This document shows, piece after piece, positions 1 to 64,000 of a stretch of 64,000 nt of DNA (position 1 is its first letter; every line of letters begins with the position of its first letter). The notes below the pieces were generated by a model. It made no database searches and was not told the DNA's origin. It saw only the letters and a program-made list of their open reading frames with translations. Source of the stretch: Siphonobacter curvatus (lineage in GTDB: Bacteria > Bacteroidota > Bacteroidia > Cytophagales > Spirosomataceae); the NCBI RefSeq assembly GCF_002943425.1, contig NZ_PTRA01000001.1, positions 2,418,001 to 2,482,000 of the forward strand, read 5' to 3'. The position numbers and the translations under genes are program-made.

Positions 1-284
1 GCCGGAATCGGCCCCGGCTGAAAACCATTACCAATCAGCGGGTTCCGGGCGATTTGTCCGTCCGTTGTCCGCTGCGTTTACTACGTCAGTTTCCGGAAGG
101 AACCATTTATAAACTGGATGCCCGGCTGGTACAAACGCCGGGAAAACAGCCGTACCTCGTCGCCGTTAATCAACGAACCTTGCACCGGGCTCTTGAATTT
201 TATGACCATAATCTAACCGTGCAGAACGGTGAATGTAAAGCTCCCCGCCCTGCCCGCCGGGTCGTGAAAGAACGATCTGCCTAA
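1..284 (+). CDS. C-terminal end of an unrecognised protein (cut by window edge)
   Basis: The frame is open from base 3 through the TAA at 282-284, about 93 codons, so the start lies outside the window. The visible part is basic, has no membrane segment and no motif I recognise. It contains a hydrophilic core (FPEGTIYKLDARLV, then PYLVAVNQRTLHRALEFYD) and an Arg/Lys-rich tail. A TTG at 54 could serve as an internal start, but the frame continues upstream without a stop, so a truncated longer gene is the simpler reading. I cannot give a function. Confidence 0.5.
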   Translation, partial: RNRPRLKTITNQRVPGDLSVRCPLRLLRQFPEGTIYKLDARLVQTPGKQPYLVAVNQRTLHRALEFYDHNLTVQNGECKAPRPARRVVKERSA

Positions 285-447
285 CTTTTTAAGGCTTTTC
301 AATTGATATTCTACGCACTATCGAAATTTTTACGCTTTCTATACGAGCTTCTTTGCCTGCTTCCTCTCGATTCCTGTCTCTCCTTTCCAATTTCCTGCCA
401 AACAATCCGTATTTTTGGGCGTTTTTCTACTAAAAACCATCGGTACT

Positions 448-930
448 ATGCCGGAAAACACGGAAGCAGGGGCGTTCGAAAACCCCATTAACCCAGACAA
501 GGTAGCCGAAAATCCCGGTCTCCTTCCCTACGCCCATAACGCGGGCAGTGCAGTCATTCGTCCCGAAGACGAAGGTAAAATCAAAGCTAAAGCTCTGACC
601 GCTATGCGGCAGCAGACGGGCAAGCAGTACGATCAGCTTGCCGGGCAAATGAAAACCCTGCTGGATCAGGCCAAGGCCATTCAGAAGCGGGTGGAAGTTT
701 CAGAACGGGTCTATACAGCGGCGATTAACTTTGAGCCCTTCATTGGTCAGACCATGTATCTGTACGAAAAAGCGGATGGCTCAGACCTCCTCTCGCTGGT
801 GGCTCCGCACGAATGGGGACGTTCCTTTAAATATAACCGCTACGTAGCTCAGGTAACGATGCTGTACGATCACACCTGGGATGTACTGTTTTATAACGAC
901 GAAGGCGACGAAGAACGCGTTGAAATTTAG
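448..930 (+). CDS. DUF2452 family protein
   Basis: A 160-residue soluble protein with no signal peptide. The second half carries the DUF2452 signature: NFEPFIGQTMYLYE at residues 94-107, followed by LLSLVAPHEWG. This matches the family pattern of a Phe-Glu-Pro / Gly / Tyr-Leu-Tyr block, then a Leu-Ser-hydrophobic-Ala-Pro block. Residues 50-90 look like a charged helix. I chose ATG 448 over the in-frame TTG at 415, because homologues begin with the 'NP-NPDKVAENPGLLPYAHN' type of N-terminus and the TTG extension adds nothing conserved. The family is widespread in Bacteroidota and has no assigned function. It lies 38 bp upstream of menB on the same strand and may be co-transcribed with it. Confidence 0.85.
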   Translation: MPENTEAGAFENPINPDKVAENPGLLPYAHNAGSAVIRPEDEGKIKAKALTAMRQQTGKQYDQLAGQMKTLLDQAKAIQKRVEVSERVYTAAINFEPFIGQTMYLYEKADGSDLLSLVAPHEWGRSFKYNRYVAQVTMLYDHTWDVLFYNDEGDEERVEI

Positions 931-968
931 TCGCTGCGTAAAGACTTCATCTTGAAAATCACGAAGTA

Positions 969-1823
969 ATGAGTAATAATCCGAAAACTGCTCCGATCCT
1001 TTCCTGGCAACTACCCTGGGAACCGATTAAAGAATACCGCGAAATCCGCTATTTGTACTACGAAGGAATCGCCATGATTTCGATCAACCGTCCAGAGGTA
1101 CATAATGCCTTTACGCCCCTGACGGTCAACGAAATGATTGAAGCGATGGAACTGGCCCGTCAGGATACGCGGGTTGGCGTGATCATTCTGACGGGTGAAG
1201 GCGGTCGGGCATTCTGCTCGGGCGGTGATCAGTCGGTACGTGGTCACGGTGGCTACGTGGGCGAAGATTCCGTTCCCCGTCTGAACGTACTGGACTTACA
1301 GCGTCAGATTCGTTCAATTCCCAAACCCGTCATTGCAATGGTAGCCGGATGGGCTATCGGTGGTGGACACGTTCTGCACGTAATCTGTGACCTGAGTATT
1401 GCGGCGGAAAACGCCCGGTTTGGCCAGACGGGACCGAAAGTGGGAAGCTTCGACGGCGGTTTCGGTGCCAGCTACCTGGCCCGCATCGTGGGTCAGAAAA
1501 AAGCCCGCGAAATCTGGTACCTCTGCGATCAATACGACGCTCAGGATGCTCTGTCGATGGGTCTGGTTAATAAGGTGGTCGCCATCGAAAAACTGGAAGA
1601 AACAACGGTGGAATGGTGCCGTAAGATCTTGGCAAACAGCCCGATTGCTCTGCGGATGCTCAAGTCTTCGTTCAACGCCGACCTGGATGGACAGGCGGGT
1701 ATTCAGGAGCTGGCCGGTAACGCTACTCTGCTGTACTACCTCAGCGACGAAGCCAAAGAAGGGCAACGTTCGTTCCTGGAAAAACGCAAACCCGATTTCC
1801 GGAAATTCCCGCAGTTTCCTTAA
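969..1823 (+). CDS. menB: 1,4-dihydroxy-2-naphthoyl-CoA synthase
   Basis: A crotonase-fold enzyme of menaquinone biosynthesis that closes the second ring of o-succinylbenzoyl-CoA. At 284 residues it has the normal MenB length. Visible motifs are the oxyanion-hole segment FCSGGDQ (82-88), the second oxyanion loop GWAIGGGH (127-134), and QTG at 153-155 followed by VGSFDGG (158-164). The QTG triplet is the position that binds bicarbonate in type I (bicarbonate-dependent) MenB enzymes such as that of E. coli, so this should be type I; Asp162 is the conserved acid of the FDGG segment. The C-terminus ends in the usual [10 protein letters not shown]-type tail. No other men gene is in the window. The spacer after it holds a heptad inverted repeat. 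Confidence 0.97.
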
Positions 1824-1827
1824 TGTT

Positions 1828-1985
1828 GTTTAGAGTTTAGGGTTTTGCGTTGGGTGATTGATCAATCATTTTGTTCTGACATTACGTAGATAACTACTAC
1901 TGGAACACTTGTGGATAGCATGAGAAAGCTTTATCTCCACTAACCATAACTCAAAACCCTAAACTCAAAACTACCCAACCCTACG
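1828..1985. repeat. Heptad inverted-repeat locus A (menB / lipoprotein spacer)
   Basis: The G/T-rich left arm at 1829-1856 reads as consecutive 7-nt units (TTTAGAG and TTTAGGG first). The A/C-rich right arm at 1950-1984 reads as units such as CTCAAAA and CCCTAAA. A 15-nt core, GAGTTTAGGGTTTTG at 1833-1847, is matched exactly by its reverse complement at 1952-1966. The loop is about 100 nt. The left arm begins five bases after the menB stop, and the right arm ends four bases before the next ATG. Confidence 0.85.
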
Positions 1986-1988
1986 CTT

Positions 1989-2402
1989 ATGAACTATCTG
2001 AAATCCATTTTGCTGTTTACGGCTCTTGTGACTCTTTTGGGCAGTTGTCGGGATACCAGTGATCCACAGGACCGGGATGAGCTGAGTTATCTGCATCAAA
2101 CCTGGAAACACTCCGATGAGGAAGATACCGAAGGCCGCCTGATTTATCGTAACGCCGATTACAAATTCCCGACTACCAAAGACCGTCAGACGTTTACTTT
2201 TACTGAGAATGACGTACAAGTTTCAGTCATTAAAAACAACAAGCTTACCCAGTACAAAGGCAGCTATACGGTAGTAATGAATGGTAATTCCGTGAAAGAA
2301 CTGACCATTAACTATACGGAAGCGGGTCAGCGGATCCCTACGGTATTACGTTACGAAGTACTGATTCTCGCCAAGGATGCCCTCATTTTGAAGTCCCTGT
2401 AA
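1989..2402 (+). CDS. Small secreted lipoprotein of unknown function
   Basis: A 137-residue protein starting with a lipoprotein signal: positive start, hydrophobic ILLFTALVTLL, then lipobox LGSC with Cys20 as the expected lipidation site. The mature part is a short beta-rich domain (for example TFTFTENDVQVSVIKNN, QYKGSYTVV, EVLILAKDALILKSL) that resembles lipocalin-like or 'lipid A palmitoyl-type' small barrels only in general pattern. I recognise no specific family. The charged linker after the Cys is short. It would sit in the inner leaflet of the outer membrane or face the periplasm. Its start codon lies four bases after the right arm of heptad locus A. Confidence 0.8.
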   Translation: MNYLKSILLFTALVTLLGSCRDTSDPQDRDELSYLHQTWKHSDEEDTEGRLIYRNADYKFPTTKDRQTFTFTENDVQVSVIKNNKLTQYKGSYTVVMNGNSVKELTINYTEAGQRIPTVLRYEVLILAKDALILKSL

Positions 2403-2454
2403 CGAGCCCTGGCCTTGCCGCTTGTACTGGTTTATTCCCCCAATTGTAGAATTC

Positions 2455-2868
2455 ATGAATTTTTGGCTCGTCAAATCCGAACCTTTTAAATATTCCTGGA
2501 ATGATTTCGTTAAAGAAAAGCGAGGCGTCTGGGATGGTGTACGAAACTTTCAGGCTCGTAATAACCTGAAGGCGATGGCAGTCGGAGATTTGGTGTTATT
2601 TTATCACTCAAACGAAGGAAAAGAAATTGTAGGCATTGCTAAAGTGGTACGTGAGGCGTATCCCGACCCCACGACGGAGGATGACCGCTGGGTAGTCGTG
2701 GATCTGGAGCCCGTCGAGAAGCTTCCCAAAAGCGTCACACTGGAAACGATAAAAGCCGATACCCGCCTACAAAACATTGCCCTGATCCGTCAGTCACGCT
2801 TATCGGTTTCCCCCGTCCGGCCCGAAGAATTTGATATCATCGTTGGATTAGGCCATGAACATGCGTAG
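2455..2868 (+). CDS. EVE domain protein
   Basis: A 137-residue protein that is one EVE domain, a PUA-like fold known to bind modified bases. Seen in the sequence: the opening FWLVKSEP (3-10), VWDGVRNFQARN (25-36), GDLVLFYHSN (44-53) and IVGIAKVV. These match the canonical EVE layout of a Trp-hydrophobic-Lys-Ser-Glu-Pro start, a WDG-VRN-QARN loop and a FYHS motif. I chose ATG 2455; an in-frame TTG at 2422 would add eleven residues that are not part of the domain. The last codons overlap the start of the next gene (ATG 2855), which suggests translational coupling. The natural ligand is not evident from this neighbourhood; stand-alone EVE proteins are common in bacteria. Confidence 0.9.
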   Translation: MNFWLVKSEPFKYSWNDFVKEKRGVWDGVRNFQARNNLKAMAVGDLVLFYHSNEGKEIVGIAKVVREAYPDPTTEDDRWVVVDLEPVEKLPKSVTLETIKADTRLQNIALIRQSRLSVSPVRPEEFDIIVGLGHEHA

Positions 2869-4414
2869 CCCCCTTTTTGTCCTTGCCCTCGTATTGGGCT
2901 CTCTTACTCTATTCGCTCAGCAGAAGCGACTTGAAATTCCTATTCCTTCGTCTACCGCCAATATTTTCACGATCCCCGTGGGTCAGGAAGGCGTGATGCT
3001 GCTCACCCAGACGGGCCGAAACTCGTATCACATCGATCGCTTTGATACCAATCTGGATCGTAGCTGGTCAGTAGATGGCACCATTACGGATGGCCTGGAA
3101 TACGTCACGTATTCGTATGACGGAAAAAATGTGTATCTACTTTTTAGCCGGAATAAGAGTAATGTGTACGAAATCATTAAAGTATACGTTGGTCCGGGTT
3201 TCACCGAAAAATTTGAAATTCATTCGGTGGATAAAATGGAAATTTCCCAGTTCAAAGCTTTCCACGATGGCATATACATTGCCGGGGTGGTTCGGGAACA
3301 ACCCATTTTATCGTACACGAATCTGCAAACGCGTCAGAATCGTCTGCTGAATGCCTCCTTCAAAGGTCAGGCCGAAGTACAGACCATTGACGTAGATTCG
3401 GTAACCAACCGCGTGAACGTTACTTACGCCGTTCGGAAAAATCGGGAGTACTCGATTGTAGTAAAATCCTTCGACGATGCAGGAAAACAGCTTTCGGAAA
3501 TTGTGGTAACCCCCGATGAAGATTACGCCCTGCTCGATGGCCGCCTGAGTCCGCTGGCCGATGGTACGAATCTGATGATCGGTACCTATGGTTTCCGGAA
3601 TATGCAGTCGCAGACGAAGGGCCGGATGGTACAGGGAATTTACATCTGTAAGGTGACCGACAACGAAATCCTGCCCCTGAAGTACTACAGCTTCACGGAT
3701 TTCAAAAACTTCTTTTCCTACCTGAGTCCCCGCGACCAGGAGCGTCGCGAGCGTCAGGTTCAACGCAAGAAGGAAAAAGGCAGCGATTTAAAACTGAACA
3801 CACAGTTACTGTTGCACGATTTGATTCAGAAGGATGGTCAGTTGATTCTAGTCGCTGAAGCCTTCCAGGCTACCTTCCGTAATAATGGAAATCCTTGGGG
3901 TTACGGTGGTGGCCCCTGGGGCGGTCCGATGGGTGGTTTTTATCCCGGTTGGGGTTGGGGGATGTACAGCCTGAACCCCTTCTACTTCGGCAATCGTGGT
4001 TTCTATAATAACGGTTCCCAGATGTTTGATGGCTGGCAGTATACACACGCCGTAGTGGCAGGTATCAACCAGCAGGGAGCGTTAGTCTGGGACAACAGCT
4101 TTGAAATTGACAAGGTAAAAACCCTGTCCTTGAAGGAAAAAGTGAAAGTAAATCTCCAGAATGATCAGGTAACGCTGGTGTATAGTGACAAAGGCAGCCT
4201 CCGCTCGAAAAGTATCAAAGGCGGTATGGTGCTTGAAGACGGTACAGCTCAGGCGATTGCCACGAATAACAACGGAGACCGGGTTCGCCGCAACTCGACC
4301 GATAATCTGGATTACTGGTACGATAACTACTTCCTGGCCTGGGGTTTCCAACGCATCACCAATGATGCCGAAGGCCGTCGGAACGTGTTTTATCTCAATA
4401 AAGTAGCATATTAA
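2855..4414 (+). CDS. Secreted protein of unknown function with a Gly/Trp-rich insertion
   Basis: A 519-residue protein with a clear Sec signal peptide (MNMRSPLFVLALVLGSLTLFA, cleavage near residue 21). The mature protein is beta-rich with WD/propeller-like spacing of aromatic strands but no family I can name. Around residues 345-392 there is an insertion rich in Gly, Trp, Pro, Tyr and Asn (for example NPWGYGGGPWGGPMGGF), probably a flexible or self-associating segment. A basic stretch, RRERQVQRKKEKG, lies just before it. The gene overlaps the EVE gene by 14 bp. An alternative start at 2861 (MRSPLF) would not alter the signal peptide. A strong terminator follows at 4436. Confidence 0.8.
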   Translation: MNMRSPLFVLALVLGSLTLFAQQKRLEIPIPSSTANIFTIPVGQEGVMLLTQTGRNSYHIDRFDTNLDRSWSVDGTITDGLEYVTYSYDGKNVYLLFSRNKSNVYEIIKVYVGPGFTEKFEIHSVDKMEISQFKAFHDGIYIAGVVREQPILSYTNLQTRQNRLLNASFKGQAEVQTIDVDSVTNRVNVTYAVRKNREYSIVVKSFDDAGKQLSEIVVTPDEDYALLDGRLSPLADGTNLMIGTYGFRNMQSQTKGRMVQGIYICKVTDNEILPLKYYSFTDFKNFFSYLSPRDQERRERQVQRKKEKGSDLKLNTQLLLHDLIQKDGQLILVAEAFQATFRNNGNPWGYGGGPWGGPMGGFYPGWGWGMYSLNPFYFGNRGFYNNGSQMFDGWQYTHAVVAGINQQGALVWDNSFEIDKVKTLSLKEKVKVNLQNDQVTLVYSDKGSLRSKSIKGGMVLEDGTAQAIATNNNGDRVRRNSTDNLDYWYDNYFLAWGFQRITNDAEGRRNVFYLNKVAY

Positions 4415-4435
4415 TTTTGCCCGAAATACGATGCG

Positions 4436-4467
4436 AAAGGACTGATGATTTACCTCATCAGTCCTTT
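4436..4467 (+). terminator. Rho-independent terminator after the secreted protein
   Basis: A perfect 13-bp stem (AAAGGACTGATGA, six-base loop TTTACC, exact complement) ends in a run of T. It lies 22 bp after the stop codon at 4414. Confidence 0.9.
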
Positions 4468-4636
4468 TCCTGTCTTTGAACCATCAACTTCTTTCAGGAA
4501 TAGTAGCCCTATTTTAGTCCTTAGAAGTAATACGTTTATCGATTGAACAAATCGCACGTTCGGTGACTTGTACGAAGGTGTGATTAAACCTGAAAGACTG
4601 AAGACAAGCAAAAGACTTGTCTAAACAATACCTTTT

Positions 4637-5518
4637 ATGAAATTACTGACTCCCACCCCCTGGTCTGATTACGAACTGATTGACTGCGGAGGTTTCGAGA
4701 AATTAGAACGCTTTGGTGCCTACGTACTGGCCCGCCCCGAACCGCAAGCCATCTGGGATAAAACCCTGTCGGATGCCGAATGGGAAAGCAAAGCCCAAGC
4801 CTACTTTAAACGCGAAAAAGGCAACTCCGAACGCGGCGAATGGCTGACGAAGCAGGGGATGCCCGACCGCTGGACGGGTACCTACCCCCTGGGTTCGCAG
4901 AAGCTTACCTACAAACTTGCTCTGTCTTCCTTTAAGCACGTGGGTCTGTTTCCGGAGCAGGCTGCTAACTGGGAATTCATCTACCAGAAAACCAAGGCCC
5001 TCGGCGTAGAGAAGCCCAAAGTCCTCAACCTGTTTGCCTACACGGGTGTGGCCTCGCTGGCAGCTCGGGCCGCCGGAGCTGACGTTACGCACGTGGATTC
5101 GGTAAAACAGGTCATCAGCTGGTCGCGGGAAAACATGGAACTTAGTAATCTGGAGAACATCCGCTGGATGGTGGAAGACGCCATGAAGTTCGTGAAGCGG
5201 GAAGTTCGTCGGGGCAATACCTATCACGGCATCATTCTGGATCCGCCCGCCTACGGTCGCGGTCCCGACGGCGAGAAGTGGGTACTGGAAGAACAGATCA
5301 ACGAGTTACTCAAACTTTGTAAGCAATTACTGAACCCACAACAGCACTTTTTCCTGATCAATCTCTACTCCCTGAGTTTTTCGGCCCTGATTGCCGAAAG
5401 TCTGATTCTGCGGATTTTCGAGAAAACCGAAAATCCTGAGTTTGGGGAACTGTACCTACCCGATTCATTCCATAAAAAGTTACCGCTGGGCATCTTTTAC
5501 CGCTTTGCTACGGTTTAA
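4637..5518 (+). CDS. Class I SAM-dependent methyltransferase, RlmI-like (rRNA cytosine C5 type)
   Basis: A 293-residue Rossmann-fold methyltransferase of the COG1092/RlmI group. The AdoMet-binding motif I is VLNLFAYTGVASLAA (129-143), the acidic post-I residue is in THVDSVK (151-157), and motif IV is DPPAYGRGP (202-210). This DPPxYG form is typical of the RlmI/RlmK-like proteins and not of amino-MTases with NPPY. It lacks the N-terminal PUA domain of E. coli RlmI, so the substrate cannot be assumed. It stands alone between a terminator at 4436 and a long hairpin at 5534. A 7-bp inverted repeat (AGACAAG/CTTGTCT, 4602-4622) lies in its leader. Confidence 0.85.
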   Translation: MKLLTPTPWSDYELIDCGGFEKLERFGAYVLARPEPQAIWDKTLSDAEWESKAQAYFKREKGNSERGEWLTKQGMPDRWTGTYPLGSQKLTYKLALSSFKHVGLFPEQAANWEFIYQKTKALGVEKPKVLNLFAYTGVASLAARAAGADVTHVDSVKQVISWSRENMELSNLENIRWMVEDAMKFVKREVRRGNTYHGIILDPPAYGRGPDGEKWVLEEQINELLKLCKQLLNPQQHFFLINLYSLSFSALIAESLILRIFEKTENPEFGELYLPDSFHKKLPLGIFYRFATV

Positions 5519-5533
5519 TGGCCGAGGTTTTTT

Positions 5534-5583
5534 GACTCCTGGCCCTTACCTTTCGCTTTGTTAGCGGAAACGGGCCCGGAGCC
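5534..5583. other. Long hairpin between methyltransferase and response regulator
   Basis: GACTCCTGGCCC (5534-5545) pairs with GGGCCCGGAGCC (5572-5583) at ten of twelve positions, plus G-T pairs. An inner TTTCGCT/AGCGGAAA stem lies at 5551-5570. There is no T-run after it, so it is either a weak terminator of the methyltransferase or a structured leader of the response regulator, whose ATG is 19 bases downstream. Confidence 0.55.
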
Positions 5584-5601
5584 TCCCAAGATAGACGACT
5601 T

Positions 5602-6285
5602 ATGAAACTATTGATCATCGAAGACGAGCCGAAAACCGTCCAGTCCATCAGACAGGGCCTGGAAGAAAATGGTTTTGAAGTAGATATTGCTTACGATGGT
5701 CTGATTGGTAAACATCTGGCCAAGCGAAATCCCTACGATCTGATCGTTTCGGATATTATCATGCCGGGCCTGAATGGCGTGGAACTGACCCGTGAGCTTC
5801 GGAGTGAAGGTGTAGAAACGCCCGTTTTGCTCCTGACGGCGTTGGGTGGTATTGACGAAAAGCTGATGGGCTTCGACGCCGGTGCCGACGATTACCTGGT
5901 TAAACCCTTTGAATTTGCTGAACTGCTGGCCCGTATCCGCGTACTGACCCGCCGCTGGAACGGTTCCATGCCCATCGCTTCCAATATTCTGCGGTATACG
6001 GATCTGGAAATGAACCTGGATTCGAAAACGGTAATCCGCGGCGAGAAGAAAATTGAACTTACCGCCCGTGAATTCGCCCTGCTGGAATTTATGTTACGGA
6101 ATCAGGGAAAAGTGCTTTCGAAAGCCGAAATTGCGGAGAAAGTGTGGGATGTCAATTTCGACACGGGAACGAACGTGATTGAAGTGTATATCAACCTGTT
6201 ACGCAAAAAGGTGGACAAAGATTTCACGACCCGTCTCATCCATACCCAATACGGGATGGGCTATGTACTAAAGGTGGAAGATTAA
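5602..6285 (+). CDS. OmpR/PhoB-family response regulator
   Basis: 227 residues. The N-terminal receiver domain (1-118) has the acidic pocket E7-D8, the phosphoacceptor Asp51 (in VSDIIMPG), the switch Thr79 and Lys101 in LVKPFEF. A Trans_reg_C winged helix follows at about 130-225, with the recognition helix in NVIEVYINLLRKKVD and the hairpin QYGMGYVLK. All receiver residues needed for phosphorylation are present. The gene is 54 bp upstream of a histidine kinase on the same strand, so the two form one two-component system. Hybrid regulators of this class in Bacteroidota resemble RprY/CusR. The target genes are not evident here. Confidence 0.95.
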   Translation: MKLLIIEDEPKTVQSIRQGLEENGFEVDIAYDGLIGKHLAKRNPYDLIVSDIIMPGLNGVELTRELRSEGVETPVLLLTALGGIDEKLMGFDAGADDYLVKPFEFAELLARIRVLTRRWNGSMPIASNILRYTDLEMNLDSKTVIRGEKKIELTAREFALLEFMLRNQGKVLSKAEIAEKVWDVNFDTGTNVIEVYINLLRKKVDKDFTTRLIHTQYGMGYVLKVED

Positions 6286-6339
6286 CAGATGGTCCTGCTA
6301 CCTTTCTCCTCTTTCTCAATACTGATTCATTAGGTTTCC

Positions 6340-7716
6340 ATGCAAATTCGTACTCGTCTAACCATTCAATTCACCCTCTTGGTTTCGGTGATTGTTTTGC
6401 TGGCGTTTGCGGCCATTTACTACTTCCGGGAGTACTCTTTGCAGGAACAGTTCTATAAACGTCTCCGTCAGAAAGCCCTGAGTACGGTGGAGTTGCTGGT
6501 CAACCAGAATGAAGTAAATTCCGAGATTCTCAAACTCATCGACCAGTCGAATTATGACCTGTTGTACAAGGAAAATGTCATTCTGTACACCTATCGAAAT
6601 GACATCTACCATGCCAACAATGATACCATTCGCTTCGATCTGGACCGGAATATCCTGAACCGCATCCGATTAAATAAGGAGCTGCGAATTGATCAGGGCG
6701 AGTACAAACTCTACGGACTCTATTACACTAACGATGGCGAACGCATGGTCAGCGTAGCCGGAGCCGCCGACGTAGCCGATCAGGTGAGTATGCGTTCGCT
6801 CCTGCGGATTATGCTGTATGCTTACGTTGCCTGTATTCTGCTGGTAGCAGTGGTAGGCTGGTTTTTTGCGGGAAGGGCCCTTGTACCCATATCGGATGTT
6901 ATCAACGAAGTGCAGCGAATTTATCCGCAGAACCTGAGTAGGCGGGTGAACACGCAAAACGAAAAGGACGAAATCGGTCGGCTCACTTTCACGTTCAATG
7001 CCCTACTCGACCGGGTGGAACAGGCGTTCCGGCTGCAGAATATGTTCATTTCGAATGTCTCGCACGAGCTTAAGAATCCGCTTACCAAGATAATCTCTCA
7101 GTTAGAAGTAGTGCTGCTGCGGGAACGTAGTACGGAAGAATACCGCCAAACGGCTTCTTCCGTCTTGGCGGATGCCCGCGACCTGAGTCAGCTCTCCAAT
7201 ACCCTACTCGAACTGGCTAAAGTTTCCGATCAAAATCAACCCTTCCTGACGGCTCCCGTACGCATTGATGAAGTATTGTGGGATGCCCGTGATCTGCTTC
7301 GTTCGACCCATCAGTCGTATACCATCAAGGTAGAGTTTCCGGTTGACATTGAAGAAGATTCCGTTTTAACCTTAAACGGAAATGCCTACTTGTTGAAGGT
7401 AGCAGCGATCAATTTGATGGAGAACGGCTGTAAGTTTTCTATCGATCATACGGTTTTTGTGAAAGTACTGCCTAGTTCGACGCAACTTGAGCTGGTCTTC
7501 AGTAACCGTTCCGACATTGCTCAGGAAGAATTGAGTCTAATTTTTCAGCCGTTTTACCGTAGTCAGAAATCCGTACGTATTTCGGGGTACGGCATCGGTT
7601 TATCATTGGTAGACCGAATCATAAAATTGCATAATGGCACGATTGAGGTAGATTCGCAGGAAGGAAACGTGACCTTTCGTATCGTCATTCCTCAGCCTAA
7701 ATCAAATTTTCAGTAG
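6340..7716 (+). CDS. Sensor histidine kinase paired with the preceding regulator
   Basis: 458 residues. Transmembrane helices lie at about 8-28 and 157-178, framing a periplasmic sensor of about 125 residues. A HAMP domain (about 180-230) begins GRALVPISDV. The HisKA box SHELKNPL carries phospho-His242, the N-box is NLMENGCKFS (358-367) and the G2 box is GYGIGLSLV (416-424). An oddity: the G1 box, normally D-x-G-x-G, reads SNRSDIAQEE, without the Asp-Gly pair, so ATP binding may be altered. Otherwise it is a full-length kinase. A terminator-like hairpin follows at 7828. Confidence 0.95.
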   Translation: MQIRTRLTIQFTLLVSVIVLLAFAAIYYFREYSLQEQFYKRLRQKALSTVELLVNQNEVNSEILKLIDQSNYDLLYKENVILYTYRNDIYHANNDTIRFDLDRNILNRIRLNKELRIDQGEYKLYGLYYTNDGERMVSVAGAADVADQVSMRSLLRIMLYAYVACILLVAVVGWFFAGRALVPISDVINEVQRIYPQNLSRRVNTQNEKDEIGRLTFTFNALLDRVEQAFRLQNMFISNVSHELKNPLTKIISQLEVVLLRERSTEEYRQTASSVLADARDLSQLSNTLLELAKVSDQNQPFLTAPVRIDEVLWDARDLLRSTHQSYTIKVEFPVDIEEDSVLTLNGNAYLLKVAAINLMENGCKFSIDHTVFVKVLPSSTQLELVFSNRSDIAQEELSLIFQPFYRSQKSVRISGYGIGLSLVDRIIKLHNGTIEVDSQEGNVTFRIVIPQPKSNFQ

Positions 7717-7827
7717 ATTTTAAGGATTGCTTCACGTGTGCTTAAGTATTGGCCCGTTCATTTGCCCTTGCAAAGCAAACCAGTTTTCTCATCCGGTTAG
7801 ATGGTTTGTAATGGGGGAAATGCAGAC

Positions 7828-7865
7828 ACGCTGGGGCCCTTACTGTCGGCTCCAGCGTAGTCTTT
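7828..7865 (+). terminator. Terminator after the two-component operon
   Basis: ACGCTGGGGCC (7828-7838) pairs with GGCTCCAGCGT (7848-7858) with one mismatch. It is followed two bases later by TCTTTTT. Confidence 0.75.
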
Positions 7866-7890
7866 TTGATCAGTAACCTCTTTTACCCTC

Positions 7891-8136
7891 ATGAAGTATA
7901 TGCCTTACCTGGTCGCTACCATAGCCGGGTTTGCGTTAGGCGGCATGGTTCGTTGGTACTGCTACCCCTGGACAGACCTCGTATCCTCTCGCGAAATGAT
8001 GCTGGTTACGGTACTCATCGGTGTCCCTTCCGGATTCGTCTTACAAATCATCGCCGTTCGGTATCCTCCCCAGAGTCGTCTGCTTGATATACGAGTTTTC
8101 GTATGCCTGGGAATTGTTTGTTCCTTGATCTGGTAA
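7891..8136 (+). CDS. Small membrane protein of unknown function
   Basis: 81 residues with three hydrophobic segments: about 4-21 (MPYLVATIAGFALGGMV), 38-55 (MMLVTVLIGVPSGFVLQI) and 68-81 (VFVCLGIVCSLIW). Short charged turns separate them. There is no cysteine-containing lipobox and no known motif. Its position just after a terminator, and before a gene-poor stretch, leaves no operon context. The hydrophobicity pattern and codon use favour a real gene over a chance frame, but the length keeps confidence moderate. Confidence 0.55.
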   Translation: MKYMPYLVATIAGFALGGMVRWYCYPWTDLVSSREMMLVTVLIGVPSGFVLQIIAVRYPPQSRLLDIRVFVCLGIVCSLIW

Positions 8137-8166
8137 ACGGTGTACAAAACTACGGCTCTATACTAA

Positions 8167-8319
8167 ACGCGTCTACCTTTTCGTAAATCCCTGCTTTTCT
8201 TCCTAATTGAGGCCTTTGGCAATGTGCGGAAGGCCTTCGTAGCCCCTTCGCTGGTTGCAGGATTCCTGTCTGTTTACCTCTTCTTTATACTGGAGTACAC
8301 CAAAAAAATCAACGCTTGA
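8167..8319 (+). pseudogene. Possible C-terminal fragment of a lost membrane protein
   Basis: Fifty sense codons lie between an upstream TAA and the TGA at 8317-8319, with no ATG. The frame encodes LLFFLIEAFGNVRKAF, then a hydrophobic helix (SLVAGFLSVYLFFILEY) and a Lys-rich end. A basic-flanked transmembrane helix without a start is what the tail of a decayed polytopic protein looks like. Chance cannot be excluded. Confidence 0.25.
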
Positions 8320-8464
8320 CGTAAATCAAAACTTAACGTATATTCGAGTCATAAGCAGCTAGTTGTCCGCCCATTGAAATTTATGCCCGTACTGTTATCT
8401 TTAGGTTGGCAGATATACAATTAACCCAGGAACCTATTTCGTACACCTTTACTTAACCGCCCTT

Positions 8465-8569
8465 ATGCTTTTACTAGTTGCCTTTCTGGCTTTAGCTCCC
8501 CTATTGCTACTAAATCAGATCAAAATCGACTCTCTTTCTTTCAGAGAAGCTATTATCGTTGGGCTTTGA
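8465..8569 (+). pseudogene. Short hydrophobic ORF, possibly a truncated N-terminus
   Basis: A 34-residue frame from ATG 8465 to TGA 8567-8569 begins MLLLVAFLALAPLLLL, then NQIKIDSLSFREA. It looks like the first transmembrane helix and following loop of a larger membrane protein that has been cut off. It could also be a genuine small membrane peptide. Confidence 0.25.
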
Positions 8570-8713
8570 TTTTGCAGCATACTTTTCCTCCGTGAGCCAA
8601 CCTTCATTTCTCAGGGATTTCAATGGATTGCAGCGATAAAAATTACTGCTTGAATCACTGATTTCGCCTGAAGATGAGGGCGATGCTTTACCAACTATTA
8701 ACCCAGTCCGATC

Positions 8714-9439
8714 ATGAAACACTTATTTACCTTCCTCTTCTTTTGTTTTACCCTTTATACATCCTCCGCTCAGGTGGGCATTGGTACGTCCACACCAGAC
8801 CCCGCAGCAGCGTTGGATATTACCGCCACCGATAAAGGCTTGCTTATACCAAGGGTAACGCGGGCTAATCGACCGGGTAGTGCGGGCATGGTAGCTCCTA
8901 CTCCTGGCTTGATGATCTATCAAACGGACAGCGATCCTGGATTTTATGTATATGACGGGACGAGCTGGGACAAGATGGTCAAGAAATCAGATCAACCCGG
9001 AGCTACGTTCTTTCAGGGGATTCGTAAAATGCCAGCCGATTTTAATACCTATCCACTATCTGGCCGCTTGGTTTCCTTTACTCCCATTACCTATGATACA
9101 CTAGCTATATCACCAGATATTTTGATCAACGCAGCTCAAAGTCAGGTAACGCTTACAAAGGCGGGCACCTATCTAATAAAGTATCAGGTCAATCCTATCT
9201 CTGCGACCAACCCATATTTTAGTGCTGCTATCAGGGTTAATTTCAAAGCGATTTGGGGCACTTGGAACAGTGACTATACTTCTAATAGTCCAAAACTAAG
9301 TGGAGAGCTTATTGCTAAAGTGGAGGCCAATTCTACGGTAGATGTTGTTTTAAATAATGGCAGTTCAACCATAAATGTGATACAATTTCAACGCAATAAT
9401 AGTCTAGGAGCCTCGCTCACCATAATACGGCTGAATTAA
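8714..9439 (+). CDS. Secreted 'QVGIGT'-type protein with a C-terminal beta domain
   Basis: 241 residues. The signal peptide MKHLFTFLFFCFTLYTSSA (1-19) is followed by QVGIGTSTPDPAAALDI, the opening found on many Bacteroidota surface proteins with tail-fibre-like heads, and by GLLIPRVT and GLMIYQTDSDPGFYVYDGTSW. Residues 95-241 are beta-rich with C1q/TNF-like spacing (AGTYLIKYQV, SAAIRVNFKA, GASLTIIRLN). It is probably exported and displayed on the surface. Its codon use looks AT-richer than the neighbouring genes, and gene-poor DNA lies on both sides, which together suggest transfer. The exact role is unknown. Confidence 0.75.
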   Translation: MKHLFTFLFFCFTLYTSSAQVGIGTSTPDPAAALDITATDKGLLIPRVTRANRPGSAGMVAPTPGLMIYQTDSDPGFYVYDGTSWDKMVKKSDQPGATFFQGIRKMPADFNTYPLSGRLVSFTPITYDTLAISPDILINAAQSQVTLTKAGTYLIKYQVNPISATNPYFSAAIRVNFKAIWGTWNSDYTSNSPKLSGELIAKVEANSTVDVVLNNGSSTINVIQFQRNNSLGASLTIIRLN

Positions 9440-9448
9440 CAGTAACCT

Positions 9449-9568
9449 ATGATCCATCTCGAAGCATTCATCGCCCATTACATCCACATCAAAGACTTGA
9501 TATTCGAGTTTGCCGTGGATCAGTCCAGCTTCACGCTACGCCTCGGCGATGCTTTGACGAAGAAGTAA
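9449..9568 (+). CDS. Short ORF of doubtful status
   Basis: Thirty-nine residues from ATG 9449, ten bases after the preceding stop, starting MIHLEAFIAHYIHIKDLIFE. It is hydrophilic with alternating aromatic and aliphatic residues, so it could fold as a helix-strand unit or be the remnant of a longer protein. No family is recognised. Close spacing after the secreted-protein gene would permit co-translation. Confidence 0.3.
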   Translation: MIHLEAFIAHYIHIKDLIFEFAVDQSSFTLRLGDALTKK

Positions 9569-9744
9569 ATGGGGTGTAGAAAAGCGATGGGTCTTAAACC
9601 CATTAGGATTGGGAAAATAGTAAGGCTTGCGTTACATCTTTACCTGATCGAAAATTAGTACGAACGCAGCTTTTGTCGAAACATCGACGTCTCCATTCTG
9701 GCTTTACTGCAACAATCTACTCACAATCAGCTTACATTAATGGT

Positions 9745-9777
9745 ACTTAGAGTAGGTCCGGAAGACCTACTCTAAGT
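9745..9777. terminator. Perfect 14-bp hairpin in gene-poor DNA
   Basis: ACTTAGAGTAGGTC, a five-base loop CGGAA and the exact complement. It is followed by ATTTTAC, so a weak T-run exists on the plus strand. The hairpin is 305 bp beyond the nearest upstream stop on that strand, which is far for an ordinary terminator. Confidence 0.6.
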
Positions 9778-10035
9778 ATTTTACAACAACACGATAATGC
9801 ATCTTTTCCAGTAATCCATTACTTTTGACCCGCTTATGCTTTCACTTCACCGTACAAGGGTGAACGGTCTTTGCCGGTTGGGACCTGAAGAAAGTACGAA
9901 GTGAAAGGATGCAGAGCTACTCTGGCAGCAATAGCCTTGCCCTGGTCCGCATTCCTAGCCCCATACGATTTATATTTTTATAAAGCACAGATTTTCAGTT
10001 CGTTCTATTTGCACGACTGTATAAACTATGTAAGT

Positions 10036-10305
10036 ATGGCATTTTATTTGAATGGACTTAGATACCGCCCCCGGCCGGCCAAACGGACTTCTGCCGGCAT
10101 TCTCTCTGGACTACTCCTGCTTTCCATTTTAGGCAATCTCGTACAGTGGACTTCCCAAAAGGCTATACGTACGCAGTTAAACAATGCCATCGTTAGCAAT
10201 GATTCGACGCTGGCGGCCAAACACGAAACCGAAAAACGGCTGCTTCGGATGGAAGAGGAACTGAACCAGCAAAAGACCTTACGACTTATTTCGGAAAAAC
10301 GTTAA
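10036..10305 (+). CDS. Small membrane-anchored coiled-coil protein
   Basis: 89 residues from ATG 10036. A basic N-terminus (RYRPRPAKRT) precedes one transmembrane helix at about 23-40 (AGILSGLLLLSILGNLVQW). A charged, probably coiled-coil C-terminal part follows (KHETEKRLLRMEEELNQQKTLRLISEK). This bitopic layout resembles FtsL/DivIC-like or signalling-anchor proteins only in general form. A GTG start at 9901 would extend the frame by 45 residues, but that extension has no coding character that I can see. The last four bases overlap the convergent deacetylase gene. Confidence 0.6.
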   Translation: MAFYLNGLRYRPRPAKRTSAGILSGLLLLSILGNLVQWTSQKAIRTQLNNAIVSNDSTLAAKHETEKRLLRMEEELNQQKTLRLISEKR

Positions 10306-11204
10306 AAGTACATCTCTTCCGCCAGTCGGAACGTGTTGCAATGAGCTTCGACAATGTCGGCGAGCCGATGCGAGTAGCCCCCGCCCATGACCACCACGAG
10401 CGGCAAACGGTAGCATTGAGCCTGTTCGAACACAAACTGGTCGCGACGGCGGCAGCCTTCTTTAGTCATCTTCAGCTTGCCGAGCTTGTCCGTTTCCAGC
10501 ACGTCCACGCCCGCGATAAAAAAGAGAAAATCGGGTTTTTCTCGTTCCAGTAAGCCGGGCAGCGTTTCGTAGAGTTGCTGCAAATATGGTTCATCGGTTA
10601 GGTAAGAGGGCAATTCGATGTCCAGGTCCGACTTCTCCTTATGTAGCGGATAGTTGTCCTTCCCGTGCATCGAAAAGGTAAACACACGGGGTTCGTTTTC
10701 GAAAATGCAGGCGGTTCCATTCCCCTGGTGCACGTCCAGATCGATCACCAGAATTTTCTTCCGCTGTCCTTCATCCAGTAAATAATTTGCGGCAATGGCT
10801 ACGTCATTGAGGATACAAAATCCTTCGCCTTTGTCCGCGTAGGCGTGGTGCGTACCGCCGGCAATGTTCATGGCCACGCCGTATTGCTGAGCGTACCGGC
10901 AGCAGTCGATCGTCCCCTGAGCAATGACGATTTCCCGGTGAACCAGAGCCTCCGTTAAGGGAAATCCAATCCGCCGTACCATTTTATCGGATAAACGGAG
11001 GTTCCATAGATCATCCCAGTACGTTGGCGTATGCGTTCGAAGAATCCAGTGCGGATCGAGGGGCTGCGGTTGAAAAAAGGAATCCTCCCGAACGACGCCT
11101 TCCCGCAACAGTTGTTGGGGAATGAGTTCGTATTTTTCCATGGGAAAGCGGTGTCCTTCGGGAAGCGAATAGCAGTATTCGGCAGTGTAAGCAATTTTTA
11201 ACAT
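10302..11204 (-). CDS. Histone-deacetylase superfamily enzyme, class IV (HDAC11)-like
   Basis: 300 residues, a complete arginase/deacetylase-fold enzyme. Catalytic features are all visible: tandem His119-His120 in GGTHH, the zinc ligands Asp157 and His159 in DLDVHQGNGT (155-164), the third ligand Asp234 in GVDVLETDKLG (232-242), and the transition-state Tyr277 in GGGYSH. The VDVLETDKLG and REDQ-type segments look more like class IV HDAC11 and its bacterial relatives than like AcuC. Substrates could be acetyl-lysine, fatty-acyl-lysine or small acetylated amines; the sequence does not decide. It is transcribed alone and divergently from a fasciclin gene. Confidence 0.9.
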   Translation of the reverse strand: MLKIAYTAEYCYSLPEGHRFPMEKYELIPQQLLREGVVREDSFFQPQPLDPHWILRTHTPTYWDDLWNLRLSDKMVRRIGFPLTEALVHREIVIAQGTIDCCRYAQQYGVAMNIAGGTHHAYADKGEGFCILNDVAIAANYLLDEGQRKKILVIDLDVHQGNGTACIFENEPRVFTFSMHGKDNYPLHKEKSDLDIELPSYLTDEPYLQQLYETLPGLLEREKPDFLFFIAGVDVLETDKLGKLKMTKEGCRRRDQFVFEQAQCYRLPLVVVMGGGYSHRLADIVEAHCNTFRLAEEMYF

Positions 11205-11304
11205 AGGGATTGAGTTGCCCCTGGCCCGCTACCATTTTCATTCCAGCGGCCCAAGTGGCCTTATTTTTTTAGGCTATTGCGGATATTCAACCAACGTATA
11301 GCTT

Positions 11305-11817
11305 ATGAAAACGCTACTGTTTGTATTCGCTCTGGGTATTACGGCCAGCTACGCTCAAACTTCCGTCAACGATTCTCGTAAGGATCTGATCGCAAACTTG
11401 AGCAGTACGGCCGATTACGCCACGTTCACCAACGCTCTCAATCAGAGCGGTTTGTCACAAACGTTACGTGCCAACGGTCCTTTTACCATATTCGCACCTA
11501 CGGACAAGGCTTTCGCAAAGGTCCCTTCGCTGGATGAACTCATGAAAAGCGAAAATAAACCCAAGTTGATCAAGTTACTCTCCAACCACGTCCTGACGGG
11601 AAAGTATACCGCTCAATCGATTCGTGAAGCCATTGAAAAAGGCCAGGGCAAAGCCACATTCAAAACCCTGGGTGGCGGCACCCTGACGGCAGCTTTATCA
11701 GAAAACGCCCTATTGATTACCGACGAAGCCGGGAGCACCTCCCGCGTGATCATGCCCGACCAGAATTCCGATAATGGCATTATTCACATTGTAGATACGG
11801 TTGATCAGACGAAGTAG
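11305..11817 (+). CDS. Secreted fasciclin (FAS1) domain protein, copy 1
   Basis: 170 residues: signal peptide MKTLLFVFALGITASYA, then a single FAS1 domain (about 27-168). The H1 box is GPFTIFAPTDKAFAKVP (58-74), and the H2-type end is NGIIHIVDTV near the C-terminus. FAS1 domains act in cell adhesion and matrix contact; in Bacteroidota they are usually exported single-domain proteins. This is the first of three FAS1 genes within 3.4 kb. It is the most divergent of the three, with a shorter loop after H1. A hairpin at 11853 follows the stop. Confidence 0.9.
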   Translation: MKTLLFVFALGITASYAQTSVNDSRKDLIANLSSTADYATFTNALNQSGLSQTLRANGPFTIFAPTDKAFAKVPSLDELMKSENKPKLIKLLSNHVLTGKYTAQSIREAIEKGQGKATFKTLGGGTLTAALSENALLITDEAGSTSRVIMPDQNSDNGIIHIVDTVDQTK

Positions 11818-11852
11818 GCATTTGTTTTCATACTAGTTTGTCACTACATTTT

Positions 11853-11893
11853 CGAAGGGTCGATGGAAGAGAATTTCTTTCGTCGATCCTTCG
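11853..11893 (+). terminator. Hairpin after fasciclin copy 1
   Basis: CGAAGGGTCGA (11853-11863) pairs with TCGATCCTTCG (11883-11893) with one G-T pair, and an inner GAAGAGA/TTCTTTC stem continues it. There is no clear T-run, so termination is probable but not certain. Confidence 0.5.
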
Positions 11894-11953
11894 TTGCATA
11901 TAGGAGTGATCTTGTAAATTGCTCCATCATCCGTTTACACTTTATATTTTTAC

Positions 11954-12505
11954 ATGGCTACGTGGTTTTTAGGAAAGATCCGATTTACAAAGGAAATTGA
12001 TGCAGGGAAGTTTCAAACCGTTACGGAGGCGTATTTGCTCGACGCCGTATCGTTTACAGATGCCGAAGCCCGCTTGTATGATTTATTAGGTGACAACGCT
12101 CCCGACTTTCGGGTAACCAGCCTGTCGCCCATGAAAGTTCAGGAAGTTTTTCATGTGGAAGGCCCTGAATTAAAGTGGTTCAAAATCAAAATTCTGATTA
12201 CGACTTTTGACGAAAAAGCGAAGAAAGAAAAGAAGTCCTCGGCCTCCTTTCTCATCAACGCCGACTCCATTAAACAGGCCTACGATCGGGTGGAAGATGC
12301 CTTGGGTCGCGTAGAAGATTACGAAATTACGGACGTGTCCCTTACGCCCATTCTTGAAGTGGTTCCCTACGACGTGGACAACCAGAAGATGGATCAGTTG
12401 CGTCCGTTATCGGAGGCAGTGGCGGCGTTTGAAAATGATTCGAACCCCGCCTCAAAGCATTCACCCGAACAACCTTTTGAACGGGTCGAACCAGCGGCAG
12501 AGTAA
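11954..12505 (+). CDS. DUF4494 family protein
   Basis: 183 residues, cytoplasmic, no signal. The start MATWFLGKIRF followed by VTEAYLLDAVSFTDAEAR, and later SPMKVQEVFH, KWFKIKI and SASFLINADSIKQAY, match the DUF4494 pattern known from Bacteroidota. The fold appears to be two alpha/beta repeats: strand, 'EAYL-DA-SFTDAE' helix, strand, then the similar 'SFLINADSIKQAYDRVEDAL' segment. The last 35 residues are polar and probably disordered. Function is unknown. It sits between two fasciclin genes and ends 57 bp before the second, with a terminator hairpin in that gap. Confidence 0.85.
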   Translation: MATWFLGKIRFTKEIDAGKFQTVTEAYLLDAVSFTDAEARLYDLLGDNAPDFRVTSLSPMKVQEVFHVEGPELKWFKIKILITTFDEKAKKEKKSSASFLINADSIKQAYDRVEDALGRVEDYEITDVSLTPILEVVPYDVDNQKMDQLRPLSEAVAAFENDSNPASKHSPEQPFERVEPAAE

Positions 12506-12510
12506 CCCCG

Positions 12511-12546
12511 GAATCCGGCAGGTATTCACTCCGGCCGGATTCTTAT
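12511..12546 (+). terminator. Terminator after DUF4494 gene
   Basis: A perfect 9-bp stem, GAATCCGGC (12511-12519) and GCCGGATTC (12534-12542), followed by TTATTCC. It begins five bases after the stop. Confidence 0.65.
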
Positions 12547-12562
12547 TCCTAATATCCCCATC

Positions 12563-13123
12563 ATGAAAAAAATCTGCTTTGCTTTACTCACTCTCTGGGT
12601 TACCGGCTGCGTAAGTAGCCAGGGCCCCAGCCGTACCTCTACCCCATCTCAACCGACTTCTCCTGCGGCTCCGGCCAGCGGCGGACGCGTGAATATCGCC
12701 CAGCATGCCGCCCGTTCGCAGGAACACAGTATTCTTACCAAGGCTCTCAAAGAGACTGGATTTGTAAACACCCTACAGAACTCTGGACCGTTTACGGTCT
12801 TTGCTCCCACGGACTCCGCCTTTCACAAGTCGCCGGAAGCTACTGCCCTGCTGCAACCCGATCAGATGAACCGCCTGCGAAAAGTGCTGGCCTATCACAT
12901 CGTTACAGGCGTTTGGCAAACCAAAAACTTTCAGGAAGCTTTAGACCGGGGTATTCAACGCGTGGAATTGCGAACCCTCGCGGGCGAATACATCTACGTA
13001 TCCAAGAACGGCGACCAGTGGTTGGTAACGGATAAAACCGGCCATCAGGCCAAGCTTGAAACCACGGACTATGCCGTTAGTAACGGAATCGTACACGTAA
13101 CTGACGCCGTACTTTGGCCCTAA
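12563..13123 (+). CDS. Fasciclin (FAS1) lipoprotein, copy 2
   Basis: 186 residues. A lipoprotein signal with lipobox VTGC (Cys16) is followed by a Ser/Thr/Pro-rich linker (about 17-45), which would hold the domain away from the membrane. The single FAS1 domain (about 50-186) has the H1 box GPFTVFAPTDSAFHKSP and the H2 box NGIVHVTDAVL. It differs from copies 1 and 3 in being lipid-anchored where the others carry ordinary signal peptides. Copies 2 and 3 share the 'LKETG/LKQTGV..TLQNSGPFTVFAPTDSAF' style core, so they look like a local duplication. Confidence 0.9.
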   Translation: MKKICFALLTLWVTGCVSSQGPSRTSTPSQPTSPAAPASGGRVNIAQHAARSQEHSILTKALKETGFVNTLQNSGPFTVFAPTDSAFHKSPEATALLQPDQMNRLRKVLAYHIVTGVWQTKNFQEALDRGIQRVELRTLAGEYIYVSKNGDQWLVTDKTGHQAKLETTDYAVSNGIVHVTDAVLWP

Positions 13124-13162
13124 GTCCGCAAGTTTCGGGTTACGGGACTGCAATGAAGCCGG

Positions 13163-13170
13163 TATTTTTG
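13163..13170 (+). promoter_or_regulatory. Bacteroidota -7 box directly before the AraC-MGMT start
   Basis: TATTTTTG fits TAnnTTTG. Only four bases separate it from ATG 13175, so transcription would begin at or near the start codon. No -33 TTTG is present at the standard spacing. Confidence 0.45.
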
Positions 13171-13174
13171 GTTC

Positions 13175-14017
13175 ATGAACGACTATCAACGTATTGAAAA
13201 AGCGATTCAGTACCTGAATACGCACTTCCAGCAACAGCCTTCCCTGGACGCGGTGGCTGAGCATGTCCACCTGAGCCCGTACCATTTTCAACGCTTGTTT
13301 AAAGACTGGGCGGGAGTGAGTCCCAAGAAGTTCTTGCAGTACATCAGCCTCGAACACGCCAAGAGCTTACTGGCTCAGGGACACTCCCTGGCCGATACCA
13401 GTTTCGAAACCGGCCTTTCCAGTACCAGCCGTCTGCATGATTTATTCGTTACCATCGAAGGTATGACACCCGGCGAATACAAAAACGGCGGGCAGTACCT
13501 GCAGATTCAGTACAGCTTTGGCTCTACGCCCTTCGGACCGATTTGCATGGCTTCCACCGAAAAAGGCGTCTGCCATGTGGCGTTTATTACCAGTGAGGAC
13601 GAAGGAAGAACTACCCTACAGCTCCGCTTTCCCCAAGCTCAGCTGCAGCTTCTACCTACTGACTTTCATCGGGCCGTGTTGCTGCGGTTTGAAGCTTCGC
13701 CTACGAATTTACCCCAGTTGAAGTTACATCTGAAGGGTACGGATTTCCAGCTTAAAGTGTGGCAGGCTCTTTTACAGATTCCACCGGGACGACTGAGTAC
13801 CTATGCGGGTATTTCGCAGGCCATTGAGCAGCCTTCGGCCTGTCGGGCCGTAGGAACGGCGATTGGGCAAAATCCGATTGCGTACCTCATTCCCTGTCAC
13901 CGCGTCATTCGTTCTACAGGTCTGATTGGTGATTACCACTGGGGAGCGAGTCGAAAAGCGGCTTTGATCGGCTGGGAATCAGCCCATATCTTAGGGGAAC
14001 CAGAGAATGTTTGTTAG
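13175..14017 (+). CDS. AraC-type HTH fused to O6-methylguanine-DNA methyltransferase (Ada-like)
   Basis: 280 residues. An AraC double helix-turn-helix (about 1-105, SLDAVAEHVHLSPYHFQRLF, then the second helix set ending GMTPGEYK) is joined to a methylated-DNA-cysteine methyltransferase domain (about 112-275). The suicide cysteine is Cys241 in the canonical PCHRV. The domain also shows FQLKVWQALLQIPPGRLSTY (191-210) and CRAVGTAIGQNP. It removes O6-alkyl groups from guanine. The N-terminal zinc domain of E. coli Ada, which senses methyl-phosphotriesters, is absent, so any regulatory signal must come from elsewhere. It lies between two fasciclin genes. Confidence 0.92.
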   Translation: MNDYQRIEKAIQYLNTHFQQQPSLDAVAEHVHLSPYHFQRLFKDWAGVSPKKFLQYISLEHAKSLLAQGHSLADTSFETGLSSTSRLHDLFVTIEGMTPGEYKNGGQYLQIQYSFGSTPFGPICMASTEKGVCHVAFITSEDEGRTTLQLRFPQAQLQLLPTDFHRAVLLRFEASPTNLPQLKLHLKGTDFQLKVWQALLQIPPGRLSTYAGISQAIEQPSACRAVGTAIGQNPIAYLIPCHRVIRSTGLIGDYHWGASRKAALIGWESAHILGEPENVC

Positions 14018-14121
14018 TAATTTTTAACACGACATTTATGGCATCGCATCGATAAATACCTAAACTTGCACTAGAATCAACGAAACCCATAACAACGATC
14101 ACCCCTTAAAAATATAGAAAT

Positions 14122-14679
14122 ATGAAAGCGATTCTTTTGTCAGTCTTAGCCGCTGGTTTGCTTACCGCCACGCAGACCTTCGCTCAGCAAACAGCTCCCG
14201 TAGATGCGGCTAAAAAAGGTCAAATTATCATGAGTGCCCAGAAAATGATTGTGGAAAATGCCGTTCAATCACCGGGCTTAAAGACTTTTACCGCCGCTTT
14301 GAAACAGACCGGCGTTAGCAATACCCTATCTTCCAGCGGTCCCTTCACGGTTTTTGCTCCTACCGACTCGGCGTTTTCTGCCGTTCCTGACGCGGCTCAA
14401 TTCGTTTCGGCTGGTAACGTGACGACCTTACGTAAAACCTTGCTTCATCACGTCGTAACCGGCAAGTGGACGGCTAACGACCTCCAAAACGCCGTGAATA
14501 AGGGCAAAGGGAAAACCGTACTCCGCACCTTAACGGGTCAGAACCTGACGGTAACAAAATCAGGCGATCAGTTTGTAGTAGCCGATGAAAAAGGCCATCA
14601 GGCAGTCGTCGAATTCCCTGATCAGGCTCAGAAAAATGGTGTAGTACACGTGATTAGTGCCGTACTCATGCCGAAATAA
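14122..14679 (+). CDS. Secreted fasciclin (FAS1) domain protein, copy 3
   Basis: 185 residues with signal peptide MKAILLSVLAAGLLTATQTFA. The FAS1 domain (about 48-185) has the H1 box GPFTVFAPTDSAFSAVP and the H2 end KNGVVHVISAVL. It closely follows copy 2 in the core, including 'LRKTLLHHVVTGKWT' beside 'LRKVLAYHIVTGVWQ'. It ends 22 bp before a strong bidirectional terminator at 14701 shared with the convergent GNAT gene. Role: exported adhesion or matrix domain, by family. Confidence 0.92.
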   Translation: MKAILLSVLAAGLLTATQTFAQQTAPVDAAKKGQIIMSAQKMIVENAVQSPGLKTFTAALKQTGVSNTLSSSGPFTVFAPTDSAFSAVPDAAQFVSAGNVTTLRKTLLHHVVTGKWTANDLQNAVNKGKGKTVLRTLTGQNLTVTKSGDQFVVADEKGHQAVVEFPDQAQKNGVVHVISAVLMPK

Positions 14680-14700
14680 TTATTGCGTTTTACCTAATAC

Positions 14701-14736
14701 AAAAAGCCTTCTCTGATTACTCAGAGAAGGCTTTTT
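14701..14736. terminator. Bidirectional terminator, fasciclin 3 / GNAT
   Basis: A perfect 16-bp stem, A-run plus GCCTTCTCTGA, loop TTAC, and the exact complement ending in five T. It lies between convergent stops at 14679 and 14751. Confidence 0.95.
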
Positions 14737-14750
14737 GTTACAAACGTCCG

Positions 14751-15218
14751 TCAGATTTCTTTGATGAACACGACCCGATCCTGTCCCTCTCCCGCGTAAT
14801 TTTTAACGACGGGTACATCATAATCGCCTAGCTCACCGATCATTTTCATTCCCATTTTATGTTGGTGGAAGGCAATTGATTTCGTATTCTCCGGCGTTGT
14901 AATGGCTCTTACATGCGTACGGCCTTTCGCCTGGCAATAGTTGATAAAATGCTGGTACAGGAGCGTACCAAGCCCTTTTTTCTGGTGACTTTCGCGAATC
15001 CCAACGAGATGGACGTATCCTGACTGATCCGTCTGGGAGAGAAAACCGAAGAGATACGCTACGGGTTTTTGTTCTTCCCGAATGACAAAAGCTGTATTCC
15101 CAAATTCGTGAATGTAAATGGGATGATGGAAAGATAGCGTACGTTCGCTTCCCCAAAACGCAACGATGTCCCGAATGATGATAAAATAGTCGTCGAGCGT
15201 ACAGTTTTCGATAAGCAT
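14751..15218 (-). CDS. GNAT-family N-acetyltransferase
   Basis: 155 residues forming one GNAT domain. The acetyl-CoA pyrophosphate loop (motif A) is ESHQKKGLGTLLYQHF, equivalent to the R/Q-x-x-G-x-G/A consensus as Q-K-K-G-L-G. It is preceded by the strand GYVHLVGIR and followed by the motif B segment NTKSIAFHQHKMGMKMIG. The N-terminal 'TLDDYFIIIRDI' is the usual first helix. The substrate cannot be predicted. It is transcribed alone, with terminators on both sides (14701 and 15283). Confidence 0.88.
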   Translation of the reverse strand: MLIENCTLDDYFIIIRDIVAFWGSERTLSFHHPIYIHEFGNTAFVIREEQKPVAYLFGFLSQTDQSGYVHLVGIRESHQKKGLGTLLYQHFINYCQAKGRTHVRAITTPENTKSIAFHQHKMGMKMIGELGDYDVPVVKNYAGEGQDRVVFIKEI

Positions 15219-15282
15219 AGTTGAGTGGTTAACAGTGGAAGAAAGATTGGGGCATACCTAGAAACAGATACCGTGGCAAATA

Positions 15283-15322
15283 AAAAGTCCCTAACCAATT
15301 TCGCAATTGATTAGGGACTTTT
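15283..15322 (-). terminator. Terminator after dnaK
   Basis: AAAAGTCCCTAA (15283-15294) pairs exactly with TTAGGGACTTTT (15311-15322), and an inner CAATT/AATTG extends the stem. The U-run is on the minus strand, which suits dnaK ending at 15344. Confidence 0.9.
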
Positions 15323-15343
15323 ACTATACGTATTCAGAAAGAA

Positions 15344-17269
15344 TTACTTCACTTCTTCGAAGTTCACATCCTGAACATCTTTATCGTTACCAGCAGAACC
15401 GCCAGCTTGACCTTCGGTAGCATCACCACCGGGGTAACCATTCGGCTGAGCACCACCACCGGCATTAGCGGCATTGTACATTTCAGTAGAAGCGGCCGCC
15501 CAGGCATTGTTCAGTTGTTCGGAAGCAGCATCGATAGCCGCAACGTCCTGGCTTTGGTGAGCCGTCCGCAGAGCAGCAACGGCCGTTTCGATGGCTGATT
15601 TATTGCCTTCTGACAATTTATCACCGTATTCTTTCAGTTGACGTTCCGTTTGGAAAATCAGTGAATCGGCCTGGTTCAGCTTCTCGATTTTTTCACGTTC
15701 AGCCTTATCGTTGGCTTCGTTCGCTTTGGCTTCGTCACGCATTCGTTGGATTTCGGCGTCGCTCAAACCGCTGGAAGCTTCGATCCGAATCTTCTGCTCT
15801 TTGTTTGTAGCCTTATCTTTGGCTGATACGTTCAGGATACCATTCGCATCCACGTCGAAAGTTACCTCGATTTGAGGAATACCACGGGGTGCGGGCGGAA
15901 TATCGCTCAGGTGGAAACGACCCAGGGTACGGTTTTGACCGGCCATCGGACGCTCGCCCTGCAATACGTGGATTTCAACCGAAGGCTGATTATCCGACGC
16001 CGTTGAGAACGTTTCAGATTTTTTTGTAGGAATCGTGGTGTTCGCATCGATCAGTTTCGTGAACACACCACCCATGGTTTCGATACCCAGTGACAAAGGA
16101 ATAACGTCCAGCAGCAGTACGTCTTTCACTTCACCCGTCAATACGCCCCCTTGTACGGCAGCACCAATGGCTACGGCTTCATCAGGGTTGATATTTTTCG
16201 AAGGTTTCTTACCGAAGAATTTCTCTACTTCTTCCTGTACTTTCGGAATACGCGTCGAACCACCTACCAGAATCACTTCGTCGATTTCGGAAGTGCTGAT
16301 GTTGGCGTTCTTCATCGCTTTACGAACGGGTTCCATCATCCGTACGAACAGGCTATCAGCCAATTGTTCGAACTTCGCCCGCGTCAGCGTACGCACCAAG
16401 TGCTTGGGCATACCGTTTACCGGGAAGATATACGGCAGGTTGATTTCCGTCTGGCTGGAAGAAGAAAGTTCTACTTTCGCTTTTTCAGCGGCTTCTTTCA
16501 GACGTTGCAGAGCCATCGGATCCTGACGCAGGTCTACACCTTCGTCTGCTTTGAATTCATTGGCCAGCCAGTCGATGATCACTTGGTCAAAGTCATCACC
16601 ACCTAAGTGCGTATCACCGTCGGTTGACTTTACTTCGAATACGCCATCACCCAGTTCCAGAATCGAAATATCGAACGTACCGCCACCTAAGTCAAACACG
16701 GCAATTTTCATGTCATGTTTTTTGTCCAAACCAAAGGCCAGAGCAGCAGCCGTAGGCTCGTTGATAATCCGTTTTACGTCCAGACCAGCGATTTGTCCGG
16801 CTTCTTTCGTAGCCTGACGCTCGGCATCGTTGAAGTACGCAGGTACCGTAATAACAGCTTCCGTTACGGTTTGTCCCAGGTAATCTTCAGCCGTCTGCTT
16901 CATTTTCGTCAGAATCTGAGCTGAAATTTCCTGAGGCGTATACAGACGGTCACCAATCCGTACACGAGGAGTATTGTTAGGGCCTTGTTCTACGACATAC
17001 GAAATGGTTTTCATTTCGTTTTGTACTTCCGTAAAACGTTTACCCATGAAACGCTTGATTGACTGAATAGTATTCGTAGGGTTCGTAATAGCCTGACGTT
17101 TGGCAGGATCTCCCACTTTACGCTCGCCATTACCATTATCCATAAAGGCTACGACTGAAGGAGTCGTACGACGTCCTTCGCTGTTTGGGATAACAACGGG
17201 CTCGTTACCTTCCATTACAGCAACGCAGGAGTTTGTCGTGCCTAAGTCAATGCCAATGATTTTTCCCAT
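15344..17269 (-). CDS. dnaK: Chaperone protein DnaK (Hsp70)
   Basis: 641 residues, the normal Hsp70 length. The nucleotide-binding domain starts [18 protein letters not shown] and shows [26 protein letters not shown] and [13 protein letters not shown]. The substrate-binding domain has [14 protein letters not shown] and [17 protein letters not shown]. The lid is charged, and the tail is Gly/Ala/Asn-rich, ending in an acidic VNFEEVK similar to the EEVD-like ends of other DnaKs. It is an ATP-driven folding chaperone of the cytoplasm and normally works with DnaJ and GrpE. Neither partner gene is in the window, so this is a single-gene unit between terminators. Confidence 0.98.
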
Positions 17270-17382
17270 GATAAAGTATTTGGTTTAATTTCTCGGTTAT
17301 CGGTAGATGCTCTATTTATCTAAATCCCCGTGCCTATCGCTATTTTCTGTCTTAATTCTGACAGATTGACAGCATAAAAAAG

Positions 17383-17409
17383 GGCCCGCAGGGAAAAAAT
17401 CTGCGGGCC
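17383..17409 (-). terminator. Terminator after the DUF937-type gene
   Basis: GGCCCGCAG (17383-17391) and CTGCGGGCC (17401-17409) form a perfect 9-bp stem. On the minus strand it is followed by a CTTTTTT-type run. It also precedes dnaK. Confidence 0.8.
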
Positions 17410-17448
17410 TTTGACACAAACTTTACTCATCGCTGAGGTACTGACAGT

Positions 17449-18027
17449 TTATTTACCAAAAAGTCCGCCCAGCATACCGCCGAGTCCGCCTTCGTTGTTT
17501 TTGTCATTTTTATCGTTGGACGAGCCAAACAAGCTACCTCCAATATTCTTCAAATCATTCATATCAAGTTTACCGTCGGCCAAAGCCGCTCCTACCTGAT
17601 TAAAGTTAAATCCACCCGTGTTGGCGTCCGTACCCGCCAGAAGTGATCCCATCATGGAATTAGCATCCACGGATGTATCGTTCGGATTGTTCAATTTTCC
17701 GATGATTGTACTCAAAACCATTGGCACGATGGCTCCAACAATGTTTTGAGCTACGGAACCACTGATTCCAAATTTGTCCATCAGACTCCCTATGGCATTT
17801 TGGGAAATTCCCGAAACAATGGGACTCTGCTGCACCGCCTGACGACCGGAGAATAATTCCATCAGGCCATTGATGTTTCCTTTGGCCGCTTCGCCCTGTA
17901 ATCCCTGTACGATAGACGTAAAGATGGTCGTCTGAGCGGCTTCGTTCTGCTGTTCAGGAATAGCCGGATTGTTGACAATGGCTTCCTGTGAATTATTTTT
18001 GACGAGATTGAGGAGCTGATCTAACAT
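17449..18027 (-). CDS. DUF937 / YidB-like protein
   Basis: 192 residues, no signal peptide. It is rich in Gly, Asn, Ser and small hydrophobics, with repeated helical segments such as MLDQLLNLVKNNSQEAI, GISQNAIGSLMDKFGISGSVAQNIVGAIVPMVLSTI, then an Asn/Asp/Lys linker and a glycine-rich end, GGLGGMLGGLFGK. This is the architecture of DUF937 (YidB-like) proteins, which have alternating 'xxLxxxxGxS' helices. The function is not established. It diverges from the nuclease-inhibitor-like gene at 18193, with about 165 bp between. Confidence 0.75.
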   Translation of the reverse strand: MLDQLLNLVKNNSQEAIVNNPAIPEQQNEAAQTTIFTSIVQGLQGEAAKGNINGLMELFSGRQAVQQSPIVSGISQNAIGSLMDKFGISGSVAQNIVGAIVPMVLSTIIGKLNNPNDTSVDANSMMGSLLAGTDANTGGFNFNQVGAALADGKLDMNDLKNIGGSLFGSSNDKNDKNNEGGLGGMLGGLFGK

Positions 18028-18098
18028 AGTTGTTTATTAGTAAGAGTATGGTCGTTTTTACTTAGCAATAGTACTCTACTTTTTTGAAAAACAAAAAT

Positions 18099-18106
18099 TA
18101 CCTTTG
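18099..18106 (+). promoter_or_regulatory. -7 box upstream of the nuclease inhibitor homologue
   Basis: TACCTTTG fits TAnnTTTG and is followed by CTGC, as in other Bacteroidota promoters. The nearest upstream TTTG (18083-18086) is too close for the usual spacing. It would give a leader of about 85 nt for the gene at 18193. Confidence 0.5.
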
Positions 18107-18192
18107 CTGCATTACTTTGTAAAAAAGTTGAGCCTCCCTCCCTTAGTACGCTTATTTTTAATTCAATTTCGGACTTTTTCAACCTTACGATT

Positions 18193-18615
18193 ATGGCTGC
18201 CCGACTGGCTTCCAATCTTTTGATCGAAAACCTGAAGCAGGAAGTAAATGGCCTGCTCTATACCAGCGAATCTGATGCTCCTTTTGAGGTAAACGCGTTG
18301 CCCGAATGGCAGGAAGAGACGCCTCCCGAGGCAGAAGCGTTCCGTACCTTGCTGGGACTAGAAGCGGATGTACCCGTGAAAATCCAAAAAATAGAATCGT
18401 TTTTCAGGCCTTTACTGAAGACCTATGATTGGTTCGGGGAAGAAGAAAATCAGACGGTAGAACGCTATCAGCAATTGAAAAGCTTCGTCGCTACCCAGTT
18501 GACGAAACCTCAGGTATACCGTGTGGGAGAAGTAGAAATCGATATTTACATCGTAGGGCAGTCCGTGGATGGCCCCTGGGTAAGTTTAAAAACCAAAGCT
18601 ACGGAAACGGAATAA
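18193..18615 (+). CDS. Nuclease A inhibitor (NuiA)-like protein
   Basis: 140 residues, cytoplasmic. The sequence follows the Anabaena NuiA pattern closely: NGLLYTSESDAPFEV (19-33), KIQKIESFF (64-71), YDWFGEEENQTVERYQQL, and PQVYRVGEVEIDIYIVG (106-122), ending KTKATETE. In NuiA, Glu24 within SES and the C-terminal Thr135 contact the active site of the nuclease NucA. Here Glu26 sits in the same SES triplet, and Thr139 is followed by one extra Glu. By family it binds and blocks a DNA/RNA non-specific endonuclease (beta-beta-alpha-metal fold). No such nuclease gene is in the window. The ATG at 18193 fits the family length. Confidence 0.85.
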   Translation: MAARLASNLLIENLKQEVNGLLYTSESDAPFEVNALPEWQEETPPEAEAFRTLLGLEADVPVKIQKIESFFRPLLKTYDWFGEEENQTVERYQQLKSFVATQLTKPQVYRVGEVEIDIYIVGQSVDGPWVSLKTKATETE

Positions 18616-18709
18616 GGACCATTTTCAAGCCTGACGTGTAGTCATGAATTGCGGCTTTCTTTCTTGAAAAAGTGACATTTCGTCGTATTCGCTATAGGCT
18701 ATTAAAACA

Positions 18710-18737
18710 AAAATCCTCCGGCAAGCCGGAGGATTTT
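18710..18737. terminator. Bidirectional terminator, NuiA-like / rplT
   Basis: AAAATCCTCCGGC (18710-18722), two bases, then the exact complement to 18737. It lies between convergent stops at 18615 and 18771. Confidence 0.92.
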
Positions 18738-18770
18738 CTATAGATCGAAACTTGATTTCTAATCTATGGC

Positions 18771-19115
18771 TCATTTCACGTGGTCAACCACAGCCTTGAA
18801 CGCATCAGGATGGTTCATTGCCAGGTCAGCCAATACTTTACGGTTCAGTTCAACGCCTGAATTATGCAGTTTGCCAATGAATTGTGAGTAGCTCAAACCG
18901 TGCTGACGAGCACCGGCGTTGATACGAGCAATCCAAAGAGCACGGAAATTCCGTTTTTTCTGCTTACGATCGCGGTAAGCATAATTTAAACCACGTTCAA
19001 CGGCATTTTTAGCTACCGTCCAAACGTTTTTACGACGGCCATAATAACCTTTGGCCAGTTTGAGCACCTTTTTGCGACGGGCCCGAGACGCTACGTGATT
19101 GACACTACGTGGCAT
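18771..19115 (-). CDS. rplT: 50S ribosomal protein L20
   Basis: 114 residues, the normal length. It starts [29 protein letters not shown], with a basic N-terminal extension that reaches into 23S rRNA, and contains [29 protein letters not shown], the conserved core. In many bacteria L20 also represses its own operon by binding an mRNA structure. It is the last gene of thrS-infC-rpmI-rplT and is followed by the terminator at 18710. Unusually, 163 bp containing heptad locus B separate it from rpmI, where most genomes have a short gap. Confidence 0.98.
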
Positions 19116-19146
19116 GTTGTGTTAGTTTTTTGACGTTGGCGGAGGA

Positions 19147-19220
19147 GAGTTTTGAGTTCTGAGTTTAGGGTTCTGAGTTAAACTCGTAACACTAAACGCC
19201 AAACCCTAAACGCTGTTCTC
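19147..19220. repeat. Heptad inverted-repeat locus B (rpmI / rplT spacer)
   Basis: The left arm, 19150-19184, is in units such as TTCTGAG and TTTAGGG. The right arm, 19190-19217, is in units such as CACTAAA and CCCTAAA. The core GTTTAGGGTT (19163-19172) is matched exactly by AACCCTAAAC (19202-19211). It lies inside a ribosomal-protein operon. Confidence 0.8.
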
Positions 19221-19278
19221 GCTTAAAAAGCCATGAGTCGGGTTAAACAAGGAAACCTGTAATTGGTCCGAAGACGAA

Positions 19279-19473
19279 CTACTTGGCAAGCAGAGCGATT
19301 ACGCGAGCGTGATCTGACTCATGTACCAGCGTGCTCTTAACGAGGTTAGCCTTACGTTTGTTAGACTTCTTCGTCAGGATGTGGCTGTGGAAGGCGTGCT
19401 TCCGCTTGATTTGTCCGGTTCCAGTCAGCTTAAAACGCTTTTTGGAGCCCGAGTTTGATTTTTGCTTAGGCAT
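19279..19473 (-). CDS. rpmI: 50S ribosomal protein L35
   Basis: 64 residues, the normal length. It starts [28 protein letters not shown] and is highly basic throughout, with [15 protein letters not shown] as the conserved middle. The ORF is followed on its strand by heptad locus B and rplT, and preceded by a 208-bp spacer after infC that contains a perfect 14-bp hairpin (19605-19646). Confidence 0.97.
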
Positions 19474-19604
19474 AAACTGAACCTGTTAATAGATGAAAAA
19501 AGTACTCAAAGTGAAATGAACCGCAAAAGTAACAAAAAAAGCAATAATAGTTACGATTTAATTACGTTTTTTAAGCTATGTTCCTCGTTTTCAGGCCGTA
19601 AAAT

Positions 19605-19646
19605 AACCCATGGAGTAGCATTCGTATGAATACTACTCCATGGGTT
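19605..19646 (-). promoter_or_regulatory. Perfect hairpin between infC and rpmI
   Basis: AACCCATGGAGTAG (19605-19618) and its exact complement (19633-19646) form a 14-bp stem with a 14-nt loop. On the transcribed minus strand it is followed by ATTTTACGG, a poor T-run. It may be an attenuator, an L20 target or an RNase processing site for rpmI-rplT. Confidence 0.6.
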
Positions 19647-19681
19647 GGTACAGATTCGACTTTGCTAAAAAGCAGGTCGAT

Positions 19682-20242
19682 TTATTTTTTCACTTTTGGA
19701 GCGATGATGATGTTCATCCGGCGACCTTCCAGACGAGCTTCTGATTCCAGTTTTCCGTGTTCTTCCAGATCCGACATGAATCGTTTCAAAAGATTGAAAC
19801 CCTGATCTTTAAATACGATTTCCCGTCCGGAGAATTGTACGTAAGCTTTCACTTTCGAACCTTCTTTCAGGAAGTTTGTCGCGTGTTTTAATTTAAAGTC
19901 GTAATCATGATCATCCGTCGTAGGACTAAAGCGGATCTCTTTAATTACCACTTTAATTTGCTTGGATTTCAGCTCCTTCTGTTTTTTCTTCTGTTCGTAT
20001 TTGAACTTCGAATAATCAACGATACGACATACTGGGGGATCTGCATTAGGAGAAATCTCCACTAAATCCAGAGCCTGTTGCTGAGCCATCTCCAGAGCCT
20101 GACGAATATCAACAATCCCCTGGTCCACGTTTTCGCCAACCAAGCGTACTTGCTGTACTCCGCGAATCAATTGATTAATGCGGTAGGGTTCTTCTTTCCT
20201 TACAGGAGGTCTGCGGTTCATACCGCCGGGGCGTAATGCCAT
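19682..20242 (-). CDS. infC: Translation initiation factor IF-3
   Basis: 186 residues. The N-terminal domain shows [23 protein letters not shown] and the [23 protein letters not shown] signature; the C-terminal domain shows [41 protein letters not shown]. It binds the 30S subunit and monitors start-codon selection. The start here is an ordinary ATG (complement of 20240-20242), whereas enteric infC begins with AUU, so that autoregulation is not expected. A 10-residue Arg/Pro-rich N-terminal extension precedes the domain. It is the second gene of the thrS-infC-rpmI-rplT operon. Confidence 0.98.
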
Positions 20243-20260
20243 ACTTGTTAATTTGGTGAT

Positions 20261-20340
20261 TTTTAAGTTTTCAGTGATTAATGTTTTCAGCAGAATGGAA
20301 GTAGACTGAAAACTCCTGATCCTGAACTGAAAACTGAGAA
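20261..20340. repeat. Heptad inverted-repeat locus C (thrS / infC spacer)
   Basis: The left arm 20261-20290 contains TTTTAAG and TTTTCAG units, one of them nine bases long. The right arm 20306-20340 is five exact 7-nt registers, including CTGAAAA twice. AGTTTTCAGT (20266-20275) is complementary to ACTGAAAACT at both 20305-20314 and 20326-20335. It is followed on the thrS side by an imperfect GAAGCCGT/ACGGCTTC hairpin. Confidence 0.75.
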
Positions 20341-20405
20341 GAAGCCGTCACGAAAGCTTCCTTACGTAACGGCTTCGAAAAATACGTGCCTAAGATGAAG
20401 TATTT

Positions 20406-22355
<1,950 letters not shown>

Positions 22356-22411
22356 GAATATTTGAAATAAGCGATTAAAAATCACGGAGATACAAAGTCC
22401 GTGAGAGCCTT

Positions 22412-22462
22412 ACAGTTTCCAGTATACCGTTTGCTGTTTTCAGTAAACTGTGTCCAGCAAAC
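22412..22462. repeat. Heptad repeat locus D (upstream of thrS)
   Basis: A run of 7-nt registers from 22416 (TTTCCAG) to 22457 includes TTTGCTG and TTTTCAG. It offers two alternative stems: GTTTGCTG (22429-22436) with CAGCAAAC (22455-22462), and ACAGTTT (22412-22418) with AAACTGT (22445-22451). It is shorter and less regular than the other loci. Confidence 0.5.
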
Positions 22463-22552
22463 GATTCTGTCAACGTGATATATAGTTACTTCTACTATGA
22501 AATCCGTTCATTGCATGCCCTAAACTAACAACCGTTCCCGATAAACGCACTA

Positions 22553-23689
22553 CTAAATGGAATCGGCGGCGACGGTTCCCGTTTTGTCGGGTACAGTCAG
22601 GGCTGGTCGGTAGCGTTCGTCCTGCCGCAGCTCCGGGTAATTGCTGAGCTGTTTTCGTCGCGTCCGCCAGTACCCGCCTACCGCCTTTCGGTTACCCGGA
22701 TTCTGCTGGGCTTCGGCTAGGTAATAATCCATGGCTTTGTCGTCGTTGCCTACTAATTCAAGACATTGAGCCATCAGAAAGTTCAATCCGGGGTAATTAG
22801 GATTAACCTTCTCGACTACCTGCAGGTGCTTAAGGGCGGCGGCCGCTTTTTCAACGTTGAACAAAAGAGACGCTACGTATAAGTTTGCCCCCGGATTATT
22901 CGGCTCCGTTTTAATGGCTTTCATAAACTCGGTGTACGAACTGTCCACTTGCGAAGTCTGCAGGAACGTCAGCCCCCGACGGTAATGCAAATCGGCATCG
23001 TTCGGATAAAAATGGAGCCCTTCCTGAGCAAATGCCAAAGCTTTGGGATACTCCTTTTTCTGGTAATAAATCCGAGATAGTTGCTGATACGCATCCAGAA
23101 AACCGGGCATAAGCGTACGGCTTCGCAGAAGCAATACCAGGGCTGAGGTGGTATCTCCTAATTTCGCGGCGATCATGCCACGATAGAAATACGCTTCGCC
23201 GTGGTAAGGGTTGATTTGCAGCGTACGGGCCAAGTACTGACGGGCTTTTCCCAACTGATACTTTTGCTGGTACAGATCAGCCAGCAGGACGAAAAGTTCG
23301 GGGGTACGTTCATTAAGAATTTCGGCCCGTTGAGCCGCGTACAGAGCCTCATCAATCTGCCGGCGTTGCCGCAAAATCTTCGCTTTGGTAACGTAATAAC
23401 GACCCGTATTTCGTTTGAGTTCGATGGCCCGGTTGATGTCTTCCAGGGCGGCATCCAGCTCCGAACGCTGGAGGTAAATTTCCGCCCGTTTCTGGTAGTT
23501 GTCTGGAGCATCCGGGTACTGATGAATAACACGGGTCAGCAAATCCAGAGCTTTGGGCGTAGAAAAGCCTTCGTTCATATTCGGCAGCGGCGGAATACGT
23601 CCGCCCGCCTGCTCTTCCGAAGAACAGGCCATCATTCCCCCAAGTAAACCTAGAAACACAAAAACCAGAACCGAACGAATCATTCCCAA
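22553..23689 (-). CDS. TPR-repeat lipoprotein
   Basis: 378 residues with a lipoprotein signal (FVFLGLLGGMMAC, Cys near residue 22), a short Gly/Pro linker, then about eight tetratricopeptide repeats covering residues 50-345. TPR signature spacing is seen in ALEDINRAIELKRNTGRYYVTKA, AREYLARTLQINPYHGEAYFYRG-type and AFAQEGLHFYPNDADLHYRRG segments. The C-terminal 40 residues are basic and then polar. It is expected in the periplasm or at the inner face of the outer membrane as a scaffold. It is divergent in position from thrS only by a long gap, and a -7 box lies just upstream at 23705. Confidence 0.88.
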   Translation of the reverse strand: MGMIRSVLVFVFLGLLGGMMACSSEEQAGGRIPPLPNMNEGFSTPKALDLLTRVIHQYPDAPDNYQKRAEIYLQRSELDAALEDINRAIELKRNTGRYYVTKAKILRQRRQIDEALYAAQRAEILNERTPELFVLLADLYQQKYQLGKARQYLARTLQINPYHGEAYFYRGMIAAKLGDTTSALVLLLRSRTLMPGFLDAYQQLSRIYYQKKEYPKALAFAQEGLHFYPNDADLHYRRGLTFLQTSQVDSSYTEFMKAIKTEPNNPGANLYVASLLFNVEKAAAALKHLQVVEKVNPNYPGLNFLMAQCLELVGNDDKAMDYYLAEAQQNPGNRKAVGGYWRTRRKQLSNYPELRQDERYRPALTVPDKTGTVAADSI

Positions 23690-23704
23690 AGTCTAAAATC
23701 GCCG

Positions 23705-23712
23705 CAAAACTA
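23705..23712 (-). promoter_or_regulatory. -7 box upstream of the TPR lipoprotein
   Basis: The minus strand reads TAGTTTTG, fitting TAnnTTTG. It lies 15 bases before the start codon at 23689, giving a very short leader. No -33 element was seen at standard spacing. Confidence 0.45.
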
Positions 23713-23763
23713 CGGAATTTAAAGTTCTGAGGATACCGATTCCAGAAAAGACCTGCGTATTCG

Positions 23764-24144
23764 TTAGGGGTTAGACGAAACAGCCTGGATTTTCTTACGA
23801 AAGAAAAACCGGTATTCGTACGCAGTTTTCGGCGATTGATATACAGCCTGCAAGTATTCCCAGCCTTGATCAATCATAAAATTTACTACTTCCATCGAAG
23901 AATTGAACCGTATGGCCTTACCCGTTTCAGGGTCTTCAATGGCCATTTTGCGGTCAGCCCACCTACTTTTCTGACCGTAATCCAATCGTAGCGTTAACGG
24001 ATTTAAGGGAGCAGGTTCACTGATTTCAATACTGCAAATCGTACCTTCTTTGAGCTGATTAATATCGACACCATCGACAATCACTTGAGCCTGAGCGAAC
24101 GAGGCTAGCAAACTAAAAACGAAGAGAAAGCGTACAACTAGCAT
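23764..24144 (-). CDS. Secreted protein of unknown function
   Basis: 126 residues. The signal peptide MLVVRFLFVFSLLASFAQA is followed by QVIVDGVDINQL. The mature part is a small alpha/beta unit (VVNFMIDQGWEYLQAVYQS near the end) with no cysteines in pairs and no recognised family. The 'MIDQGWEYLQA' segment resembles the C-terminal helix-strand of DUF4177-like small proteins, but that is a weak similarity. It starts 20 bp after the stop of the gene at 24165-24530 on the same strand, so the two are probably co-transcribed. Confidence 0.7.
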   Translation of the reverse strand: MLVVRFLFVFSLLASFAQAQVIVDGVDINQLKEGTICSIEISEPAPLNPLTLRLDYGQKSRWADRKMAIEDPETGKAIRFNSSMEVVNFMIDQGWEYLQAVYQSPKTAYEYRFFFRKKIQAVSSNP

Positions 24145-24164
24145 AGGTCATAGAGTGAAAGGTT

Positions 24165-24530
24165 TCATTCCTTAAACTCGACGAGCCGAATGCTGGTATC
24201 TGCTTTAGAATTTTTAACAATTTCAGCCCGCTCTGCCCGCACCTCTTCTTTATTCGTACCCGTTCGTATTTCCGTATCAAACCATTGCTTTCCCGGTTTA
24301 CGATGCCTGTGATAGGCGTTGATCTGAGCCGCAAAATCTTCCTGAGCGTTGCGGAGAAAACTCGCAGAAATGTACGTATCGGTAATACGAACGGTGGTCA
24401 AGTACACCAGGCGTGGCGTGCCCGGCGTTCGAATTTCATCATTTGTAGCCGTCAGAAAATAATAATAGGTCTCTGGTGGACGAACCAGCGTACCCATCAC
24501 AAAAAACAGGCGGATTAGTAAATACTGCAT
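24165..24530 (-). CDS. Protein of unknown function, possibly exported
   Basis: 121 residues. The first 15 (MQYLLIRLFFVMGTL) are hydrophobic and could be a short signal or anchor. The rest is hydrophilic: VRPPETYYYFLTATN, YLTTVRITDTYI, a helix with NAQEDFAAQINAYHRHRKPGKQW, and a charged tail. No known domain. An internal Met at residue 12 is an alternative start, which would remove the hydrophobic part. It is paired with the 23764-24144 gene and both could act in the same envelope process. Coding status is supported by the short intergenic distance and sensible composition. Confidence 0.6.
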   Translation of the reverse strand: MQYLLIRLFFVMGTLVRPPETYYYFLTATNDEIRTPGTPRLVYLTTVRITDTYISASFLRNAQEDFAAQINAYHRHRKPGKQWFDTEIRTGTNKEEVRAERAEIVKNSKADTSIRLVEFKE

Positions 24531-24667
24531 ACGTAATAAAAAATCAGTTGGCCCCCTTCAGATTTTCCTGAACGATTCAGGGCCGGACTTGATCGACGAT
24601 AATCCCAAACCAGTGCGTTTGATTTTATCTTTTGTCGATCTGCGATCCGAGTAGGAGAAAATTCGCC

Positions 24668-24675
24668 TAATTTTG
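24668..24675 (+). promoter_or_regulatory. -7 box for the M14 carboxypeptidase
   Basis: TAATTTTG fits TAnnTTTG and lies 28 bases before ATG 24704. No -33 TTTG at normal spacing. Confidence 0.45.
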
Positions 24676-24703
24676 AAGTTTCCGGATAATACACAACATT
24701 GGC

Positions 24704-27202
24704 ATGAAAAAAGTTTCCCTTTTCTTTCTCCTAACCCTCTTTGCGTACCAAGCTCTGGCTCAGAAGACTCCCAAAGAATTTTTAGGCTATGAACCTGGTA
24801 CCATTCGCTGTACCCCCCACTACCGGGTTCTGGATTATTTTGAGTACCTGGCTCAGCAATTTCCCAAGCAGGTTAAACTTCAGCAGTACGGCACCACGTA
24901 TGAAAACCGTCCTTTGATGGTGGCCATCATCGCGTCTGAAGAAAATTTCCCCCAACTTGAAACCATCCGTAACAATCACCTCAAGTCGATTGGCTTACTG
25001 GAAGGTTCCGCTTCCGGAAAATCGGTACCGGTTTCCTGGATGAGTTATAACATTCATGGCAACGAAAACGTATCGTCGGAAGCCGCCATGATCGTGGCGT
25101 ATAACTTATTGAAAGGCGATAATACGGCCGTTCTCAAAAACACGGTTGTGATCATCGATCCCTGCGTGAACCCCGATGGCTACGATCGCTACGTAAACGG
25201 GTACAACCAGCGTTTGGGTAACGTTGCCAATGCCTACGCCGGTGCCTGGGAGCACTCGGAGCCTTGGCCGGGCGGACGGATGAACCACTACATGTTTGAT
25301 CTGAACCGCGACTGGGCCTGGATGGTACAGAAAGAAAGTCAGGCTCGCAATACGATTTATCAGCAATGGATGCCGCACGTATTCGCCGATTTCCACGAGC
25401 AGGGTATCAACTCTCCCTACTTCTTTACACCACCAGCCAAACCCATACACCAGGACGTTACCGCCTGGCAACGGGAATTTCAGACCATCATCGGTGATTA
25501 CAACCGGAAAACCTTTGATAAAAACGGCTGGCTGTACTTTACCCGCGAGAACTTTGACCTGTTCTACCCTAGCTACGGCGATACGTACCCGACTTTCAAC
25601 GGGGCCATTGGTATGACCTTCGAACAGGCCGGAAACGGCCGGGCGGGTCTGGCTATTCAAAAGGAAGACGGTGATACGCTGACGCTTCACGAACGCATCA
25701 GCCACCACGTAGCGGCCAGCAAGGCGACGATGGAAGCTCTTTCAGCCAATGCGGATAAAGCGGCGTCGGAGTTTATTAAGTTCTTTACTAATGCCAAAAA
25801 TAACCCAACTGGAACGTACAAGTCTTACGTCATCAAAACCAAAGGCAGCGAAGGAAACGCCCGGGCATTCACAGCGTACCTTAAACGCATGGGTTTCCAG
25901 TACGGTTACGCGGACAAGTCTGCCAACTTCTCGGGAGCCTACAGTTTTGCGGATGACAAATCAGCCTCTGCTTCCGTGGAAGCCGGTGATATTGTGATTA
26001 GTACCGCTCAGCCCCGTTCGACCTTCCTGAAAATTCTGATGGAGCCGAAAACGACGCTGGAAGATTCTGTTACCTACGATATCACGTCCTGGGCACTTCC
26101 CTACGCCTACGGTCTGAAAGCGTTTGCTCTGAAAGAAAAAGTGCCGTTTACAACCACCGCTCCGGCAGCTACTACGCCAGCGGCCATTACGACGAAACCC
26201 TACGCGTATCTGCTTCGCTGGAAATCGCAGGAAGATGCTCATTTGCTGGCTCATTTGTTCCGGAAAAACGTTCGGGCCCGGGTAGCTACGAAGGCGTTTG
26301 AGGTAGAAGGTCAGAAATACGACATCGGTACGGTCATTCTGACGCGGGGTGAAAACGCCAGACTGGGTGACGCGTTTGATACGATTTTACAACAGGAAGC
26401 CAAAGAAATGCCGGGCAGCCTGATTCCCGTGGCTACGGGTTACGTAACGAACGGTCCGGATTTGGGCTCGAATTACGTAGCACAGATGAAGGCTCCTAAA
26501 GTAGCGATTCTGACGGGCGAAGGCACCTCTCCCTACGCCGTAGGCGAAGTTTGGCATTACTTTGATCAGCAGCTGCACTACCCCGCTACGATGATTCACA
26601 CGAACGATTTTGCGAGTGCCAAGCTGGCTGATTTCGACGTACTGATTCTGGCGAATGGTAATTACGGACGGGTGCTCAACGAATCCGGTCTGACCAAGTT
26701 GAAAAGCTGGGTACAGGCGGGTGGTAAACTGATTGCTCTGGAAGGTGCCGTTGGATCACTGGCGGGCAAGGATGGTTTCGAAATCACGAAAAAAGAGGAA
26801 AAGGACGAGAAAGGAAAAGCGGCCAACGACCTGAAAGTATTCGGTAACCGCGAACGCGAATCCGTATCGACTGACACGCCGGGAGCGATTTACAAATTCA
26901 ACCTTGACACCACGCACCCGCTGGCGTATGGGTTGACGAATCCTTACCACGGGCTGGTACTTTCGACGAGTGAATATGGATTCCTGAAGAACGGCTGGAA
27001 TGTAGGGTATTTGCAGAAAAACCCGGCCGTTGCTGGTTTCGTAGGCTTTGAAGCGAAAAAGAAACTGGAAAATACGCTGATGTTCGGTACGCAGGATTTA
27101 GGTCGTGGTCAGGTGGTTTACCTGGTCAACAATCCCCTTTTCCGTGGGTTCTGGCATCAGGGTAAGCTAGTATTTGCGAACGCCGTATTCATGGTGAACT
27201 AA
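24704..27202 (+). CDS. Secreted M14-family zinc carboxypeptidase
   Basis: 832 residues with signal peptide MKKVSLFFLLTLFAYQALA. The M14 domain (about 30-330) keeps every catalytic residue: zinc ligands His118 and Glu121 in NIHGNE, the substrate-binding Asn201-Arg202 in DLNRDW, the third zinc ligand His231 in DFHEQG, and the general base Glu307 in TFEQAG. The C-terminal half (about 350-832) has no catalytic motif and includes a GATase/ThuA-like region around APKVAILTGEG and DFDVLILANGNYG, which may bind substrate. It should trim peptides in the periplasm or outside. Its own terminator follows at 27222. Confidence 0.93.
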   Translation: MKKVSLFFLLTLFAYQALAQKTPKEFLGYEPGTIRCTPHYRVLDYFEYLAQQFPKQVKLQQYGTTYENRPLMVAIIASEENFPQLETIRNNHLKSIGLLEGSASGKSVPVSWMSYNIHGNENVSSEAAMIVAYNLLKGDNTAVLKNTVVIIDPCVNPDGYDRYVNGYNQRLGNVANAYAGAWEHSEPWPGGRMNHYMFDLNRDWAWMVQKESQARNTIYQQWMPHVFADFHEQGINSPYFFTPPAKPIHQDVTAWQREFQTIIGDYNRKTFDKNGWLYFTRENFDLFYPSYGDTYPTFNGAIGMTFEQAGNGRAGLAIQKEDGDTLTLHERISHHVAASKATMEALSANADKAASEFIKFFTNAKNNPTGTYKSYVIKTKGSEGNARAFTAYLKRMGFQYGYADKSANFSGAYSFADDKSASASVEAGDIVISTAQPRSTFLKILMEPKTTLEDSVTYDITSWALPYAYGLKAFALKEKVPFTTTAPAATTPAAITTKPYAYLLRWKSQEDAHLLAHLFRKNVRARVATKAFEVEGQKYDIGTVILTRGENARLGDAFDTILQQEAKEMPGSLIPVATGYVTNGPDLGSNYVAQMKAPKVAILTGEGTSPYAVGEVWHYFDQQLHYPATMIHTNDFASAKLADFDVLILANGNYGRVLNESGLTKLKSWVQAGGKLIALEGAVGSLAGKDGFEITKKEEKDEKGKAANDLKVFGNRERESVSTDTPGAIYKFNLDTTHPLAYGLTNPYHGLVLSTSEYGFLKNGWNVGYLQKNPAVAGFVGFEAKKKLENTLMFGTQDLGRGQVVYLVNNPLFRGFWHQGKLVFANAVFMVN

Positions 27203-27221
27203 GCAGTACCTGCTTTCGATG

Positions 27222-27266
27222 CAAACAAAAATCCCGGAGCCTGATCGTTCCGGGATTTTTTGTTTG
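27222..27266 (+). terminator. Terminator after the M14 carboxypeptidase
   Basis: A long stem, AAAAATCCCGGA (27227-27238) with TCCGGGATTTTT (27249-27260), extended outwards by CAAAC and GTTTG. T-rich end. Confidence 0.92.
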
Positions 27267-27346
27267 TCCTTAGTATAAAAAACAATTATAAGATCGTCTA
27301 ATCACTGAGAAATAGTTAGATATTTGTCTAATTATCTATTTACCGG

Positions 27347-27610
27347 ATGAACACTTTATTTAAGGCTCTGAATGATCCGACACGGCGACAAATCCTGGAA
27401 TTACTTCAGGAGAAAGATTTGACGGCGGGTGAGATTGCGGAGCATTTTGACATGACCAAGCCCAGCATTTCTCACCACCTGGATTTACTAAAACAAGCTG
27501 ATTTGGTGGTTTCCCTAAAGAAAGGGCAACACATCATTTATTCGCTCAACATGACCGTGCTGGACGAAGTACTTGCCTGGATCATGCACTTACGTACACC
27601 CAAACCCTAA
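27347..27610 (+). CDS. ArsR-family autorepressor, SdpR-like
   Basis: 87 residues, one winged helix-turn-helix. It starts MNTLFKALNDPTRRQILELLQEKDLTAGEIA and shows the recognition helix in FDMTKPSISHHLDLLKQADLVVSLKKGQHIIYSLN. It has no metal-binding Cys motif. The sequence fits the SdpR/YczG group of short ArsR repressors, which control an adjacent SdpI-type gene. That gene starts four bases downstream at 27615, so the pair is one operon. An AT-rich segment upstream with the near-repeats TAGTTAGATA and TCTAATTATCTA (27315-27340) may be the operator. Confidence 0.92.
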   Translation: MNTLFKALNDPTRRQILELLQEKDLTAGEIAEHFDMTKPSISHHLDLLKQADLVVSLKKGQHIIYSLNMTVLDEVLAWIMHLRTPKP

Positions 27611-27614
27611 CCTT

Positions 27615-28256
27615 ATGAAAGCTTCCCGTACTTTACTTGCCATCGTTATTTCCCTGTTACCCCTGCTGTATCTAAACTTCATCTTTCCTGAACTGCCAGA
27701 CCGCGTACCGATTCATTTCGACGCTCAGGGCCGGGCGGATAACTATGCGTCCAAATCCGGCTTTTACGGCTTTCAGTTTGGTTTGGCAGCCCTTTCCATT
27801 GGTGTTTTTCTGTTGATTAAGAACGGGCATGCTACCAAAACCAATGCTACGCCACATACTCAGGAAACCTTCGAACAAGTAGGTCTGGGATCGACGGTCT
27901 TTCTGGCCGCTATCAACTTCATTATCATTCAGGCGGCTTTGGCTACAGACGGACAAAAGCTGATTGACTACGTCTTACTAGCCATTCCTTTTCTCTTTCT
28001 GTTTCTGGGAAATTATTTCATTCGGTTGAAACCCAATTATTTCATTGGCATTCGGACAACGTATACGCTGAACAACGAAGAAATCTGGCGAAAAACGCAC
28101 CGTCTGGCGGGCCGGTTACTGGTGGCTGCCAGTTTGATGAGCATTCTGCCGATGCTATACGTCAGCTTTACGGGGAAACTTGGTATCATTTTCGGTTTGG
28201 TCGCCGTAGGTTTCATCTATCCCATGTACTATTCCTATCAGTTGGCCCGTAAATAA
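27615..28256 (+). CDS. SdpI-family membrane protein (DUF1648 domain)
   Basis: 213 residues with about six transmembrane helices. The N-terminal DUF1648 unit has LPDRVPIHFDAQGRADNYASK, and the SdpI unit has PNYFIGIRTTYTLNNEEIWRKTHRLAGRL, the diagnostic GIRTPWTL..-W-KTHR motif in variant form. In Bacillus subtilis, SdpI protects against the SDP peptide toxin and, when toxin is bound, sequesters the repressor SdpR. Here it is preceded by an SdpR-like gene, but no SdpC-like toxin is visible. I chose ATG 27615; the longer frame from 27573 overlaps the repressor. Related proteins in Bacteroidota may be general envelope stress factors. Confidence 0.9.
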   Translation: MKASRTLLAIVISLLPLLYLNFIFPELPDRVPIHFDAQGRADNYASKSGFYGFQFGLAALSIGVFLLIKNGHATKTNATPHTQETFEQVGLGSTVFLAAINFIIIQAALATDGQKLIDYVLLAIPFLFLFLGNYFIRLKPNYFIGIRTTYTLNNEEIWRKTHRLAGRLLVAASLMSILPMLYVSFTGKLGIIFGLVAVGFIYPMYYSYQLARK

Positions 28257-28290
28257 CTTCCCTTTTCAATCGTTTAAACCTGCCTATCTT

Positions 28291-29370
28291 ATGAAGTCAC
28301 TTACTGTCCTCCTGCTCGGCCTGAGTACACTTGCCTTTGCCCAGGAACCCAAACCTTTTCACGAAGAAGAAGTAGGCTACTGGAACACCAAAGATTCCGT
28401 GCAGTTAAAAGGTACATTGACGCTGCCGAGTCAGGGCAAAAATTTTCCGGCTGTGATTCTTATCACGGGCTCGGGACCTCAGGATCGGGACGAAACCATT
28501 CTGGGTCATAAACCTTTTAAAGCCATTGCCGAATACCTGGGCAGTCGCGGGTATGCCGTCCTGCGATACGACGATCGTGGCGGAGGAAAAATGAATAAAA
28601 CCTTCATCAACGCTACGATTGATAACTTTATCAAGGATGCCGAAGCGAGTCTGGATTACCTGAAAACCCGAAAAGAAATCAATCCCCGAAAAATTGGCAT
28701 GCTCGGCCACAGCGAAGGTGGCAGTATAGCTCCGGGCGTGGCCGCTCAGCGAAAAGACGTTGCATTTGTCATCCTGATGGCCGCACCGGGTCGATCGATG
28801 GTGGAGGTCATGCGGCAGCAAAATCGCGATTTGTTCTATACGGCAAAGATCGACTCAGCAGTCGTTGAAACCTACGTTACGGAATACTTCGACAAGGTCT
28901 TTCCTGCTTTTGCTACGCAACAGGATACAGCCCAACTAAGTGGGTTGATCCGGGAACGCATTGGTTTTCTACGTACCCAACTGTCGCCCAATCAGTTGTT
29001 CGTTTTTGGTATTCCTCCCAAAGAAGATATGTACGTCAAACAGGTGGTTGCTAATTATAACGGGGAATGGTTTCGTCGCTTCATTACCTTCGACCCCGTT
29101 CCTTCCCTGCAAAAAATGACGGTACCGACGCTCGCGTTGAATGGTACCAAAGACGTCCAGGTGAACGCCGACATGAACCTTCAGGGGATTGAAAATGCAT
29201 TACAAAAAGCCGGAAATAAACGGTACAAAATCGTACGTCTGGAAGGATTGAACCACCTGATGTTACCCGCCAAAACGGGTTTACCTCAGGAATACGCCGC
29301 CATCAAAGGTGACATTGATCCAACGTTCCTGGAAGCTGTCTACGAATGGTTACAGAAAGAGGTCAGGTAA
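28291..29370 (+). CDS. Secreted alpha/beta hydrolase (S33-like)
   Basis: 359 residues with signal peptide MKSLTVLLLGLSTLAFA. The alpha/beta-hydrolase fold shows the oxyanion strand ILITGSGPQDRDE (57-69), the nucleophile elbow GHSEGG with Ser141, a probable acid in LNGTKDVQV, and the catalytic His in EGLNHLML. The pattern SGPQDRDE followed by KPFKAIAEYLGSRGYAVLRYDDRG is typical of a Bacteroidota periplasmic esterase/peptidase group (COG1073-like). It follows sdpI by 34 bp on the same strand and may be co-transcribed. The substrate is unknown. Confidence 0.9.
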   Translation: MKSLTVLLLGLSTLAFAQEPKPFHEEEVGYWNTKDSVQLKGTLTLPSQGKNFPAVILITGSGPQDRDETILGHKPFKAIAEYLGSRGYAVLRYDDRGGGKMNKTFINATIDNFIKDAEASLDYLKTRKEINPRKIGMLGHSEGGSIAPGVAAQRKDVAFVILMAAPGRSMVEVMRQQNRDLFYTAKIDSAVVETYVTEYFDKVFPAFATQQDTAQLSGLIRERIGFLRTQLSPNQLFVFGIPPKEDMYVKQVVANYNGEWFRRFITFDPVPSLQKMTVPTLALNGTKDVQVNADMNLQGIENALQKAGNKRYKIVRLEGLNHLMLPAKTGLPQEYAAIKGDIDPTFLEAVYEWLQKEVR

Positions 29371-29511
29371 TACTGGCGGCGAAATGCGGCCAGCCAGGTA
29401 GGCACAGTTTACCAACTTTTACGTCCGTAGCATCCGCTATGGACAACCCGTCCGGTTAACGTTATCGGAATTGCTACAGGAAACTTGAAAGAGAAGGCGG
29501 AGTTAGAAATT

Positions 29512-29575
29512 GTTAGGTAATGGATCTACCCGCTTAAACGTGCACCAGTGTACCTAATTCAATCCATTTCCTAAC
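29512..29575. repeat. Inverted repeat in the 29.4-29.7 kb spacer
   Basis: GTTAGGTAATGGAT (29512-29525) and ATCCATTTCCTAAC (29562-29575) are reverse complements at 13 of 14 positions, with a 36-nt loop. The right copy runs into the first REP-like hairpin. Confidence 0.65.
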
Positions 29576-29619
29576 CCCGGAGGGGTTCAACCATACATAG
29601 CCCCGTATGCAATACGGGG
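29573..29619. repeat. REP-like double hairpin, copy 1
   Basis: Hairpin one is AACCCC-GGA-GGGGTT (29573-29587). After TCAACCATACATAG, hairpin two is CCCCGTAT-GCA-ATACGGGG (29601-29619), a perfect 8-bp stem with a three-base loop. The second hairpin recurs with one wobble pair at 41753. Two closely spaced short hairpins with tiny loops are typical of REP elements moved by RAYT transposases. Confidence 0.75.
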
Positions 29620-29637
29620 AAGAAATCCTTACAAACA

Positions 29638-29701
29638 GCTGAGGTTTCAGTTTTGACGGTCGCATTTGCAATCCATCAAACCTGAAACCTCAAACCCCTT
29701 A
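29638..29701. repeat. Heptad inverted-repeat locus E
   Basis: GAGGTTTCAG (29641-29650) is matched exactly by CTGAAACCTC (29682-29691). The right arm from 29674 to 29701 is in 7-nt registers such as CCTGAAA and CCTCAAA. It lies between convergent genes and immediately beside REP-like copy 1. Confidence 0.75.
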
Positions 29702-29708
29702 AAACCTT

Positions 29709-30125
29709 CTAATTTCCGCGATACAGCACCGCCGTTCCTTCCATGATGTAACCGTTGGAAGTCGTTGAGGTATAGTACTGATACTTCACGTCAATGACGG
29801 CATTGGCACCCATATCTTCGGCTTTTTTCACGAGCATCTGAGTCAGCCGGTCTTTTTGCCGGGCGTCATTACCGCGTTGTGTCATGGGACCTTTAGTCGT
29901 CCGCTGAGCATCCGTCAAAGGCATTTCTTCGTGGATACTCACCTGATCAATCACTTGAAAAGGACGATCCGGTTTTTCCTGGTTTTCCCAGTACACATCC
30001 AGGTCATACTTCCGGTCACGCGAAATGGGTACCGAAGGCATAAAACACGACGTTACCGTCCAGGCCAGTATCCCAAAGCCCAGTACACGTAGGCCGAGGG
30101 TTCGATTAAATCGTTTCTGAATCAT
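29709..30125 (-). CDS. Lipoprotein of unknown function, YbjQ-like C-terminus
   Basis: 138 residues with an N-terminal lipoprotein signal (LGLRVLGFGILAWTVTSC, Cys27). The mature part has a charged middle and ends AEDMGANAVIDVKYQYYTSTTSNGYIMEGTAVLYRG. The 'A-x-x-x-GANAV-D-x-Y-..-EGTAV' pattern recalls YbjQ/DUF74-like and DUF4156 small domains, whose function is unknown. Its first 20 bases overlap the end of the Dabb gene upstream, so the two are translationally coupled. The gene runs convergently to the alpha/beta hydrolase. Confidence 0.75.
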   Translation of the reverse strand: MIQKRFNRTLGLRVLGFGILAWTVTSCFMPSVPISRDRKYDLDVYWENQEKPDRPFQVIDQVSIHEEMPLTDAQRTTKGPMTQRGNDARQKDRLTQMLVKKAEDMGANAVIDVKYQYYTSTTSNGYIMEGTAVLYRGN

Positions 30126-30408
30126 AGATTACTACCCGATCCCAGTATTGCTTGCAGTCTTCCACGAATTTCAAGTGAATCGGGTCTACCTGATACACAT
30201 CGTGGCCCGCCATATCTTTAAAAACGGTCAAAAGACAATAATCGTACGAGCGATCAATCACGGGACGATCCGTAGAAGCCGGTTTGCCGACATTAAACAG
30301 CTCCAGGCCTTCTACCTGACCCAGGGAAGATACACCCTGTTCAAATTTTAAACGATCTTCTGCAGAGATATCCGCTTTCAGGAAAAAATTAACGACGTGT
30401 ACGAACAT
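30106..30408 (-). CDS. Dabb (stress-responsive A/B barrel) family protein
   Basis: 100 residues forming one ferredoxin-like Dabb domain: the opening strand MFVHVVNFFLKADIS, a helix with EDRLKFEQGVSSLGQV, FNVGKPAST, YDYCLLTVFKDMAGHDVYQVDPIHLKFVE, and the last strand VVIYDSETI. The H-V-V-F-x-L-K start and the YQ-x-DP-H-x-K-F motif identify the family. Dabb proteins dimerise; a few are cyclases, and most have unknown roles. It overlaps the lipoprotein gene by 20 bp. The region up to dapA is filled by heptad locus F. Confidence 0.92.
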   Translation of the reverse strand: MFVHVVNFFLKADISAEDRLKFEQGVSSLGQVEGLELFNVGKPASTDRPVIDRSYDYCLLTVFKDMAGHDVYQVDPIHLKFVEDCKQYWDRVVIYDSETI

Positions 30409-30413
30409 TAGAG

Positions 30414-30552
30414 TTTTCAGTTTATTGTTTTGAGCGGCTGACGCCGCGGTTTAGAGTTTTGGATTTAGCGTTAGTGGCGATACTTGCTGTGAATACCTCA
30501 GCTAACCAGTAACACAACTCAAAACACTAAACCCAAAACCCTCTACTCACCT
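30414..30552. repeat. Heptad inverted-repeat locus F (dapA / Dabb spacer)
   Basis: Two G/T-rich heptad blocks, 30414-30434 (TTTTCAG and TTTTGAG units) and 30450-30477 (TTTAGAG and TTTTGGA units), flank a GCGGC-TGAC-GCCGC hairpin (30434-30447). The A/C-rich right arm 30518-30552 includes CACTAAA and CCCAAAA. The array starts six bases from the Dabb start codon and touches the dapA stop codon. Confidence 0.8.
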
Positions 30553-31432
30553 AAACTAGTTTATCCTTTTGAATCACCGAACGTTGGCGTTCTTTTAATT
30601 CTTCGGAGGTTTTCATTAAGGGTAAGCGTACATCGGAAGAAATCAGTCCCAGCGATTCGAGAATCCCTTTCACGCCGACCGGATTTCCTTCTTCGTATAG
30701 CAATGGATCAATGTCCAGGAACGAACCGAGTGTTTTACGGGCCGTAGCAAAATCGCCGTTGAGAGCCGCGTGAACCATCCCAGTGAATTTTCCCGGGAAA
30801 GCGTTGGCAATCACGGACATTACACCTACGCCACCGATGCTAATGATGGGTACCGCCTGTACGTCATCGCCCGAGATGAGCAGGAAGTCTTCGGGCATAT
30901 CGCGGAAGATTTCCATGCATTGCTCGATAATACAGGAAGCTTCTTTCACCCCGATGATATTCGGATGCTGAGCCAGCTCAATCACCGTCGCACTCGTCAT
31001 GTTGATGCCCGTACGACCGGGGATGTTGTACATGATTACGGGAACGGGAGAAGCATCGGCCACCGCCGTGTAGTGAGCAATGACGCCCCGTTTACCGGGC
31101 TTATTGTAGTACGGACAAACCGACAGAATGGCATCAACGCCCGTCAGATCCGTTTTAGCAATTTCTTCAACAACCTTGGAAGTGACGTTACCCCCGATTC
31201 CGTAGACGATGGGAAGTTTGCCCGCATTTTTTTCCTTGACAAACTGAAGTACCTCCACTTTTTCGGCTTGGGTCATCGTGGCTGACTCGCCGGTAGTTCC
31301 CTGGATCACCAGGTAATCAACGCCCCCGTCGGTGACGTGTTGCAGCATACGTTCCAGACCCGTCCAGTCGATGGAGCCGTCTTCGTGAAAGGGAGTAACT
31401 AGGGCGACTCCAACGCCGTGAAATTTTTTCAT
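30551..31432 (-). CDS. dapA: 4-hydroxy-tetrahydrodipicolinate synthase
   Basis: 293 residues, a TIM barrel of normal DapA length. It condenses pyruvate with aspartate semialdehyde, the first step towards lysine and diaminopimelate. Seen: GVGVALVTPFHEDGSIDW near the start, the substrate loop GTTGESATMT, the catalytic Tyr in VPVIMYNIPGRTG and the Schiff-base Lys in IIGVKEASC. The order and spacing are those of bacterial DapA, not of the related sialate or KDG aldolases. It starts 49 bp after ligA on the same strand, so the two are likely co-transcribed. Confidence 0.96.
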   Translation of the reverse strand: MKKFHGVGVALVTPFHEDGSIDWTGLERMLQHVTDGGVDYLVIQGTTGESATMTQAEKVEVLQFVKEKNAGKLPIVYGIGGNVTSKVVEEIAKTDLTGVDAILSVCPYYNKPGKRGVIAHYTAVADASPVPVIMYNIPGRTGINMTSATVIELAQHPNIIGVKEASCIIEQCMEIFRDMPEDFLLISGDDVQAVPIISIGGVGVMSVIANAFPGKFTGMVHAALNGDFATARKTLGSFLDIDPLLYEEGNPVGVKGILESLGLISSDVRLPLMKTSEELKERQRSVIQKDKLV

Positions 31433-31481
31433 ACTGGATGGTAATGGGGTCAGGTCTGCCTATGTATCCGTCCCCGATCAA

Positions 31482-34328
<2,847 letters not shown>

Positions 34329-34359
34329 TTAATTCAAAAGAAAACGGCTTCAATCAAAA

Positions 34360-34436
34360 GGGTTGAACGAAACAAACTGACACTACGGCTCTTCCTCGCA
34401 ACTACAGCGAATGCCGAAGAACCGTAGGTTCGACCC
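34360..34436. repeat. Nested imperfect inverted repeat after rpe
   Basis: GGGTTGAAC (34360-34368) faces GTTCGACCC (34428-34436), and CTACGGCTCTTC (34383-34394) faces GAAGAACCGTAG (34416-34427), each with one mismatch or wobble. Together they form a 77-nt stem-loop with an internal bulge. It is not in the heptad style of the other loci. Confidence 0.55.
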
Positions 34437-34476
34437 ATTCTCTAATGGTTAGGTTTTAGCCCAACCCCCTCAAACG

Positions 34477-34510
34477 CAAAGAAGGACGAGCGAATGCCCG
34501 TCCTTCTTTG
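34477..34510. terminator. Bidirectional terminator, rpe / TonB receptor
   Basis: CAAAGAAGGACG (34477-34488), a ten-base loop and the exact complement (34499-34510). It lies between convergent stops at 34328 and 34526. Confidence 0.88.
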
Positions 34511-34525
34511 TGCTTAATATTCCTT

Positions 34526-36949
34526 CTAAATCTTCACTTCAAACGGAATAATCAACTTAAAGCTCAAATTCCGGCCCATATTGAATACCCCAGCTCGACC
34601 CGTTCGTGGATTGACTTCCAGGTATTTCAAACGACTTTGGTGTGACTGATACGCTACATCAAAAACGTTATTAGCCGAGAAGTAGAAGGATGCCAGCGTT
34701 CGTTTGTTTTTCGTTACGATGTCCGTACCCAATCCGATATTCACGAGTTGGTACCCCGGTGTCGCGGTTTCCGTACCGTAAGCAGCCAGAAAGCGATTCT
34801 GTTTCTGCGTTACTTCCAGATCCACGGTCAGGTACAGATTCCGTAGAAAATCCCGGTACCGATCTTTCGTCAGTTTTACCTGCGAAATCCAGCGGGGAGC
34901 GGGCATGAACGGCAAATATTTAGCTTCCTCTTCGCGGGCCGAGAGATTGTCCCCGAATACCGCTGAGTAACTCTGCGTAATACTAAACCAGCGAGCCGCC
35001 TGCGGATTGAACGTTACCGTACCTTCCATACCCCGAAGCCGGGCATTGCCCTGAGCGTAGCGGTAAATGGGAACGTTGCCATTGTACAGCGTATCTTGAC
35101 CGTTGGGTTTCTGTACCCGTTCGGAGTACGTGTAGTTTTGAATCGAGTTCTGGAAGACGCTCAGATCCACGTACCAGTTTTTGTCTTCGTACGTCAATCC
35201 TAAATCGCCCTGATAGGCCACTTCCGGCACGGCGTCGAGCTTACCGATTTCATAGCGGAAGGTCCCGGCGTGAATGCCGTTTGACGAAAGCTCGGGTACA
35301 GTAGGTGCCCGAAAACCCCGCGAACCATTCACCCGTACGGCTAATTTTTCGGTCAGGTTATACACGCCACCTAGACTGGCCGATACGTTCTGGTAGTTTT
35401 TATCAAAGCCCGCAAAACGCTCACTGCCCGCACCCTGCGGCGTTACCTGGAAATTACCGTCCGGATCAATGTATAGTTTGCCAATGTCGAGTAAGCGAAT
35501 GTCATACCGCACCCCGCCGGAAAGCTTCAGCCGATCGTAGCTCTTCTTGGCGAACAGGAATACACCGTTGTCGAAGAGGTTGTAGTTCGGATACAGTACC
35601 TGAAAACCCTGATTGTCCAATCGCTGGAACATCCCGTTGGTACCGACGTTCACCTCCCAGTTATTCTTGGCCGCGAAGTTGTACCGCACATCGTAGTAAT
35701 TGGTGTACAGGTACAAGTCCAGTTGCGACTCCCAAGGACGGGTCACATCTCCGTACTCGCTACGGCGGTTTCGGGCCATACTCACGACCGCCGTAGCTGA
35801 TGAGCCATTGGCGAAATTGACCAGGTTATTCCAGGAAAGTTTTTCGTTAATGAGCTTTTGCGAGTTGTACGGAATGAAATTGCGACTGTTGAGTTCGTCA
35901 TTCGTAACCGGTCGGTCTACTACTTCGCCGATCCCATTAACGCTCGCCGTTGTAAAGCGCCCCGACGCATCGCGGGTACCATTGATGATGTTGTATTTCT
36001 GGAACGTCCGCAGGAAGTGAATGCGGGAATAACCCCACTTTTTATTTAAACCAAAATAGCCGTTGAAATTGATTGGCTCGGTAAAATTGGAGGCGAACAC
36101 GCGATCGTCGTACGCATTGCGGTAATTCTTGGTGGACTTTGTTGAAGCCTGAGCCAGCCAGACAAATCCGTTTTTGTTGCCCGCGATCTGAGCCGAGATT
36201 CCGTAGAGATTATTATTCGTCTGATAGTTACTCAGGATTCGACCCACCATTTTGCCTTCCTCGATCGGACGCGGCGACAATACGGACATTACGCCTCCTA
36301 ACCCATCGGAACCGTACATTAGTGAACCGGCTCCTCGGATGATTTCGTAACGATCAATCGAATACTCATCAATCTGGATGCTGTGCTCTTCACCCCACTG
36401 GTTATCCTCCTGCCGTACGCCGTCGTGCATGGTAATTACCCGGTTGAAGCCCAACCCCCGAATGATGGGCTTACTCAGCCCCGCTCCAGTCGATACCTGC
36501 GACATGCCGGGTAGTTTAGCCACGGCATCGATCAGGTTGGTCGAAGACTGCTGTAATAACCGCAACTGCGTAATGGCTGCAATCGGAATGGGGCTTTCCT
36601 TGATTACTGTTTTCGTGGATGATCCCGAAACAATCACTTCTTCGAGCGACTGAGCGGCGTTTTCCATCACAAAATCCTTAGTCGTTGCACCATCCACGGT
36701 CACTTTTTCAATCACCGTCCGGTGGGATACGTAGCTAACCTGCACCGTAAACGTGCCCTTGGGCAGATTAGAGATTTTGTAGGCACCGTTTACGTCGGAA
36801 GTGGCTCCCACGCGTAATTCCGGAATGTATACCGTCGCACCCACGACGGTTTCGTTATCTTCCCGGTGAATCACTTTACCGGAAAGGGTATTCTGAGCAA
36901 ACAGGCTTCCTGAAAGCAGAAAGCAGAAGAAGAAGAAAATATTTTTCAT
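34526..36949 (-). CDS. TonB-dependent outer-membrane receptor
   Basis: 807 residues. After signal peptide MKNIFFFFCFLLSGSLFA come a CarboxypepD_reg-like domain (about 20-105, LSGKVIHREDNETVVGATVYIPE), the plug (about 115-240, ending SLMYGSDGLGGVMSVLSPRP) and a 22-strand-type barrel to the C-terminus, which ends in an aromatic-hydrophobic strand (FNMGRNLSFKLIIPFEVKI). The plug includes an Asp/Glu/His-rich loop, DGVRQEDNQWGEEHS. It imports a ligand with TonB-ExbBD energy; there is no SusD partner, so it is of the siderophore/metal/vitamin class and not SusC. I chose ATG at 36947-36949. The His-rich gene at 37158 lies upstream on the same strand. Confidence 0.93.
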   Translation of the reverse strand: MKNIFFFFCFLLSGSLFAQNTLSGKVIHREDNETVVGATVYIPELRVGATSDVNGAYKISNLPKGTFTVQVSYVSHRTVIEKVTVDGATTKDFVMENAAQSLEEVIVSGSSTKTVIKESPIPIAAITQLRLLQQSSTNLIDAVAKLPGMSQVSTGAGLSKPIIRGLGFNRVITMHDGVRQEDNQWGEEHSIQIDEYSIDRYEIIRGAGSLMYGSDGLGGVMSVLSPRPIEEGKMVGRILSNYQTNNNLYGISAQIAGNKNGFVWLAQASTKSTKNYRNAYDDRVFASNFTEPINFNGYFGLNKKWGYSRIHFLRTFQKYNIINGTRDASGRFTTASVNGIGEVVDRPVTNDELNSRNFIPYNSQKLINEKLSWNNLVNFANGSSATAVVSMARNRRSEYGDVTRPWESQLDLYLYTNYYDVRYNFAAKNNWEVNVGTNGMFQRLDNQGFQVLYPNYNLFDNGVFLFAKKSYDRLKLSGGVRYDIRLLDIGKLYIDPDGNFQVTPQGAGSERFAGFDKNYQNVSASLGGVYNLTEKLAVRVNGSRGFRAPTVPELSSNGIHAGTFRYEIGKLDAVPEVAYQGDLGLTYEDKNWYVDLSVFQNSIQNYTYSERVQKPNGQDTLYNGNVPIYRYAQGNARLRGMEGTVTFNPQAARWFSITQSYSAVFGDNLSAREEEAKYLPFMPAPRWISQVKLTKDRYRDFLRNLYLTVDLEVTQKQNRFLAAYGTETATPGYQLVNIGLGTDIVTKNKRTLASFYFSANNVFDVAYQSHQSRLKYLEVNPRTGRAGVFNMGRNLSFKLIIPFEVKI

Positions 36950-37157
36950 CGAGTGTTTTTGCGGGAAAAATGGACCATACAGGCCTACGCACACCCCAAG
37001 GCATGGGAACTGCACGCGATGCTACCTGCTAGGATACAAAAAGAAAGAAAGGAGAAATCTTGGACTAAACTGACGTGCAAAGACATACGATCTCCTGCGG
37101 AGCCGGTACACCTCTACGTTAGGCCTGAATAGCCAACCATTTCGAAAATGAGTTACA

Positions 37158-37541
37158 CTAGGCCGCGGGTGGACCTCGGAGGGAGTAATAGAGGAATTCA
37201 CCAATCGGCGTAATTCCTTGGTAGAAAAGCGTAAAAACCGGACTTAATTCAATTTCCCAAGTCTGAAAATCAATCGATTCAACACTCGGCAGATCCAGTA
37301 CGGGATTGGACACCGCATCCAGTAACAGCAACTCCAGTGACGTGTGGGAGTTGGGCTGAATGGGCCCTTTCGTCTTCGATCGGAAGGGGTGAGCGTGAGA
37401 AATAATCCGTCCATCGGCCAGTCGGTGCCCGTGCCGGAACACTACGCCATTGACGAGCATTACCGTAAACAGGCCGAGAAAAAATCTCGCGACCGTCAGC
37501 CGGTACAGGCTTCGCCAGGAAGATTGCGTAGTTACGTTCAC
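37158..37541 (-). CDS. His-motif membrane protein, probable partner of the TonB receptor
   Basis: 127 residues. One transmembrane helix (about 16-33, TVARFFLGLFTVMLVNGV) is followed by a histidine cluster: His37 and His39 in FRHGHR, His49 and His51 in ISHAHPF, and His66 in NSHTSLEL. The remainder is hydrophilic and predicted to face the periplasm. I recall similar short 'HGH...SHAHPF...H' proteins next to TonB receptors in Bacteroidota, with a presumed metal-binding role. That is memory of a pattern and not a search result. The 208-bp gap to the receptor contains no terminator. Confidence 0.7.
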   Translation of the reverse strand: MNVTTQSSWRSLYRLTVARFFLGLFTVMLVNGVVFRHGHRLADGRIISHAHPFRSKTKGPIQPNSHTSLELLLLDAVSNPVLDLPSVESIDFQTWEIELSPVFTLFYQGITPIGEFLYYSLRGPPAA

Positions 37542-37683
37542 AGGGAAGGTTTCAAATCAGGGACGATGTGTTACAAAAATAGAAAAGCTTTTCATATTTG
37601 GTTTGTAGTTGAGGCTTAATAGTTGACTGTGGAAGGATTTTTTCGGATTTAGCTTCGACTACCGGATGAATGTATAGCGATTT

Positions 37684-39102
37684 ATGAAGAATACTATTTC
37701 CCTGATTATCCCTTTAATGCTGGGAACACTGATGGCAGGCATTGACAGCAGTATTGTGAATGTCTCCTTACCCACCATGAGTCGGGAGTTTGGGGTAAAC
37801 GTCGATGAGATTGAATGGGTCATTACCATTTACATGCTGGGCTTTTGTATTTTCATGCCCCTGACAAACTGGCTGCGATTGCGGATTGGTTTTTATAAAC
37901 TCTATCTGGGAAGCTTACTGCTGTTTATCTTAGGTTCGCTGGGCTGTGCCCTTTCCACTACCCTGCCCGAACTCATTACGGCCCGAGCCTTTCAGGCCTT
38001 CGGCGGGGGGTCGCTCTCTCCCACAGCCATGGCAATTTTGACAACCGTGTTTCCAGCTAACGAACGCGGTAAAGTCATGGGATGGTGGTCGCTGGGAGGC
38101 ATTACGGGTCCGGCGATCGGGCCTACGCTGGGTGGTTTGCTGACGGAATATTTCGGCTGGACTTCCATCTTCTACATTAACCTGCCCATTGGCATCCTGG
38201 CTATTGCACTGGCTATGCGGTCACTGAAGTTTCTAGACCGTAGTCGGGATACCAGCATTCATTTCGATCTGAGTGGTTTTGCTCTGTTTACGCTATTTAT
38301 TCTGCTGTTTCAGTTTGCCATTGCCCAGTTTTCCAGCCAAGGATTCGGGTCTTTGCAGGTATGGTTGCCTCTAGTGCTTTCCTTAGTAGCCCTGGGCGTA
38401 TTTATCAAACGCAGCTATCATCGGCCCGGAGCCTTATTTGATCTTAGCATTTTTGAGCGACCGACGTACGTGTACTGCGTGCTGATTACGGTACTTCGCT
38501 CTATCGCTCTGTTCGGTGGCTTATTTCTGTTACCGTTCTTACTCCAGGGTTATCTGAAATTTTCTGAACTGGAATCCGGACTGATGATTCTGCCCAACTC
38601 CATCATGATGGCGATTTTTACGCCACTCGCGGGGAATCTCTCGGATAAGTACGGCCCCAAACGTTTTGTCATGGCGGGGCTGGGACTGGTGGCTCTTTCC
38701 ATGTTCCTGTTCTCGCAAATCAATGAGCCCATGGTGTGGTATGTACTTCTCTCCATGATGATTCGGGGAATTGGACTGGGTCTCTTGATTACGCCGCTGA
38801 CCGCTACCGCCATGAATGCTGTACTCCCCAATCAGGTGACGCCCGCCTCTTCGGTGTATACGCTCATTCAGCAACTCAGTGGCTCTATCGGCATCGCTTT
38901 TAGCGGGATGATTCAGCAATTTATCTACCAGTATTACATCAGCCGGAATACGTCGGAAATGCTATCTGAACACTACTCCATTCAGTATGTATTCATGATT
39001 TCAGGGTCGCTGGTGGCTCTCGGTATTTTTATCGCTACCAAGTTGCCCCGGTATAAAGCCAAACTGCCGCAAAATAATGAGCAACTGTCAGTGAATCCTT
39101 AA
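37684..39102 (+). CDS. MFS transporter of the DHA2 (EmrB/QacA) family
   Basis: 472 residues with about 14 hydrophobic segments, which separates DHA2 from 12-helix MFS families. Seen: the first-helix motif MLGTLMAGIDSSIVNVSLPTM (D-x-T/S-I-V-N-V-A-L-P type), the loop 2-3 region LRLRIGFYKLYLGSL, antiporter motif C in GGITGPAIGPTLGGLL, and FGWTSIFYINLPIG. It exports drugs or other amphiphiles by proton antiport. There is no EmrA-like membrane-fusion gene next to it, so it should act as a single-component pump. It is divergent from the His-motif gene, and the start at 37684 follows an AT-rich leader. Confidence 0.93.
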   Translation: MKNTISLIIPLMLGTLMAGIDSSIVNVSLPTMSREFGVNVDEIEWVITIYMLGFCIFMPLTNWLRLRIGFYKLYLGSLLLFILGSLGCALSTTLPELITARAFQAFGGGSLSPTAMAILTTVFPANERGKVMGWWSLGGITGPAIGPTLGGLLTEYFGWTSIFYINLPIGILAIALAMRSLKFLDRSRDTSIHFDLSGFALFTLFILLFQFAIAQFSSQGFGSLQVWLPLVLSLVALGVFIKRSYHRPGALFDLSIFERPTYVYCVLITVLRSIALFGGLFLLPFLLQGYLKFSELESGLMILPNSIMMAIFTPLAGNLSDKYGPKRFVMAGLGLVALSMFLFSQINEPMVWYVLLSMMIRGIGLGLLITPLTATAMNAVLPNQVTPASSVYTLIQQLSGSIGIAFSGMIQQFIYQYYISRNTSEMLSEHYSIQYVFMISGSLVALGIFIATKLPRYKAKLPQNNEQLSVNP

Positions 39103-39145
39103 GCTTTCTAAATCAGTATGGATCACTCCACACTTAGCCCTTATC

Positions 39146-40609
39146 CTACAGTAAAGGTGAAATCATGCGGGCTACTTTTTCCAGCATTTTCTTCCAGACT
39201 GGTCGCTGTAGCCACTGACTAGGATCGAGCCGTTCAGCGTCCTGTATGTCTTCGTAAAAGATATTACGCAGGTATTCGGACACCTGAGCGTCGTAGAGAA
39301 AGGCGTTCACTTCGAAATTGAGTTCGAAACTTCGAAAATCCATATTGGCCGTTCCGATCGAAGACAGTAAGCCATCGGCCACGAGGGTCTTGGCGTGAAC
39401 GAAGCCCTTCTGGTACCGGTAAATTTCCACGCCTACCCGCAGCAAATCCTCGTAATACGACTGAGCGGCCGTATTGACCAGCCAGGAATCCGAAATGCCC
39501 GGTACGAGTAATTTGATTTTTACACCACTCAAAGCCGCCACAATCAGGGCATCCAGCAGACTGTCTCCCGGTATGAAATAAGGCGTCGTAATCAGGATTT
39601 CGTTTCGGGCCAGATTAATCGCCTGTAACAGCGAAAAGAGAATACTGGGCTGAACGGAATCGGGACCGCTGGAAGCAATCTGTACCAGAGCGTTCGTCTG
39701 TGACGCTTCGGGTTCACAGAAAAACTCGGGTTCGGGCATGAGCGATTGTCCGGCACAAAAATTCCAGTCGCAGAGAAAAATATACTGTAAATAGTACGTC
39801 CCCGGTCCGTCGATTCGCAGATGCGTATCTCGCCAGTACAGCTTATTTGAATTGGGGTTTTGATACCGATCCGAGATATTAATTCCCCCGGTAAAAGCCG
39901 TACTCCCGTCAATCACAATAATTTTCCGGTGATTGCGGTAATTCAGTCGGTTGGCTAGAGCGATGAATATAATACGGTAAAAGGGATACGCCTCCACGCC
40001 CGCCGCCCGCAGTTCCGGTACCAATGTGCGGCGAATGGAGCGGCTACCAAAATCATCATAAATAAATCGAACCTGTACACCCTGTCGGGCTTTTTCGATC
40101 AGCACGTCCTTGATCGCATTTCCAATGGTATCATCCTCAAAAATGTAGTACTCGATGTGAATGTGATGCCTGGCTGCCCGCAAGGCTTTCAGAATTTCAG
40201 GAAATGTTTCTTCACCGTTGCGAAGGACTTTGATGTCATTGTTAGCCGTTAACGGACTGATGTTATCGTTGAGAAGTAAATACGCCAGTTCGCGGTACTG
40301 CTGCACGGCCTCATGGTCCGTTTCGAGGTTATTACGGGTAACCCGGGTTATCTGAGCGTAGAGCTTCTTGAGGAGTTGATCATCGTCGAAAAGTTTCTTA
40401 CTGTACAGACTACGGGTCCGATAGTTCAGTCCTACCGAGAAGTATAGAATCATGCCGACAACGGGCAGAAAAACCGTTAAGAGCAGATACGCCAGCGTTT
40501 TCGTACTGGTCCGGGTGTCATAAATGATGCGTACACAAGTGGCAGCTACGATCAAACCGTAGATTAATTCGCCAATGAGCAGCCAGTCAATTTCTTCCAG
40601 TAAGGTCAT
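39146..40609 (-). CDS. cls: Cardiolipin synthase
   Basis: 487 residues. Two N-terminal transmembrane helices (about 10-30 and 38-60) precede two phospholipase D domains with intact HKD motifs: His227-x-Lys229-(x4)-Asp234 in NHRKIIVIDG, and His405-x-Lys407-(x4)-Asp412 in VHAKTLVADG, followed by GTANMD. It joins two phosphatidylglycerol molecules, or PG and PE, into cardiolipin in the inner membrane. The length and helices fit ClsA/Cls of other bacteria. Its start lies two bases after the stop of the YdjM-like gene, so the two form a tight operon. Confidence 0.95.
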   Translation of the reverse strand: MTLLEEIDWLLIGELIYGLIVAATCVRIIYDTRTSTKTLAYLLLTVFLPVVGMILYFSVGLNYRTRSLYSKKLFDDDQLLKKLYAQITRVTRNNLETDHEAVQQYRELAYLLLNDNISPLTANNDIKVLRNGEETFPEILKALRAARHHIHIEYYIFEDDTIGNAIKDVLIEKARQGVQVRFIYDDFGSRSIRRTLVPELRAAGVEAYPFYRIIFIALANRLNYRNHRKIIVIDGSTAFTGGINISDRYQNPNSNKLYWRDTHLRIDGPGTYYLQYIFLCDWNFCAGQSLMPEPEFFCEPEASQTNALVQIASSGPDSVQPSILFSLLQAINLARNEILITTPYFIPGDSLLDALIVAALSGVKIKLLVPGISDSWLVNTAAQSYYEDLLRVGVEIYRYQKGFVHAKTLVADGLLSSIGTANMDFRSFELNFEVNAFLYDAQVSEYLRNIFYEDIQDAERLDPSQWLQRPVWKKMLEKVARMISPLL

Positions 40610-40611
40610 AC

Positions 40612-41628
40612 TTAATACTTCTCAAGGTTACCCGTTTCGCCCTTGATCCGGCGGAACATTTGCTGAACGCTCTTCCAGGTCCAGCCCGTAAAGCGGCCCC
40701 GCTGCATGACCAGCCGATTGTCGTAACCGGGTGTCAGGTAAAAATGAAAGGCGAATTCGGCGTCTGGATTTTCCCAGCCCCGAATCTGTCCAAACCGCAG
40801 AACGTTGAATTGCAGGACCGATTCCTTACGGCTCACGGTATAAAACCCCCGTGAAAAATATTTCAAATTCTGGACTTGTGCATTTTCATGGGTCAGTAAT
40901 TCTTCTCCTTTCGGTACGTAATGAAAAGCCGTTTGCCCCCGATCCCATACGGAACGATATCCCAGTTGATAGTCCGCACCACTTTTTGCCACGGCGTACC
41001 AGAGTAAGCCATTGAAAGGCGTAGGCGTGGTGAAATAATCGCTGTACGGCAAATGCTGAGCTGTCAGAGAGGCTTCGATTTCTTCGTTGATGCGTCGCTT
41101 GTGCTCAATCGTCCACAGCGTGTACAAACCGCAGGGAATCAGTCCTGCCAGCAACCATACCCGACGACTGGCGGCTTCCGGCCGTAATTGCCAGAGGGCT
41201 ATACTCGCCACTACCAGTGAAAGCGTAAACAGGGGATCAATTACGTATAAAAGATTGAATGTCAATCGTTGCGAACTAAAGGGTTCGAGAATACCCGTTC
41301 CGTAGGAATTGCACAAATCCAGCAGATCATGCAGCAGTAGTTGAAGTACCCCAAATCCGTACAGGCGAAGGAAAGAGACTTGCGGATAAAACCTTCGAAT
41401 CAGCCCCGCCAGCAAAGCCGGTAACAGAAACGCAACAACCAGCGAGTGGGTGATTCCCCGGTGTACCAGCAGGTTTTCAGCGGGTGATAACCAGAGACTC
41501 GTTACCGAATCGATATCGGGCAGGTTTTGAGCAATTGCTCCCCAGAGTAGAGCCTTCTTACCTATTTTTTTGGTTAAAATCGCTTCGCCCACACAAGCTC
41601 CGATGGTAATATGGGTCAGTGTATCCAT
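40612..41628 (-). CDS. YdjM-like membrane-bound metal-dependent hydrolase
   Basis: 338 residues. The N-terminal signature is that of the DUF457/YdjM family: MDTLTHITIG with His6, LPDID with Asp38 and Asp40, and HRGITHS with His56 and His61, together a probable metal site. Five or so hydrophobic segments follow up to about residue 170, then a soluble domain of 160 residues rich in aromatic residues. It is expected in the inner membrane. E. coli YdjM is LexA-regulated, and the substrate of the family is unknown. I chose ATG at 41626-41628; the frame to 41655 adds nine residues before the signature. Two bases separate it from cls. Confidence 0.9.
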   Translation of the reverse strand: MDTLTHITIGACVGEAILTKKIGKKALLWGAIAQNLPDIDSVTSLWLSPAENLLVHRGITHSLVVAFLLPALLAGLIRRFYPQVSFLRLYGFGVLQLLLHDLLDLCNSYGTGILEPFSSQRLTFNLLYVIDPLFTLSLVVASIALWQLRPEAASRRVWLLAGLIPCGLYTLWTIEHKRRINEEIEASLTAQHLPYSDYFTTPTPFNGLLWYAVAKSGADYQLGYRSVWDRGQTAFHYVPKGEELLTHENAQVQNLKYFSRGFYTVSRKESVLQFNVLRFGQIRGWENPDAEFAFHFYLTPGYDNRLVMQRGRFTGWTWKSVQQMFRRIKGETGNLEKY

Positions 41629-41697
41629 GGGAAAGGGGTAGTTCAATTCCCTCATATAAAGAGGTGTGGGAAGGAAATTGTTTCGGGAGTTGGGCTT

Positions 41698-41814
41698 GAG
41701 GTTTGATTAGGTTTGAAGTTTGAAAAGCGTTCCATGGGTTCAATACCATTAGCCCCGTATGCAATGCGGGGAACATGCATCGACAGGAACCTGCCAACTT
41801 TAGACTAATCAAAC
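41698..41814. repeat. Inverted-repeat locus G (holds a REP-like element)
   Basis: GTTTGATTAG (41701-41710) is matched exactly by CTAATCAAAC (41805-41814). The left arm consists of GGTTTGA-type units of 7 to 10 nt. REP-like copy 2 (41753-41771) lies in the loop. Confidence 0.7.
41738..41771. repeat. REP-like hairpin, copy 2
   Basis: GGTTCAATACCATTAG precedes CCCCGTAT-GCA-ATGCGGGG (41753-41771), the same hairpin and near-identical flank as at 29588-29619, with one G-T pair in the stem. The first hairpin of copy 1 is decayed here; only GGTTCAA remains. Confidence 0.75.
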
Positions 41815-41856
41815 CCGATCATACGTCAAACCACATACCAAAGAAACTGGCGTAAA

Positions 41857-41890
41857 AAAAGACGCTATTCCCGAAGGAACAGCGTCTTTT
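41857..41890 (-). terminator. Terminator after the M14 pair
   Basis: AAAAGACGCT (41857-41866) pairs with AGCGTCTTTT (41881-41890), and TTCC-CGAA-GGAA continues inside. The minus strand ends in a T-run, fitting the M14 gene that ends at 42028. Confidence 0.85.
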
Positions 41891-41898
41891 GTAAAGTA

Positions 41899-42006
41899 TC
41901 AGGTTTGAGAAAGGTTTGATTCGTTTAAAGTTTGAGTCGGGGAAGGTTCACACTCCATGAATCGGGAATTTAAACCTCAAACCCTTTCAAACTACTCAAA
42001 CCTGAA
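41899..42006. repeat. Inverted-repeat locus H (after the M14 gene)
   Basis: TCAGGTTTGAG (41899-41909) is matched exactly by CTCAAACCTGA (41995-42005). Further GTTTGA/TCAAAC units continue on both arms with spacings of 7 to 11 nt. It fills the space between the terminator and the stop codon of the gene ending at 42028. Confidence 0.75.
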
Positions 42007-42027
42007 ACTTCCCTCAAACCATCCCTA

Positions 42028-43821
42028 CTACTTCTTCGTAAAACTGCCCGAAGCCGTCGTCAGGCCACCTTTCTGGCTGTTGACTTCGATATTCCAGTTC
42101 GCCGGGTTTCCTTTCACAATCCAGCGAAGGCGAACGTAACCCATTCCCGGAATGTTGGCGACCTCCAGCGTTTGTGGGTTGAGTTTCTGCTCTTTGTAGC
42201 TTTCAAAAGCCGGGTTAGAACCGTATCCGTAACCACTTCCATCGGGATTCGTCATTTGCAGACCACTGACCACCTGAGCCTCTTTGAGAGTGATGTAATC
42301 AGGCAGGTTGATTTTGTTTTTCACATCAAACGACGAGTGTGTAGGAATAATCCGGCTATTGGTAATCGTGGCTGTAATTTCCGTCAGACCATTGCCCAGC
42401 TCTTTCTTCGCGACTTCCTTCACCTCGATTTTAGGCATCTGGTTGGCGTGGAAAATCGTGAAAGCCGCATTACGGTGGCCATCCGTTTCGAGGATAAAGC
42501 CGGGGTGGTTCCGAATGTAATTTTTCTTGAATCCACCGATTTCAATGTCGCCGTACTGCGGGTGTTTGAAGGGTTTCCAGTCCACAAAGGCATCACCGTG
42601 TAGCAGTAATCGGTCAAAATCGTACGGTTCCGTATTGGGAGCGTTCCGTAGTTCATTGGCTTCGCCTTTTTTGTTGAAATACAGATAGGACGTCCACAAT
42701 TCATTCGAGAACATGAAAATTCCACGACCCAGAGCAAACCAGTCGATTTCTCCGCCGTATACCGTATACAGAATTTTGTGAATGGCTCCGTACTGGTAGG
42801 TTGGGATCATTTTCTCGCCCGTTTTGCCCAAGTAATCGTATACCTGCACGTCAGCGGGATCGTAATGTACGTCGTCTTCCGCCGCACCGGGACCGCGTAA
42901 AAACATCCCGCTATAGTTGTGGTAACTCTGAGCCCCGGCAATGTTGGGGTGCTTCATCACCCATTCCATAATCACTCGCGGCTCGGGCAAACTAAACGGA
43001 TATTTATAAGCTCCACCCTGAATGTAATCGGGCTGCCAGTTCCAGGCCCAGTCGCGGTTCGGATCGTAGCTACCGGGACGGTCTTCGTTGACGAGGCCAT
43101 CACCGTCGTTATCAAGGCCTTCGATCCCGAGCATTTCGTACTCACCTGCTTCATCGGGTTTTGCCGGAATCAGCATCCGGGGATCTTCGGGGTTTACTTT
43201 CAAACGACCATAGGGAGATTTCCGACGCATCATCGTAATCTCACCATCGCCGTCGAGATCATCGAAATTATCCTCGTCGACCAGTCCATCGCCGTCATCG
43301 TCAATCGGTGTCATACCCGAGCGGGGTGTGTTGGCCGTGTTCGGCTTGTAGATGAAATCCTCGCGGGCATCGGGGTTAATCGTCGGAGCGAAATAAAAGG
43401 TTTTATCCCGTAGCAATTCCTTGATAAACTGATTGTTGGCGTGGTTTTCGGTCAGGTACCAAGCCGCGTACAGAGCCATTTCTGAGCCCTGTAATTCATT
43501 GGAGTGAATGTTGGCATCCGTCCAGAAAGCGGGCTTCTGCGTATCGCTTTTGCCAGACTTCAGGTCCGTTATCGTCAATACATACAGGTCGCGACCCTGC
43601 TGCGATTTACCGATGGTTTCGAGTTTCGCCAGATTCGGGTACGCTTTCACCATGCGTTGCATGATGTCAACGAGACCTTTGTAGTCGTAGTACCGGTTCC
43701 AGGCAACCTGTACTTTCGGATTGGGCGGCGTACCAATAGCCCGAATGCCGATGGGATCTTTCTGCTGAGCCAGCACCGATACGCCCGACAGCAGCAGCGA
43801 AAGGGTTAAAATTTTCTTCAT
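42028..43821 (-). CDS. Secreted M14-family carboxypeptidase with Ca-binding-like inserts
   Basis: 597 residues with signal peptide MKKILTLSLLLSGVSVLA. Catalytic residues are intact: His106 and Glu109 in NIHSNE, Asn255-Arg256 in DPNRDW, third ligand His301 in SYHNYSG, and a general base Glu374 in FMFSNELW. Between the second and third blocks are acidic loops typical of EF-hand/dockerin calcium sites: DDDGDGLVDED (174-184), DLDGDGEI (188-195) and DNDGDGLVNED (237-247). The C-terminal 150 residues are beta-rich. It is a periplasmic or surface metallo-carboxypeptidase. The upstream gene on the same strand (44065-45771) is a paralogue without these catalytic residues. I chose ATG at 43819-43821. 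Confidence 0.93.
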   Translation of the reverse strand: MKKILTLSLLLSGVSVLAQQKDPIGIRAIGTPPNPKVQVAWNRYYDYKGLVDIMQRMVKAYPNLAKLETIGKSQQGRDLYVLTITDLKSGKSDTQKPAFWTDANIHSNELQGSEMALYAAWYLTENHANNQFIKELLRDKTFYFAPTINPDAREDFIYKPNTANTPRSGMTPIDDDGDGLVDEDNFDDLDGDGEITMMRRKSPYGRLKVNPEDPRMLIPAKPDEAGEYEMLGIEGLDNDGDGLVNEDRPGSYDPNRDWAWNWQPDYIQGGAYKYPFSLPEPRVIMEWVMKHPNIAGAQSYHNYSGMFLRGPGAAEDDVHYDPADVQVYDYLGKTGEKMIPTYQYGAIHKILYTVYGGEIDWFALGRGIFMFSNELWTSYLYFNKKGEANELRNAPNTEPYDFDRLLLHGDAFVDWKPFKHPQYGDIEIGGFKKNYIRNHPGFILETDGHRNAAFTIFHANQMPKIEVKEVAKKELGNGLTEITATITNSRIIPTHSSFDVKNKINLPDYITLKEAQVVSGLQMTNPDGSGYGYGSNPAFESYKEQKLNPQTLEVANIPGMGYVRLRWIVKGNPANWNIEVNSQKGGLTTASGSFTKK

Positions 43822-43866
43822 GGAAATAGCGTATGAATGGAGAAGTGCTTGTCTGGATTTGACTGC

Positions 43867-44056
43867 GTTTCTAGTTTGCGTACGTTTTTGGTTTAAATGG
43901 GTTTCTAGTTTGATACGGTTTGAAGGCTTATTCAAGCGTAGATCATACCACACTTCCTTTTACTTCATCCTACCTTTTCAAACATGAACAAACCCTTTTT
44001 CAAACTACCTGAAACCAACTTAAACCTTCTCAAACGCTAGTCAAACCGCCGCAAAC
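43867..44056. repeat. Long inverted-repeat locus I (between the two M14 genes)
   Basis: The left arm, 43867-43927, is built of GTTT-headed units alternating 7 and 10 nt (GTTTCTA, then GTTTGCGTAC). The right arm, 43979-44056, has AAAC-headed units of about 10-12 nt. The best match is 43891-43913 with 44000-44025. It lies 46 bp beyond the start of the downstream gene and nine bases from the stop of the upstream gene. Confidence 0.75.
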
Positions 44057-44064
44057 GCCCCTCC

Positions 44065-45771
44065 TTATTTCAGATTAACAGTAACTTTGGATGAACCTGC
44101 CGGTGCCGATGAAGCTTCGATGGTGAATGTTCCCGTACCCGATACCAGCCAGGTCAGTTGCTCGACGCCGTTACCGGCAATCGCGGTGCGGACCAGCTGA
44201 TGCGTACGACCCGACACCAGCTTCTGATTTTTGGCGGGTGTCGCCACAATTTTCAGACGGTCTTCGTATTTCACCCGGTTACCCAGTTCGGAGTGCGTCG
44301 GCAGTAAACCCTTGTTGTGCACATCCACCGTAATACGGTTCAGACCTGGCGACAGCGTTTCCGTTTGTACATTCACGATCTCTACTTCGGGCATGGCTTT
44401 GGCTACGCTCAAGAGAAAACTGGCGTGTTTTTCGGCCGCCGGCGTCAGCATAGCTACGGGTGGGTTCCATTTGACGAAAGGTACCAATCCACCGACTTCC
44501 ACTTTCTTACCAGGAAAATCAGGGTGTTTAATTTCCTTCCATTCCACAAACGCTTCGATATTATTAGCTTTCGCCCATTTCAGCAGTTCTACGTCTTCTT
44601 CTGAACCTAGGGCCGGACTCGCAGCGGCTCCGCGACCAGCTCCCATACCGGGCCGTCCACCGGGTACTGGCGTAGCTCCGGCCGGACGAGGACTGCCCGC
44701 CCGAGCAGTATCCTTGGGCATCCACCAGCCGGGCGTTGAGAAACTCAGTTTCCCGAAATGATAATACGCCCAGGAAGGGAAGTCGCCTTTCGTAGACGGT
44801 AAGCTCGGAGCGTCTTTCAGTCCAGTCGCCGTGTACAGCTTGCTCACGTATTCGTTGACGGCCACATCTTTCGCCTGCCAGCCTTTTACGACCCGCTGAT
44901 TGGCCTTCATCGGATCAAACTTGTAGGCTTCGGTCAGATTGTTGGCAGGACCAAATGTTAGAATGGCGTACACGTTTTTGTTCTCGTACAACCAGTCGAT
45001 CAAAGCCCGGTTTTCCAATTCCGATACGGGGTAATCACCCGAACCGGGTTTGAAAGGCTCGTATTCGAACGTAAAGTTTTTATTGAGGTGAATCCCACCC
45101 AGGCCGTCCTCATTGAATGCCCCGTCTTTGTCATTATCGATGCCTTCGGTATACACCAGGTACTGACCCTGTTCGCCCTTGGCAGCGTCTGCTTTCACCA
45201 ATACGCGAGGGTCGCCTTTGGCTACGCGGTAAGTTCCCGTCGGATCTTCGATTCGGATTTGGGTAATGAGCCCATCGCCGTTCAAATCTTCCGGACCGTC
45301 TTCATCCACACGACCGTCCCGATCTTCGTCCACGGGTCGGGCCGTAGACGAACGCTCATACTTCAGTTTAGCGAAGTACTGAGCCGCCGCATCGGGGTTT
45401 AGGTTAGGGAGAAAGTAGAAGGTTTTGCTCGTAAGCAATCGGGCTACGCTGTCGGAAGATGCTCCGCTCAATAATTTTTCTGCGGTTTGCAGAGTTAATT
45501 CTGTAGCGGCCAGGTGCCAGCCTTCCAGATTGGCGACAATCACGACCGCCGGTTTTTTGCCGCGATCGCCCTGACCGACGCTGAGTACCCAGAGGTCTTT
45601 TCCAGTAGATGTTTTGCCGATGGATTGCAGGGAAGTTAGGTTCTTGTACTGGGCGTTAAGTTGCTGAAGGCGTTTGGTTAAAGCCGCCTGGTCGGTATAG
45701 CCAGACTGGGCCCACAAACGGCCTCCCAGCAGCAGGCCAAGCCCAAGCGTGCTGATGAAGCGTTTTCTCAT
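44065..45771 (-). CDS. M14-like paralogue that has lost the catalytic residues (pseudo-peptidase)
   Basis: 568 residues with signal peptide MRKRFISTLGLGLLLGGRLWA. It aligns along its length with the gene at 42028-43821, including the acidic EF-hand-like loops (DEDRDGRVDEDGPEDLNGDG at 148-167 and DNDKDGAFNED at 212-222). The zinc motif HSNE of the neighbour is EGWH here (Glu83, His86), the NR pair is Asn230-Lys231, the third zinc His is replaced within TFGPANN (272-278), and the catalytic Glu position reads STPGWW. A Gly/Pro/Ala/Arg linker (about 365-400) is added. It is probably a non-catalytic binding protein or inhibitor. The frame is intact, so it is not a decayed gene. Confidence 0.85.
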   Translation of the reverse strand: MRKRFISTLGLGLLLGGRLWAQSGYTDQAALTKRLQQLNAQYKNLTSLQSIGKTSTGKDLWVLSVGQGDRGKKPAVVIVANLEGWHLAATELTLQTAEKLLSGASSDSVARLLTSKTFYFLPNLNPDAAAQYFAKLKYERSSTARPVDEDRDGRVDEDGPEDLNGDGLITQIRIEDPTGTYRVAKGDPRVLVKADAAKGEQGQYLVYTEGIDNDKDGAFNEDGLGGIHLNKNFTFEYEPFKPGSGDYPVSELENRALIDWLYENKNVYAILTFGPANNLTEAYKFDPMKANQRVVKGWQAKDVAVNEYVSKLYTATGLKDAPSLPSTKGDFPSWAYYHFGKLSFSTPGWWMPKDTARAGSPRPAGATPVPGGRPGMGAGRGAAASPALGSEEDVELLKWAKANNIEAFVEWKEIKHPDFPGKKVEVGGLVPFVKWNPPVAMLTPAAEKHASFLLSVAKAMPEVEIVNVQTETLSPGLNRITVDVHNKGLLPTHSELGNRVKYEDRLKIVATPAKNQKLVSGRTHQLVRTAIAGNGVEQLTWLVSGTGTFTIEASSAPAGSSKVTVNLK

Positions 45772-46064
45772 AAGGGGTTATTTGATTTTATTTGAAACTT
45801 GAAAGGGGGCATTCGGCCCATCTTTTCACTGCAACAGCCAGAGCTGTACCGAAAAAAAACAAAGTTTATTTCCCGCTTCCAGACAAAAATAGATGTTGAC
45901 ACGGGCGTTCACTTTGGTTTTCTTCTAATTTTCGACTAAAATCGAAAGAACAGAGATAAGAGGTCTGAGCTTTTGCGTTAAGAAGTACCGGAGCAACCCA
46001 TTTTCTGCGTACCACCACCTAATTTCTGCAGAAGGGTTACTCCTTTTATCACCGTCTTTGATTC

Positions 46065-48119
46065 ATGAAACGAGCGATTGGGCTAGTAGTAGTTTTATTT
46101 TTTTGGGGATTTAGCCTTCAGGCTCAACGTATCTACTGGGCTTCGAAAGTCATACAGGTTTCTTCTGAAACAGCCAGTAATGATCCGGCGTACCGTGCGG
46201 TACAGGTGTTGGGCAAACCCAATACGGGTCCTTACGCAGGCTCTAGCAAGGCTGCCTGGCAACCGGCCCAACCCGATTCGGGCGAGGAGTTTGTAAAAGT
46301 GGCTTTCGATACGCTCACTCGCATCCGGCAAGTGATTGTGGTTGAAAACTTCGGAGCGGGCTGCGTACATCAGGTTTGGGCCAGCGACGAAAAAGGGGCT
46401 GAAAAATTAATTTTTTCTAATACGGAAGCCGTACCAGCGACCGAAGGAAAGATATGGTCGATTAAACTTCCCGCTCTTACCCCCTACCGGGTCTCCGCAA
46501 TTCGCGTGGTACTAAACACCGCCCGCCGACCGGGCATGAACCAGATTGATGCCATCGGTATTTCGCTGGGTGCGGAAAGCTACCAACCCGTTATCAAACT
46601 AGCCGCCAGCCGTTCGCCGCAGAAACTGGTCAAGGAGAATCTGGGGCCAGCCATTAACTCGGCGGCGAAAGAACTGAATCCCATCATTGCTCCGGACGGT
46701 AAAACGCTCTTTTTTACCCGTTGGAATCACCCCGATAATATGGGCGACCCTATGTCTGATTTTCCGGGAGCACCGGCGATGAAACGGCAGGATATCTGGT
46801 TTTCCCAGAACCTGAACGGCGTCTGGCAACCGGCTCAGAACATCGGGGCTCCGCTCAATAACAAAGATCACAACGCCATCTGCTCCATTTCCGCGGATTC
46901 CCGTACGGCCCTGCTGCTCAACCAGTATATGCCCAATGGCGAAATGCAGTTCGGTATTTCCTCTTCCTACAAAGGCAAGGCGGGCTGGTCGTTTCCTAAA
47001 CCCGTTATTATTGAAAAACTGGATTTAGTACGGGATGAAAATGGCTACTTCACCGAATATTCGCTTTCGCCCGACAAGCGGACGATGCTCATGGCCATTC
47101 ACCGCAGTGATTCGCGGGGCAGCCGGGATTTGTACATTTCGTTCCTGCAAAAAAATGGGCAGTGGTCCCCACCCCGCAACCTGGGTCCGGACATCAATAC
47201 TGCCGAAGAAGAAGGCTCGCCCTTTCTGGCGGCGGACGGGAAGACCATCTATTTCAGTACCCGAGGCTGGCCCGGTTACGGCGATCAGGACATTTTCGTA
47301 AGCCGTCGCCTCGACGATAGCTGGCAACGCTGGTCAGAACCGGAAAACCTGGGACCGGACATCAATACGCCGGGTTGGGATGGTTACTTTACGGTACCCG
47401 CCTCGGGTGATTACGCGTACCTATGTTCGGATCAGAATTCGCTCGGCGGTGAAGATATTTTTCGGATTCGGATCAATGAAGCCATCAAACCTGAACCCGT
47501 GGTCATTGTTTCGGGTACGGTGCTACATGCCTATACCCTAAAACCAATGACAGCCGATGTAATAGCTCAGGTGCTGGAAGGTAAAAAAGACAGTATTCAA
47601 ACGGAATTTAATCCCGAAACCGGAGAGTATAAATTAATTCTGCCGCTCAAAAAACTGTACGGTCTAAACTCGTCGAAACAAGGCTTTTACGCCCAAAGCG
47701 AAGAGCTGGATTTACGGAACGAAAAACGGTACCGGGAAGTACGTAAGAACCTGCTTCTGGTTCCCATGGAAAAAGGCACGCGGATTGTCATGAATACGGT
47801 CTATTTCGAGCAAAGTCAGCCCGAAGTAGATTCGGCCTCCTTCGCGGAATTACGCCGACTCGTCCAGGTAATGAAGGAAAATCCCAACATGCAAATTATG
47901 ATGGAAGGGCATACCGACAATCAGGGTGATTTCAACGCCAATCTGGTTTTATCCCAGCAACGCGTGGAGCATATCAAGAGCTTTTTGGTCTTTAAAGGCA
48001 TTGCCGAAGACCGGATTATCTGTAAAGGGTACGGGTCGAGTCGCCCGATTACGAACAATTACAGCGAGGAAAACCGCCGAAAAAACCGCCGGGTAGAATT
48101 CACGATTTTACGGAAATAA
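46065..48119 (+). CDS. OmpA-family protein with discoidin-like and PD40 domains
   Basis: 684 residues. The signal peptide MKRAIGLVVVLFFWGFSLQA is followed by a beta domain of about 150 residues with F5/8-type (discoidin-like) spacing (YRAVQVLGKPNTGPY, FVKVAFDTLTRIRQVIVVEN, IRVVLNTA). A WD40-like PD40 propeller follows (about 190-480), with TLFFTRWNHPDN, LSPDKRTMLMAIH and DGKTIYFSTRGWPGYGDQDIF. Then comes a Cna-B-like segment (about 485-560), and a C-terminal OmpA peptidoglycan-binding domain with MEGHTDNQGDFNANLVLSQQR. It probably links the outer membrane to the cell wall. Similar chains are found in type IX secretion proteins (PorE-like), though the TPR part is missing. It is divergent from the M14 pair. 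Confidence 0.9.
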   Translation: MKRAIGLVVVLFFWGFSLQAQRIYWASKVIQVSSETASNDPAYRAVQVLGKPNTGPYAGSSKAAWQPAQPDSGEEFVKVAFDTLTRIRQVIVVENFGAGCVHQVWASDEKGAEKLIFSNTEAVPATEGKIWSIKLPALTPYRVSAIRVVLNTARRPGMNQIDAIGISLGAESYQPVIKLAASRSPQKLVKENLGPAINSAAKELNPIIAPDGKTLFFTRWNHPDNMGDPMSDFPGAPAMKRQDIWFSQNLNGVWQPAQNIGAPLNNKDHNAICSISADSRTALLLNQYMPNGEMQFGISSSYKGKAGWSFPKPVIIEKLDLVRDENGYFTEYSLSPDKRTMLMAIHRSDSRGSRDLYISFLQKNGQWSPPRNLGPDINTAEEEGSPFLAADGKTIYFSTRGWPGYGDQDIFVSRRLDDSWQRWSEPENLGPDINTPGWDGYFTVPASGDYAYLCSDQNSLGGEDIFRIRINEAIKPEPVVIVSGTVLHAYTLKPMTADVIAQVLEGKKDSIQTEFNPETGEYKLILPLKKLYGLNSSKQGFYAQSEELDLRNEKRYREVRKNLLLVPMEKGTRIVMNTVYFEQSQPEVDSASFAELRRLVQVMKENPNMQIMMEGHTDNQGDFNANLVLSQQRVEHIKSFLVFKGIAEDRIICKGYGSSRPITNNYSEENRRKNRRVEFTILRK

Positions 48120-48266
48120 GCTTTCGCTGAACCATTTTACACCCCGTTTTATGAAAGAGCACTGGGGGATGAGCTTGCTTTCAAATCTATTCTTGATTTG
48201 CAGGACTGTGGGTTTTTAATCATTTTCGCGGCTGATTCAGTCTAACCGGACTGAATACATGGTGCC

Positions 48267-50003
48267 ATGTCAAGACCCACTATCTACCTTCTTCTCTCTG
48301 GAATTCTTATTCTTGCGGTCGGTTTACGACTGTATACGCTCGGCGATTACAGTCTGTTTTTCGACGAAAAATCTACCCTGCTGGTTTCGCAGGGCGTACC
48401 GCTGGAGGGGGCCAATCAACCAGAATTACACCAGAAATATTTCACACCCAAGGATTTCTGGCGGCCCAAGCACATGGCCGACTATTACGAAGCCATCAAT
48501 CGGAGTGACATCGGAAATTCTCCCGCGTACTACGTGCTGTTTCATGCCTGGGTGGCTTTGTTTGGCATGAGTGATTTTACGCTCCGACTGCTTTCGGTCA
48601 TTTTCAGCGTTCTGACGGTAGCTCTGGTCTTCCGGTTCACGCAAAAACACCTCAAGAGTGATCGAATGGCCCTGTTTGTGGCTTTATTAATGGCCATCGA
48701 GCCGTTTTTTGTTGCTTACAGTCATCAGGCCCGTAACTATTCGATGACGTTCTTCTTTACGCTGCTGGCTACGGACGTTTTTCTGGATATTGTTCGCTCC
48801 ACCAGACCTGTTCACTGGACCAGATTTCTCTGGTACGGATTGCTGGCCTGGCTGGTATGGTTCTGTCACTTCCTGGGCATTGTCGTGATTGGTATTCACG
48901 GCTTGTACGTATTGCTCTACGTACGGAACTTGCGAATCTGGATGGGCTTAGCTCTTTCTCTGATTTTTCCGGTACTGGGTATGGTCTGGTGGATGTCACC
49001 CGGCAAAGGCGGCGAATACACGCTACATACGCTGAAGTATCAGGGAGAACTTTACAAAAAAATTGCGGATACGCAGACGGATGGCATGATTACGCCGGCG
49101 ACTCTTCCGAACATCTGGAAGAAACTGGCTCCCGTATTAGCTGATCAGTTTTGGGTGAGCAACGGACTGGCCAGCCGCCTGAGTGGTAAACGAAATCTGA
49201 TTATCCTGTCGATTACCACGGTACTTTCCCTGTTTGCCATTTGGCAGTACCAACGCAAGCAACAGTTTCGCTGGTCACTGATTGCGATTGTATTAACCAT
49301 CGTATCCCTCTTTTTATACACGACTCAGCCCTTTGCCTTCCTGGCTTTCCAGAGTTCGATGATTTTGGCGGGTGTTCTGCTGGTATACGCGTTCAAAAAC
49401 CGGGCGGTGGCCGAACGTCCCTTACTGGTCTTTTTCGTACTGCTTACCTTTTTACCGACCGCTTTTCTGGTAGTAATGTCCCTAAAAAACGGACATACCT
49501 TTGGCATTACACAACGCTACGGGGGTTTCTCCTTTCCGTATGCGTTGATTCTGATTGCCATTGCTTTACGTGAAAGTAGACGCCTGCCGCTCTGGAGTAA
49601 AGCGGTTGTGGGTGTGGCCTGCGTCGCTCAGATGGGCTGGCTGGTTCAGGTTTTACAGGAAATTTACGAAGACCGATCACCCAAGTACACCTACCGTTCG
49701 GAAGCCCGGATTGCAAATCCGTACTGGGCGGCGGCTCAGGAGATCAAAAAGCTGTACGTCCCTGGTGACACTATTCTGTACCCCAGCGGTGTGAAAGATG
49801 TTTATGGATCAGCGGATGAGTACACAGCAGACATTAAAATCTCGATTCTGGACGCTCAGCTGACCAATGTCTACTTACCGAAAGATGCCTCGTATTGGCA
49901 ACGAATTGACTCCCTTGAGCAGGATAAGTTGTATCTTTGGCAAAAATCAACGGGTCAAAAACGTCTGATTTTCGATTTTGAACGTTCTAAATATCGGTAC
50001 TAA
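48267..50003 (+). CDS. GT39-type polytopic glycosyltransferase
   Basis: 578 residues. The N-terminal region has a first helix, then LGDYSLFFDEKSTLL, the acidic loop typical of GT-C enzymes (an Asp-Glu pair after the first helix, as in PMT/ArnT). About eleven further transmembrane helices follow up to residue 440, then a soluble periplasmic C-terminal domain of about 130 residues. Enzymes of this class use polyprenyl-phosphate sugars to glycosylate lipids, proteins or glycans at the outer face of the inner membrane. It opens a run of glycan genes on the same strand and lies 99 bp before the transketolase half. The acceptor is unknown. Confidence 0.85.
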   Translation: MSRPTIYLLLSGILILAVGLRLYTLGDYSLFFDEKSTLLVSQGVPLEGANQPELHQKYFTPKDFWRPKHMADYYEAINRSDIGNSPAYYVLFHAWVALFGMSDFTLRLLSVIFSVLTVALVFRFTQKHLKSDRMALFVALLMAIEPFFVAYSHQARNYSMTFFFTLLATDVFLDIVRSTRPVHWTRFLWYGLLAWLVWFCHFLGIVVIGIHGLYVLLYVRNLRIWMGLALSLIFPVLGMVWWMSPGKGGEYTLHTLKYQGELYKKIADTQTDGMITPATLPNIWKKLAPVLADQFWVSNGLASRLSGKRNLIILSITTVLSLFAIWQYQRKQQFRWSLIAIVLTIVSLFLYTTQPFAFLAFQSSMILAGVLLVYAFKNRAVAERPLLVFFVLLTFLPTAFLVVMSLKNGHTFGITQRYGGFSFPYALILIAIALRESRRLPLWSKAVVGVACVAQMGWLVQVLQEIYEDRSPKYTYRSEARIANPYWAAAQEIKKLYVPGDTILYPSGVKDVYGSADEYTADIKISILDAQLTNVYLPKDASYWQRIDSLEQDKLYLWQKSTGQKRLIFDFERSKYRY

Positions 50004-50102
50004 GGTTGCTTCGCACGAAAAGCCTTCCGGTACCGACCTCAGCATAAGCCCTCTACGGGCCTGACTACCATTAACCATTTTCAACTGCCAGCCTTACTTT
50101 CC

Positions 50103-50921
50103 ATGTTGGAAACTGAATTGAAACAATTAGCCGGGGAACTGCGACTAAAGACGCTCGAGCTCTACAAAATGGCCAATGCGGGTCATATTGGCTGTTCGAT
50201 GAGTTGCCTTGATTTGATGATCGGATCGCTCGTCAAACAAAAGCGGGATTCGGAAGTCTTCATCCTATCCAAAGGACACGCCGCAGCGGCTTTGTATACG
50301 TGCCTGAATCATCTCGGTGAAATTTCGGACGACACCCTGCAGACGTTCTATAAAAATGATACAACGCTTCCGGCTCACCCCGCTCCCAATAAACATACGG
50401 GCATTCCCTTTGCTACGGGTTCCCTAGGCCACGGACTGCCCATTGCCACGGGTATTGCCAAAGCCAATCAGCTCAGCGGTGAGGACGCTCTGACGTTCGT
50501 TTTGATGTCGGACGGTGAAACCAATGAAGGGACAACTTGGGAAGCTTTACACTTTGCCGTAAACAATCAGCTCGATCAGTTAGTAGTATTAATCGACCGG
50601 AATCGTTTGCAGGGATTTGGCCACACCCAGGATATTCTAGGTGATTCGGCGGACCCCCGCAAATACGAAGTGTTGGGAGCTGACGTCGTTGAGATCGATG
50701 GCCATGACATTGCGACGATCATTCAAACGATTGAACAGCTACGCACCCAACGCAACGGCAAGCCGAAAGTAGTCGTCGCCAATACCATTAAAGGCAAAGG
50801 CATCTCGTACATGGAAAACCGCATGGAGTGGCACTACCTACCCATGTCAGCGGACCTGTACGCCCAGGCCCAAAAAGACGTCATCGAAGCGTATCAACTA
50901 TCTGTAGAACACGTTCTTTAG
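50103..50921 (+). CDS. Transketolase, N-terminal (ThDP pyrophosphate-binding) subunit
   Basis: 272 residues, equivalent to the first half of transketolase. The cofactor motif is SDGETNEGTTWEALHFAVNN (136-155), the usual GDG-(x)-N with Ser for the first Gly. His residues of the substrate channel are seen in GHIGCSMS, SKGHAAAAL and GSLGHGLPIATG. The second half is encoded at 53084, with a 2-kb gene in between, so the enzyme must work as an alpha2-beta2 type complex. Split transketolases of this kind occur in sugar-nucleotide or polysaccharide clusters as well as in central metabolism; the neighbours here favour glycan synthesis. Its stop codon starts the left arm of heptad locus J. Confidence 0.92.
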   Translation: MLETELKQLAGELRLKTLELYKMANAGHIGCSMSCLDLMIGSLVKQKRDSEVFILSKGHAAAALYTCLNHLGEISDDTLQTFYKNDTTLPAHPAPNKHTGIPFATGSLGHGLPIATGIAKANQLSGEDALTFVLMSDGETNEGTTWEALHFAVNNQLDQLVVLIDRNRLQGFGHTQDILGDSADPRKYEVLGADVVEIDGHDIATIIQTIEQLRTQRNGKPKVVVANTIKGKGISYMENRMEWHYLPMSADLYAQAQKDVIEAYQLSVEHVL

Positions 50922-50992
50922 TTTACAGTTGTCGGTTTGCAGTGTTCAGTTGGGTTTCTTCCTGAAAACTGAAAACTGAAAATTGTAAACTA
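50919..50992. repeat. Heptad inverted-repeat locus J, stem of 31 positions
   Basis: The left arm 50919-50949 and right arm 50962-50992 pair at 26 of 31 positions (two of the other five are G-U pairs, three G-A). The loop is 12 nt. The right arm starts with the heptad CTGAAAA three times in succession. The left arm begins at the first base of the preceding stop codon, and the right arm ends nine bases before ATG 51002. Confidence 0.9.
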
Positions 50993-51001
50993 CCCTATCT
51001 A

Positions 51002-52987
51002 ATGACCGAATTATTACGTGACGATATTTTGCAGTTGCGAGGGCCCATCTTCGTGTATGGAGCCAGTGGGTTTATCGGAGCTGCCCTGTTTGAAAAGATT
51101 TTTGCCGTTCGCAAGGACGTGTATACCCTCACCCACGATGCCCGCAAAGCCTGGCGACTGAAATTACTCGACGTACCGGCGGAGAATGTCATTCACTGTG
51201 ACATTGTTTCGCCCACGTCCGTAAAGGGGGTTTTTGATGAACTGCAACCCAAAACCGTCTTCAATCTGGCGGCGTACGGGGCGTACTCCAAGCAGCAGAA
51301 CGTCATTCTTACCTACGAAACCAACGTCATCGGTACGGTAAACATTCTGGAAAACTGTACGCCGGAGACCGTGTATATTCACGCAGGCAGCAGTTCTGAA
51401 TACGGATTTAACTGTACAGCTCCCGCCGAAACGGATCCGGTTGAACCGAACAGTCACTATGCGGTCTCGAAGGTTTCTTCGGCGTATCTGATTCAGTTTT
51501 ACCACCAGGTACAACGCAAAAAAGCGGTCAACTTACGGCTGTATTCCATTTACGGCGATTGGGAAGAACCCGATCGGCTAATTCCACGTCTGGTGGAGAA
51601 CGTTCGAAAAGGACAACTTCCTCCGCTGGTATCCCCCGAAATTTCCCGCGATTTTGTGTACGTGGATGACTGTATTGCCGCCTTTGTGAAAGCGGCTCTG
51701 GCCGACTTCAACGTCATTGGTGGTAATTCCTATAACATTGCCTCGGGGGTGAAAACCACCATCGCCGATCTCGTCAAAACCGTACAGGAACATTTCGGGA
51801 TCAACCAGGAAGCGGTCTACGGCACCATGCAAAACCGCAAGTGGGATTTGGCCGAGTGGTATGGCGATCCTTCAGCCGCCCGCCGGGATCTGAACTGGGA
51901 AGCTCAGTATACGCTGGCTCAAGGTTTACGACGCACCTATGATTGGCAGGAGCGACATCAGTACGAAGAACGCATCATTCCGGCCTTCCAGAATCCGTAT
52001 CTGAATCCGGTTATTTCGGCCATCATCGCCTGTTACAAGGATGCCCAGGCGATGCCTTACATGTACGAACGCCTCGTCAAGACGTTCAATGCGATGAAGG
52101 TGCGGTACGAAATCATTTTCGTGAACGACCGCTCGCCCGATAATACGGAACAAGTGCTGGAAGAGTTGTGTGCTAAAGATCCTAACGTGATTGGCATCAC
52201 ACACTCGCGGAATTTTGGTAGTCAATCGGCGTTCCTCAGTGGGATGGAAATCTCAACGGGTGATGCTGTTGTCCTGATGGATGGTGACTTACAGGATCCA
52301 CCGGAGATTATTCCCGACTTCTACGAAAAGTGGCAAGAAGGCTACGAAGTGGTCTACGGAACGCGGGTGCAGCGGGAAATGAAACCGCACATGCACGTGT
52401 TCTACAAACTCTTTTACCGAATTTTCCAAAGTCTGAGTTACATCCCCATCCCCCGCGATGCCGGTGATTTCTCCATGATTGACCGGAAAGTGGTAAAAGA
52501 ACTGGTCGCTCTCCCCGAAACCGAGCAATTCCTGCGGGGATTACGGGCCTGGGTGGGCTTCAAGCAAACGGGAGTTCCCTATGTACGGCCTGAGCGGATG
52601 TTTGGCGTATCGACCAACAACTGGCGGAAAAACATTGGCTGGGCGAAAAAGGCCATTTTCTCCTTCAGTTTCGTACCGCTGGAACTGATGAGCTACGCAG
52701 GTTTCACCCTCACGGGACTTTCCGTACTGGGCATTTTCTATCAGATTCTGGCCAAGTATTTCATTGCACCGGATACCCCACAGGGCTTTACTACGGTTAT
52801 TATCCTGATTACGCTGTTCGGCGGTTTAACCTTGATGGGGCTGTCGTTCCTAGGCGAGTACATCAGTAAGATTTTTGAAGAAACGAAAAAACGGCCCAAG
52901 TTCATCCGAACGATCGTCCGTAAAGGCGGAAAGAAATACCAGACGTCCGAAGAGATCAAAACGCTGGTTACGCAACAGAAAAAGTAG
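51002..52987 (+). CDS. Fusion of an NAD-dependent sugar epimerase/dehydratase and a GT2 glycosyltransferase
   Basis: 661 residues, two complete enzymes in one chain. The N-terminal half (1-320) is an extended SDR sugar-nucleotide enzyme with GASGFIG at 20-26, the catalytic Tyr153-x3-Lys157 in SHYAVSKVSS, and a Ser-Ser-Ser-Glu-Tyr motif at 130-134. The C-terminal half (about 335-640) is a GT2 of the DPM1/GtrB group: ISAIIACYKD, the metal site DGDLQDPPE (427-435), and two transmembrane helices (about 563-587 and 597-620). A single protein could thus make an activated sugar and transfer it to polyprenyl phosphate. It is located between the two halves of a transketolase. Confidence 0.93.
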   Translation: MTELLRDDILQLRGPIFVYGASGFIGAALFEKIFAVRKDVYTLTHDARKAWRLKLLDVPAENVIHCDIVSPTSVKGVFDELQPKTVFNLAAYGAYSKQQNVILTYETNVIGTVNILENCTPETVYIHAGSSSEYGFNCTAPAETDPVEPNSHYAVSKVSSAYLIQFYHQVQRKKAVNLRLYSIYGDWEEPDRLIPRLVENVRKGQLPPLVSPEISRDFVYVDDCIAAFVKAALADFNVIGGNSYNIASGVKTTIADLVKTVQEHFGINQEAVYGTMQNRKWDLAEWYGDPSAARRDLNWEAQYTLAQGLRRTYDWQERHQYEERIIPAFQNPYLNPVISAIIACYKDAQAMPYMYERLVKTFNAMKVRYEIIFVNDRSPDNTEQVLEELCAKDPNVIGITHSRNFGSQSAFLSGMEISTGDAVVLMDGDLQDPPEIIPDFYEKWQEGYEVVYGTRVQREMKPHMHVFYKLFYRIFQSLSYIPIPRDAGDFSMIDRKVVKELVALPETEQFLRGLRAWVGFKQTGVPYVRPERMFGVSTNNWRKNIGWAKKAIFSFSFVPLELMSYAGFTLTGLSVLGIFYQILAKYFIAPDTPQGFTTVIILITLFGGLTLMGLSFLGEYISKIFEETKKRPKFIRTIVRKGGKKYQTSEEIKTLVTQQKK

Positions 52988-52992
52988 TAGCG

Positions 52993-53081
52993 TTATGAGT
53001 TTAGTGTTTGGAGTTTTGGGTTTAGAATGACGTCACCAACTCTAAACCCAAAACCTTAAACTCTAAACCCAAAACACATTC
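52993..53081. repeat. Heptad inverted-repeat locus K
   Basis: Left arm 52993-53027 is in five 7-nt registers (TTTAGTG, TTTTGGG). Right arm 53040-53081 is in six (CTCTAAA and CCCAAAA, each twice). GTTTTGGGTTTAGA (53013-53026) is matched exactly by 53041-53054. The 14-nt loop contains the palindrome TGACGTCA (53028-53035). The right arm ends two bases before ATG 53084. Confidence 0.9.
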
Positions 53082-53083
53082 TT

Positions 53084-53980
53084 ATGAGAAAAGAATTTAG
53101 TGAAGCCATTGAAAAACTGGGAGCGGCGGATGAGAAACTCGTATTCATTACGGGTGATTTAGGTTACAACGCTCTTGAAAATGTGCAGAAAACGCTGGGG
53201 CCCCGCTTCATCAATGCCGGTGTAGCCGAGCAAAATATGGTCGGTATGGCCGCCGGATTAGCCTACCGGGGTTACAAGGTCTTTTGTTATTCCATTGCTC
53301 CGTTCATTGTCTATCGCTGTCTGGAGCAGTTCCGCAATGATGTTTGTCTGCACAACCTGCCCGTTTTTCTAGTGGGAAATGGCGGTGGCTACGGCTACGG
53401 GATCATGGGGAGTTCGCACCACGCCATTGAAGATATGGCGGCTCTGAGTCCGCTACAAAATGTCAAGTGCTGGGTACCCGCCTTTGCCGACGAAGTGGAA
53501 CTCAGCATCGAAAGCATGGTACGGGAAGCACGTCCGGCTTATCTGCGATTAGGCTACGGAAAAAATGCGCCTTCGTTTGAACGTGAATCGGGTTCCTTCC
53601 GCATTCTGCGTACGTACCCCGATGCTCAGGGTACAGTAGTAGCCCTGGGACCAGTGGCTCAGAATGTACTGACGGCTTTGGAACAATCGGGTCAGCCATG
53701 GAATGTACTTACGGCTCTTACCCTGCCCTTACAGCTTACGGATGAAGTAGCAACCTTACTCGAATCCGCCGGCCATGTGTTGGTGGCTGAAGAGCACGTT
53801 AGCATTGGTGGATTGGCTCAGCAATTATCAGTACAGGTACTCGAACGTGGCCTTTCGCTGAAATCGTTTAAAAGTCTACGGGCCGAGGGCTATCCGGGTG
53901 GGTTGTACGGCGATCAGGCGTATCACCAGCAACGTTCTCACCTCGATCCCGACTCCATTGTTCAAGCCTTAACTCTGTAA
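53084..53980 (+). CDS. Transketolase, C-terminal (pyrimidine-binding) subunit
   Basis: 298 residues, equivalent to the Pyr plus C-terminal domains. The activating glutamate Glu49 lies in INAGVAEQNMVGMAAGLA, the signature of the transketolase Pyr domain. The aminopyrimidine pocket residues are seen in YRCLEQFRNDVC and GNGGGYGYGIMGSSHHAIED. The C-terminal domain runs from about 175 to 298. It complements the subunit at 50103-50921. The spacing between the two, with the epimerase-GT fusion inside, differs from the adjacent tktA/tktB-type pairs usual in Archaea and Firmicutes. Confidence 0.92.
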   Translation: MRKEFSEAIEKLGAADEKLVFITGDLGYNALENVQKTLGPRFINAGVAEQNMVGMAAGLAYRGYKVFCYSIAPFIVYRCLEQFRNDVCLHNLPVFLVGNGGGYGYGIMGSSHHAIEDMAALSPLQNVKCWVPAFADEVELSIESMVREARPAYLRLGYGKNAPSFERESGSFRILRTYPDAQGTVVALGPVAQNVLTALEQSGQPWNVLTALTLPLQLTDEVATLLESAGHVLVAEEHVSIGGLAQQLSVQVLERGLSLKSFKSLRAEGYPGGLYGDQAYHQQRSHLDPDSIVQALTL

Positions 53981-54014
53981 TTGAAGCGGCCCCTCACGGG
54001 CTTTGATTTCCGGA

Positions 54015-55646
54015 ATGTCCCTTAAAAAAAGTATCGCTTTTCTGGCTCTGCTGGCCGGTCTGGTACCCATTTTCTGGTACTTCAGCCTGCTTCATACCTA
54101 CGCACTTAATATTCCCAAGTGGGATGATCACGGCTTACGGGCGTTCATCGAACGGGTTGAGTCGGCTAAAACCCTGGGACAGGTATTTCAGGCCTTCTGG
54201 CGACAGCACAATGAGCACCGGATCGTTTACGATCGAATCATTTCCTTCCTGGATTACACGCTCACGGGCAAGCTCAACTTCGTGCACCTGATGTGGGTGG
54301 GCAATGCCTCGCTGCTGCTTTTGCTGATAGTCTGGGGGAAAGCCCTGCAACCGTATCGCTCGCTGGCTTATCTCTTGCCGCTGCCTTTTTTGCTGTTCAA
54401 TCTTTCGCAGTGGGAAAACATGTACTGGGGCATGGCCGCTTTACAGAATTTCAGTGTCGTTGCCTGGGTCGCGTGCGGACTGTACGCCCTGTCTTATCAC
54501 CGTACGCTGGGCTGGGCGATAGCTTGGGGAATACTGGCGGGTATTACCAGTACCAACGGTTTGCTACTTTGGCCCATCGGGGCAGTCCTGTTATTTCTTC
54601 GCTCTTCCCGAAAGAAAGCCTGGCTTTGGACGGGTCTGGGCATCCTTTTCTGGATTTTATATTTCCTGTATTACAACAAAACCGAGCAGCCTACGCAGCC
54701 GGTACCCAATAAAGTACTGACCTTCATTCGATCAGTACTGCTGTTTTCCGGGTCTGTTGCGGAACCCTTGTGGCCCCGCAAATCGACGTTGGTGGTACTA
54801 GTCACCGGAGCCCTGCTGGTTTTAGCCGCTTTGGGCATGACCACGCAGTTAGGCTGGAAGGCTTGGCGTTCAAAGCTGACTTCGTTGGATACTTTCTTAC
54901 TCGGCATGCTGGCCTTCGTGGGCGGCACGACAGTGATGGTTGCCATTGGACGGATGGGTTTTGGCGAAGCAACGTTCATGACCAGCCGGTACAAAATCTA
55001 TACGATATTGTTGGCGATGCTGGTGTATACCTGGCTACTGATGCAGGTCTCGACTACCGTGCGAAAAGCCATTGGGCTTACAGCGAGTGTACTGGGCGTA
55101 GCCATTCTACTCGGCTGCTATTCGTATTTTTATGATGATACGCTTCGGCTGCGTAATGAGTTGTTGAGCATGCAGTTCAACTGGACGTACCCGCGGGTAC
55201 CGGTAAAAGAGCCCCTGATCAATGATCCGGCTCCGGCCTGGTACGATGCGTATGCAGATGACATGATCAAAGGTGAGTTTTCCCGCTGGAAACCCTACCC
55301 TATCTCTTTACAGCCGTCGGCAGACTTTACCTTGCTGACCAGCGAAGGCTTTGCCAATGGCATGGCTTTCCCCGGTTCGTATTACTTACTGCGTAGCCTG
55401 AAAAAATCGTATTTGATACCCTTTGGTTTTACCACAACGACCCAGCCCTTTGCCTCTCCCCGCAATGAGCAATACATTCAGCCGGTTTCACAGACGGCCC
55501 TTTCACACGCACATTATGAACCAGGATTGTATCTAATTTTCGTGGTCCAACAAACGGATACGGGTTCTCCCCGCTTTTACCAGACGGGGCGGTCTATCTC
55601 CATTGAACCCCGTCCAGAATCCCCAGCTTTGCCGCAAAACTGGTAA
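54015..55646 (+). CDS. Polytopic membrane protein, GT-C-like, unknown function
   Basis: 543 residues. After a first helix (about 4-24) there is a loop with NIPKWDDHGLRAFIE and then QHNEHRIVYDRIISFLDY, whose acidic residues resemble the first periplasmic loop of GT-C transferases. About nine to ten more helices follow to residue 365, and the last 160 residues are soluble, with a small beta domain (SLQPSADFTLLTSEGFANG). A glycosyltransferase or polymerase role in the neighbouring glycan system is plausible but not shown. I chose ATG 54015; the earlier TTG at 54003 adds four residues. Confidence 0.75.
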   Translation: MSLKKSIAFLALLAGLVPIFWYFSLLHTYALNIPKWDDHGLRAFIERVESAKTLGQVFQAFWRQHNEHRIVYDRIISFLDYTLTGKLNFVHLMWVGNASLLLLLIVWGKALQPYRSLAYLLPLPFLLFNLSQWENMYWGMAALQNFSVVAWVACGLYALSYHRTLGWAIAWGILAGITSTNGLLLWPIGAVLLFLRSSRKKAWLWTGLGILFWILYFLYYNKTEQPTQPVPNKVLTFIRSVLLFSGSVAEPLWPRKSTLVVLVTGALLVLAALGMTTQLGWKAWRSKLTSLDTFLLGMLAFVGGTTVMVAIGRMGFGEATFMTSRYKIYTILLAMLVYTWLLMQVSTTVRKAIGLTASVLGVAILLGCYSYFYDDTLRLRNELLSMQFNWTYPRVPVKEPLINDPAPAWYDAYADDMIKGEFSRWKPYPISLQPSADFTLLTSEGFANGMAFPGSYYLLRSLKKSYLIPFGFTTTTQPFASPRNEQYIQPVSQTALSHAHYEPGLYLIFVVQQTDTGSPRFYQTGRSISIEPRPESPALPQNW

Positions 55647-55834
55647 GGAAGTGGATTAAGGAATTGTTATGATCGTTGAAACAAGGCACTTTTAATCCAT
55701 AGCATTCAAAACAAAGCACTCATCTTAAAGTTATATCGTATAAACCCGGGACATGGCTTAACACCGTTTGATCTTATTTCGACTGAAACCAAGGAAGCTC
55801 AGGAGTATAAACCTGATTCATCGAAATATTGCAC

Positions 55835-55842
55835 TACCTTTG
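55835..55842 (+). promoter_or_regulatory. -7 box upstream of the GT2 gene
   Basis: TACCTTTG followed by CGGCATC. It lies 51 bases before ATG 55894. A nine-codon ORF (ATG 55860 to TAG 55886, MLPLVPNQ) falls in the leader, with no evidence of function. No -33 TTTG at standard spacing. Confidence 0.5.
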
Positions 55843-55893
55843 CGGCATCAACCTATATCATGTTGCCTTTAGTCCCCAACCAATAGTTATTTC

Positions 55894-56640
55894 ATGTCTG
55901 TTCTGCTATCCATTGTAATGCCTGCCTACAACGAGGAGGAAATTATTGAAACCGTTGTTCAAAATTGGTCGGCATTCCTTGAAAAATACTTTCAACCCCT
56001 TGGCGAAACTCGCCTGATTGTTGTAAACGACGGCTCTAAAGATTCAACCGGAGCCAAATTAGATCAAATTGCTCCGAAGTACCCTCTACTGATGGTGGTC
56101 CACCAGAAAAATGGAGGTCACGGAAATGCCGTTGTACATGCGTATCGGAAAGCCGTTGAAATTAACTCAGAATGGGTGTTTCAAACGGATTCTGACGATC
56201 AGTTCGTAGCAGAAGATGTACTGAAACTTTGGGAAAAACGGAATGAATCCGAATTTATCATGGGCTTCCGCCAAGTACGGCACGATGCGACATTCCGGCT
56301 TTTTGTAACCCGGGTTTTGAAGTACTCGCTGTACGCCGTTTACGGTACGTTCATCTCCGATAGTAATATTCCTTTCCGCCTCATCAAAGGAAGTCTGCTT
56401 AAGAAGCTGCTCGCTCAGCTTCCGACGCCGCTGCCGTTTGCCCCCAATATCTTCCTGGCTATCATGGCTCGTAAGGCGGGTAACAAAACCTTTGATATCC
56501 CCATTACGCACAAGGAACGGGCAACCGGTGAGGTTTCCATTCAAAAAATGAAATTACTGAAAGTGTGTTGGCAAAGCTTCCAGGAGCTCTTCAAATTCCG
56601 CCAGGAGCTCAACTCAAAAGTGAAAGCCATCAAATCCTAA
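55894..56640 (+). CDS. GT2-family glycosyltransferase
   Basis: 248 residues. GT-A fold: the N-terminal strand LLSIVMPAYNEEEIIE, the nucleotide-binding NDGSKDST (45-52), and the DXD-like TDSDDQF (98-104). It has no C-terminal transmembrane helices, unlike the fusion protein at 51002, so it acts on the cytoplasmic face. It ends in a basic amphipathic helix (KFRQELNSKVKAIKS). Its own -7 box at 55835 suggests a new transcript from here. It lies 47 bp upstream of the UGM-like flavoprotein. Confidence 0.92.
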   Translation: MSVLLSIVMPAYNEEEIIETVVQNWSAFLEKYFQPLGETRLIVVNDGSKDSTGAKLDQIAPKYPLLMVVHQKNGGHGNAVVHAYRKAVEINSEWVFQTDSDDQFVAEDVLKLWEKRNESEFIMGFRQVRHDATFRLFVTRVLKYSLYAVYGTFISDSNIPFRLIKGSLLKKLLAQLPTPLPFAPNIFLAIMARKAGNKTFDIPITHKERATGEVSIQKMKLLKVCWQSFQELFKFRQELNSKVKAIKS

Positions 56641-56687
56641 GTACTATTTAGTTGTACCATTCTGACTCATTTAGAAAATTATTCAGC

Positions 56688-58079
56688 ATGAATTATCAGT
56701 ATGTAATTATTGGGTCAGGCCCAACGGGTCTGGGGGCGGCGTATCGTTTGAAAGAACTGGGCATTACCGATTTCCTGGTTCTGGAAAAAGAAGACCATAT
56801 TGGAGGGCTGGCCACCAGTTTCGTTGATGAACAAGGCTTTACCTGGGACGTAGGCGGACACGTCCAGTTTTCTCACTATAAGTATTTTGACGACCTGATG
56901 CTGAAGGCTCTTGGAGCCGATGGCTGGTTGACGCACCAACGCGAAAGCTGGGTCTGGATTGAGAACCGTTTCGTACCCTATCCCTTCCAGAACAACATCA
57001 AATACCTCTCGCAGGATACGATGTGGAAGTGTCTGGATGGCCTGATTGACCTGTACAAGAATCCTTTCCAAGGTAAGCCTAAAAACTTCCGCGAGTGGAT
57101 TTTAGCTACGCAGGGCCGGGGTCTGGGTGAGGTTTTCATGTTCCCGTATAACTTCAAGGTTTGGGCGTATCCAACCGAAGACATGAACGCCGTATGGGTA
57201 GGCGAACGCGTATCCGTTGTGGATTTACACCGCATTACCAAAAATATCTTATTCAATAACGACGATTATTCCTGGGGCCCCAATGCCACCTTCCAGTTCC
57301 CCAAACATGGCGGTACGGGAGGCATCTGGGAAGCCGTAGGTGATCTGGTGGGTCGCGAAAACATTCTGCTCAACGCCGAAGTAACCAACGTTGATGCCCA
57401 ACAAAAGCAGATTACGCTGGCCGATGGTCGTACGGTAGGATATCAGACGTTACTGAATACCATGCCCGTGGATTTGTTCACGAAAAAGGTACAGGGCCTC
57501 GACCCAGCCGTTGTGGAGAAAGCTCAGGGCCTCAAGCACTCGTCAACTAACGTGATTGGTATTGGTCTGAAAGGCCAACCCAAAGCAGAACTGGCGACGA
57601 AATGCTGGATGTACTTCCCCGAATCCAATAGTCCCTACTACCGGATTACGGTATTCTCGAACTACTCCCCCAACAACGTACCCGACATTAATACGCAGTG
57701 GTCGTTAATGGTGGAAGTGAGTGAGTCACCCAAGAAACCCGTGAACCAGGAAACGCTGATGGCTGAAACCATCCAGGCGTTGCTGGAAGATGGACTCATC
57801 GAATCAGCCGACGACATCATTTCTAAATTCCATATTCGTTTCGAGTACGGTTATCCCACGCCAAGTGTTGAACGCGACGGCATTCTGAAAACCGTATTAC
57901 CCGCTCTGGAACCCTTTGACATCTACTCCCGTGGTCGCTTCGGTGCCTGGAAGTACGAAGTTTCCAACCAGGATCACTCCCTGATGCAGGGCGTGGAATG
58001 GGCCAACCGAGTAGCGATGAACGTACCCGAACTCTCACTCTTCTTCCCCGACACCGCTAACGCCATGTGGGGTAAGTAA
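56688..58079 (+). CDS. FAD-dependent oxidoreductase, UDP-galactopyranose-mutase / protoporphyrinogen-oxidase-like
   Basis: 463 residues. The N-terminal dinucleotide-binding fold is YVIIGSGPTGLGAAYRL (4-20), with the ribose-binding acid in LVLEKEDHIGG. The rest follows the 'NAD(P)-binding / amine oxidase' family that includes UDP-galactopyranose mutase-like proteins (GGHVQFSHYKYFDDL, PFQNNIKYL, FNFKVWAYP-type segments). In glycan clusters, such flavoproteins are found beside GT2 genes and may isomerise or oxidise a sugar nucleotide. I chose ATG 56688 (MNYQYVIIGSGP). The upstream TTG-like start adds 12 residues before the fold. A terminator follows at 58124. Confidence 0.85.
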   Translation: MNYQYVIIGSGPTGLGAAYRLKELGITDFLVLEKEDHIGGLATSFVDEQGFTWDVGGHVQFSHYKYFDDLMLKALGADGWLTHQRESWVWIENRFVPYPFQNNIKYLSQDTMWKCLDGLIDLYKNPFQGKPKNFREWILATQGRGLGEVFMFPYNFKVWAYPTEDMNAVWVGERVSVVDLHRITKNILFNNDDYSWGPNATFQFPKHGGTGGIWEAVGDLVGRENILLNAEVTNVDAQQKQITLADGRTVGYQTLLNTMPVDLFTKKVQGLDPAVVEKAQGLKHSSTNVIGIGLKGQPKAELATKCWMYFPESNSPYYRITVFSNYSPNNVPDINTQWSLMVEVSESPKKPVNQETLMAETIQALLEDGLIESADDIISKFHIRFEYGYPTPSVERDGILKTVLPALEPFDIYSRGRFGAWKYEVSNQDHSLMQGVEWANRVAMNVPELSLFFPDTANAMWGK

Positions 58080-58123
58080 GCTCAATTTTTATTTGAAGTT
58101 TCGACGAGGAACCTTTTATTCGC

Positions 58124-58152
58124 TGCCAGTCGGGAAACCGACTGGCAATTTT
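58124..58152 (+). terminator. Terminator after the flavoprotein
   Basis: TGCCAGTCGG (58124-58133), GAAA loop, CCGACTGGCA (58138-58147), then ATTTTATT. It splits the glycan block into two transcripts. Confidence 0.9.
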
Positions 58153-58230
58153 ATTAAGTTGTTCCGTACATTCGGTATTACATACGGTGGCTAACGCCCC
58201 GCTCACCGATTTTCTAAAAATTGACCCTTA

Positions 58231-60948
58231 GTGAAGCGTATTTACTGGATTCTGGGCCTTGCTATCGTTATTGGATTAGGTTGCTGGGCGTATTACCGCT
58301 GGTCAACGAACGAACGCTCGGCCTGGGCCTACATCCCGGAAGATTATCTGTTAGCCGTTGAAAGTACGGAACTACAGAATCCCTCCGAGCCCCTGCGTTC
58401 CTACCAGATGAAGCTTTCCGATTTACCGATCCTGGAAGAAGCTCAGGATGCTCTGAGCGTTCTGCGGCAGGCGGTGACGGACACGGCTCAGTTGTCGAAT
58501 TTTCTGCACGGAAAAACCATCACGTATGCCCTGCACGTGGAAACTAGTAGTACCGTTAATTACGTACTCTATATCCCCTACCAGGCTCAGGATCAGATCT
58601 TCTTAAGTCAACTCAATTCCCTCAATTCCAAAGCCGTACGGGGTCTTACCCATCAAACGGCCAAACAGGCCATTACCGACGTTACCATTGCGGCCAGCCG
58701 TAAACGGTTTTCGTTCATGCAATACGATAACTATTTGATTTTGAGTCCGTCTTCGCTACTGGTGGAAAACGTGGCCATGAAAATCAGTAAGTTACTTGAT
58801 GTTCCGGCCACTTCGCCGCCCGTACCTGCGGAATACGTTACTGCCAAAACCAAACTCTGGCTGAATGGCCCGGCGTTGAAATTACTGGCCGGGCGGATCA
58901 TGAATCAACAATCGCCCGGCGGATCATTATTGTCGCTACTGCCCACGAATACAGCATTTCAATGCCAGGTCGACGGCCTGAGAAAAGAACTATCGGTTCA
59001 AACCACCACCAATCTTCCGGAAGCCAATCCTTACTGGCACACCTTCGACGGCCAGCAGTCGGGTGGTATGCTCAGTCAACGTTTCATTCCCAACGGAACG
59101 GCCACGATGGTGAAGCTCAACCTGTCGGACCCCATTGGCTGGGCCAATCGTTTTATCCGCTACCAGCGGAAACACGAATCCGAGCTGGCGGACCAGAAAT
59201 CACTGTGGCAGGACAACTACCCCGTCACGCCCGATTCTATTTATTACCACATCAATCGGGAGCTGGTGCTATGCCGCATGGAAAGTGATGAACTTAACGA
59301 AGGCGGCAACTTGCTACTGGTAAAGCTGAATCAACCCAAAGCCTTTATTCGCTGGATTCAGAAAGACGCTGCCGCGATACGGGAACACGAAAAAGCTCCC
59401 CGCTTTGAAGAATTAGTTGCGGGAAACGTTGTACGCCAACTCTTACTGACGGAAGTTCCGGCGGTCTGGTTTGGGAGTGCTTTTCAAGGCTTCCCCCGCA
59501 CTTACTACACGATCGTAGACGGATACGCCGTCTTTGGCAGCAATGTGCAGGTGATCCGAAATTATATCATGGATTACCGACGGGGGAACGTCTGGATGAA
59601 CTCGGCTCAGGCTCAGGAAGTCCTGCGGCTTATGAAGCCCCAACCATTCACGATGGTTTTTAATGCCGGAAAATCCTGGTTTTCCGTTTTGAAGGGCCTC
59701 AAAAATGAGTGGAAAGGTCCGATTACCAATCTGGAAGAACCGCTCAAACGCCTGAATTTTCTTACCTGGCAAACCGGCGTTCGGGCGGGTAAAGTTGACC
59801 ATCGACTCATCTGGACCAAAGGCCGCATCACGGCAGATCCCGGTCTGCTGCGAAAAGTATTCCTGCAAAAGCTCATTCCGAATCCGCTGGGTCGACCGTT
59901 GCAGCGAGAGCCTTACGTGTACCGGAATGCTATTATGGGTACGACCGACCTGATCATTCAAACGCAGGATCATGACCTGATTCCCGTAGCCATTGGAGCC
60001 GCTCCTTCGGTGAAATTCCGGCTGTCGGGTCCGCTGGTTGCTCCGATTCAGTTAATGGACTACTTTGGCAAAGGACGCGATCAGCTCGTACTCTTTACGG
60101 CCGACCGCCTGTATATCCTGAATCCCACGGCGAAAGGTTATCAACTGTACGCGTCCAAACCCTTCAGCCGTTTGCTGGACTATCGGCTGACCATTTTCGA
60201 TCAGACGCCCGAACGGCGTACTCAGTTTTCGGCCCTCGACGCCGAAGGTCGACTATACACGGTCAGCAAGGCTGCGTTCAACCTTGTTCCTTCCGGGACC
60301 ATTCCCGATGTGCGGCATGCCTTGACTCCCATTACTCAGGTAACTACGCAGGGCGATTCGTACGCGGTGCTGCTCGAACCCAACGGCCACCTGACGCTTA
60401 CCAATGCGAAAGGCAAAGCTTTACCTCGTTTCCCGATTCAACTCAAGCAGAACTTTGACGGGCCTGCCTTTGTCGAAACGACCGATCGCGACGCGGATTT
60501 CTCTCTGCAACTCGTCAGCGTTTCTGGTGAAATTCTAAAAATGAATCAGGAAGGCAAGATTATCCAGCACCGACAGCTGATCAAGCCATCCCGCGAAACG
60601 CGTTTCCGGACATTATTAGAAGAAACCGGGAAGGACTGGCTCATTGTGCAGCAAACGAATCAGAACGTAACGATCTTAGATAAACAGGCCAATTCGCTCT
60701 TTAATATTTTCCCGATTACACCGGAAAGTCAGTTGCGATACTTTGCTTTTGGAGCCGAAACGAAAATTTTATCCGTGACGGATTCGCGGGGTACCATGCT
60801 GTACAATTTACAGGGCGAACCGATGATTCAGGCCCCCATTCCGAGCCTTTACCCGGTTACAATCGAGTTTGCGGAGTCCTATCAGAAGCTGTTCATCTAT
60901 GCTACCAGCGGAAAAGGAGTACAGATTCTGACGTCCAAAATCCGTTAA
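58231..60948 (+). CDS. Large membrane-anchored protein of unknown function (DUF3352-like)
   Basis: 905 residues from a GTG start: MKRIYWILGLAIVIGLGCWAYYRW gives one N-terminal anchor helix and leaves the body outside. Residues 30-560 contain repeated alpha/beta segments of the DUF3352 type (AWAYIPEDYLLAVESTELQN at the start, FSFMQYDNYLILSPSSLLVEN, GSAFQGFPRTYYTIVDGYAVFGSN). The last 330 residues are beta-rich, with propeller-like strands (YSVTLLEPNGHLTLTNAKGK-type). There are no catalytic motifs. It lies between the sugar genes and the acyltransferase pair on the same strand, after a terminator. GTG is supported by the lack of another start before the anchor helix. Confidence 0.75.
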   Translation: MKRIYWILGLAIVIGLGCWAYYRWSTNERSAWAYIPEDYLLAVESTELQNPSEPLRSYQMKLSDLPILEEAQDALSVLRQAVTDTAQLSNFLHGKTITYALHVETSSTVNYVLYIPYQAQDQIFLSQLNSLNSKAVRGLTHQTAKQAITDVTIAASRKRFSFMQYDNYLILSPSSLLVENVAMKISKLLDVPATSPPVPAEYVTAKTKLWLNGPALKLLAGRIMNQQSPGGSLLSLLPTNTAFQCQVDGLRKELSVQTTTNLPEANPYWHTFDGQQSGGMLSQRFIPNGTATMVKLNLSDPIGWANRFIRYQRKHESELADQKSLWQDNYPVTPDSIYYHINRELVLCRMESDELNEGGNLLLVKLNQPKAFIRWIQKDAAAIREHEKAPRFEELVAGNVVRQLLLTEVPAVWFGSAFQGFPRTYYTIVDGYAVFGSNVQVIRNYIMDYRRGNVWMNSAQAQEVLRLMKPQPFTMVFNAGKSWFSVLKGLKNEWKGPITNLEEPLKRLNFLTWQTGVRAGKVDHRLIWTKGRITADPGLLRKVFLQKLIPNPLGRPLQREPYVYRNAIMGTTDLIIQTQDHDLIPVAIGAAPSVKFRLSGPLVAPIQLMDYFGKGRDQLVLFTADRLYILNPTAKGYQLYASKPFSRLLDYRLTIFDQTPERRTQFSALDAEGRLYTVSKAAFNLVPSGTIPDVRHALTPITQVTTQGDSYAVLLEPNGHLTLTNAKGKALPRFPIQLKQNFDGPAFVETTDRDADFSLQLVSVSGEILKMNQEGKIIQHRQLIKPSRETRFRTLLEETGKDWLIVQQTNQNVTILDKQANSLFNIFPITPESQLRYFAFGAETKILSVTDSRGTMLYNLQGEPMIQAPIPSLYPVTIEFAESYQKLFIYATSGKGVQILTSKIR

Positions 60949-60995
60949 TCCAGGGGTCCGTGCTCCTATTCCCATGAATTTCCAATCCAAACCGT

Positions 60996-61003
60996 TAGTT
61001 TTG
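60996..61003 (+). promoter_or_regulatory. -7 box upstream of the MBOAT gene
   Basis: TAGTTTTG fits TAnnTTTG and lies 22 bases before ATG 61026. No -33 element at standard spacing. Confidence 0.4.
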
Positions 61004-61025
61004 GGCGTTTTTTATACGACTTCCA

Positions 61026-62456
61026 ATGGTTTTTAATTCCCTTCAATTTCTTCTCTTTTTCGGAATCGTAACGCTTAGTTATTTTAGTCTCCGGTGGAGT
61101 GGACGCTGGCTATTACTATTACTGGCCAGTTGTTATTTCTATCTCATCTTCGTTCCCAAGTATATTCTGATTCTTTTTGGAACGATTGTCATTGATTACA
61201 TCGCAGGTATCTGGATTGAAAATACCAAAAATCCCCGCAACCGAAAAGCCTTACTATTACTGAGTCTGGTGGCGAATGTGGGTATTCTGGCTTTTTTCAA
61301 ATACTTCAATTTTATTGCCGAAAATGTGGAAGCCGTTTTGCATCTGCTGGGCAATACGCGGCATATTCCGCGGCTTGGGATGGATTTGCTACCGGGCATT
61401 ATCTTACCGATTGGTCTGTCGTTTCACACCTTCCAGGCCATGAGTTACACCATTGAAGTGTACCGGGGCAATCAGAAAGCCGAACGTCATTTTGGGATCT
61501 ATGCTCTGTACGTGATGTTCTATCCGCAGCTGGTGGCGGGACCGATCGAACGTCCGCAGAACGTACTTTGGCAGTTCCACGAATACTTCCCTTATAATTG
61601 GGAGAATGTCAAGGAAGGACTCATGCGAATGGCCTGGGGCCTTTTTAAAAAGGTAGTCATTGCCGAACGGCTGGCAATGGTCGTAGACCCGGCCTACGCC
61701 AACATTAGCGATCATAACGGTACGAGTCTCTGGGTGGCAACCATTTTCTACAGCTTTCAAATCTACTGCGATTTTTCGGGCTATTCAGACATCGCCATCG
61801 GAGCGGCCAAAGTGATGGGCTTTACCCTGATGGAAAACTTCAAGTCCCCGTACGAAGCTGCTTCAATTTCCGAATTCTGGCGTCGCTGGCACATTTCCCT
61901 GTCTACCTGGTTTCGCGATTACATTTACATTCCACTGGGCGGTAGTCGGGTGTCGCCCGCTCGCCAGTATTTCAATCGATTTGCGGTCTTCTTTGTCAGC
62001 GGTATCTGGCACGGAGCCAGCTGGAACTTCGTCATTTGGGGTACCCTTCACGGGTTGTACCAGACGCTCGCCCAGATTCGGGATAAGTTCATGGAAAAAC
62101 GGAGTATTCAGGTTCCTACGGCCCTGTGGTACCGCCTGTTTCAGGTCATCCTGACGTTTGGGCTGGTAACCCTGACCTGGGTATTTTTCCGGGCGGTAAC
62201 GCTGGGAGACGCGTACCGGGTATTCAAAGGGCTGGCTTCCATTTCCATCCACGACACTTTACAAACGCCGCTCAACGCTACGGAAATGTGGTTTAGTATC
62301 GCCCTGGTCGCGTTTATGATGTGGAAAGAGTACCGTTATTTTCTCATTCCGACCAAGAAAAACGGACCGTTCTGGACAGTGTTTACACTCCTGATTCTCA
62401 GCTGTTATTTCTTCGGAGTATTCAGTTCTAACCAGTTTATCTATTTTCAGTTTTAG
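61026..62456 (+). CDS. MBOAT-family O-acyltransferase (AlgI-like)
   Basis: 476 residues with about eleven transmembrane helices. MBOAT signature: QLVAGPIERPQNVLWQF (AlgI-type 'LVAGPI-R'), EFWRRWHISLSTWFRDYIYIPLGGSR (the conserved WR-WH-SLS-W-RDY-YIPLGG), and the catalytic His in SGIWHGASWNFVIWG. It moves an acyl, usually acetyl, group across the inner membrane for esterification of a polysaccharide or other acceptor. The next gene encodes an SGNH-type periplasmic partner, as AlgI works with AlgJ/AlgX. It follows the large anchored protein by 77 bp and has its own -7 box. Confidence 0.95.
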   Translation: MVFNSLQFLLFFGIVTLSYFSLRWSGRWLLLLLASCYFYLIFVPKYILILFGTIVIDYIAGIWIENTKNPRNRKALLLLSLVANVGILAFFKYFNFIAENVEAVLHLLGNTRHIPRLGMDLLPGIILPIGLSFHTFQAMSYTIEVYRGNQKAERHFGIYALYVMFYPQLVAGPIERPQNVLWQFHEYFPYNWENVKEGLMRMAWGLFKKVVIAERLAMVVDPAYANISDHNGTSLWVATIFYSFQIYCDFSGYSDIAIGAAKVMGFTLMENFKSPYEAASISEFWRRWHISLSTWFRDYIYIPLGGSRVSPARQYFNRFAVFFVSGIWHGASWNFVIWGTLHGLYQTLAQIRDKFMEKRSIQVPTALWYRLFQVILTFGLVTLTWVFFRAVTLGDAYRVFKGLASISIHDTLQTPLNATEMWFSIALVAFMMWKEYRYFLIPTKKNGPFWTVFTLLILSCYFFGVFSSNQFIYFQF

Positions 62457-62497
62457 GAGATTTCGGCCTGCCGGTATCATCCATACGCGAATACGCC

Positions 62498-63520
62498 ATG
62501 GCCTCATTCGTACGAATTATTGCTCTGCTTGCTTTACTCGTCGTTTTTGCGGCGAGTACTTCTAAAACCCTCTATTTCACCCTTGGGAAAGAGGGTTATT
62601 TGCCCGATGATTACAAGTACGGGGACTTGTACCGATTCACCAATCTGGCGGCGTTTAAAGCCGTTCGTGAGTCGTGTCGGAAATTATTTAGTGATCCTAC
62701 GCCCCAAGTACCCGTGGCTTTGTACGCCATTGGCGATAGCTTTATGGAACCCGGCTCAGTAGATGCTCAGGATTTTCAGACCCGTACTTATACGTATACG
62801 CACTGGAACGACCATACGAACATTCATCTGGATACGTCCATACGCAATGTTCTGCTGATTGAATCGGTCGAGCGGCATTTCCGGGAACACCTGGCGACGC
62901 CAGTGAGTAACTTTGTACTGAGCCCGCAGCCGGTCAAACCCGTCGAAAAAACGCATTCGTACCGGACCGATTTCGACGAGTTTATGACGGGACCCAAGGA
63001 TGTGCGACTCACCTACCCCGAAGAACGGCTGGATAATGTGCTTTTTAACTGGCCAGTCTTTCTACACCTGCGTGAATTCAAGGCCTGGATGAACCTGACT
63101 TTCTTCAATCGGGTTCATTCGATGACGACGATTACGCCCGATCATCAGCATTTACTTTTAAATCTGGATACGGATTCAACGGTGGTTAACTCCAACTTTA
63201 ATCCCGTCAGCGATAAAGAAATCAGTACGCTCATTACGAATCTGAACCAGACTTACGAGAAGTACCACTCACTGGGTTTTGATGAGGTGTACCTAAGCAT
63301 CATCCCCAATAAAACAACTATAGCGGCCAATTACCTGGGCCGCTATAATCACCTGATCGAACGCATTCAGTCGGATCCGCGACTGAAACTAAAAATAGTG
63401 GATGCCTACCGACTCGTGCGGCCGCTGGGGCCTGCTGCGTACCAGCCGGGCGATAGTCACTGGACCTGCCAAAGCCGGGATTTATGGCTCCGGCAACTGA
63501 ATCGTCAGCTCTTACAATAA
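62498..63520 (+). CDS. SGNH/AlgX-like O-acetyltransferase partner
   Basis: 340 residues with an N-terminal anchor (MASFVRIIALLALLVVFAAS). The SGNH nucleophile block I is GDSFMEPG with Ser81 (79-86), and the catalytic Asp319 and His321 are in PGDSHWT near the C-terminus. This GDSF...DSHW layout is the one of AlgX/AlgJ and related acetyltransferases which pass acetyl groups to exopolysaccharides. It lies 41 bp after the MBOAT gene, so the two make an acetylation module facing the periplasm. Its last nine bases overlap the convergent ahpD. Confidence 0.88.
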   Translation: MASFVRIIALLALLVVFAASTSKTLYFTLGKEGYLPDDYKYGDLYRFTNLAAFKAVRESCRKLFSDPTPQVPVALYAIGDSFMEPGSVDAQDFQTRTYTYTHWNDHTNIHLDTSIRNVLLIESVERHFREHLATPVSNFVLSPQPVKPVEKTHSYRTDFDEFMTGPKDVRLTYPEERLDNVLFNWPVFLHLREFKAWMNLTFFNRVHSMTTITPDHQHLLLNLDTDSTVVNSNFNPVSDKEISTLITNLNQTYEKYHSLGFDEVYLSIIPNKTTIAANYLGRYNHLIERIQSDPRLKLKIVDAYRLVRPLGPAAYQPGDSHWTCQSRDLWLRQLNRQLLQ

Positions 63521-64000
63521 AGTCAGGAAGCTTTTGAAGATCGCGGCCAGACGAATGGCATCGAATACACGAGCCTGGCTAGCTCCGTGCTGACGAACAC
63601 TGGCTTCGTGGGAAGTCACGCACATTTCACAACCATTGATGGCCGAAATCGCCAGACTCAACAGTTCGAAATACTCCTTGCCCAGCACCGGATTCATCAT
63701 GATGCTCATCTTGATACCCGCGGGCATCGTATTGTACGTTTCGGAGTCCATGAAATGACGGAAACGGTAGAATACGTTATTGGCGTTCATCAAAGAAACG
63801 CAGGCTGCTACTTCCTGAATTTCTTTATCTTCTGCCCCTTCTGCTTTCGCAGCGGATTCGATGGCTTCAATCACGGCAGCCTGACTTTTCTCATTGATCG
63901 CCACGCCGAGGGCCATCAATAACGCTTCTTTCTTGGTCAGGTTCTGCGATTTCAGGACGTTTTGTACGTTAATACGCAGGTCCTTCAGGTATCGGTGATC
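63512..64000 (-). CDS. ahpD: Alkyl hydroperoxide reductase AhpD-type protein (5' end cut by the window)
   Basis: The frame is open to the right edge, giving 162 codons and a further N-terminus outside. It is a carboxymuconolactone-decarboxylase-fold protein of the AhpD type: LKDLRINVQNVL, VFYRFRHFMDSETYNTMPAGIKMSIM, and the redox site with Cys-Glu-Met-Cys in AINGCEMCVTSHEASVRQHG. In mycobacteria AhpD reduces the peroxiredoxin AhpC; here AhpC would be expected just upstream, outside the window. The CxxC and the following His of the active site are present. It ends over the last nine bases of the SGNH gene. Confidence 0.92.
   Translation of the reverse strand, partial: DHRYLKDLRINVQNVLKSQNLTKKEALLMALGVAINEKSQAAVIEAIESAAKAEGAEDKEIQEVAACVSLMNANNVFYRFRHFMDSETYNTMPAGIKMSIMMNPVLGKEYFELLSLAISAINGCEMCVTSHEASVRQHGASQARVFDAIRLAAIFKSFLTLL

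Follow-up and report, generated by a model that had tools for sequence, protein, structure and literature searches.

Described heptamer repeats and the Siphonobacter elements

Heptameric intergenic repeats of the forms GGGNATC and GGGGA(C/T)T are known from Xanthomonas and Nostoc (Rehm et al. 2015, PMC4692102), where they are G-quadruplex-capable and run to as many as 26 copies. As that report presents them, inverted heptamer pairs number 70 and 75 in two Xanthomonas genomes and are convergently oriented, with most heptamers lying no more than 50 bp after a stop codon (coding strand) or before a start codon (non-coding strand), few lying between divergent genes, generally no link to mobile elements, and a function given as unknown. 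A second kind, the TAACTGA direct repeats of Beggiatoaceae, Cyanobacteria and five Bacteroidetes (MacGregor 2015, PMC4679880), consists of one fixed heptamer that is patchy across phyla and, in the best-studied genome, stands mostly beside start codons and includes one indirect repeat. In trnL introns of Nostoc, degenerate 7-nt motifs of Class I and Class II build the P6b stem of a variable hairpin, with repeated shifts from one motif class to the other and 14-nt insertions (PMC4476775).

We evaluated a window of Siphonobacter curvatus DNA (the whole stretch analysed, 64,000 nt), together with further genomes, for a family of intergenic inverted repeats that an earlier note had taken for a design without a described bacterial counterpart. 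That claim is not supported, as these three reports describe similar elements (PMC4692102, PMC4679880, PMC4476775), and on the features given there the Siphonobacter elements are a variant of a kind already known from Xanthomonas, Nostoc and Beggiatoaceae, the intergenic heptamer repeats. Like the Xanthomonas repeats, they are tandem 7-nt units in spacers that form convergent inverted pairs near stops and starts and are few between divergent genes, but they lack the quadruplex motif of four G-tracts (0 of 48 elements, on which ground we rejected a quadruplex reading), their adjacent units avoid identity, and they switch dialects. With the TAACTGA repeats they share the unit length, and we read TAACTGA, taken in the other orientation, as one of the GTT words (GTTATCA); however, two adjacent TAACTGA copies occur in 0 of 48 elements, and the TAACTGA repeats as described in PMC4679880 are without the hairpin design. 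The Nostoc P6b stem has its likeness at site B below, where degenerate heptads likewise make up a structured RNA's variable stem, in another RNA and another phylum. The Nostoc motifs are described for trnL introns, whereas the Siphonobacter elements are dispersed over spacers genome-wide.

Heptad loci in the window and across Bacteroidota

The earlier note had listed eleven spacers with paired arms and had read six of them as heptads of the form TTTNNNG and CNNNAAA. The 7-nt unit holds, with its natural phase in window spacers offset by one, such that the left arm reads GTTNNNN and the right arm NNNNAAC. Such a pair of arms is found in five of the eleven spacers (1828, 19147, 30414, 50919 and 52993) and not in the rest; both arms stand in 7-nt register in five of the six loci of the heptad group, the sixth, 20261, being non-heptadic. 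Each element is written in the dialect of one heptad, with heptad position 6 agreeing in 111/147 heptad pairs within elements and at a rate of about 0.35 between elements. The loci are as follows.

Site A, 1825..1974: G-dialect heptad hairpin in spacer 1824-1988, arms 1825-1851 and 1948-1974, loop 96 nt; both arms in 7-nt register at 1828-1855/1944-1971.
RNA core 3' half, 19125..19142, minus strand: CCGCCAACGTCAAAAAAC, just upstream of rplT.
Site B, 19149..19211, minus-strand transcript: heptad hairpin in the rpmI-rplT spacer; both arms in register at 19149-19183/19177-19211.
RNA core 5' half, 19230..19244, minus strand: AACCCGACTCATGGC, between rpmI and rplT.
Site C, 20261..20336: non-heptadic GTTTTCAG/CTGAAAAC repeats between infC and thrS, with two GTTT 16 apart and two AAAC 21 apart.
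Site D (22412 locus), 22415..22442, plus strand: one heptad arm upstream of thrS.
Site E (29638 locus), 29640..29692: 20-nt inverted repeat (90%) in a convergent spacer, with right-hand AAAC units at spacings of 7,7 and left-hand GTTT units 6 apart.
Site F, 30410..30542: mosaic heptad hairpin, C-dialect heptad outside and G-dialect inside; both arms in register at 30413-30433/30512-30539.
Sites G (41698 and 41899), 41698..42016: GTTT/AAAC units spaced 7-11, partial inverted repeats.
Site H, 43867..44056: GTTT spaced 7,10,7,10,7,10 on the left, then AAAC spaced 10-12.
Site I, 50919..50992: C-dialect heptad hairpin, loop 12 nt; both arms in register at 50921-50955/50963-50990.
Site J, 52992..53075: G-dialect heptad hairpin, loop 14 nt; both arms in register at 52992-53026/53034-53075.

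Taken together, the GTTT/AAAC spacings at loci 41698, 41899 and 43867 are 7, 9, 10, 11 or 12. Sequences read by eye show dialects nested within one element at 30409 (site F) and C1:493871. Site F also contains a GGCTGACGC core, whose frequency in the genome's own sequence is near chance (9 vs 6.6 expected).

These signals exceed chance. The window's 46 spacers hold 5 paired sites and 14 arrays, and the signal outlasted the shuffle check, with 300 dinucleotide shuffles of the same spacers giving a mean of 0.000 pairs (maximum 0) and 0.25 arrays (maximum 2). A motif-free test on 459 spacers of the genome itself, counting any trinucleotide repeated three times at a fixed lag, returned 278 cases at lag 7 and 25–42 at each of lags 5, 6 and 8–12. 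Genome-wide, heptads gave 82 matches vs 1 in the control; since array counts need an exact GTT, the 97–100% GTT within arrays is partly so by construction. Nine of 70 heptad clusters fall inside called genes, all of them single arrays; the gene calls come from a small in-house finder, which overlooks short genes such as rpmI and leaves some spacer lengths overlong.

The family occurs throughout the genome and has a patchy distribution in Bacteroidota, with at most 85 of 296 sampled genomes having it, an upper figure because some genomes match the backward control equally or more (G091 35/35, G096 8/8, G249 1/10), and it extends the heptad grammar widely in a further phylum. Bracket matches number 64, 70 and 24 in G000, G005 and G046, respectively.

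Position, folding and turnover

The G/T arm stands first and the A/C arm second, as the earlier note had it. Bracket patterns over the genomes searched gave 1131 GTT-first and 10 AAC-first matches, totals that include overlapping registers and therefore exceed the number of elements, and AAC-first elements do occur in G007, plus one in G002. Backward controls summed over genomes gave 31 CAA-first and 71 TTG-first matches, such that a TTG anchor exists at a lower level with a weaker polarity bias. By gene orientation, 43 of 48 elements are co-directional, 4 convergent and 1 divergent, and G/T-first inverted repeats occupy 35/529 tandem, 8/131 convergent and 0/119 divergent spacers; elements are rare in divergent (promoter-only) spacers. 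The median distance from stop codon to element is 5 nt (no more than 13 nt in 38/43), and the element often frames the spacer, starting shortly past one gene and stopping shortly ahead of the following one. Folding as RNA is strong (mean z of -5.83, with z below -2 in 38/43). TTG-N17-23-TAnnTTTG is a promoter motif, and promoters inside long loops were rejected on its absence from the 20 loops of at least 40 nt (one strand each).

At site B, the heptad hairpin sits between the two halves of a conserved RNA core, in which 6/8 core pairs covary, and takes that RNA's variable stem. The element is present in 6/6 genus members compared, in two dialects, and other vocabularies fill the position in G007 and G030. 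Rfam searches gave no match, and Rfam families were rejected on that ground; in five named relatives they returned one tRNA and three matches under gathering scores. ARAGORN found no tRNA in the window, and site B is not a trnL group I intron.

The earlier note had proposed a rule rather than a copied sequence, and this is borne out twice: a query of the genome with its own 1828-2060 returned, besides itself, only five matches of 24–31 bases, and orthologous spacers keep the design while their letters change wholesale. Arm covariation among orthologous elements was likewise upheld, with pairing of 467/597 (0.782) within species vs 1163/1670 (0.696) with the other species' same-site arm, and at 53981 both arms changed together. 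The further claim that the two arms of one locus match stands as to a shared dialect, but base-by-base register adds little (365/588 vs 342.1 in heptad-order shuffles, z = 2.7 summed over elements), and heptad-order matching is significant in no single element. Arms of one locus agree mostly because the dialect is common to both, and strict arm-to-arm complementarity is weaker than had been stated. Overall, the earlier note's observation is partly confirmed and its interpretation partly supported.

Adjacent heptads avoid identity (7/235 identical vs 21.7 expected), clearly within the genus (G000 3/131, G004 4/47), borderline in a small sample from G054, and not clearly in small samples from G051, G052, G091 and G222, the samples from other genera being the first-listed places rather than all places.

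Between close species, spacers with paired arms were replaced (<65% identity) in 4/13 cases vs 5/205 for spacers without arrays (p = 0.0008), and in 3/10 vs 0/136 among tandem spacers (p = 0.0002), a test that has few paired sites (13); paired-arm spacers that were not replaced are 82–100% identical. The comparison dropped spacers whose flanks were below 88% identity or did not align to the edge. Some elements turn over via whole-element replacement, and an element can stand where relatives have another hairpin, as in the rpmI-rplT variable stem and at the start of the 1828 spacer. At site A the closest relative has a C-dialect element, and G001, G002 and G005 have other hairpins (by eye). Site J is C-dialect in the closest relative, and the site I spacer is identical there (80/80 nt). 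Elements at sites B, I and J occur in all genus members compared and site D in 5/6, at nucleotide identities down to about 75%; the site D orthologues have both arms in G001, G002 and G005 and none in G004. The site C spacer is 161–163 nt in five other genus members. At site F, G002 and G001 each have a spacer of only 35 nt and G004 one of 11 nt; at site H the spacer measures 45 nt in G002 and 50 nt in G001. The dialects, the scarcity of identical neighbouring heptads and the replacement of entire elements in closely related species are three new facts open to test.

Origin and role of the elements

To summarize their biology, we interpret the elements, at a probability of about 0.42, as a dispersed family of inter-gene hairpins that would represent in Bacteroidota the heptamers known from Xanthomonas, Nostoc and Beggiatoaceae, with a DNA-level origin that needs no transposase and a structural role. 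Elements would arise and be exchanged through hairpin-prone events, candidates being slippage in steps of two heptads, template switching between arms and recombination at shared GTT heptads, and would survive wherever a long hairpin does no harm in a transcript. Since the A/C arm follows the G/T arm, no U-run closes the hairpin and RNA polymerase would be expected to pass through it, which is what an operon needs. Differences between neighbouring heptads would guard array and hairpin against slippage, and the effect on the host may be that of a folded, translation-free joint between cistrons, of mild or no benefit. Simple slippage predicts identical neighbours, the opposite of what is seen, which points to slippage in 14-nt steps or to later loss of perfect repeats. 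Slippage leaves the GTT anchor common to dialects and genera unexplained, and replaced elements also carry new loops, such that a donor or fresh synthesis is needed; a donor search for site A in its own genome found none.

It is rather unlikely, in our estimate, that these are selected mRNA elements, i.e., post-stop hairpins that protect or process the upstream message or set the ratio of operon genes, as REP-like stabilisers would. Their location directly behind stop codons, their tandem bias, their strong folding, their persistence at sites B, I, J and D, and arms that covary between species are all consistent with such a role. Sense-strand pairing, however, has no excess of G-U over A-C (37 vs 35), so that wobble asymmetry gives no strand-specific sign of RNA pairing; heptads do not change clearly more slowly than their surroundings (substitutions in aligned orthologues at 11/336 for GTT and 22/340 for positions 4–7 vs 137/3567 for the rest of the spacer); convergent spacers also hold elements; and several elements are missing in relatives.

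Arrays that serve a sequence-specific DNA- or RNA-binding protein, one that would recognise GTT at 7-nt intervals and whose paralogues would each have a matching dialect, seem distinctly improbable. GTT/AAC is the top trinucleotide in the motif-free period-7 test (142 in own spacers) and leads in G001, G002 and G004 as in G000, as well as in 3/5 further samples, and the single dialect of an element and the extra spacings of 10 at 43867 also fit a bound array. Against this, aligned orthologues show at best a weak constraint on GTT (p 0.04–0.25 for G000/G003, 0.07–0.30 in a larger set), and related arrays have other periods, 8 in G222 and 9 in G004. An apparently strong constraint (25/757 vs 97/760) was rejected, the pairs having been counted both ways and G001/G002 replacements aligned in phase included.

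We give equally little credence to a dedicated writer. This would be a process common in Bacteroidota, enzymatic or linked to replication, that in a single step would write non-identical heptads with a GTT anchor, working outward from the two edges of a transcribed spacer, and could overwrite an element with one in another dialect. The polarity of the arms is like that of head-to-head telomere arrays.

REP/BIME palindromes are intergenic hairpins near gene ends that come with RAYT transposases, and the Siphonobacter elements are like them in place. That a transposase spread them as non-autonomous mobile elements (of the REP/RAYT, MITE or a similar type) is nonetheless quite implausible. Filled and short sites between species would suit it, as would a dispersed 13-mer core in G009 (40 matches, some being the two arms of one palindrome) and three near-identical 9-mer hairpins plus one variant in G004. 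Yet the loci of the window's genome share a vocabulary and not a fixed sequence, site A lacks a second full copy there, and the Y1 transposase profile (PF01797; among transposases, Y1 was searched) has no match in the element-bearing G000, G005 and G046, on which REP/RAYT was rejected, and is present in many genomes without elements. Sites like attC were also rejected, by comparison with their core-site motifs: the polarity is reversed and consecutive heptads do not fit.

Intrinsic (Rho-independent) terminators are hardly credible: the 1828 spacer does start with a hairpin in three relatives, T-rich after it in two, and a convergent element at C1:119849 encloses a terminator-like hairpin (all by eye), but opposite polarity and the missing T-run contradict this reading (TTTT at the end of 26/35 A/C-first vs 0/43 G/T-first repeats, and within 10 nt of the 3' arm in 0/43 tandem elements), and elements lie inside rpmI-rplT and other co-directional pairs.

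The elements join three scattered reports in one grammar: a 7-nt unit whose G-rich side follows stops, with a mirror image ahead of the following gene, and which is seldom found between divergent genes. If a dedicated writer did exist, a single system spanning phyla would take in the repeats of Bacteroidota, Xanthomonas, Nostoc and Beggiatoaceae. Heptad stems are tolerated, or used, by a conserved RNA that lies upstream of rplT, and whole-element replacement makes the origin of the repeats directly testable by close-strain sequencing. If read through while tightly folded, the elements would be natural insulating joints between cistrons.

Heptad arms in the window and the genome

Within the window, part of contig C1 of the 6.39 Mb genome, an inverted-repeat finder recovered the main spacers that the earlier note had read as a G/T-rich arm followed by an A/C-rich arm:

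1825-1974: inverted repeat, 89% complementary
19154-19220: inverted repeat, 73% complementary
29640-29692: inverted repeat, 90% complementary
30410-30542: inverted repeat, 84% complementary
50919-50992: inverted repeat, 84% complementary
52992-53075: inverted repeat, 83% complementary

No arm pair arose in 300 shuffles of the 46 window spacers. The heptadic design proposed in that note held for both arms at five sites but not at 20261, which lacks the register, and units at 41698, 41899 and 43867 are spaced 7 to 12 nt apart. The region 43867-44056 shows a second class of spacing, with GTTT units alternating between 7 and 10 nt and A/C-side units 10-12 nt apart; this spacer measures only 45-50 nt in two relatives (G002, G001).

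Genome-wide, (GTTTNNN)3GTTT matched 82 times, with 1 match for the backward control. An anchor-free count of one trinucleotide occurring three times at fixed lag in 459 spacers of this genome revealed 278 cases at lag 7, with GTT/AAC as the top trinucleotide, and 25-42 at lags 5, 6 and 8-12. Across 864 kb of this genome we found 104 heptad arrays in 70 clusters, of which 30 place a G/T arm before an A/C arm, 2 are variants thereof, 38 are single arrays (9 inside called genes) and none has the reverse order. At one locus (C1:1561298-1561385) many GTTTTCC heptads follow one another without variation, in contrast to the degenerate arrays elsewhere.

Polarity and anatomy of the hairpins

Evaluating 779 spacers of five genus members, we found 160 inverted repeats scoring at least 14 (shuffles, 0.3), among them 43 G/T-first and 35 A/C-first repeats (left arm >70% G/T or >70% A/C, respectively). 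The G/T-first repeats show 65.6% lag-7 identity and occupy 35 tandem spacers (of 529), 8 convergent ones (of 131) and no divergent one (of 119). Most A/C-first repeats lie between convergent genes (23/35), their loops span 3-33 nt (10 or less in 32/35), and 26 of 35 end in TTTT versus 0 of 43 G/T-first repeats. The A/C-first repeats look like ordinary terminators, and the two classes are mirror images of each other.

To describe anatomy we used 48 two-arm elements (GTTNNNN arm, then NNNNAAC arm), 28 from this genome (G000) and 8, 5, 5 and 2 from its relatives G004, G001, G002 and G003. Defined by arrays, 43 lie in tandem spacers, 4 in convergent ones and 1 in a divergent one; the tandem elements sit a median 5 nt from the upstream stop and 13 nt from the downstream start, with TTTT within 10 nt downstream in 0/43. 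Loops range from 1 to 206 nt, many of 10-34 and a second group of 50-111. Position 6 of the heptad is G in 46%, C in 35% and T in 15%, and agrees in 111 of 147 heptad pairs within an element and about 35% across elements, while register-specific agreement at positions 4-7 was 365/588 versus 342.1 on average (sd 8.5) after reordering of one arm's heptads. The claim that the two arms of a locus match is thus borne out only in part, as a dialect (heptad vocabulary) common to both arms, but base-by-base pairing exceeds this dialect effect only slightly. Sense-strand folding of the tandem elements was strong (mean z -5.83; below -2 in 38/43), and we saw no sign of selection for pairing specifically in the mRNA strand, since G-U mismatches (37) were not above A-C (35).

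Turnover between species and neighbouring heptads

The closest relative, G003, is 93.5% identical across the window. Among 228 orthologous spacers passing filters, 13 had paired arms in at least one of the two genomes, and identity fell below 65% in 4 of these 13 versus 5 of 205 array-free spacers (p=0.0008), or 3/10 versus 0/136 for tandem spacers (p=0.0002); the remaining nine paired-arm spacers were 82-100% identical. The spacers 1824-1988 and 52988-53083 differ from end to end, between coding flanks that align as far as the stop codon and again from the start codon, with a G-dialect in one species and a C-dialect in the other. At 30409 and C1:493871 the interior is in a different dialect, inside a retained outer heptad or arm. 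Each of the four species compared has an element at 50922 and at 52988, in dialects that sometimes differ; 31433 and 53981 are occupied in G001 and G002, and their counterparts in G000 and G003 are short. At 53981, G001 and G002 have common loop letters and a third heptad changed in both arms together. Arm pairing was 0.782 within species versus 0.696 with another species' arm (8 sites, 24 elements; comparisons not independent).

Identical adjacent heptads are rare (7/235 versus 21.7, sd 2.9, expected under within-arm reordering; 0/1000 shuffles as low), and identity at distance two is elevated (23/139 versus 13.9; reached by 1/1000 shuffles). Per genome, adjacent identity was 3/131 versus 9.6 in G000 and 4/47 versus 9.1 in G004, and not significant in G001 (0/22 versus 1.7) or G002 (0/26 versus 1.5), with too few heptads in G003. 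In small samples outside the genus, G054 was borderline (2/46 versus 3.8), G051 leaned towards avoidance only with reordering across the element as a whole, and no such tendency was seen in G052, G222 or G091. Plain slippage yields identical neighbours; the pattern here calls for either 14-nt duplication steps, reported for one Nostoc group (PMC4476775), or loss of perfect neighbours.

Spread, an RNA stem and proposed origin

The bracket GTTN4GTTN4GTT-N8-36-AACN4AACN4AAC occurred in 85/296 Bacteroidota genomes and 43/140 genera, with some backward controls equally high. Across 59 genomes (own plus 58 relatives) it matched 1131 times in 28 genomes; AAC-first order matched 10 times (nine in G007, at five places and the main polarity exception, and one in G002), and backward controls matched 31 (CAA-first) and 71 times (TTG-first), the latter period-7 brackets spread over 15 genomes including G027 (21) and G034. 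In 80-kb samples, GTT/AAC was the top period-7 trinucleotide in G009, G222 and G054 and not in G261 or G133. Y1 transposases had no match in three element-carrying genomes (G000, G005, G046).

Other families were also observed. G222 (regions L228-L231) holds a period-8 inverted family of GTGAAATG words, likewise G/T-first and in co-directional spacers. G009 (L226), of another genus of the family, carries a dispersed GGTTGGCTGACGC palindrome core (40 matches) flanked by GTT heptads, which is a REP-like family. G004, another genus member, has a period-9 family in convergent spacers; on its contig C8 (L108-L127), three near-identical TCTGTGNNN hairpins near stop codons (joined positions 345557, 365326 and 367494) and a variant (23558) look copied, in contrast to the heptad elements.

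One element lies within an RNA:

19125-19244, minus strand: conserved structured RNA in the rpmI-rplT spacer, with covarying pairs; also in thrS loci L144-L223 of many Bacteroidota

Among thrS loci fetched from 80 named Bacteroidota records, rpmI adjoins rplT in 64, which with seven window or relative regions gives 71 loci. The common core reads AACCNGRT...GGY...AAG, a variable hairpin, then CRCC...TCAAAAA; its start is present in 57 of 59 spacers of 60-130 nt, and it is missing from L222 (39 nt) at least. In 17 of the 57, folding gives eight common pairs, six changed on both sides; the window region had no Rfam match at E up to 1. The variable hairpin has period 7 in the Siphonobacter genomes, G007 and G030, where it is built of GTT words in the G- or C-dialect, of GTTGGCA/GGTGGCA words or of ATTAAAA/GTTAAAA words. 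From its location and what we take to be a likeness to known L20 sites, we infer that this RNA binds L20, and it may be an uncatalogued L20-binding leader. In a paper on new ribosomal leaders, L20 leaders are named for Gammaproteobacteria, Firmicutes and Deltaproteobacteria (PMC7247131).

The same grammar is already in print for Xanthomonas, where heptamers form inverted pairs, convergent in orientation, at sites that persist while length changes, with the G-rich strand following stop codons or lying opposite start codons and few pairs between divergent genes (PMC4692102). The TAACTGA repeat (PMC4679880) is one GTT word in reverse orientation, and Nostoc P6b is a known heptad RNA stem like the rpmI-rplT hairpin. 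Given these precedents, we place the elements, as a Bacteroidota form, among already-known heptamer repeats. Among the papers listed by literature searches, we recognised none, by title and opening of the abstract, on paired degenerate heptads in Bacteroidota, which does not prove absence. The elements would arise through recombination and slippage at the DNA level, and would be tolerated because transcription should pass through the hairpin without stopping. This mechanism agrees with the polarity of the elements, the class of spacer that they occupy, their replacement and the RNA-stem case, and accounts only in part for the common GTT and the differing neighbours.
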